A DNA stretch of 36,038 nt from Terramyces sp. JEL0728 (taxonomy: Eukaryota; Chytridiomycota; Chytridiomycetes; Rhizophydiales; Terramycetaceae): the NCBI GenBank assembly GCA_027603945.1, contig JADIIU010000129.1:1-36038 (forward strand). The letters are read 5' to 3'. The translations under genes were made by a program, and so were the position numbers. Shown one piece after another: positions 1-36,038 of this stretch; positions within the stretch are counted from its first letter, which is position 1; the number at the start of each line of letters is the position of its first letter. The notes under the pieces were generated by a model. It worked only from the letters and a program-made list of their open reading frames with translations, did not search any database and was not told where the DNA came from.

Positions 1-353
1 AGAAACTATTGAGATGGCCCAATTTTTGAAATTCAATCTAAAATAAAGATTTTGTGCTAGGATTGCTTAATGGCATACTAGCTGTTTCAACTTGAAATAA
101 GATATACTACCACACTTTTGACTTGCTGGCTAGCAACACTCAGATACTAGGTGTTTTGATTGGATCAAATTCGTTTGTCCGAATCACAAAACAAGAATTT
201 AAGTAGGAACTGTGCGTGTTGTTCACTCTTTAACTATTAGTATCCTGGAACAGAGCAATATTAGAGGCTGTTATCATGGGGCTTGTGGTTTGCATGTGTC
301 CATTTTTTTTTAAAGAAAACGCGTGAAAATAATAGAGGGTAGCAGGATAAAAC
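1..353. other. Intergenic segment at window edge, no gene recognised
   Basis: No open frame of useful length and no tRNA-like or repeat structure is visible. The last 80 bases before the first F-box gene contain a 15-base string (271-285) that recurs almost exactly upstream of the second F-box gene, followed by a T-run. A short plus-strand frame ends at the very start of the window, but it is too short to assign to a gene. Confidence 0.5.
271..285 (+). promoter_or_regulatory. Motif shared upstream of two F-box genes (copy 1)
   Basis: TTATCATGGGGCTTG lies about 70 bp before the start of the first F-box/LRR gene. TTATCATGGGGTTTG (2286-2300) lies about 115 bp before the second. One mismatch in 15 bases between two paralogue upstream regions suggests a shared promoter element or a remnant of duplication. 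Function is inferred only. Confidence 0.25.
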
Positions 354-2094
354 ATGCATATTCAAGAGTTGCCGCATGATATACTCACCGCAGTCACTGA
401 TTACTTGAATTACTACAATGTACTCGACTTGTCATCTACAAACAAGTATTTCTACAATTTCTATTCTCCAATTCGTGCGTTGTTGGATTGGCCGGTTATG
501 GAGTTGAATGAAAAGAAGATAGCACATTTTCCAGATTTAAAAGAACGATTCCTAGCCTTTAAAAGCTCAAGGTTCAAGCTTGGTGGAATTGAAGTTTGGC
601 TACCAACAGCGGGTGAATTCCTTCCAATGATAGCACCATTGCGAGCAAAATCAGTTAGCATTATATTTCAGGAGCAAGATGGCTCTGATTTTGATATTTA
701 TTCTTTACTGGAATTGAAAAATATTACAGAAATAATTGTAGACGGCGACTGTGATGAAAATCAACAAGAATTTGCAACTATATTGTTTCCCGATATTATC
801 AGGAATGCTCCACAGTTACGCTCATTGACTATCGAAAACGATTACTTTGATTGCACCGAACTCGCAGACTATCTTCCAAATTCATTGATATCCGAATTGC
901 ACATCATTATGTATGCACACCAAACGAAAACAGCAAGGCTGATATTTACTGTGATCCATCTCACAAAACTAAAGGCTTTGAAGCTGAGTGGATGCGGCAT
1001 TAACGATGACGATATTTTGACTTTAGTCATGAATATTCGACAGTCCAGTTTGAAAGAACTTTGCATGGGCGGAAATGAGGTAACTGATATTGGTGCCATT
1101 GCGCTTGCGGATGTGATTCCCTTTACAAAATTGCAGTCGCTCTCCCTGCGAGATATAAACTCGAGAACTATTGGTATTTGTCATTAACTTTATAGAAGAC
1201 AATATATCGTTTGCAGGCGGTTGTGCGTTGGTCCAGGCACAGCAGAATTCACACTTGGAAAAGCTGGACTTGTTCAAAATTAATGTTACCCGCAACGAAT
1301 TTGTTGCATTTTTGACGACAAACCTCGACAATTATGATACGCTTTCGTTTCAGATACATGAAGGAGATGATGAACGAAGTGTTGGTTTAAGTGACACAAA
1401 AGATCGACAATTAGATTTGATGATGACGGTTGAAAATTTACCCACGCTCTTGGGTATCATTTCTAAAAGTAAATTACAATCATTGTCGTACGGGTGTACT
1501 TATAGACCTTTTTTATTGCAAGGAGAACTGGATAAAGAGTGGGAAGGCATCATTCACGAGAAAGTTGGAAAGATAATTGCCGGTTATATCAATGACTTGC
1601 CACAGCTGGAAATGAAAGCAGGACATCGAGAAGTCGCATCGTTTGTGGAAAACATTACAAAATCTTCGAAATTAAAGACATTGTCGATAAATCTGGGCTG
1701 GGGATTGAGAGATAATACAGACAGCACTCTCACAAAAATAGCGCACCACTTGGCTCACACAAACATCACTGCTCTGGATATTGAAGGATGGCGTAACAAG
1801 TATGATGTTCTCTTACTTTTTCTAAATTCAAATTCATTGCAAAAACTAAAATTTCGGACCAGCGAATCTGAAGGGTTTTTAGAATTTTTAGCCAACGCTG
1901 TCAAGACAGTGGCCAAGCCGTTTGCTTTGGTAGAAATAGAGCACAGCATGCACAATGTTACTGAACTGGAAGTCAAAGAAATGTGTAGGACTGTACAGCG
2001 GGTGCTGGATGGAAATGACATTATTAAAGTAAAAGTTGAAAAAGGCTACATTTATCCCACACCCGTCCATATACCTTGGATGCTACCAACCTAG
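354..2094 (+). CDS. F-box/leucine-rich-repeat protein, paralogue 1 (two exons)
   Basis: Exons are 354-1173 and 1217-2094, giving 565 aa. The N-terminus (residues about 5-45) is an F-box: LPHDILTAVTDYL, then LSSTNKYFYNFY. The rest is divergent leucine-rich repeats of roughly 27-29 residues, clearest around 215-300. F-box proteins bind Skp1 and act as substrate receptors of SCF ubiquitin ligases; the substrate is unknown. Intron 1174-1216 (43 nt, phase 1) is required because the first frame stops at 1187. Joining restores one LRR of the length seen in the minus-strand paralogue (3992-5659). Removing only 1174-1195 (22 nt, also GT...AG) would keep the frame and add seven residues. It is one of three adjacent paralogues. 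Function is by family only. Confidence 0.8.
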
Positions 2095-2414
2095 CGTATT
2101 AGTTGCAATCAGCCCAAAGTGATATTAGTCAATCTTTGGCGTGATTATTTTGTACCTGGTCGAATCCTTCTTGGAGGTTGTTTGTATTAAAATACCAATT
2201 GTTTAATTAAAAATTTGGAGCTGCCCTTGTTCAAGTAACTACTCGGTAAATATCACGAATTTGAACATTATCGTCATACGAATCCTTATCATGGGGTTTG
2301 CCAATTGAGAAAGCTCAAGCACACTCTTTACCAGCCCTCTTTGCTCCATTATTACGATACCCGCTCCAGGTTAAGTTACAAATATTTTGTGACTCATCAC
2401 AGTAATTCTTTCAA
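2095..2414. other. Intergenic between F-box genes
   Basis: About 320 bp without a supported gene. It contains the second copy of the TTATCATGGGG motif (2286-2300). A 65-codon frame from 2305 overlaps the downstream gene out of frame and looks incidental. Confidence 0.5.
2286..2300 (+). promoter_or_regulatory. Motif shared upstream of two F-box genes (copy 2)
   Basis: TTATCATGGGGTTTG matches positions 271-285 at 14 of 15 bases. It sits about 115 bp before the start of the F-box gene at 2415. A regulatory role is inferred from the shared location only. Confidence 0.25.
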
Positions 2415-3956
2415 ATGCTGGATCAACTCCCTGCCAATATACTGGAAAAGAAAGTATTCTATTACCTCTCACAATCCGATTTACGTAAACTACGATATCT
2501 GAATCAGACACTACAGATCCGATTGGATTTCCTCAAAAAACTAGATAAATTCCGGTTCGCATGGCCAGAATTGCTTATCGATCGTTACAAAGTCGATACG
2601 TTGGAATACCAGAACTTTATTGATAATATTTGCGCTGTATCAGATCTAAAGTTCACGAATATCAGAGTAGATAACTGTACTTTTGCTCATGTATACAACA
2701 ACTTGCCTGAATCATTCAAATATGAAATGCAGATAATGCACCCATTTATTCCGGATCGATTTGAAACTGCTCTTCAGACAAATGTCTGTGATTCGATTAA
2801 TATCAAACAGGAAATTTACATTCCCGTAGTGTTCAACAACTTGTCACAATTAACCAAATTATCATATCTCTCATTAAATTGTCATGTTGATGCAGACCTA
2901 CTCGCAGCGCTCCAATACTCGCATTTGTCAAAATTGGACATTATTCTTCATTTCAAAGTGACAAATTCCATTGACAGTTTATGTCAAGTTTTGCCAATGA
3001 CTGGAATCAAAATTCTAACTATTCAATCACATAGTATGGCAGATAGCATCTACATGAAAATTGGAGAGATTTTACCTTCAACTGCTGTGGAACAACTCAC
3101 ACTGCGTCAGCCTGACGTGCACCTATTTAAAACTAAAAGACCTATTCAGCCGAATGCGAGGTTTCCTTCTGGTATTTTGAGTAGCCCAGCTCCTGGAAAG
3201 GATGGAATAGAAGCCTTGGCAAATGGACTTGTAGGATCGAACGTACGCATGCTGGATATAGATACCATCCTGTTACAAGAAGAAGAGCTACTGCCTCTTT
3301 TGAATTGTCTGCCAATGGTGAAACTGGAAAACTTTAGCTACGATGGAAAATGGTTGGGCCCAGACTCTACTCTAGCTCTGATCAAAAACTTGCCAATTTC
3401 ACAAATCAGAAATTTGGAGGTTAGGGTAGATGAAAAGTATCTTTTACAATTCCTGGAATCTCTTTCACAATCAAAGGTAAAGCGGTTTATATTCGAAGGA
3501 TTCAAAAGTACATATTTCCAACTCTTAACAGCTAATATCCATTTACTGTCGTTGGAAACACTGGAATTGAATTCGCTGGTGCAACTACCAGGATTCTTTT
3601 CTCTCGTTTCGAAAATACCAGATATTAAAGAACTGTCGATTCCTATTTGGGCTCTTGAACACCTGAACTGTAAAATGAAAACATTGAAGCTAACTTGGGA
3701 GGTAAGCGATTTTTCCTTGCAACTACTCAAACTAATCCCGAAAGGCATCTTGGTGGAAATGAAACTTGGCAGTTTAACGAATATTGATTTATTTGTTTCA
3801 GCAACTAGTCATTTATGGTACTTGAAGATCCATTGTGGGTTCAGCAAGTTGACAAAAGAGCTCTACTCTGAGCTGGCAAGGAAAATACGCAGTGCAGGTG
3901 TGTTGGTCGATATCTGCTGGTGTATTAATGATATTCGTTTGAATAAATATTCATAA
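2415..3956 (+). CDS. F-box/leucine-rich-repeat protein, paralogue 2
   Basis: A single exon of 513 aa. The protein begins directly with an F-box-like segment (LPANILEKKVFYYLSQSDLRKL, residues 5-26), followed by Leu-rich repeats through to the C-terminus. The repeats have the same style as the neighbours (LSKLDI, KILTIQ, VEQLTL, NLEVRV, LETLEL). It is more diverged than the other two copies and has no intron. It ends 35 bp before the convergent third paralogue. It is likely an SCF substrate receptor; the substrate is unknown. Confidence 0.75.
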   Translation: MLDQLPANILEKKVFYYLSQSDLRKLRYLNQTLQIRLDFLKKLDKFRFAWPELLIDRYKVDTLEYQNFIDNICAVSDLKFTNIRVDNCTFAHVYNNLPESFKYEMQIMHPFIPDRFETALQTNVCDSINIKQEIYIPVVFNNLSQLTKLSYLSLNCHVDADLLAALQYSHLSKLDIILHFKVTNSIDSLCQVLPMTGIKILTIQSHSMADSIYMKIGEILPSTAVEQLTLRQPDVHLFKTKRPIQPNARFPSGILSSPAPGKDGIEALANGLVGSNVRMLDIDTILLQEEELLPLLNCLPMVKLENFSYDGKWLGPDSTLALIKNLPISQIRNLEVRVDEKYLLQFLESLSQSKVKRFIFEGFKSTYFQLLTANIHLLSLETLELNSLVQLPGFFSLVSKIPDIKELSIPIWALEHLNCKMKTLKLTWEVSDFSLQLLKLIPKGILVEMKLGSLTNIDLFVSATSHLWYLKIHCGFSKLTKELYSELARKIRSAGVLVDICWCINDIRLNKYS

Positions 3957-3991
3957 TAGCTATTTGATTAATTATCACTGGTACGGTATAA

Positions 3992-5659
3992 TCATACCAA
4001 GATATGAATTTTTGAATTTTCTCCAAGAATTCTCTTTAGATTGGTCTGAAGTAGCTGCAGTGTGTCTGGACTAAAATACGACTCTCGAAACCAAAATATT
4101 TTAGGTGTAGGCACAGCATCAATACCTGCCATTACAGTTTCAGCTAATTTGAGTATAGATTCAGGTGTACACCCGCTCGCACAAACGGAAAATTGTTGTA
4201 ACCTTTCAAGTGTAAACAAGAGCGACAGTGTTTGGATATTCTCGTCTGTCCATGCACTACCCTTTTCAATTTTGATTTCATAAATATTCGTATGCTCCAA
4301 CTGCTGTGCAATCATTAGTAAATCATCCGTGTTTACTGTTGGAACAGGGTAAATTTCCAACAAGTTTAATTTCGATTCTTTGGTGATATGCCCCATTAAT
4401 ACTGATGCAGTATGAATGCCAAGTACCTGAAACCGCTCAATCGGTAGTGCATTGATGTACCCATAGAACAATTCGCAAAGTTCTTGGCTGTGGACATTGG
4501 ACAAGAACTTTGGATATTTCAATGGAAAAAACAGTTTTTTGACTCTTGATTTAGAAAAAACATTCAACAGTTCTCCAAGGTCTTTCCAGTAATCACTAGA
4601 AATAGATATCTCCATTTCCTGTACCTTGCTCCCATTGAAATTTTCACATAGTGCTGCATGGATACTTGCGTCATAATTGCTCAAGTGTAACGTTTCTCCA
4701 CTGTAAAAACAAAGACGTTCCACAACCAAACGATCTAGATCTACATCAATAGTCTGGTTTTGCGGAAGATTAAATCCTTTTAACGTTGATATAGGTATGG
4801 TATCGAGTATTGCCTTTGCTCCATTGCTAGTTATGTTATTAGACTGACCGCGGATATCCAGTAATTTCAATTTTGATTTTGGAACTGATTGTGCCAGAGC
4901 AATCGCACCCGTATCTGTAATTTTGTTGTTAAACAGAGATAGGTTTTGTAACTTGCTGCTTCCCAATACATTAGCCAGTTGAATAATATCATCATCCAAT
5001 AAATTGCAATTGTCCAACAATAGTGATTTTATATTTGCAGATTCCAACACATGAAATATTTCTTGTGAATTTGTCCCATACTGAATATTGAGCACAGTTA
5101 CTGTCGAATCTGAAAGATACTTGGCAAGTAAATTGAAATCCACGTGTCTGTTTGCAATTTCTAGTTTACGCAGGTTTGGCCAACAATGCAAATTTTCAAT
5201 TATACCAGGGATAACCATCTTCTTTTTTGCTAGTGCGAGTGCATAATAATCGCCGCCATGACGAGGAATAACAGCTTCAACAGTAATCTGGTTTATCAGT
5301 TTGCAGTCCAACAAGTGTTTCCATTCAAATCGTGCGTCGTCTGTAGCATCTTTAAATCTCATATGCACAGGCTTGAATATAATTGCAACAGATCGCGTTG
5401 GAGGTAGTTTGTTTAGTTTATCCTTTGATCCTTCAAAGTTCAGAATTACTTTGTTAAATTTGAATCCGGATAAATGGAGAGACAACTTTTCATAGTTTTT
5501 ATCGTCAACGTATACTATAGGCCATGTGAATCCTTCCTTGACGAGATTCCGTATTGGAGTGTAAAACTGGTAAAAATACTTGCATGTGAGTGATAGCGGG
5601 ACTACATTTCCCAGATATTCAGAAATGAGATACTGTATTTCCTGCGGTACCTGAATCAT
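3992..5659 (-). CDS. F-box/leucine-rich-repeat protein, paralogue 3
   Basis: A single exon of 555 aa from the ATG at 5659. The open frame extends 32 codons further upstream. I chose the internal Met because it lies three residues before the F-box (VPQEIQYLISEYLG, then LSLTCKYFYQFYTPI) and because the longer version would overlap the divergent gene starting at 5682. LRR units around residues 225-320 (LKSLLLDNCNLLDDDIIQLA, LQNLSLFNNKITDTGAIALA, LKLLDIRG) align well with paralogue 1. Only 22 bp separate this start from that of the plus-strand neighbour. Confidence 0.8.
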   Translation of the reverse strand: MIQVPQEIQYLISEYLGNVVPLSLTCKYFYQFYTPIRNLVKEGFTWPIVYVDDKNYEKLSLHLSGFKFNKVILNFEGSKDKLNKLPPTRSVAIIFKPVHMRFKDATDDARFEWKHLLDCKLINQITVEAVIPRHGGDYYALALAKKKMVIPGIIENLHCWPNLRKLEIANRHVDFNLLAKYLSDSTVTVLNIQYGTNSQEIFHVLESANIKSLLLDNCNLLDDDIIQLANVLGSSKLQNLSLFNNKITDTGAIALAQSVPKSKLKLLDIRGQSNNITSNGAKAILDTIPISTLKGFNLPQNQTIDVDLDRLVVERLCFYSGETLHLSNYDASIHAALCENFNGSKVQEMEISISSDYWKDLGELLNVFSKSRVKKLFFPLKYPKFLSNVHSQELCELFYGYINALPIERFQVLGIHTASVLMGHITKESKLNLLEIYPVPTVNTDDLLMIAQQLEHTNIYEIKIEKGSAWTDENIQTLSLLFTLERLQQFSVCASGCTPESILKLAETVMAGIDAVPTPKIFWFRESYFSPDTLQLLQTNLKRILGENSKIHILV

Positions 5660-5681
5660 TTCAGATTTATTTTTCAATCTA

Positions 5682-6407
5682 ATGACAGAATCACAAGGAG
5701 AGAAATATTCGAGGTTGGTGAAGCAAATCAATATCCCGCCTTCACAGTTAAACACTCCATTTGGAAGACTGGCAGTTCAGCTAAAGGAATATAATGCTAA
5801 TCCGAATGATACAAGTACGCTCAATTCCATCAAAACATGGTTTACATTTTTACCTACTGGTACAGCAATCGTTTGTGGTATTGCTGCTTATAGATTCGCT
5901 AGGAAAAAGAATTGGAAGTGGTACAGTAGGTTGATATATACTACAGTGAGCAGTTATGCTGGTATGCAAGTATCGGTATTAGTTGGCACTTATATCGTTG
6001 TAAACAAGTTCAAGAGTACCGGATATGGTCAGATATTCAACCAATGGAGGTTTTTCAGATTAATGTAGATTGGAAGAAGAGCTGGCGCGGAATGGTGATC
6101 AGTATGTCAGATTAACGAATAAACAGGTTGATGAATGGATCAATGCGAATTCTGGTACTAATCACTAATGGTAGAGCTGATTAATGCGTTTACTAAATTC
6201 AGAAAGAGTAAATCCGACAGACAAAAGTTTGACCAGGATTTGTTTAAAAAGGATTCTGAATTTACACCCGTGAAAGATGAATTTGACTCTTCCAAGCCAG
6301 ATGGATTTAATACTGGTCCTCCTACACAAGATGGATTTTCCACATCCAGAAAGATTGCTAAAGTGAATCAGTATGGCGATGTCGTTGAAGAAGATCCAAA
6401 AATATAA
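5682..6407 (+). CDS. Two-TM membrane protein, OCIA-like (tentative), tandem copy 1, two tiny introns
   Basis: Exons are 5682-6049, 6069-6154 and 6175-6407, giving 228 aa. The introns are 6050-6068 (19 nt, phase 2) and 6155-6174 (20 nt, GTACTAATCACTAATGGTAG, phase 1). The downstream paralogue at 6494 has no introns and aligns straight across the second junction: DEWINANSELINAFTKF here, DEWLNGNKELVMEFTKI there. It also resumes in frame after the first junction. Two hydrophobic segments lie at about 47-65 and 80-100. The pattern of a Gly/Ser-rich second segment followed by K..STGYG recalls OCIA-domain mitochondrial membrane proteins, but this is only a weak resemblance. The C-terminus (about 165-228) is hydrophilic and differs from the paralogue. 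Confidence 0.8.
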
Positions 6408-6493
6408 TCAATTTAAAGCGAATTTTTCTTTCCAAAGAACAAGCATGTTTCACCATCAAAGAAACGTAAAGCAAAATATTTTTTCAATAATTA

Positions 6494-7048
6494 ATGACTG
6501 AAGGAGAACAGTATAGCAAATTACTGAGACAAATCAGTGTCCCAAAACCTCAATTGAATTCACCACTTGGCCAATTAGCCCAGCAACTAAACAAATACAT
6601 TCCAAACCAAACTGATATTCAATATTTAGATTCCATCAGAACATGGATATTACATGTACCAGTTGGTGTTACACTATTAGCCGGTGCCCTAGCAACAAGA
6701 TATTCAAAAAGAAGCAAATCTGGAGTATTTATCATTTTTGGCACATTTGCAGGTGTGTACAGCTCGTCTCTCTACGCAAGCAAATACTACTTGCGAACCA
6801 AGCTAGATGAAACTGGCTACGGCAACTTGCTCGCTGAATGGCACAAGATGCATGGAGAGAAGCTGAGACTTTCTCATTCTCAATTGGATGAATGGTTGAA
6901 TGGGAATAAGGAATTGGTGATGGAATTCACAAAGATTAATAGATATCCCGTGTTTGATATCAGTGCTCCAGATGAACAATTCCAGATGGATGTTGAGTTG
7001 GTAAAGAAACGACTTGTATTGGATGGGTACATGGAAATCACTGAATAA
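6494..7048 (+). CDS. Two-TM membrane protein, OCIA-like (tentative), tandem copy 2, intronless
   Basis: A single exon of 184 aa. It shares with copy 1 the N-terminus MTEGEQYSKLLRQI (MTESQGEKYSRLVKQI in copy 1), the PQLNSPLGQLAQQL block, the two hydrophobic segments (about 53-70 and 77-98) and the DEW...EL..FTK block. It is clearly a tandem duplicate. It lacks both introns of copy 1, so it acts as an internal control for the 19- and 20-nt splice boundaries. The family is unknown; an OCIA-domain-like mitochondrial membrane protein is possible but not established. Confidence 0.8.
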   Translation: MTEGEQYSKLLRQISVPKPQLNSPLGQLAQQLNKYIPNQTDIQYLDSIRTWILHVPVGVTLLAGALATRYSKRSKSGVFIIFGTFAGVYSSSLYASKYYLRTKLDETGYGNLLAEWHKMHGEKLRLSHSQLDEWLNGNKELVMEFTKINRYPVFDISAPDEQFQMDVELVKKRLVLDGYMEITE

Positions 7049-7244
7049 ACAAGTCTAATGGCTCTCGCATCAGAGATGTTTCCCATTGTGTAGTCAAAAT
7101 GATTGATTGATCTATGATCTTAAAGAAATCAGTTGATGGAATAGCCCATCGACATCATTTGAGCCAAAACCAAAAAAGAGCAAAAAATAAAGCCTGTGCC
7201 GGGAACAACTGATTTAAAAAAGATAATCTGATACAGTCTATAAA

Positions 7245-7952
7245 ATGAAATTTGCACTACTGATCACTATCGCTGCTTGTGCGCCAACACCAGATTTTAA
7301 TGGATTCTTGGTACAACAACCACAGCAACAAAAGCTGATTACTGCTGATGAAAAACTAAGCGAAGGGTCTTGCGGTATCCCTGTAGATTTCTCTAATGAT
7401 ATCGTTGCTGCTCTAGGTGTTGCTGACTTTGGAGGTGACTTTAAGACTCCTCAATGTGGCAGGTGTATCAAAGTAACTGGCGATAAAGGGTCTGTTGTAG
7501 CCAAAGTGCAGTCTCACTGTGGTGCTAGATGTATTCCCGGTACAATTGAATTGGGCAAAAGAGGTGCTGCACAAATCCACAATGGGTCTCCTGACCAAGA
7601 TGGTTTGATTAACGTCAAATGGGAGTTTGTTTCTTGCAATGGCAACCAAAAACAAACTGGCAACCAGTCAAAAAAGACTGCAAATCTCAGTAACAGCAAC
7701 CAGAATGCATCTGAAAATCTCTCCAGTTTGGCGTCATGTCCAAACCCGCTAAACGGATCACCGTGTACTACTTCAGGCTCATTTAAAACTGCTACAAAAA
7801 ACGCCTTGATTGCAAAATGTAATGCTTGTGGTGCAGCTGCTGGAAACGCAGGTGCAGGTAAATTATCTGATTGTCTGAAAAAGGTACAGGGCGGTGATAG
7901 AAACCCTGAAATGCCTGCCAATACCTTTGGCCACACTTCTACCTGTCAATAA
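7245..7952 (+). CDS. Secreted expansin-like (DPBB) protein
   Basis: 235 aa, single exon. It opens with a short signal-peptide-like segment (MKFALLITIAACA). Residues about 40-130 form a double-psi beta-barrel of the expansin/barwin type: SCGIPVDF, CGRCIKVTG, HCGARCIPGTIELG, then GLINVKWEFVSC. The usual DLS of the barrel is replaced by IELG. A Ser/Asn/Gln-rich linker (about 132-165) leads to a second Cys-rich module (SCPNPLNGSPC, KCNACG, DCLKK, CQ). Such proteins loosen or bind polysaccharide walls. In this organism it could act on its own wall or on an algal or plant host wall; that role is inferred. Confidence 0.75.
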   Translation: MKFALLITIAACAPTPDFNGFLVQQPQQQKLITADEKLSEGSCGIPVDFSNDIVAALGVADFGGDFKTPQCGRCIKVTGDKGSVVAKVQSHCGARCIPGTIELGKRGAAQIHNGSPDQDGLINVKWEFVSCNGNQKQTGNQSKKTANLSNSNQNASENLSSLASCPNPLNGSPCTTSGSFKTATKNALIAKCNACGAAAGNAGAGKLSDCLKKVQGGDRNPEMPANTFGHTSTCQ

Positions 7953-8030
7953 ATATTTTATTACTTATCCAAAGCATAGATGCCTCGTGCAGTAAAATAC
8001 AAAATTGTAATAGATCAATAACTATATTGA

Positions 8031-9235
8031 TTAATGTTCAACAACTTCAGTTTCCAATGGTTTGCGAGCTAAAAAGAAAAACATTGGTGTAAACAAGTTC
8101 AAATCACCAGCTTCAACAAGCGCATCGGCTCCCTTATTCAAGATTTGTGATACTTGACGAGTACCTTTAGGAGCAAACCCAACCATTTCTAGTCCCCACA
8201 CAAATTTATCGGTTACGCTAAATTAGTAAAAATTACAATCTGCCTAATGGGTTCATGGTGAAATTGGTAAGGTTGTCAAGTGATAGTTTGTACGATCCCT
8301 TCAATGGTGTTTGCCATGGTGCTTGAGCAGATTGAACAATTGGGTTGCGTGGATCAGCCAAATCTTGATATTCAACCAATTCAAATCCAACATTCTTTAC
8401 AGCTTGTAAACATTGTTCAATAGTATAGAGTTTTGCAATAGAGTTACCTTCTTCAAGCGCATGAATGATTTTTTTGTGAGTCAAGTTGGATTCATCGTAA
8501 TCTTCAGTTGTCAACCATTCGTAACAAGCAAAGTAGGCGCCAGGCTTCAAGGTACGGAATACTTCTCCGTAAGGGTTTTCCAAGTGACGAGCATGGCAAG
8601 TAGCTTCAATTGCATAAGTGGCATCAAAGTGGTTGTCTGGGAAAGGCATGGCTTCAAAGTTACCCTTGACCGCCTTGCACAAGCGTGACATTCCATATTT
8701 GTTTGCCAAAAAGTCACAACGCTTGACTTGATATTCGTTATTGTTCAATCCAACGATTTTTGAGCCAGAGAATTTTGCAATTTCTCTCAATGGACCGCCT
8801 AGTGTTAGATCTGCGCTATAGATCGTTCATTGATCTAGATTACGTACCTACACCGCAGCCAACATCGAGACAAGTCATTCCTGATCTCAAGCCAAGCTTC
8901 AAAGCAAGGAAATCTTCATGTCTTGCAATATTCTGGGTAAAGGTGCTGTCTTTGTACATTGGAGCAAAGTGGAATGATTGTCCCCAGCCATATTCATAAA
9001 AGTCAGTAACCATATCATAAAAGTGGTTTGTGAGGGAATCAGATCCTTTGCGTCTTTCAGCAACTGTTTGATCTGTGTTTTCAATACCGTTCTTGCGATC
9101 AGCGTCCCAGTAAGATGCATAAGATGAAACAGTGGCAGCATGAGAGGTAGAATCACTGTTCTTTGTACGAAGACGCAAGAGGAAGTTGTCTTGTTCAGGG
9201 TTTTGGTTTGGAGTTGGTAATTCTGGCTTGGTCAT
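8031..9235 (-). CDS. ERG6: Sterol 24-C-methyltransferase
   Basis: Exons are 8848-9235, 8237-8798 and 8031-8217, giving 378 aa (the yeast enzyme is about 383). It transfers a methyl group from S-adenosylmethionine to C24 of the sterol side chain (ergosterol pathway; ER/lipid droplets). Diagnostic blocks are YEYGWGQSFHF (about 82-92), LDVGCGVGGP (SAM motif I, split by intron 1), GLNNNEYQ, YAIEATCHA and LKPGAYFACYEW, with a C-ter block LFTPMFFFLARKP. Intron 1 is 8799-8847 (49 nt, phase 1). Intron 2 is 8218-8236 (19 nt, GTAATTTTTACTAATTTAG, phase 2). Without intron 2 the frame stops after PLGRL; with it, it reads PLGRFVTDKFVWGLEM, matching the family. Confidence 0.95.
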
Positions 9236-9455
9236 CTGTGGTTAGATCTGCTCTTTTTGATCTGCAACTTACTGAAAAATGGTGAAAATTTTTGAACCAG
9301 ACTTGGCTTTATACATTGTCAATGCACAGCACCAACCACCTGTGATAACTGAACCATGTGAAAACAGAAATCAAGATTCGTTTCTACTGGATTGATTTGC
9401 TGCAACTATTTTGTTCTTTGTATTCGTTTTTATTTTCATGTAATTTAACTTTCAT

Positions 9456-9833
9456 TTACCAAGTAAGCCGTTTTAACGCGTGTACTTTGATACCAGGGTT
9501 TACCACAGCGAGATTGGAGCCTGCGTATTCGACTGAGATATCAAATACTGCTATTTAATATCCGATTGGTAGCCGATGGCTGAATATAGGACACCGGGTT
9601 TCTATAATTTGCTATTTTTTCATAGATCACGGCTTGGAGCTGTTGGTAATTTACCATCGGCATCGTAATTTATTTCATCCTTGCTGAACTGGGACTATTA
9701 CTGGCAGCACACCAAATATCCATCGGCATTTCACAGAGACTGGCAAATCCGATACATCTAATAGTGCGTTATGAGATGCGATAGTATCCCACTTGAATAC
9801 ACGTTGCGCTGGTGTTCTACTCCAGTTGTTCAT
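9456..9833 (-). CDS. Possible small multi-exon gene, unknown function
   Basis: Not visible as one frame, but short introns of the kind used by neighbouring genes join four segments from an ATG at 9833. The exons would be 9702-9833, 9631-9679, 9549-9611 and 9456-9532. The introns are 9680-9701 (22 nt), 9612-9630 (19 nt) and 9533-9548 (16 nt; a 28-nt version, 9521-9548, also keeps frame). The product is about 102-106 aa, starting MNNWSRTPAQRVFKWD and ending NPGIKVHALKRLTW. Phases agree at all joints. No family is recognised, and the last intron is ambiguous. The start lies 65 bp from the divergent bL34m start. Confidence 0.4.
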
Positions 9834-9898
9834 TCCGTACAAGCCACGAATATTAAGCAGAACTGTGCAAGCCACAAATTTTTTTCCCAAATCAAAAA

Positions 9899-10126
9899 AT
9901 GTTTTCAGTTCTAAAATCATTTGCAAAGCCAATACTGTCAACCCCATTGAGAATTAGCCTACCATTCAATATTCAGACTAGAAGCGTCACTTATGGCAGA
10001 GAATATCAACCAAATACATTGAAAAGGAAAAGGTCGGTTGGATTCTTGCATCGTTTGCGAACCTATGGTGGAAGATTAATTTTAAAAAGGAGGATGCTTA
10101 AAGGAAGGAAATATCTTACTCATTAA
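9899..10126 (+). CDS. MRPL34: Mitochondrial large-subunit ribosomal protein bL34m
   Basis: 75 aa, single exon. Residues 1-30 are an arginine/serine-containing mitochondrial targeting sequence. Residues about 33-75 match bacterial L34 end to end: [20 protein letters not shown], then [18 protein letters not shown]. It is a component of the mitoribosome large subunit. Length and domain are complete. Confidence 0.93.
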
Positions 10127-10327
10127 TAAATTGGAATTTGATTTATATTTGGTGGAAGCTAATATTGGCGGTTCCCAGAATCTATTCATTGGATGATTGT
10201 CCAGGCTCCAAGAGAGTATCGGCAGCTTACAGCGCATATGAATGGCGGTATCTTTATTCCAGGTAGCGCACGATTCTTGCTTTATATAGGAAATTGCTCC
10301 TTGCATTTTTCACTTTTTTCAATCCAA

Positions 10328-11710
10328 ATGCGAAATACAATCCGGATTATCGTCACTGCTTTAATAATTGATTTGCTAGTAACTAATATTTTAACAAGGC
10401 ATTTACAATCATATTGCCATTGATGCCGCGGTTGTTAAAGCACTACGAAAGCAAGAATGATTTATTGTACCACTCAATCAAGAGTCAAGTAAATGCATTT
10501 ACGCATAGCTTGGGACTTGCACCCAAGTTAGATATTGTATTATTTGGCGGGTTATTGGGATCAATGTATTCGTTTTTACAGTTTATCAGTGCACCGTGGA
10601 TTGTATCTCGTTTTAATGTAGGGTTCGTTGAGTGATAAATACGGTCGAAGACCTGTATTGTTGGTTTCAATGCTGGGAAATGCGTTATCAATGATCTTGT
10701 GGATTTTTGGGGATTCTTTTATTTTGTTTGTGTGGAGTAGAATCATTGGTGGATTAACGGAAGGGAACGTGCAAATGTCAATTGCGATGATTTCCGATAT
10801 TTCTACTGAAGAATCAAGATCGCGATCATTAGCATTGGTAGGTATTTGCTTTGCTGTTGGATTTTCATTTGGGCCTCCAAGTAAGTGTTTCTAACCGTAG
10901 TTGGTGGTAATTATTGCTAATTTAGCTTATTTCACTTCAATTGATTTGAAAACAATATTGCCTGATTGGCCAGTTAATCAATACTCTACTCCTGCACTGT
11001 TTGCTCTTGTTCTGATCACAATTGAAACCATTTACATGTATTTTTACTTGCCAGAGACGCTAGTTAGAAAAGGTGCAACGAATTAACAAAGATGAAAAGA
11101 AAAAAGTAGAAAAAAATAGCAAATCAATCTTCAATTTATCAGTCATTCACTTTTTATTCTTGTTTGTATACTCTGGAATGGAATTCACGCTTACTTTTCT
11201 CACTTTTGACCGATTCAACTTTACTAATAAGCAGCAAGGAAGATTTTTAGGATTCATTGGAATTTTCACTGCGCTAGTGCAGGGTGGATACGTAAGAAGG
11301 ATAAGAAACAGTGGAATGGAAAAGAATGTGGTTTTCAATGGTGTATTGTCATGTGCGATTGGACTGTTTATCATTGGTACGTAATAGTTAATCAAGGCAC
11401 ATTGGCTGTTGACAATTCTTCAATCTATTTCCTGTATATTGGAGCGATATTCCTTTCATTTACTTCTGGGACTGTTGTGACCTGCCTAACCTCCTTAGCA
11501 TCGCAAACCACAAAAGAAAACACTGGTAAGGTGCTTGGATACTTTAGGGCTAGTGGGCAGCTAGGTAGATGTCTCGGCCCAATGACCATATGCTTATTAT
11601 ATTGGATATATGGGTCTTACAATATCTATTTGGTTGGGTCAATTTGGATGGTTTTCGTTTCCTTGATCGTCTTTTTGGGAATAGAAAGCACGAAAATAAA
11701 AAAAGATTAG
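10328..11710 (+). CDS. MFS transporter, MFSD10/TETRAN-like, six tiny introns
   Basis: Exons: 10328-10378, 10399-10602, 10622-10880, 10901-10906, 10926-11072, 11092-11376 and 11397-11710; 421 aa, about 12 TM segments. Introns are 20, 19, 20, 19, 19 and 20 nt. The joined protein follows animal MFSD10 closely: IIDLLAFTIILPLMPRLL (TM1), VLFGGLLGSMYSFLQFISAP (TM2), SLSDKYGRRPV (loop 2-3 motif), SRIIGGLTEGNVQ (TM4), YLPETL (after TM6), SGMEFTLTFLTFDRF (TM7). Intron 1 (GTAACTAATATTTTAACAAG) and intron 2 (GTATCTCGTTTTAATGTAG) interrupt conserved motifs that splicing rebuilds exactly. Introns 3 and 4 flank a 6-nt exon (TTGGTG) that restores GPPIGAYF, the GP..G motif of TM5. MFSD10 is an organic anion carrier in mammals; the substrate here is unknown. 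Confidence 0.88.
10881..10925 (+). other. Two tiny introns flanking a 6-nt micro-exon
   Basis: 10881-10900 (GTAAGTGTTTCTAACCGTAG, 20 nt) and 10907-10925 (GTAATTATTGCTAATTTAG, 19 nt) each have GT, a CTAA branch-like motif and AG. They enclose TTGGTG (10901-10906). With the micro-exon the protein reads FGPPIGAYF; if the 45 nt were one intron it would read FGPPTYF. Both keep the frame. The conserved transporter motif GP(xx)G favours the micro-exon. Confidence 0.7.
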
Positions 11711-11744
11711 CAAGTGGACGCCCTTAATTACAAAAACTAAAACT

Positions 11745-14700
11745 TTAATCTTGAACAATTTCAGATAAATCTGTAACTCCAGGTTTCTCTTCAGGGATAT
11801 CAATAGCCTCCTCCTCCTCTTCTTCTTCGCTTTCTTGAGGTCTAGGAACAACAATAGATTCATGCAAGTCCGCATCTCGATGGTCATTGATTTCGATAAA
11901 CGATTCTACATTTGGCACCTTCTGGTCTACATTGGCTATATTACTTCTGTTTAGTCCTGGGGAAACTCTATTTGTGGCAGGGAAATTAAAGTCGTACTGT
12001 GGCAAGTCTTGATCAATATCTCGTTAACAGTCAAATACCTGCGATTGGAATTAAGGCTTCTTCGGCATCTAGCTGGTCTGCATCTTCGTGATTTGGCGCT
12101 TTCTTGAGCAACTCGGCCATAAATGGAGAATCATCAGCAGCTTTTTTGACGTCTCTTTCCATTGTTGGCATATCTTCAGTCGGTTTACGAGAAATAGGAG
12201 ACACTGGAGCTTCAGATAGAGGACTGGCGTATTCACGAGTATCTTGAGCATATATAGTTGGCGGAAGAGCTGCACCTCCTTTTTCTTTTTCTCCCTTTCC
12301 TTTTCCTCCTTTTCCTTCATCTTCATATTGCTTATCCTTATTTTGGTACGGTGTAAGATCCAAGAATAGATTGTTGGCAACAAATACAATAATAGGGAGC
12401 GATAGGAAACTCCAGAGCGACATGATGGTTAATGAAGACCAGAATGCATCGAAACTAGGTACAATGCCACCACATAGACCTTGTCTGATTTGATATACAT
12501 CAGCGGCAATTACGTTGCAAGGGAAAGAGTTGGAAAGATATTGCTGCTGGTCTCCAACTGCTGAGAGAATATAGTCAACAACAAGCGGAATTTCATTTGA
12601 AATCTATGGTTATCGCACAAATACATTGGTTTTGACAGCGTGGGCAAAATCGGTAATATTTGCAATAGAGTAATTGTAGTAAGTAGGGATCGAGAGAGCA
12701 TCAGCCTAGGTTATTCGTTATTTACAATCAATACAGTAGCTGAAGTTTTCAAATTGGCGATAGCTAAACTCAACAAGGCAGAATTTCCGTCTACTTGCGT
12801 CAAAACTCCGTTGGTATTATTGGTGATATCATTGATTTGATTAACGATGGACTGCAATTGGCCCACAAAGTTTGCTGTTGCTTGAGCTATAACAGTGCTA
12901 TTTGGATTGGTTCCGTAAACAGTAATTCCATTTTGTCCCAAAGGCATTAACTGGATAATTGAGTTGGATAATGAGGTCAGAGAATTATTCAATGGCGCAA
13001 CTAATACGTTGTGGATACTGTCTAAAGCAGAAGTATTCAAAGCGTTTACATTCAGGTTTGAAATTGAGCTGATTTGGGAAGTTGGATCCTGACTCAAATT
13101 AATCACACCACTAACGTTAATCAAAAATCACTCAATGTCGAAACTGCTGACTTGTGAAAAGTTGAATGAATTAATTACAGTACTGGCCTGTTTGGTAAAG
13201 TTTAGCTGATCCTTGTCAACTAGACCAGTATTTCCAATTACAGTGAACAATGACTGGTTTTGGTAGCACTGACTAACAGCAGTTAGACCAACGCCAATTG
13301 TAGCTTGGATTGCAGCCAAAGGCGACGTATCGCCTGGATAATCGAACGCTAGATCGCAAACTAAAATCAACTTTTCATTACCGTCTCCTAATACAAATGT
13401 CAACAAGACAAAGATGATTGCAAAAATACTTAGCAGAGCATAGTATGGTACGCACAACAAGTTGCAGCATTTCATCAGTCCTGGTTTTCTAAATGCGCCA
13501 AAGATGTAGATAAATAAGATTGGGAGACCATACAGCGCAACCAATCCTAATTGGCCATATCCACGATATACGTCGTAGCCATTAACCATGGTAAACATCG
13601 AGGTTGCTTGGCTTTCGAAGCTGCTCAATTGAGTTAAAACTTGAGATTGAATTGGCGTGAAAGCCTGGTTCACCATAGTTTGGACACTGTTTAAGCTGGT
13701 GACAGAAGAGTTTTTAAAAGCTGGTTTAGATATAATTACTGGCTTTGGTATTCGCAATCATGGTGTATGCGGAAGTTTTTGCATCATACAACGTAGTATT
13801 TGCTTCATCGGCATACGTTGCCAAGTTTGGTGCGGAATTTAACGAAGCAAAGATAGAATTGGTGTCAGGTGCACTTTGTGCTTCGTTGTTGATTTGTGTG
13901 GCATCAACTCCGTTTGTTGAAATTGCTTGGCGAACAGTCCAGGTATACCCAGGGTAACCAGTAACGGATTGATTGGTGTTTAGAAGATTAACTGCAGCCA
14001 AAATGGCAGTAGTAGCTAGTTGATTAAATAATTACCTGCAAGCAGGGCTGTTGTATCATTTTTAAGCAAATCAGTGTCATAAGCAACTATAGTGGAGTTA
14101 CCCATGAGGAGCTGCTGGTCTGTTGCACACAAATAAAGTAAATTAATCATGCTAAGCATAGCAGGGAAAACTAGTTGTTCTAAAACCTGCATATTTACAG
14201 CATCTGTCACCATGTCAATTGCAAAACTAACGTCGGTCTTCAAATTGGCTACCAGGTTAGTGACAACGTTAGGGACATTGTTGAGAAGGCTGCCGGTGTC
14301 GGTCATGGTGTTCATCACACCAGTTTCAATCACCTTTATGGAAGTGGACAGGTACATGGACCCCAAAATATGGAACGCTGCACAAAGACTATTGATAAAT
14401 TTGTAGGTACCCAATGATAATAACAGGAAGGATAAATAGCACTGATGCATAGACTTTCTTTCCAACTCCGGCTGGCTTCCTCTTTGCATATTTTGCCCTG
14501 AAATTACCACAGCACTGACAGCAACACATGCAGCAGCAAGCAAAGATCATCAAAAGCAACCCTACCAACAACACTGCAACAATAATGCCCATTGGCTGAA
14601 TTAGTTAAGCAATACCAAAAAGTACATCCCGCCACTAACATAACTTCCTTGCATAATTGCTTGGATTGGAATCGAAGCCCCCATCACTGCCATCTTTCTT

Positions 14701-14807
14701 ACCTTCCCAAATATTCCTGTCCAGATTGATAACGGAAACGGTGGTTGAGTGTAGGTGAAATCCCCCAGGCTCCTCTTAATCAACGAAAGAGATGTATCTA
14801 AATTCAT
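11745..14807 (-). CDS. Prominin-like five-TM membrane protein, eight tiny introns
   Basis: Exons (5'->3'): 14616-14807, 14411-14595, 14036-14388, 13740-14015, 13132-13720, 12726-13110, 12625-12705, 12039-12603 and 11745-12019; 966 aa. Introns are 20, 22, 20, 19, 21, 20, 21 and 19 nt. Topology: TM1 (about 68-84) running into a Cys cluster CCCMCCCQCC, TM2 (about 107-125), large N-glycosylatable loop 1, TM3 (about 387-407), TM4 (about 425-445), large loop 2, TM5 (about 749-768), and an acidic cytoplasmic tail of about 195 aa. The Cys-rich turn between TM1 and TM2, the two big ectodomains and the C...lC...FW block before TM5 are the prominin (CD133) pattern. Prominins organise membrane protrusions and cilia. 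The start (ATG 14807) gives no signal peptide, so an unseen 5' exon is possible. Yeast-type Prm1 is the alternative but has one TM fewer. Confidence 0.7.
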
Positions 14808-14955
14808 TGGATTCACTATTGAATAAAATACAAGATGTAGCGATAATTATTAAAAATTATTCGCGTAGGAATGGATGACATCAACGTAGCTCGTCAGTCT
14901 TTACTTGGCCTTAATTTGGATATCCACCAGAATAGTACAATCACAATATTATTTA

Positions 14956-17425
14956 TTATACATTAGTATCTGAATTTGGCGGTACTGGATTTTCTTGGAC
15001 ATCTGCATTTTCTTTTGCTGGTTGGCTTGGACTTGAAAAATTTGGCGCTGCAGGATTTCCCATGTTCATAGCTCTAGGGCCCATTAGTTTTCTAGTAGGT
15101 CTTTCTGTAATTGGACTGGTTATGGGGGTAGTGGACGCGAAACTGATTGGCGGCTTGCTTTCTCGTGAAATATCACTTGTCAGATCCACCACATTAGAAT
15201 TTGAGTTCAAAGTTGGTAAAGGAGCGGAATCCGTATCGCTAGGAGGCAGGGGGACTTTTTCCAATATTACAGTATTTGCGGTTGAGGGTTCAATCGAGAT
15301 AATGTCTTCGCCGTTCACGTTAGAAACTTTAGCAATTGAGCTATTAGAATGATTGGAATGGAGCGATATCGCCTTTTTCTCGGCCATGTTGAAGTTGACT
15401 GTGTCCTTACGATAATTTATCATATCGGGGTTCATTGGTCTTGGGCCGTGTAATCTTTTCATCCCTAATTCTGATGAGGAATCGCTCTTAATAGTTAATG
15501 GCCCTACAGACGAATTCAGCGTATTTGAACTGGAAGGATAATTCGTTGTGCGGGTCGATTGCGATAAGGCGATTGTTGCCGATGGCTCAGTGTTAATACT
15601 AGATGAACTGGATGATCTCCTTATGCTTTTCAATTCACAAGAAAACTCCCATTTTCTGATGAATAAGAAATAGGCTGCAACATAAATCACCCAAATAATA
15701 AGCCATCCCCAGAACATTGTGCTCCATACTGATGATCCAGCATTTAACAATATACCTCGGTTTGTAGGCTGTGTATAATACGTAACAACTGCGCACATCC
15801 AAAGAACAGCCAGGTAAAACATAGTTCGTACCATGTTCACCCAAACGTTGTAAGTAGAGCCAAATACAATGTTGTATCCAATCATAAAACAAACAATAAA
15901 GCAAGCAAGAACTCCCCTGACAGTTGTTGAATCTGGGGTCGGGGATAGCGCATAAAGTAAAAGCAAAACTATCGAAGCATTCTTTGTCAACAATTCAGAG
16001 CGAGATGTGTAGCAAACCATTCCATTTTGCGCCTTTGGTTCTTGGGCAGTTCTGCGCTAAGTACTGTTTTACCTGCAAAGCGTGAAAAGTAAGTAAGCCA
16101 TGGTAAACCCTGAAAGCGAATACCAAGTGTTCATTACTGGTTGGTGTTGATATATCCCCAGACATTCTTGCATTCTTTGAGATTCTGATATTCCAATATC
16201 TTCAAACGTGGAGGGCCTAAGTAAGTTCTAGTTACCAAATAGGTGTGATGTTACTGGACAGACAGCTTAATGGTTCCAGGAATGAATTGAGAATAATCAA
16301 GTAACAGAGATTGATCAATGGTAAAAATAAAATAATCCATGGCCCAGTGATAAATTTCTTGATTTCTTTTTGATAACTGATAGGTATCAAATCCGCAGTC
16401 TTTTCCCAGTTCAAAAGAAATTGAACAATCGTGAATAAAATAGCAATGCAAACACCCATGAGAGTCAACCACCAACAAAGGAGAAATTTGATGTAGTTTA
16501 AATCTTCAGTTGAAGTGCCTGTAGCAAATATGGCAAAGAATGATCTAATGTTGTCAATAAAATTTTTAGACGATTGTCCCTGAGGCAGCTGTATGCTCTG
16601 GAGGAAAACTATCGATCTAAACAAATCACGGATTGGAAATGATCCCAATTGGATAAATTCTGTTACTATGACAAATAATTGAATTGCGTTGAACGGAATC
16701 AAGTCAATTTTTTCAATAATTGGGGTGATGTGTTTAACTCTGCGTTTGTAACTAAACTCCCGGTCAAAATCTTCACTTTCATCAGAATGGTGGGAGAGTG
16801 TGAGTGGCCCTGATTCTGTAGAAGCCTGCCGATCCATGGAAATTACCATATCAGCTGTAGACTGCCTGACATCCCTCTTTTGATGGGCTTGGGCTTTCTT
16901 TCTCATGTCGATTTTCACTGCGTTAATTAGATATACTTTTGTAATAAGAGAACGTCCTAGACAAGTAATATCCAATGAGTGAAGCAAAGTACATGACCAA
17001 TCCTACTTGTATCGCGGTATCATTGCGAGTAGTTGGGTTGCTTGCCGAAATGCTCGTTAGCCCTACCTGAATCACAATAATCGCAACCACCCATAGAGCC
17101 AGAAATACCCATGGGATAAATTTCGTGGGTTTGTCCATCAATGCCTTTGGTACTATCGCAGGGTTGAAGATTGTCTTTATCAAATCATGGAAATTTAATA
17201 CGAATCTATCCGAAGCTTCTATATCTTTCAGCAGTTTCTGAATTAGCATTAGCTTACTTTCTTTTTCATTTCTTCATTTCTCGAAAAGAATCTTGGAAAT
17301 ATCAACTCTACAAAGAAATACACTGCAAAGATTCCTATCAATGCACCAACCATTTCCCACAGTAATTTGCTTCCCTTTTCTTGCTGTGCAGTGGTGAGAT
17401 ATATGGGAGGCGTATCGTAATCCAT
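14956..17425 (-). CDS. Multi-TM protein (about 11 TM), possibly TmcB-type membrane region
   Basis: Exons: 17258-17425, 16937-17237, 16236-16917, 16073-16216 and 14956-16051; 796 aa. Introns: 17238-17257 (20 nt), 16918-16936 (19), 16217-16235 (19) and 16052-16072 (21). About 11 hydrophobic segments end near residue 570. Blocks such as VTEFIQLGSFP and YNVWVNMVRTMFYLAVLW recall the membrane part of Tiny-macrocyst-B-type proteins of protists and early fungi; this is a tentative resemblance. The roughly 225-residue tail is Ser/Pro-rich, with poly-Ser and two copies of a [RK]L.GPR.MN motif (LHGPRPMNPD and LMGPRAMNMG). No catalytic domain is visible. Confidence 0.65.
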
Positions 17426-17542
17426 TTAAAAATATTAGACTACCAAAGCACCGATATCCACAGGCAATGTGGCTTGTGCGTGGGCTTGTCAACAGAAGAG
17501 AGAAACTAAAAGGCCGTGGTAAAAGATGTATTTCCACATTAT

Positions 17543-19463
17543 TTATTCGACATTCATATGGCCTTTTGTAGGGATATAAGTAAATCCTTCAAACGCGGTT
17601 CTTGAATCGTACGAATCGAGGTCGTCCGTTTTCATCATCAAATTAATACGCTCTTGGTCAATTTCATCAAAATGAGAAGTATCTGTCTTTTCCTGGAGCT
17701 GGGGGATGAATGGCGGTGTAGATTGCTGTAAATCGTCCCAATCAAACCCTTCAAACCAAGGGTGATCTTTTATGTCTCTTGCGTCTCCATCTTCCATCAT
17801 GCTAGAAACCAATGCTTCAGGATCAGCAGAAGGTATTTTCAAGACTTTTCCTCCCAGTCTATTTTCCGCCGAGCAAATTAGTTTTCGAATCAAATCTTTA
17901 GCCTCCTCAGAAACTACTGGGTTTGGGGGTAACACTAGAGTCTTTTCCCAATTCAAAATTTTCTTTTTTGTGATAGTGCCATTAGAAGATGAGAATGCTG
18001 GATAGCCAAAAAGCATTTCAAACAAAATAACTCCGGCAGACCACCAATCACAGGATTTGTCATACCCTTTAGCAAGCAATACTTCCGGAGCAACATAATC
18101 GTTTGTGCCGACTACAGAGTAAGCAGTTTGTTTTCTATCCCGCTTTTCGCTGGTAATTTCAGTTGTGCTAATTTCCAAATTGTCTGGCAATGAAATGTCA
18201 TCCACAGTTCCTCTTGTATCTGCAGCCAATCCAAAGTCTGCTATTTTCAAGTGTCCGGCGGCATCAAATAAGAAATTATCAGGCTGATTTAGAATAGTTT
18301 TACCTTGACATCTCTGTGAATCATTCCTAGTTTATGCACTTCCTCTATTGCCAACACAATTTCCGCAAAGTAGTGTCTGGCAAACGTTTCTGGGAAAATG
18401 TCTCTTTTAATTAAAAGGTTTAATAAATCTCCTCCGGGCATGTATTCCAAAACAAAGTACAGGAATTCCTTGTCTTGGAAACAATACATCAACTTTACAA
18501 TCCATTCACCAAGTTCAGAAGCTGCAGACAAAATTGTTCTTTCGGCTTTAACATGGCCTTCTTGATGTTTTTCCAATGTCAGCTGTTTAGTTAATGATTT
18601 CATTGCAAATATCTCGCCAGTACTTTTTTCGCGGACTAATCTTACAACACCAAATCCACCATGACCTTTATAAAAACGCAAATACCAATGGTTTTCAATA
18701 TTTCGAAATCATTTACAGACATTTTTTGTGTTTTCTTCATTGACGATACAGACTCTCTCATCAAATACTCTTGTTTTAAAAGTTTCTTTTCAATTGGATC
18801 TGGCGTTTGTTTCATTTTTAGCGAAAGTGCTTTCTTTCTCGATTTCATGGTTGTAATCGAGAATATTTGATTGATTGCAGTTTCTAACCTCTTTGAAAAT
18901 ATCGATTTTTCTTCTGGCGCTGGTTCACTCGTTAACTAATATTTACGCTTTGAATAATTCTTGGGCTTCTGTAGAATTGTTCGCATGATGTAGATGGCTT
19001 GTTAGCAAAAGCATTACTTGAAATTTGCTGGTCCTGAAATCATGGATCTATCCAATTTCACTTCTTTCTTCTTGTTGATTGTCTTTAGTTTCTGCAGCAT
19101 TGATTCTTTTGGTTGTTGCTGAAGCGGCATATCTGCATTAATCGGACTAACCTCTGTCGTTTGGTGAAATATCAGTTGTCACCTGATCAATTGACTCTGC
19201 TTTGGTTAATTGCAATTACTTGGCGACTGTAAATCTACCAATTTTAGGTTCTCGATGGATGCAAGACTCCTATATTAGTGCCGCTTACTGCATTGATTTT
19301 GTTTTTTCAGGAAGAGCGGGCGACTGGATATCTTTAAGATTTTCTTTGCTCTTCTTTTTCGTTGATTGTTTTTCCAGATGAGTTACATGGCTATATCACA
19401 TCTAAAGTACCTGAACCCCAATGGTGAAGAAATCAAATCTTTATTCACTGGTTTTTTTGACAT
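17543..19463 (-). CDS. NDR/Cbk1-family Ser/Thr kinase with two N-terminal CRIB-like motifs
   Basis: Exons: 19411-19463, 19289-19390, 19220-19269, 19152-19199, 19018-19132, 18947-18997, 18686-18927, 18304-18665 and 17543-18283; 587 aa. Introns are 20, 19, 20, 19, 20, 19, 20 and 20 nt. The kinase domain has GHGGFG, AMKSL, HRDVKPDN (337-344), DFG (357-359), activation segment TAYSVVGTNDYVAPE, and hydrophobic motif FEGFTY (572-577, Thr576), all NDR-type. Residues about 165-210 fit the SMA/Mob-binding region. Ahead of it are ISSPLGFSHVTH (11-22) and ISGPANFNHLHH (116-127), matching the CRIB consensus ISxPxxFxHxxH but without the final VG. Joining intron HRDVK|PDN (18284-18303) rebuilds the catalytic loop. 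Likely role: morphogenesis or Hippo-like signalling with Mob, possibly under Rho/Cdc42 control (inferred). Confidence 0.85.
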
Positions 19464-19509
19464 GTCTATTTTTTAAAGGAAACAATGAAAACAATACAAT
19501 TTGACTAAT

Positions 19510-20974
19510 TCACAGATCATTTTGGCCAATAAACATTGGAATGAATATAATTTCCTCCGTCGCTCCTGGAATATGTAACCCAGCCGACAAGGAGTCCTTC
19601 TCGACAAAGACCCAATCTGCAAGCAAATAAAATATATTAACAATTAATCCCTATCTATCTTTGTACGTTTGACTTTTTTCCACTTACTCGTAGAATAATC
19701 TAATATAATATAAAAACTTTCGCGTTTCTTCACGCCATTATCATAGTAAACTCTTTCGCTGAGTTTTATCGTTTCTTCTTTATCCTGTACAGCTAATAAT
19801 TAGCAACGAGTTACCATATTTTCCAGTTAAAAAGATTGTGATTGTTTCGCGTTCTTGTGGGGTTACTAAATCGGCACCGTCCAGCACTTGATCTACATTG
19901 CTGTTTGTATGGACAACAGGCGGCTTTGTTTGGGTCGGGGATGAGTGCATGGTTGATAATATTGGTGAATTCTTTGGCGATGTTTTTTGTCTTTTAAGTG
20001 GTACTTGATTAGCAAATAGGTACAATCGCTTTCCGAAGTCCTTCTCTTTTTCTTTTCCTCTCTTTCCTTTCGTCTTTCTTCCTCTATTAGTTCTTTTTTC
20101 CTTCTCTTCTCTTCCATCTCCATCTGTTTCTGTTCTCTGGCTTCTTTCTTTTGCTGCTCTTTTTCTTCCTTTTCTTTTTTTAATTGGGCAAGCTTGGACT
20201 CTTTCTCTTTTTGAATAGACTCTTGCGCTTCTTTTTGTTTATCATTTACAGATTTAATTTCATCTAAATCCAGAATTTTGACTCTGTTTTCTTTCATCAA
20301 CCCTTTGGACATTCCTGCACTGACAGGAGCTCGCCTGAAAGTAGTGGTTTTGGCATTTGTGGGTATAAAAATGGAAGGAGCCCTCCTTTGGACGTTTTGG
20401 GCAATAGGAGGGGTAATAGATCTTACAGGTTCAACTTGCGGTTTGTATGATCTCAATCTTTCGTCCAGCGCCGGAAATTTGTAATCTGGTTTGAAAGTTA
20501 CTAATGGCCTGGTTTCTACCGAGTGGTATAATTGTTCAAGCACAGAATTTGATAAATACAGTGTCTCTTCGGGATATATATGTGGTTCAATATTCAACTG
20601 GTAAAATTCATTTAGTTTCTCATCGTCAAGACCAGATAGATCCAAGAATCCAGTATTCGGTATATGTTTCATTAATTTAGACAAAACTGATATATAAAAA
20701 TTGTCGGGTGCACCAACATCGATAATCTAGATTAAAAACCGAGTACATCCTGCGCAATTGGTTTAATCTGATCCGTCATCCTCTTTCTCGGCAATAACGA
20801 ATGTAAAAATCCTGCTTTTGTTTGTGCATCAAAGGTATCCCAACAAGATAAAATATCTTTTAGTAAATTTTCATCTAAATGTACTGTTACTCCATCGTGA
20901 ATTTGAAATGGTTGCTTCAAGTTTGCCAGGAAATGTTTCAAGACCGCCTGGAAATGCTGGGGATTAGTAGCCAT
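19510..20974 (-). CDS. NELF-A-like negative elongation factor subunit
   Basis: Exons: 20747-20974, 20024-20726, 19815-20003, 19688-19792 and 19510-19616; 443 aa. Introns are 20, 20, 22 and 71 nt. The N-terminal helical domain (about 25-110) matches the NELF-A HDAg-like region: LLPRKRMTDQIKPIAQDIID, then LSKLMKHIPNTGFLDLSG (human: LLSF.HIPRRN, DIIE, LLK.FPDTGSLN). A middle proline region follows, then a long charged coiled coil (about 180-250). The C-terminal block LTPQERETITIFLTGKYAVQ, then TIKLSERVYYDNG and FYIILDYST aligns with the conserved NELF-A C-terminus (GFM, IKLSEH, MNYATG). NELF pauses RNA polymerase II near promoters. Yeasts lack NELF, so presence here suggests an early-branching lineage. 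The 71-nt intron 19617-19687 is the only standard-sized intron in the gene. Confidence 0.68.
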
Positions 20975-21299
20975 ATTTTACTTTTGGCGGGAAAATGCTG
21001 GCTTAAATACTTTTCACCCAGCACGGATCACGTGTAGCTTTAACGCCACACCAAGGGTAGCAGTCTTTTGATTTTTCTTTTCTTTTTTATCAAATGTGGA
21101 GAACAGATTAGGAGTTAGCGTTGGGTTTGTGAACAACATACTTTTGAGTCGATAGTGGCCTGCTAGTGACTTTTGCGGATAAACTAAATTTGTCTACTTG
21201 AAGATTCTGTTTTATGTCTCGCATACTAAGCGGTGTGAGCATGCCAACGCAAAACAAAGATTTAAAACGCGAATGTTAGATCACTCACCAAAATAAATC
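20975..21299. other. Intergenic, 325 bp, with a CACGTG site
   Basis: Between the start of the NELF-A-like gene and the stop of the pinin-like gene. CACGTG (21029-21034) is an E-box-type palindrome about 55 bp upstream of the NELF-A-like start and may be a bHLH site. A 44-codon minus frame (21108-21242) is followed by a good GTATGT donor and a GCTAAC motif, so a small spliced gene is possible, but I could not close a convincing frame. Confidence 0.4.
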
Positions 21300-21821
21300 C
21301 TACACAGATACTTTATTTGGCAAAAAGTAGATTTGCGGATGCTTCTCTGTCTTGAGGAAGCCTTCAAGTGATAATTCATACTCTTCCACTACCTGCCTTC
21401 TTTTGTGCTTCCTTTCCAATTGTTTTTTAAGCAATTCTTTCTGTTCCTGTTCCTTTTTAAGCAACTCCAACTCTCTTTCTTTTTGTTTCTTTAGCTCCAA
21501 TGTTTTTTCCTTTTCTTGTAATTCTTTATTCGATTCGTCTTTTTCCTGCTGTAATTTCAATGCGATTAGCTTTTCCTTTTCCATTCTTTTCAATTGCGCT
21601 TCGCTAAGGGTTGAAGTTTCCTTTTTAAACTTTGACAGAGTGCCAAGCAGCGATCCGAATAATCTTTGGTTTCTCTTTTTTTCAATTTTATTGCTATTTA
21701 CTTTTTTTTCTTCAGATTCTTTAGTTTGATTGCTGGACATATTATCAGTTTCCATATCCTGTTCCCTGGATTCGTGATTAGATTGCTGGCTGTCCATGTT
21801 TGTATCTTGCTGGCTGTCCAT
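21300..21821 (-). CDS. Pinin/SDK/memA-domain protein
   Basis: 173 aa, single exon. After a polar Gln/Ser/Glu-rich N-terminus, residues about 52-65 read RLFGSLLGTLSKFK, the signature of the pinin (PNN) domain. A long charged coiled coil (about 73-140) follows, and the end EEYELSLEGFLKTEKHPQIY matches the pinin block with its Thr-x-x-x-Pro-x-Ile-Tyr. Pinin is a nuclear splicing and exon-junction-complex-associated factor in animals. It is short compared with vertebrate pinin (about 700 aa) because the RS tail is absent, as in many protist homologues. Confidence 0.75.
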   Translation of the reverse strand: MDSQQDTNMDSQQSNHESREQDMETDNMSSNQTKESEEKKVNSNKIEKKRNQRLFGSLLGTLSKFKKETSTLSEAQLKRMEKEKLIALKLQQEKDESNKELQEKEKTLELKKQKERELELLKKEQEQKELLKKQLERKHKRRQVVEEYELSLEGFLKTEKHPQIYFLPNKVSV

Positions 21822-21979
21822 TTGATGGATTGGTATTGAATAGATCAGAAAAAATCAAATCGGGGTTTTCTGGCGCAAAAGATGTTGGGATTACTGCTTA
21901 GCCATAATATTACCTGAAACCAAGTTCTCTAACCTGGGACGAATCTAGAAAGCAGTTATGCCAAGAGCAAAGTATTTAT

Positions 21980-23077
21980 TCAGGCAACGCTTCCATTGAT
22001 CACGCAATCATAGGGATGTTGACTTTTCCCAGAACAAACCAAATCAAGAATCGCAATCAAATCCTTATTGGCATTTTCACCAATATTCTTTGATACTCTG
22101 ACTGTTGCCAATCCATGCTCGTCCATCATAACAACATTTCCTTCTTTGTGCTTCAATGCAACTGACCATACACCAACTACACCATCTTGAATGACTGGCT
22201 TGTGGTCGTTGATCTTGTAGGCAGATAAAAGACAGTAAAACAAGAGACCGGACGAAATGCACTGTCCAAGATGCGAGCCAGAGTAGGTGTACTCCAAAGT
22301 GTTCATTTCAAAAACTTTATCGTTTGACAAACTAGTAGGCTTAAACTTACCAAATAATCTCTCTTGTAGCAGGCATTCCTCATATTCTCCTCTGCTATTG
22401 CACATAGATGGTTCATTGACATACCGGGCAGTATGGTGGTTGGCAATGACTGCCGAGGGATGGAAATACGTTGCAAAAAAGATGTTCAATAGTTCAGCTA
22501 GATCATTAACAAATAAACTGATTTTGGCATTTGAAAATGGCTTGGGATGCTCAAAGTATTCACAAAATTTAGTAAGGAAACAGTATCTGAGTAAAGTAGC
22601 ACCTTTCCACTCAGAGAATGCCAGCCCAAACCCAGTCTCCTTATGGACCACATAAATTGTCCAGCTCAATTTGTAACCAGACGTGCCTAATGAATTTACA
22701 CCGACACCAGGAAAGAAGCAAAGCGCTCGGTAGAGTATTTCATATGCAGAAAATATACGTCCCATACGTAATGGCATAAAACCGAGTGGGTTTTCAGCTA
22801 CTTCAAACAGTTGCCGTTCAGCATTAAAATTCAAACATGCTGTTGAACCAGTGCGGAAATCTTCGTAGGAAAGGAATTGGAAGCATTTTGGCATCTCCAT
22901 ATCAGCAATATCCCACTTTGACTGTACTTGTTTGAACCCGCAATTGTTGATCCTCGCAAGTATCATTCCAACCACTTCAAGAGGGAGCGGAGTACATTCA
23001 AGGAGAGTTTGTTTGATCAATGGTTGGTTTAATGGCTTGATGGAAAGCGGAGAAGGAGAAACGTAACAGTAGTTCAT
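21980..23077 (-). CDS. Unknown conserved-looking protein, 365 aa
   Basis: A single exon of 365 aa starting at 23077, 21 bp from the divergent twinfilin start. I do not recognise the family. There is no signal peptide and no TM segment; it has many aromatic and Cys residues and a globular composition. Notable blocks are PLPLEVVGMILARINNCGFK near residue 30, GYKLSWTIYVVHKETGFGLA mid-protein and DGVVGVWSVALKHKEGNVVM near the end. No catalytic motif is evident. Confidence 0.7.
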   Translation of the reverse strand: MNYCYVSPSPLSIKPLNQPLIKQTLLECTPLPLEVVGMILARINNCGFKQVQSKWDIADMEMPKCFQFLSYEDFRTGSTACLNFNAERQLFEVAENPLGFMPLRMGRIFSAYEILYRALCFFPGVGVNSLGTSGYKLSWTIYVVHKETGFGLAFSEWKGATLLRYCFLTKFCEYFEHPKPFSNAKISLFVNDLAELLNIFFATYFHPSAVIANHHTARYVNEPSMCNSRGEYEECLLQERLFGKFKPTSLSNDKVFEMNTLEYTYSGSHLGQCISSGLLFYCLLSAYKINDHKPVIQDGVVGVWSVALKHKEGNVVMMDEHGLATVRVSKNIGENANKDLIAILDLVCSGKSQHPYDCVINGSVA

Positions 23078-23098
23078 TTTGCGAAAAAAAATTCAAGG

Positions 23099-24069
23099 AT
23101 GAGTGGAATTCAATCTGGAATCCAGCCAACTGAAGAATTGTTAAATATCGTAAATTCAGATACAAACATCATTCAAATTACAATTGAAAATGAAAAGCTG
23201 ATTGCAAAACAGTTGCTGAACGGCACCTTGGAGGATATCAGTAAATTACTGGACCAGATTTGCTTTGTGTTGTTCAAGGAAAAGGATTGGTATTTGTTTC
23301 AATACGTACCTGATGGCTCTTTGGTTCGGGAAAAAATGATGTACGCATCATCAAAACAAGCGCTCTTGAAAGGTAACTTTGCAGTCTTGAAGTTCTCTAT
23401 CCTTGTCTATTGATTGCATGTGTCCGTCAATCAACTCTTTAATCATATGAATAGTACTAACGAAAGGAATTGGAGAAAACAGAATCAACGAATTTGTATA
23501 CGCGTCAACTCCTGCAGAATTGACAAAAGAAGGAATTGAAAAACACATTCAAAGTCAACAGTCTAAACCATTGACAGAATCTGAAAGAGAGAAAATCAAA
23601 ATCGATTTCCAACAGGTAATAAAATTTAACAAGGCGTCCAGTGCAATCGGGACATCTTCCAGATCCACAACTACTGCTGGAATTAGCTTTCCGTTAACAC
23701 AAAAAGCAATCGATGCGCTAAAAGAAAAAATTGTACTATTAAAGATTGAAAATGAAGTAACTGATTTGTTGGCTGTTGAAGATAGTATGGAATTTGAGCA
23801 CAGGGGCCCATTCTTTTTATACAGCAGTTCACCAAAATGTACCTATTGTTAATCTAGTTTTTGCCTTTATTTCGCCGCCTGATACGCCAATTAAGAGCAG
23901 GATGTTGTACGCAGCTTCAAGACAGACAATTCTCTTGCAATTGGAAGAAATCGTTGGAAAGATTGAAAAGAAATTTGAAGGTGATTCAGTCAACGAAATT
24001 ACCTTTGAAGAGGTTGTTGTGGAGAAAGCGAAAGGGTTCAGCAGACCTGCGAGACCAGGTAGGAAATAA
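23099..24069 (+). CDS. Twinfilin (two ADF-H domains)
   Basis: Exons are 23099-23372, 23467-23784 and 23804-24069, giving 285 aa. Two ADF-H domains bind actin monomers and barbed ends. Domain 1 (about 1-135) contains WYLFQYVPDGSLVREKMMYA; domain 2 (about 165-270) contains FAFISPPDTPIKSRMLYAAS. The basic C-terminal tail FSRPARPGRK matches the twinfilin tail (KP.GPAGKR). Intron 1 is 23373-23466 (94 nt), with TACTAAC placed 6 nt before the AG. Intron 2 is 23785-23803 (19 nt, GTATGGAATTTGAGCACAG), which moves the frame from a dead end to the FYTAVHQNVPIVNLVFAF stretch. It is shorter than yeast Twf1 (332 aa). Confidence 0.85.
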
Positions 24070-24171
24070 ATGACTATTCCTGATGACGCTTATGGCTTGT
24101 AAATTATAACACGCTTGAAAATGCCGTACAGTTGAGTTACTGTGAATACAGTTAATTAGCCCTAGAATCTT

Positions 24172-26228
24172 TTATTGAAGTAATTCGTCCTCACTTTCAT
24201 TATTAAGTAAAAGCGGCTTCCTGTACCTTTCTCTGGTCTGCTTAAGCTTCTTGATTGAAGGCGTTGATTGATTTTCCTTTCTTTTTTTAATTTGTGCTGT
24301 CAGAGGATCAAAATCATTTTCATCACAAAATGTGAATAAATCAAAGTTGTCATTTACCAGTGTTTCTTCAGAGTCCTTTTGGAGACATTTCGCACCCTTT
24401 TTGTTTCGTGGACTGTTTTCTTTTTCCATTGGAAGATCAGTGAATGGACTTTCCAGTTGCTCTTCTGAATCATTTGGTGGGCTAGTATCGAAAATATTGT
24501 GTTTAATAGTGTTATATTCTTCATCTTCTGTAGCACTTTTGATCGGACTACTTGTCAAAATTATCCTGGTTTTGCGTTTAAAATTTATCACTGGACTTGG
24601 CGCTTTAAATGGGCTACTATCAACCAGCACTCTAGTTTTAACAGGAGTAAAATATGGAGTTGCAACCAAATCGTCTTTGGTTTCAGTCTGGCTTGGAGTA
24701 AATAGTTGATTGCTAACATCTAAAAGCTCGTTCAATGAAGTATACATTCTCGGCTTGGGTTTCAAAGGAGTAGATGAAATCCAAGTATCAACCAAAGGCT
24801 CAAATTTCCTACTATTAATTGAAAATACCATGGATTGTCATTTGACTGTAATTTTCTTATATAGTTTTCTATTTTTGCAATATCCAAAAGAGTGCTTTCT
24901 GATTGTCGCAGGTTGTTTGCTAAATAAACGCTCAATAACAATCCAAGCTTTTCAATATCTTTTCTTTCATTTTCACTGATTTGAATATTGTTTGTTTGGT
25001 TGATTATCGGGTTAATTTCAGTGTCACTAAATGCTGTTGTAGGAGCCAAATTCTCTGTTCTATCTGGTCCCACTTCTTGTTCAGTTGTCCTTTCCCCCAA
25101 AACCAATTGGATATACGCACATATAGAATTAATATCAGCCAATTCTAAAGTAAAGTTGGCCAAGTAGTCATAATCAATAGAAATCTTGGCCATTCTCTTC
25201 AAATTCTTTAGTTTATCCAAATCAAATGAATACAAGTAGATAATAAACGCTTCCTCCCTAGTGCTCTCAATATGAAGCGACAATTTCCTAATAAAGTTAA
25301 TAATATTTTCTTTAGAATTCTTGTATCTTTCGTCCAACTGATAATTTTCTTGCTTGTCCTGATTCAATAGGAATATCCGGTCCAAAATGACTTTGATTTC
25401 CTTTTGAAGAAATAATTGGTTCAATACAAATAAGGTATTCTCTTGTCCAACCATTTCAAACAGCTTGTAGTCTCGTCTTTTCAAGTAAATAGAAATCAGA
25501 AAATTCAGCCAATTGCCCTCGTATTGATGTTGTTTTGCCAATGATAAAATTGATTTGCTGTCCATTTTGTTCAAGTTTTTCGTCTTTAGCCAGTAGGATT
25601 TGATCAATTGAAATCCCTGGTTTACTGCTTTTCTTTCTAGACACGTCTGACCAAGAGAAAGTAGAATCGCTGGTAGTGGACAGTCTTGCACAATTACACT
25701 GGATTACCTTTTAGTTACCTAATGATTAAAAACCCTTACCTTCAATGAGAATATGCTTACCTAAATCAATATAACACGAACCTAGGATCAATATGAGATA
25801 ACCTAAGTCAACTCTGCAAATACCTATGATTAGACTACAAGCACCTTATTATGTGCTGAAAGAGGACATTCTTTTTGTAATAAATGGGAATCATTTCATA
25901 AATCTCTTCCTGGTTCAGCTCATTGTAATAATTCATAATATTGCCAACAGCAAACGAAGACAGCTGCCCAAGATCTACTGCATCATTATCCCATAATCTA
26001 TCTGCATAAGATAAATAAACCTAAAATATCCTGAAATGAATCTTTTAATCCAATCATCGACCTTCGAGACGGAGATGTGAATTTCAATTTTGCTTGTTTG
26101 GTTTTAAATGTTAAAACCAACTTCTCTCGTTCTGACGGTCTTTGTTCTACAGATGTTTTTAGTGATTTCAGCTTTGCTTTTATCTGTCGTATAGTTGTTT
26201 TGATTTTTCTACCATCAGTCTCGTCCAT
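24172..26228 (-). CDS. Unknown helical-repeat protein with S/T-P tail; contains intron array
   Basis: Exons: 26021-26228, 25839-26001, 24829-25698 and 24172-24808; 625 aa. Introns: 26002-26020 (19 nt), 25699-25838 (140 nt, the tandem array) and 24809-24828 (20 nt). All phases agree. The N-terminal about 60 residues are basic. Residues about 70-430 are a mostly helical solenoid-like region rich in Leu/Ile/Lys/Asn. The tail (about 430-625) is disordered with repeated S/T-P sites (SSTPLKP, TPSQTE, TPYFTP, SSPFKAPSP, SSPIKS) and basic patches, suggesting a nuclear CDK substrate. No confident family; a nuclear-pore or chromatin role (ELYS-like layout) is speculation. The start lies 28 bp from the divergent XPF start. 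Confidence 0.7.
25699..25838 (-). repeat. Tandem array of seven abutting intron-like GT...AG units
   Basis: On the minus strand this intron can be cut completely into units that each begin GT and end AG, with no base between them: 25824-25838 (15 nt), 25803-25823, 25782-25802, 25761-25781, 25740-25760 and 25719-25739 (five units of exactly 21 nt), then 25699-25718 (20 nt). Most units hold a YTRAY-like motif near the 3' end (CTAAT, TTGAC, TTGAT, TTGAT, TTAAT). The two units at 25761-25802 share ATATTGAT, hinting at duplication. Flanking exons join in phase 2 (RC, then FVIVQDC). Unit size equals that of the free-standing introns in this window. Confidence 0.75.
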
Positions 26229-26256
26229 AATTTTGATCCAAGTTTTCAATCCGGAA

Positions 26257-28879
26257 ATGAAACTGCTTCCATTCCACATTCAGGCATTTGAAGACCTAAT
26301 GAGCAATTCAGTCCAGGGACAGAGTGATGGCTTACTGGTAATGGCACAAGGACTACAGATTGAACGTGTCCTATTTTCAGTAATTCAAATGGGAGATAAC
26401 AAGAGTTTAATTCTGCTGCTGAATACAAGTACGACCGAATTCACTATCCTTAAGAAACATTTGAAAGAAGAATACCTGCTGGACAGCTCATTGACTTTTC
26501 CCGACTTGTTTGTAGAAATCAACAACGAAACGAGTGCGAAAGACAGGTATTTCGAACTAACAAGACAGTCGCTTTATTTGGAAGGAGGAGTGATTTCAAT
26601 TACACCGCGAATTCTTATAGTTGATTTGCTAAACAAAATCATTCCAGTTTCATTGATCTCTGGATTGCTGATAAACCACTGTGAAGATATCTCTGATACC
26701 AGCACAATTAGTTTTGTTACCAGGATGTATAGGCAGTACAACAAATTGGGGTTCATTAAGGCATTTTCGGAATCTCCAAACGTATTTGTAAATGAAATTG
26801 GCAAACTTGAAAGAATGATGAAAACGTTGCATGTTTCTAATTTGTACATCTACCCACGATTTCATCTAGTGGTAAAGCAAGATATTGAGTCGAGAGGAAA
26901 CTTGAAATTGCTGGAAATTCGGATTCCGTTCACCAAGCAAATGAAATACATCCAGACCGGACTGTTGGACTGTATGAATCAATTGCTGGGAGAACTAAAG
27001 AGGTCATATCCTCTGGATACTGAAGATTTGACGTTGGAAAATACTTTTTTCAAGTCGTTTGATTACACTATTAATTCACAGTTGGAACGATCTACCAGCA
27101 AAACCAGACAGATCATTTCAGATATCCGGACATGTAGGACGCTGTTAACTTATTTGGATTCCTATGATTCAGTTACGTTTTATACTTTTTTGGAAACTAT
27201 ACGAGAAGCAAACAAGCAAAACTCAAGTTTTAAAATTGATAATTCATGGCTGCTATTGGATCCCGCCAATGTTGTATATTCGGCAGCACAGCACCGGGTA
27301 TTTGTAAAAAAGAGCGATAAAGTCAATCAGGATTTACCAAACGGATATCAATTTAATTTGGAAGAGCAGCCGAAATGGAGAGCACTATTACAAATATTTA
27401 AAGAAATCGAAAAAGAAAGACAAGGAACAGAAAAAGGCAACAGTAATAAAATGCTCATTTGTAGTTTTGATACTAACGGATAATGCACGAACAGCCAACC
27501 AGCTACGAAAGATTTTGAAACGAACGGATAAATCCGACAAAAGTTTCTCTTCAAAGGGAATTGAAATACTATTGGAAGGATACTTGAAAAACTATTTCAA
27601 CTGGAAAGCACAAATAAAGCAGCTCAATGAAAATAGAAGCGAAAAAGAAATTGAAAAGAATGAGCCAAACAAGAGGAGAAGAGTAAGAAAGAATCTGGAC
27701 ACCTCAAAAACAGATTTTCTCCAACAATCTGCAGGACTGGCAGAGTTTTCCACTGAGCCTGTTTTGGATTTTGAAAGCGACTTGAATTCTTATATCAAAA
27801 TCGTTACAATGTCAAAGAACCATGAATATTACCAGCCTGTATCCAGTATCCTAGAATCATTTATTCCAAAGTGGATTGTTATGTATGACGCGAATGTAGA
27901 GGCTGTTCGACAAATAGAAGTAAAAACTGCTAATGCTAGTGCTATAAATCAATGTATCCTGCCTACAATATTACAGTATATTTTATGGTTTACGAAAACT
28001 CCATTCAAGAGCAGTACTACCTGACAAATCTACGAAAAGAAAAAGAAGCATTTGAAAAGCTAATCAACCTGAAGAGTGTACCTTTTATATAATTTAGAAT
28101 ATTGTTATTCCATTGGATGAACATGGACGAGTAAGTTTGGCGCAAGACTATTTCTGGAAGGAAGACTCGAGAAATGCAGGCGGGCAAGAGGAAACAAAGA
28201 AAATAATATGTGATGTGCGTGAATTCCGGTCATCTGTGCCATTGTTATTATTTGCCCGCAGAATCAAAGTTATTCCTATAACCTTGGAAGTTGGAGACTA
28301 TATTCTGTCACCCGAAATTGCTATTGAGAGAAAGAACCTTTCTGATTTGACACAGTCGTTGAAATCTGGTAGACTGTACAAGCAGTGTCACAGTATGTCT
28401 CTCAGCTATCAGAGATTCGGATTACTGGTTGAATTTCAAGATACAAAGTCGTTTAGTTTAGCAATATCCAAGAATGAATCGGACATGGATGTAACTAGAA
28501 GGTTGGTATTGCTTTGTATACATTTCCCAAAGCTATCGATACTTTGGAGTCCTAGTCCGCCCAATGTTGCCGAGTTATTTGAAGATTTGCAAGTAAAGCA
28601 GGACCCGCCAGATCCAGAACAAGCGAGATTAAAAGGGGTAGATAAGCAACAAATTGGCGTATATAATCAGACCCTCATGGTATCTTTTACTTATCCTAGG
28701 ATGTTTTATTGAACGTGCCTGGGATATCGCCAAACAATGTAAGGATTGTGATGAAGAGTGTGAAAAATTTGCAGGAATTGTCAGAGATGGGTTTGGAGGA
28801 TGCTCAGAAACTTCTTGGAGAAATGCCCGGTCGCCAGCTGTATGCATTTTTTAGAAATTCATTCAAGATGATTGAGTGA
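26257..28879 (+). CDS. XPF/Rad1 structure-specific endonuclease
   Basis: Exons: 26257-27442, 27465-27919, 27940-28077, 28098-28679 and 28700-28879; 846 aa (human XPF 916). Introns: 22, 20, 20 and 20 nt. Catalytic subunit of the XPF-ERCC1 (Rad1-Rad10) nuclease for nucleotide excision and crosslink repair. A degenerate SF2 helicase-like half (about 1-590) is followed by the nuclease motif GDYIL...IERKNLSD (Gly659-Asp660, Glu670-Arg671-Lys672, Asp676) and a C-terminal double helix-hairpin-helix (about 786-846, LLNVPGISPNNV). Each intron interrupts a conserved block that splicing restores: ILILTDNARTANQLR, RQIECYKSMYPAYNITVYFM, LKSNIVIPLDEHG and LMDVLLNVPGIS. The start at 26257 lies just upstream of the XPF N-terminal match. 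Confidence 0.94.
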
Positions 28880-28914
28880 ACCGTGTAGTGTTAACAATTT
28901 CCATAAGCAATTGT

Positions 28915-29535
28915 ATGGATAATATATTGCAAATAAAGCTCAATAAATATGTAGTTGACGGTATACCCTCTTGTGCAGCACAAGTGGAAGACGTCATAGT
29001 AAAAAGACGTGTCAGTGACTTGAAAAGTCAACCTTTAATGTCTTGTGGGAGATTGTGTAAAGGCTATCTAGTTGAATGCAAGAACCCAGCAGTAAAAGGA
29101 AGACTCTTTTGTTTTACCTGCGCGGGTCGTAAATCCAGGAACAAAAAGACAATGGCATTGGAATCCTGCGAAAAGGAATGCAAATCCTTGAAACTAAAAC
29201 TGGCAGAATTAATCCCTGAGCTAGTAGATTCAAACTTACGTTAGGAAAGATGGAAAGGTTTGGCGCAGACATTGCAATTATCTGAACGACAAGCCAGATT
29301 AGTTGAACCCGATTAACGATAGGAATTAAAACTGTTGAAAAAGCAGTACTATCCACAGGCTTATGAAGAAGATAAGAGCCTAGAAATATCTGGTGCGGCA
29401 AAAACCCTTCTTTCATTTGGAAAGAAGCCAGATACTAATGATACCTACCAAGATAATCCAGTCAAATGGGACGCCGCCTCATTGAAATTGAATACCTTGG
29501 GAATGATTAACGTCCCGCCGGCGGCTGAAGCCTAA
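28915..29535 (+). CDS. Cys-rich coiled-coil protein, unknown
   Basis: Exons are 28915-29223, 29245-29301 and 29323-29535, giving 192 aa. Both introns (29224-29244 and 29302-29322) are 21 nt, phase 0, and each carries an in-frame stop. Residues about 43-75 contain CGRLCKGYLVECKNPAVKGR followed by FCFTCAGRK, a C-x3-C-x6-C...C-x2-C arrangement that could bind zinc. A coiled coil follows (about 80-135, KECKSLKLKLAELIPELERW). It starts 35 bp after the XPF stop. No known family is recognised. Confidence 0.7.
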
Positions 29536-29572
29536 CTTATAAAATAGTGATAGAGTATTGTAATAAAATAGA

Positions 29573-31025
29573 TTAAACTTCATTCAATACAAATCTCACG
29601 CCTTGTTCTGATTGAGAAGCCAAGAGTGGAGTGACATTTTTCTGAGAAGACCAGAATTCCAGTAATCTGGATCTCGACGATTCGCCAATTACTAGGCAAA
29701 CTATAGCATCATATCCGCCAGCTACCATTATTCAAGAAAATACCTCCTGGAACACCAGCTAATAATACACCATCAATATCCTGGGACTGATCCAAGAGAA
29801 GAGTTTGCTCGTTTGGTTCAATTTGTACATCTGCCAATTCACCCATTTGCTTCAGCAATTTCCGAATTTTCTGCATTAAAAATATGTACTTTGAAAGAAA
29901 TACTAATGGATATTATTGAAGAAGTTATGCCGAATTGATCTGGGTTGGAGATCCAAGTAACAGAACGACTGTTAGAGAGTGTTTCTAAGACAGAGAAATA
30001 TTCTTTTGAGTGAGATTTCTCGATTTCTAGTAGTCTGCCAAATTGTGAAATAATGGTGTTGTTGTTCAATGAAATCTCATCCCAAATTGATTTGCTCAAC
30101 TCTGGAAAGTTCAATCTCCATTCCAACACTTTAGAAACCATTTTAGGTGTATTACTTCCACAGTGAACATCTCCCATCTGCAAAATAAATCCAGGGGGGA
30201 CCCTCATATCTGTGATTTTTGTATCCCATCTTTATGAAACAAAATATACCTCTTTTCAATTACATTCACCAACTTTTCTTTTTTTAGATCCTTATCCATA
30301 TTGATAAGTTCAGGGTTAAACCGATTGTAAATTTGACTTCCGTAAATCGCACAGCTAATATCAAATCCGCTTCCAATCTTCCCCTGCGCCAAACAGTGAC
30401 AATCTACTTTAGCTATGCAATTACATTGTGCCAATTGCTCTATGATTTGCAGCCCACCTTCCTGAACTTGGCTACCAACTACTTGTATTATATCAAATTG
30501 AACCAAAATACTGGATACTAGAGCGGCTACTAATGCCGCAGATGATCCCAAACCTGTTTTGTGAACCTGGCCGATACTAGTTCCGGTCGAATTGAAACTG
30601 GGAATTTTTTTGAGAGATTCTGCATTTACAGGTAAGCCGTTTGACTCTAAATACTCTAGTTGGGAATAGAAATCGTTATCTGCATTAACCACTACTTTTA
30701 ACGCAGTTGGTAGAAGCGTTCTTTTTGCTGAAATATATCTCATTGTGTAGGCCAATACAGTGTGCAAGAATGGGTTGTTTCCATAGGATACAAGTTTATC
30801 ACTTCCACGATCGTATTCGTATTTCCAAATCCCGTCCGTAAATTGGGGCGAATGTATTTCAAAGTAAATATTGCTAGTCTCAGAATTCATTTCTTTAATT
30901 TCAACATGAAATCGGGCATCCAATGCACATACTATTCCACTATATGCTTGATCTAATACCAAATAGCCTCCACAGACCAACACTTTGCCTGGTGCTGAAC
31001 ATGCTACTTTTCTTCCGATTGTCAT
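29573..31025 (-). CDS. ERG8: Phosphomevalonate kinase
   Basis: Exons: 30250-31025, 29890-30229, 29744-29870 and 29573-29721; 463 aa (yeast Erg8 451). A GHMP-family kinase converting mevalonate-5-phosphate to the diphosphate in the mevalonate pathway. Motifs are SAPGKVLVCGGYLVL (about 10-24), TGLGSSAALVAA (ATP loop, about 160), GSGFDISCAIYGSQ and GDVHCGSNTP; near the C-terminus is GVPGAGGYDA. Introns: 30230-30249 (20 nt), 29871-29889 (19 nt, GTACATATTTTTAATGCAG) and 29722-29743 (22 nt). The last splits and rebuilds the conserved PGAGGYDA motif exactly. Confidence 0.94.
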
Positions 31026-31157
31026 TTGAATGTGAAAAATGTAAAATACGATTTAGACTTAATTCATCATGGAATCTAGGAAACGGTTCTTGCAATTTAT
31101 CTCGCAAATGAATTCAGAAGTGTGGCCGTCAAAAGTTGTTTCTAAAAAACACGCAAG

Positions 31158-31868
31158 ATGATGTCAAAAGCACCGACGGGCAGAGTTAAACCAATTAACT
31201 CGCATGTAAGCGAATATTTCATCTTAGAAACAACTGAAAGCAAATGAAACTAATAACAAGCTGGGATATCAAATTGTTGCTCCATTAGGAAACAAAAAAC
31301 ACTTTACCTCTTTTTCAGCCATCTACTCCAAAGGGCAAATTCCATGTAGACTGCAACACGGATCTGTTAAGCACAAGCTCGTATGGACGCAAGAAGTTTC
31401 TAGTTTGGACTACAATCCCATCTTTATAACATTTTGCGATGGCTTGAGGGAAAGTCAGCATCCATTCAGATTCATTGTCGAAATTGGGTTAATTGACTTG
31501 ATTGGAAGCTCAGGAGCATATGAAAAGATACTTCCTCTAATGCCAAGCGCGATTTCCGCTCTAAGGAACGGGTTAGCTCAAAAAGAGAAGGTAGGATAAC
31601 ATCTAATTGCTAGAAACAGTTTCTGACGGCTTTGAAGGTGCTAAAAAGCTTAATCTGTCTGCTCAAGGAGGATTTCCAACAATTCCTAGGAACCCTACTC
31701 CCACCAATTGCCTCTAGGATACTTGTTCCTGACACTGATATCCGAGAAGCCGTAAGAATCAATTCATTCTAGGTTCAAGAAGTATTAATGGAAGCACAGG
31801 TAAATTGCGGCCCTCAAACTTTGGAAATCATAAGAAAAAGAGTTCCCACCTACTTGCCTCAATTGTAA
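31158..31868 (+). CDS. PACRG-like flagellar doublet-microtubule protein
   Basis: Exons: 31158-31205 (a second ATG at 31161), 31228-31590, 31614-31751 and 31773-31868; about 214 aa. Introns: 31206-31227 (22 nt), 31591-31613 (23 nt) and 31752-31772 (21 nt). PACRG is a helical-repeat protein at the inner junction of ciliary doublet microtubules. The match to the animal protein runs the full length: FTSFSAIYSKGQIPCRLQHG, LDYNPIFITFCDGLRESQHP, YEKILPLMPSAISALRNGL and KQFLTALKVLKSL, ending RKRVPTYLPQL (animal VVPTYESCL). Presence implies the organism builds a flagellum or recently did. Confidence 0.88.
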
Positions 31869-33908
31869 GGATAAAGTATTGATTGGATTGTTGCGAACTC
31901 CAATATGTTGGATAATATAATTAAAGAGCAGTATTAATACTACAATTTTCACTCAAAAAACGTGAGAATTCACTTGGCTTTAAATCAAACAGAATGATAT
32001 AAAAGATATTACATTCGTTAGATATTGATAGTTGAGATAACTATTATTCACTTCATCAAACCAGTCTACCACTCGCTCGTTTTTGTAATGTAAAATACAG
32101 AAGTCATCCGTTGATACTAATTAAAGAATAAATGCCAATGGCTCAAATTCAGATAGAAGTTCCTTCAAATTTTAACTTGAAAACAAGGAATGTACACAAC
32201 ACAAGGAATAACATACAAATCAAGGCTTTGATTTACTAAAACAACAGCAAATCATAAAGGCGAAAAACTTTGTTGGGCAAAGCTTTATAGAGTTGAACTA
32301 TTTTATGAAAAGTATGTTAAAACTTATCTAGCTGGACTGTAAAAGGTTCTTATTGTTATCTCTCCCAACAGATATTGGATCAGATATAATTTTATACGAC
32401 GTCTGATTCAAAATAGCTTGAATACATTGCTGAGTATTAACTGTGTTTAACAACGAATTAGTGTACGAGTCAATTAACAACTTTTAACATCAGACGGTAG
32501 CAGCGTTGCGATATGTGGCTACAAACGAAGAATTCCAGACTTTACCATAATAAACAGCTTCCAAGTCTCAATTTTTCGGTTTATTCTCGATACATGAAAT
32601 TTCACTGTAAAGAATGATAGTTCAGTTCAAGAGATGTGATTCCACTCAGCCTCAACGAAAACAACAGTACATTTAAAACTCGAAAGATATGCTTCTTCTG
32701 ACTATTAAATTTAACCTTTCATCACTACACTTTCAATCATGTATTTATCAAACCACATGAATGATAGTGCCAACTGCAAATATTTTATTTATAGTTAATG
32801 TCTTGTTTGCTAAATTTCATTTCCTAATATTGAATTATGATGACCAGCTAAGCACAATTTATAATTGACAACGCCACGTATTCCAAGCTCATCTAGAAGA
32901 TCCGTGGAATTTGCCATAATACCGTGTTTGCAAGTTAGGTCGTGTTTAAGCGACTATGTGAATACTTGATGTTTAATTACAATCGAATAATACTGCTTTA
33001 GAAGTCAACCAGGATTCAAGTTTTTGTTTTCATGACAGTAAAGTATAATTTAATCTTTTTTAACTGCAATTGCACTAGGTTACTGTAACTTTTGGGTATA
33101 TCCTCTTCGTTGTTATGATGGCCGACAAATATCGGTGTCTATCGTTGTTGGTCGGAGTGTTTTTTTGGTAATTTGAATTGCAAAATGTGGTCATCGTTCC
33201 ATAATTCTCTCGAGGCATCAACTAGCACAATAAGGATTACACAAATTTTTAGATTGCGATAAATGTAGGTATGCAAGGATCGAGCTATGGCAGCAGCTAG
33301 TTTCTCGATTTTCTCAACATATTTAATTTAACAATAATTTTGGTAAAATGCAAATGACACCACCTCAAGTTTATAGAATAATTTAAGAATGCTATTTATA
33401 ACTCAAAATTAATTGTTAACGTCTCCGTCTAGAAATTGAGAATAGACCAATTTCATTAGTTGAATTCCTGATAATTCTAGAAAATGAACGGACATTATTT
33501 TACATTGCCGAAATAAAGATGGGAAGGTAACCTGGAGACAAATTTAAATTAATTTGGACAAATCAAGACTCAGTAGCAAAGTGACTTTCAGATACTTAGT
33601 CGAGCATCAAGGTAACTTCAAATTACTAGTTATTATATTAAATAAATGGTAAACTTTATCACACTGAGAAACAGGCAAATAACAAATCTTTGCACGAATT
33701 GATTGGGTACATACCACTTTCAACCCGTAAGAATTAAATATTCTGTCACTTTTTTTTGTTTCATCAGACATTTAAAATGATTGCAATGAAGGTTAATATC
33801 TTGCATCTGAATCCCATGAGACAGTAATTGCGTAAATGACAGAATTTAGCGAATGCGTTTGCAAAATTATAATAAAATCAGAAGCAGTTTTTGGTGCATC
33901 ATATGTAT
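31869..33908. other. AT-rich, gene-free 2-kb segment
   Basis: About 2,040 bp with no open frame above about 60 codons, in a window where other gaps are usually below 350 bp. It is AT-rich with many short direct runs but no obvious tandem repeat, transposon end or tRNA box. Short fragments with intron-like joints exist (for example GTATGTTAAAACTTATCTAG near 32310) but do not assemble into a convincing protein. One hairpin followed by a T-run is listed separately. It may hold a non-coding RNA, regulatory DNA or a decayed gene. Confidence 0.5.
33120..33167 (+). ncRNA. Hairpin plus T7 run: possible 3' end of a Pol III transcript
   Basis: GGCCGACAA (33120-33128) pairs with TTGTTGGTC (33145-33153), nine pairs including two G-U, across a 16-nt loop. 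A run of seven T follows within about 8 bases. In eukaryotes a T-run of this kind terminates RNA polymerase III. No recognisable snRNA, SRP or RNase P core was found upstream, so this is only a structural hint. Confidence 0.15.
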
Positions 33909-35555
33909 TTATGGCATTTCTATATGTATAGTTGATTGATCGGCAGCATGATATTTGGACATATCAAACACTGCAAGCTTTCTACTCTGCATATACTTGA
34001 AAAGAATATATGCAAGGAATAATACGAGGCTGAATAGATAGAAATATTCCCAGGTGTACGACTCTTTCATTTTCGCAATTGTTGAAGAGGCATAAATGAA
34101 TGCCAGGCCAAAAGTCCAAGATACAGAAAATCCTGATAATTCATCGATTGTATGCAACTCAATATTTGAATCTACATCAATACTACTTCTTGGAAAGCGC
34201 AGCCCTTCGTGAAGCAAATTCAATATGTAGGCGCCTTTAAAACATTGCAATTGTAACTTGGAAAGTGAATCAATGTTTTCAAACTCTTTTGCGTGAAATT
34301 TAGTCTCTAATTCAGACCAGGAATATGAACAGTGCTTTGCAAGAGCAGAATACATTGCTTCAGGCTGATAGATACCGCCCAACCCAAAACCATGAGCAGT
34401 TGTGTACCAAAATTCAGATATCCCAAGGAACTTTCCTCGTCCATAATCCTGTAATGGGACGTGTACGCCATCAATTGGACAAGGGTCTTTGTGACATGCC
34501 TTTTCTTTACCTAGAATTGGAGTAATCGCCTCGTAGCATTTTTGAAATGAACCACTTCCAGTAATGTTGCTCTTTGCTCTGATCTGCAGCCCGACAGGCA
34601 GACAAGGATCTGTGGTATTGAGTTTGTCACTTTCGATTTGGTCCAGCAATGTTTTCACATATTTTATCCTTGCTTGGTTCACACCATACCCCAGAAAACT
34701 AGTTACAAACACATTATGAATGGACTGGGAGCCATCCAAAAGACGAACATTAACCTTAAATAAATCCTTTTGGTTGTTGTTTTTGTGTGGTTCAAAAGCT
34801 ATTTGGGTTGACGCTCCTCCCATATCCATAAACCCGACAGTTTCCTTGGTGAATTTGTGGTCCAAGTAGTTAACAGCGATCCATCCTAGAATCCCTTCCG
34901 TTTCTCCTGAAATCATTCTAAAATTTGTATTGCAAGACTCTATTCCGAATTTGTAATTCTGCAACGTAAATAAGCAAGCTTTTGACAACAGAGCCTCTCT
35001 GGCAGTTTCTTCTACCAGTCTTAAACCTGCGGTTGCGTATAAATAAATAGGTGTGATAGGATGTAATTCATATGGAACAGATGCTGCTGCAAATTCAAGT
35101 AATGGTTCAATATATGATGAAACACGAGACGGATCGTGTGCTAAACTTGATATTCCTGGTTTAATTTTCTTTTCAAAAGCACCACCAGACGGTTTCGCTA
35201 TTCCAATTACCGATTTGGATGCGGAAGAAGGAGAGTCCCAGGTATACACATAGACTCTGGATCCAGAACTTCCAGCATCGATGACAACACAGTATCTTTT
35301 GTCAGTATTTACGTTGGATATATCTTTGATGGTCGGCATATTGAGTGCGAACATGCTGTTTTCAGTGTAAGTGTCTGGGGTAATGTCGAAATTGCTTGAG
35401 GACAGATACCAAATTGAAATAAAAACAACTGCAGCCAAAGCAATCAAAGCATAAACAAAATTGCTGGTTGGTTTGCCGTTATCCTCATAAATTATGGGGA
35501 TTATTGATTTTTTCCTTTTGAATTGTGAAGAATTTGTTCTTCGTAGAGGATACAT
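33909..35555 (-). CDS. GDA1/CD39-family nucleoside diphosphatase (apyrase), two-TM type
   Basis: 548 aa, single exon. It hydrolyses nucleoside di/triphosphates in the Golgi or endosomal lumen and supports glycosylation by clearing GDP/UDP. All five apyrase conserved regions are present: ACR1 VVIDAGSSGSRVYVY (about 89-103), ACR2 YATAGLRL, ACR3 GETEGILGWIAVNYL, ACR4 FMDMGGASTQIAF and ACR5 LSGFSVSWTFGLA. TM segments near both ends (about 33-51 and 498-516) match the ENTPD4/7 and Ynd1-like layout rather than single-anchor Gda1. Six or more Cys residues between ACR4 and ACR5 fit a lumenal fold. No intron. Confidence 0.92.
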   Translation of the reverse strand: MYPLRRTNSSQFKRKKSIIPIIYEDNGKPTSNFVYALIALAAVVFISIWYLSSSNFDITPDTYTENSMFALNMPTIKDISNVNTDKRYCVVIDAGSSGSRVYVYTWDSPSSASKSVIGIAKPSGGAFEKKIKPGISSLAHDPSRVSSYIEPLLEFAAASVPYELHPITPIYLYATAGLRLVEETAREALLSKACLFTLQNYKFGIESCNTNFRMISGETEGILGWIAVNYLDHKFTKETVGFMDMGGASTQIAFEPHKNNNQKDLFKVNVRLLDGSQSIHNVFVTSFLGYGVNQARIKYVKTLLDQIESDKLNTTDPCLPVGLQIRAKSNITGSGSFQKCYEAITPILGKEKACHKDPCPIDGVHVPLQDYGRGKFLGISEFWYTTAHGFGLGGIYQPEAMYSALAKHCSYSWSELETKFHAKEFENIDSLSKLQLQCFKGAYILNLLHEGLRFPRSSIDVDSNIELHTIDELSGFSVSWTFGLAFIYASSTIAKMKESYTWEYFYLFSLVLFLAYILFKYMQSRKLAVFDMSKYHAADQSTIHIEMP

Positions 35556-35688
35556 TGAAATGAGGCAAAAATATTTCTGAATAAATTAAATCTGATGCGA
35601 GCATTAAATGCCATCCCAGACGAGAATTCCTTTTTCGAATTGCACAAAGATATCCCCGTCAATAATTGCAACAGTAAATGAAATTTAT

Positions 35689-35950
35689 TTAATCAGCTCT
35701 GGCATTTTCCTCAAGTTTATTCTGCCAGTAAGCACCTACAACTGGAATTTTGGCGAATACTTCTCTTCGGAACAGTGGAGTTACTTCTACGAAAAATAAC
35801 GCTAAAATTCCGACGGTTGCACCCCATCCTGCATATGAAGGAATACTGTTGTTAAAGAATATATTACGATGCTCTAATTTTTTGTGGATGAGATACTGAT
35901 AAAGTAGAGCGAATCCATGGAGCTGTTGTTAACCATTTTTGTGCCAACAT
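35689..35950 (-). CDS. QCR10: Cytochrome bc1 complex subunit Qcr10
   Basis: Exons 35868-35950 and 35689-35845, giving 79 aa (yeast Qcr10 is 77). The intron 35846-35867 is 22 nt, phase 2, with CTTTAAC before the AG. The N-terminus MLAQKWLTTAPWIRSTLS is followed by SIPSYAGWGATVGILALFFV (one TM) and VFAKIPVVGAYW, matching the WG.....LF......KIP..G pattern of this small accessory subunit of complex III in the mitochondrial inner membrane. A 25-nt alternative intron (35886-35910 region) also gives an open frame but a poorer splice site. Confidence 0.75.
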
Positions 35951-36038
35951 TTTCTGATGATTAAAAAATAAATCTGAAAAATATGGGGGTTTCAAAGTTT
36001 CACAAATATTAAATTGTACTGTAAAAAATTGTACCAGT

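What the first reader, a model, noticed from the sequence alone, without database searches (positions are those of the whole stretch)
1174..35867. Ultrashort spliceosomal introns (19-23 nt) are the norm in this genome
Of 53 introns placed by frame and phase, 48 are 19-23 nt, with modes at 20 (20 cases) and 19 (15 cases). They are GT...AG with a YTRAY-like motif a few bases from the AG, e.g. GTAATTTTTACTAATTTAG (ERG6) and GTAACTAATATTTTAACAAG (transporter). Many junctions restore conserved motifs in ERG6, XPF, ERG8, NDR kinase, PACRG and MFSD10-like proteins, so frameshift errors are not a sensible explanation. To my knowledge such lengths are described in heterotrich ciliates (about 15-16 nt) and the Bigelowiella nucleomorph (about 18-21 nt), not in a fungus-like nuclear genome. 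A spliceosome handling about 20 nt must fit U1/U6, the branch point and U2AF in almost no space.
Basis: partly seen in the sequence, partly recalled or inferred. Interest (0 to 1): 0.97.

Follow-up and report, generated by a model that had tools for sequence, protein, structure and literature searches.

The report
Twenty-nucleotide introns across a chytrid genome
The genes of a chytrid fungus (Terramyces) appear to be interrupted mostly by spliceosomal introns only 19 to 22 letters long, close to the smallest known in any eukaryote, which could make a fungus a test bed for how small an intron the splicing machine can handle.

Summary
The window matches in length a 36,038-base contig of the chytrid fungus Terramyces sp. 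JEL0728. A scan without motif or length preference over 200 kb from 20 other contigs finds ORF-joining GT...AG segments in clear excess at 19-21 nt: 135 against 45.6 expected, z 13.2, first of 256 terminal pairs; E. coli and T4 show none. My models place 47 introns in the window, 45 of 19-22 nt (short lengths favoured). In ERG6, an MFS transporter and ERG8, 11 of 12 junctions are ungapped in at least 57 of 59-60 homologues, two of these in weakly conserved stretches. Branch-like sites mostly leave 13-15 nt before and 5-6 after the A. Kinase paralogues share intron positions with different lengths. U2 snRNA, SF1, both U2AF subunits, U1C and Cwc25 were found; U1 and U6 snRNA were not. No RNA reads were available. 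The deposited ERG8 protein already splices two of four, but ten paper searches listed no description in a fungus. Parallels: heterotrich ciliates, mikrocytids, chlorarachniophyte nucleomorphs.

The parts
1180..1198 (+). predicted intron 19 nt, gene 354-2094
   Evidence: one search has 1174-1198 (25 nt): uncertain
5926..5946 (+). predicted intron 21 nt
   Evidence: only
6050..6068 (+). predicted intron 19 nt
   Evidence: only
6155..6174 (+). predicted intron 20 nt
   Evidence: only
8218..8236 (-). intron 19 nt in ERG6
   Evidence: 59 of 59 homologues ungapped at the junction
8799..8847 (-). intron 49 nt in ERG6 (a longer one)
   Evidence: 59 of 60 homologues ungapped
10379..10398 (+). intron 20 nt in MFS transporter
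   Evidence: 57 of 59 ungapped
10603..10621 (+). intron 19 nt in MFS transporter
   Evidence: 59 of 60 ungapped
10881..10900 (+). intron 20 nt in MFS transporter
   Evidence: 58 of 60 ungapped
10901..10906 (+). 6-nt micro-exon between two ultrashort introns, restores GPPIGAY
   Evidence: 58 of 60 homologues ungapped at both junctions
10907..10925 (+). intron 19 nt in MFS transporter
   Evidence: 58 of 60 ungapped
11073..11091 (+). predicted intron 19 nt in MFS transporter
   Evidence: 59 of 60 ungapped but only 1.4 of 8 residues identical on average: weak
11377..11396 (+). intron 20 nt in MFS transporter
   Evidence: 58 of 59 ungapped
12020..12038 (-). predicted intron 19 nt
   Evidence: low score; one search has 12008-12038 (31 nt): uncertain
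12604..12624 (-). predicted intron 21 nt
12706..12725 (-). predicted intron 20 nt
13111..13131 (-). predicted intron 21 nt
   Evidence: one search has 13089-13178 (90 nt): uncertain
13721..13739 (-). predicted intron 19 nt
14016..14035 (-). predicted intron 20 nt
   Evidence: one search has 13992-14035 (44 nt): uncertain
16052..16072 (-). predicted intron 21 nt
   Evidence: only
16217..16235 (-). predicted intron 19 nt
   Evidence: only
16918..16936 (-). predicted intron 19 nt
17238..17257 (-). predicted intron 20 nt
18284..18303 (-). intron 20 nt in NDR-family kinase
   Evidence: spliced protein aligns without a gap here to human STK38
18666..18685 (-). intron 20 nt in NDR-family kinase
   Evidence: as above
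19133..19151 (-). predicted intron 19 nt
   Evidence: only
19200..19219 (-). predicted intron 20 nt
   Evidence: only
19270..19288 (-). predicted intron 19 nt
   Evidence: only
19391..19410 (-). predicted intron 20 nt
   Evidence: only
20004..20023 (-). predicted intron 20 nt
20727..20746 (-). predicted intron 20 nt
23373..23466 (+). predicted intron 94 nt
   Evidence: low score
23839..23857 (+). predicted intron 19 nt
24809..24828 (-). predicted intron 20 nt
26002..26020 (-). predicted intron 19 nt
   Evidence: only
27443..27464 (+). intron 22 nt in XPF
   Evidence: human XPF has four extra residues about three residues away
27920..27939 (+). intron 20 nt in XPF
   Evidence: no gap against human XPF
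28078..28097 (+). intron 20 nt in XPF
   Evidence: no gap against human XPF
28680..28699 (+). intron 20 nt in XPF
   Evidence: no gap at the junction against human XPF (a 3-residue gap lies seven residues upstream)
29224..29244 (+). predicted intron 21 nt
   Evidence: one search has one of 99 nt, 29224-29322: uncertain
29302..29322 (+). predicted intron 21 nt
   Evidence: low score; see previous: uncertain
29722..29743 (-). intron 22 nt in ERG8
   Evidence: 59 of 59 ungapped; 22 nt also removed in the deposited protein
29871..29889 (-). intron 19 nt in ERG8
   Evidence: 59 of 59 ungapped but only 2.3 of 8 residues identical; deposited protein skips the preceding coding stretch
30230..30249 (-). 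intron 20 nt in ERG8
   Evidence: variable loop, only 2 of 59 ungapped; but 20 nt are removed in the deposited protein
30404..30424 (-). intron 21 nt in ERG8, frame-preserving and stop-free
   Evidence: 58 of 59 ungapped after removal; retained as seven extra residues in the deposited protein
31206..31227 (+). predicted intron 22 nt in PACRG
   Evidence: lies upstream of the Pfam match
33064..33083 (-). predicted intron 20 nt in a doubtful gene
   Evidence: only
35846..35867 (-). intron 22 nt in QCR10
   Evidence: junction near residue 28, inside the Pfam QCR10 match (residues 22-73 to positions 6-57)

Best explanation
They are U2-type spliceosomal introns of 19-22 nt, and they are the usual kind of intron in the nuclear genome of the chytrid Terramyces sp. 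JEL0728. Inferred mechanism: an ordinary major spliceosome recognises each one by intron definition. The 5' splice site (GTAATT-like), a branch site that can pair with U2 (YTRAY) and YAG stand almost edge to edge: mostly 13-15 nt before the branch A and 5-6 nt after it. That leaves no room for a pyrimidine tract downstream of the branch point; the T-rich stretch lies upstream of it. The absence of any excess below 19 nt is read as a footprint floor: the sum of the parts that U1/U6, U2 and the 3' splice site must contact. Shown: position, ends, homology at junctions, sharing between paralogues, presence of several factors. Inferred: removal from RNA, which A is the branch point, intron definition, the footprint floor.
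For: Clear excess at 19-21 nt, specific to GT-AG, absent in E. coli and T4. No excess just below: 17 nt 17 vs 18.5, 18 nt 4 vs 4.2, then 19 nt 46 vs 19.8. Junctions join homologous proteins without a gap, including a stop-free 21-nt case that only homology reveals (58 of 59) and a 6-nt micro-exon (58 of 60). Kinase paralogues keep three intron positions while lengths are 19/21/21/21, 20/21 and 22/20 nt. U2 snRNA has the GUGUAGUA branch-pairing sequence. SF1, U2AF65, U2AF35, U1C and Cwc25 genes were found and are predicted to carry 19-20 nt introns themselves; the SF1-HH domain goes from two partial matches (66.2 and 42.9 bits) to one full match of 113.6 bits once spliced. The deposited ERG8 protein splices two of four.
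Against: No RNA evidence was available. U1 and U6 snRNA were not found (two sub-threshold U6-like hits look spurious). The donor is weak at +5 (G in 16-28%). The junction at 30230-30249 is not supported by homologues (2 of 59). The U2AF65 match before splicing is below the curated cut-off (251.7 of 310.3 bits), and the U1C and U2AF35 models are incomplete. Mild excess at 34-38 nt. One conserved kinase segment needs about 20 nt (or 17, GT..CC) removed with no AG available. The sample is 200 kb of 15.0 Mb, one stretch from each of the 20 longest-numbered contigs C1-C20.
Confidence: 0.95

Rival explanations
1. Sequencing or assembly errors, or decayed genes, taken for introns.
For: Frame breaks are frequent; the assembly has duplicated blocks.
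Against: Errors would not sit between GT and AG at 19-21 nt, nor restore proteins exactly, nor recur at one position in paralogues.
Confidence: 0.01
2. Real introns, but not the norm: most introns are longer and were missed because the methods favour short ones.
For: A 49-nt intron in ERG6 is supported; 24-40 nt shows 320 against 294.9, with 34, 35, 37 and 38 nt at 127 against 96.0; longer candidates.
Against: The scan treated every length from 12 to 80 (8 to 120) alike and shows no other comparable peak. It needs open frames of 60 codons on both sides, so genes with many short exons are under-sampled.
Confidence: 0.05
3. DNA segments removed from the genome or skipped in translation (elimination elements, programmed bypass), not spliced.
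For: Very short uniform inserts are known for some eliminated elements (recalled, no call).
Against: GT...AG ends and a branch-like site matching U2 snRNA are marks of splicing; splicing factors are present.
Confidence: 0.01
4. Real introns, but removed by a modified spliceosome, as proposed for Stentor (changed branching factors that avoid clashes with a tight lariat). This is a variant of the main reading rather than its opposite.
For: A 13-15 nt loop between donor and branch A is very tight; U1 and U6 were not found and could be unusual.
Against: Cwc25 begins MGGGDLNLKKSWHP, identical to the human protein over those 14 residues; U2 and the U2AF65 RRMs are ordinary. Isy1, Yju2 and Prp8 were not examined.
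Confidence: 0.2

Closest known systems
Chlorarachniophyte nucleomorph introns (Bigelowiella natans), 18-21 nt, 865 introns (PMC6461891, passages)
   Same: Same length range, numerous, GU-AG.
   Different: A 373-kb relict endosymbiont nucleus with shortened U1 and U5 and no obvious 5' border motif beyond GU; here a 15-Mb fungal assembly with GTA donors and a clear branch-like motif.
Mikrocytid introns (Mikrocytos mackini), 16-17 nt (PMC10245619, abstract and passages)
   Same: Ultrashort, narrow size range.
   Different: Shorter; 224 predicted introns, in a parasite where 17-19 spliceosomal proteins were identified; here 1.59 predicted introns per kb of predicted coding sequence, with SF1 and both U2AF subunits found.
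Heterotrich ciliate introns (Stentor coeruleus), 15-16 nt, branch A at position 10 in most 15-nt introns (PMC9505925, passages)
   Same: Ultrashort as the rule; its commonest intron starts GUAAUU, with a U run before the branch A and five bases after it.
   Different: Here about 4-5 nt more between donor and branch A, a YTRAY branch consensus, and the Cwc25 glycine motif is kept, which that paper reports missing in Stentor.
Trichomonas type B introns, about 25 nt, down to 23 (PMC12316389, passages)
   Same: Short, with a CTAA branch motif near AG.
   Different: 24 introns of an intron-poor genome; here the usual kind in a genome with many introns.
Fungal introns generally, e.g. Cryptococcus neoformans mean 63 bp (PMC8476143, passages)
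   Same: Fungi.
   Different: About three times longer; that survey's table holds two Chytridiomycota. Microsporidian intron lengths were not checked here (one search failed); I recall about 23 nt upward.

Membership tests
U2-type spliceosomal introns | GT-AG ends | tested here: met
   First of 256 terminal pairs at 19-21 nt, z 13.2, next pair z 3.3
U2-type spliceosomal introns | branch site that can pair with U2 snRNA near the 3' end | tested here: met
   With GTA and YTRAY required, AG ends vs all 15 other ends together: 19 nt 29 vs 9, 20 nt 26 vs 12, 21 nt 9 vs 4, but 24-40 nt 16 vs 85; U2 GUGUAGUA. 277 of 283 predicted introns, but those were chosen with a matrix that includes the site
U2-type spliceosomal introns | removal restores a conserved protein | tested here: met
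   exception 30230-30249
U2-type spliceosomal introns | absent from mature RNA | not testable with these tools
   no RNA reads
U2-type spliceosomal introns | U1 and U6 snRNA encoded | tested here: inconclusive
   no U1 match; no match to human U6, a search without a positive control; U6-like hits below cut-off; U1C protein found at 52.4 bits, though the same search also rang in one bacterial control
Ultrashort-intron genomes (nucleomorph, mikrocytid, heterotrich) | most introns in a narrow band at or below about 25 nt | tested here: met
   148 of 182 introns 19-23 nt without length prior but with a 19-nt minimum; 276 of 300 at 19-22 nt with a prior
Ultrashort-intron genomes (nucleomorph, mikrocytid) | reduced genome with a stripped spliceosome | tested here: inconclusive
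   15.0 Mb assembly; SF1, U2AF65, U2AF35, U1C and Cwc25 found; no full inventory
Stentor-type modified branching factors | Cwc25 N-terminal glycine motif lost | tested here: not met
   MGGGDLNLKKSWHP kept

The most novel reading that the evidence does not exclude
A free-living, culturable fungal lineage (lifestyle recalled; at least Terramyces, perhaps also Boothiomyces) has shrunk nearly all its introns to the physical minimum, about 19 nt, that an unmodified major spliceosome with consensus donor and branch sites can process, independently of ciliates, mikrocytids and nucleomorphs. Going lower, as Stentor and mikrocytids did, would then need changes to the branching machinery.
Probability: 0.5. 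Interest if true: 0.88.

Novelty: new variant of a known kind. Interest (0 to 1): 0.78.

Why it matters
In the papers I saw, introns this short were described from ciliates, a relict algal nucleus and reduced parasites. A fungus with ordinary-looking branch-site factors that splices about 20 nt would let the minimum substrate of the spliceosome be measured, separating what the active site needs from what lineage-specific changes allow. It also explains faulty gene models: the deposited ERG8 protein keeps one intron as seven extra residues and skips coding sequence at another, and one pan-eukaryotic survey excluded introns under 30 bp outright (PMC10639083, passage), so such genomes can be overlooked.

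Tried and rejected
Tried without result: rRNA placement of the organism (RF01960) did not complete; identity came instead from protein P0241, whose contig length equals the window's. My first guess, aphelids or sanchytrids, was wrong. No tRNA in the window. No Rfam match at the gathering score in the window plus 100 kb. U1 and U6 were sought and not found. A first window scan with K=50 showed 15 and 13 GT-AG cases at 19 and 20 nt but had no expectation model; searches replaced it.

Considered and rejected: frameshift errors, translational bypass, DNA elimination (see rivals). A read-through of a 22-nt intron in Boothiomyces JEL0866 ERG8 (protein P0242) would fit the peptide CKTVVDFRLPLLGAG at the same junction: a GT..AG template of 22 nt followed by a frame-shifted CHCLAQG. 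But the frame-shift test gave 26 hits, most of them not collinear, so this is only suggestive. The first residues MQ of P0121 (JEL0866 transporter) may likewise be the end of an intron at the position of 10603-10621; suggestive only. Divergence of introns against exons in duplicated blocks gave 4 of 121 sites in introns and 32 of 2839 in exons for L004/L005, 0 of 77 and 14 of 2594 for L045/L046, and a poor alignment for L002/L003; too few to use.

Rows dropped: I used 60 of 120 listed ERG6, 60 of 120 MFS and 59 of 120 ERG8 homologues (P0241, the organism's own deposited protein, left out). In one search genes under 100 aa were left out. My gene models contain errors: an 83-nt 'intron' in L004 swallows kinase sequence and a 63-nt one in SF1 is doubtful. 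An earlier count gave wrong coordinates for the L004 segment; 2188-2210 is right.


Full report
What it is in. The window is C129 of a 15,016,339-base assembly in 231 contigs. A search with the spliced ERG8 protein returned phosphomevalonate kinase of Terramyces sp. JEL0728 on a contig of 36,038 bases, the window's exact length; ERG6 is 96% identical to a Boothiomyces macroporosus protein. Terramyces is Chytridiomycota, Rhizophydiales, Terramycetaceae. So this is a fungal genome.

Is the pattern more than chance? I asked, for every segment of 12-80 nt with any two terminal dinucleotides, whether cutting it out joins two open frames of at least 60 codons that are not joined otherwise. In 200 kb (one 10-kb piece from each of 20 of 231 contigs), GT-AG at 19-21 nt gives 135 against 45.6 expected from the separate donor and acceptor frequencies, z 13.2, first of 256 pairs; the next pair has z 3.3. 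Other lengths: 12-18 nt 75/82.9; 22-23 nt 35/40.8; 24-40 nt 320/294.9; 41-80 nt 911/916.9. The window alone: 21 against 5.8. E. coli K-12 (50 kb) gives 16 against 24.1 and T4 (50 kb) 6 against 7.8. By single lengths: 17 nt 17/18.5, 18 nt 4/4.2, 19 nt 46/19.8, 20 nt 67/20.1, 21 nt 22/5.7, 22 nt 22/20.9. There is a mild excess at 34, 35, 37 and 38 nt (127/96.0 together) and at 57 nt (22/12.7). With GTA and a YTRAY motif required, AG ends number 29 at 19 nt and 26 at 20 nt while all 15 other ends together give 9 and 12; at 24-40 nt it is 16 against 85.

Gene models. A gene finder with flat lengths found 49 GT-AG introns of 18-23 nt and 4-12 for four decoy end pairs, in window plus sample. Adding a weight matrix without length preference (but at least 19 nt) gave 182 introns, 148 of them 19-23 nt. 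Adding a length prior gave 300 in 143 genes of 100 aa or more, 276 of them 19-22 nt, and 47 in the window. The last two lean to short lengths by construction, and disagree on several window introns (see parts). In L004 an 83-nt 'intron' swallows kinase sequence, and a 63-nt one in SF1 is doubtful.

Junctions. In ERG6, the MFS transporter and ERG8 I aligned the spliced protein with 60, 60 and 59 homologues. Eleven of 12 junctions are ungapped within four residues in at least 57 of 59-60; two of these lie in weakly conserved stretches (11073-11091, 1.4 of 8 residues identical; 29871-29889, 2.3 of 8) and count less. The exception, 30230-30249, lies in a variable loop (2 of 59), but the deposited protein removes exactly 20 nt there. 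The intron at 30404-30424 is 21 nt without a stop; removing it gives LAQYCHCLAQG as in homologues, keeping it adds seven residues. At 10901-10906 a 6-nt exon between introns of 20 and 19 nt restores GPPIGAY. The NDR kinase aligns with human STK38 through both junctions, and XPF with human XPF through three of four; 27443-27464 sits near a 4-residue difference. QCR10 has its junction inside the Pfam match.

Evolution. Neighbouring kinase genes on C46 (PAK-like by eye) share a phase-0 position with introns of 19, 21, 21 and 21 nt, a phase-1 position with 20 and 21 nt, and another phase-0 position with 22 and 20 nt; apart from the ends and the branch-like motif the sequences differ. A coding insert could not change length by one or two bases.

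Anatomy. Of 19-nt introns with a branch-like motif 65 of 81 have 13 nt before the A and 5 after; 20-nt introns split between 14+5 (50) and 13+6 (46) of 121; 21-nt introns favour 14+6 (36 of 54). The donor is GTAATT-like; +5 is G in 16-28%. T-rich sequence lies before the branch site. These figures come from matrix-selected introns.

Machinery. U2 snRNA is canonical with GUGUAGUA (140.2 bits). U2AF65 is 251.7 bits before splicing, below its cut-off of 310.3, but the spliced protein aligns over both RRMs with human U2AF65 (212.3 bits). U2AF35 gives four exon matches at 47-76% identity to the S. pombe query, SF1 a full SF1-HH domain once spliced, U1C 52.4 bits (that search also rang in one bacterial control), Cwc25 two copies. 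Cwc25 keeps the N-terminal glycines whose absence in Stentor was proposed to make room for a tight lariat (PMC9505925, passages). So introns of 20 nt do not seem to need that change; whether 15 nt do remains open. U1 and U6 were not found, which may be assembly gaps.

Mechanism. Six donor bases, a seven-base branch site and a short tail to YAG, placed nearly edge to edge, sum to about 19 nt (inference; the base-pairing extents are recalled). I read the lack of any excess below 19 nt as that sum.

Known or new. Passages read: nucleomorph 18-21 nt, mikrocytids 16-17, Stentor 15-16, Trichomonas 23-25, human 43-65 called ultrashort, fungal survey, survey excluding under 30 bp, sanchytrids, a Rhizophydium genome paper. 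Ten searches listed no description of such introns in a fungus; some lists were capped (15 of 24 papers, 20 of 57), the library holds open-licence papers only, and none of the papers was read whole. Microsporidian introns were not checked. The deposited annotation contains some of these introns, so its makers' pipeline met them.

Noticed in passing
G000 C18, C3, C26, C42, C44, C90 (kinase matches): Several contigs give paired, equal or near-equal kinase matches 10-62 kb apart (for example C18 at 61.8 kb); L004/L005 differ at 1.1% of exon sites, and Cwc25 lies on both C30 and C33. Could be haplotypes joined in assembly or real segmental duplication.
   Followed up: partly
L004:2188-2210: In a MARK/KIN-like kinase (by eye), homology calls for about 20 nt (or 17 nt, GT...CC) to be removed between FYMS and DCEK, with a branch-like CGCTAAC but no AG acceptor. 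Unexplained.
   Followed up: partly
L030 and L031 at 1501-1606: Two near-identical U6-like matches below the Rfam cut-off (27 bits) that contain ACAGAGA but match the rest of the core poorly; probably a repeat.
   Followed up: partly
window 29573-31025: The deposited ERG8 protein of this contig keeps a 21-nt intron as seven residues and, at a 19-nt intron, leaves out the preceding coding stretch.
   Followed up: yes
window 10881-10925: A 6-nt exon between two ultrashort introns, 45 nt in all; two spliceosomes could hardly assemble there at once, so removal should be stepwise (inference).
   Followed up: no
window 354-5659: Three neighbouring genes that look F-box/leucine-rich-repeat-like by eye (no family search run), two of them without predicted introns.
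   Followed up: no
window 7245-7952: Intronless, secreted-looking cysteine-rich protein with no Pfam match; resembles expansin/barwin-like proteins by eye only.
   Followed up: partly
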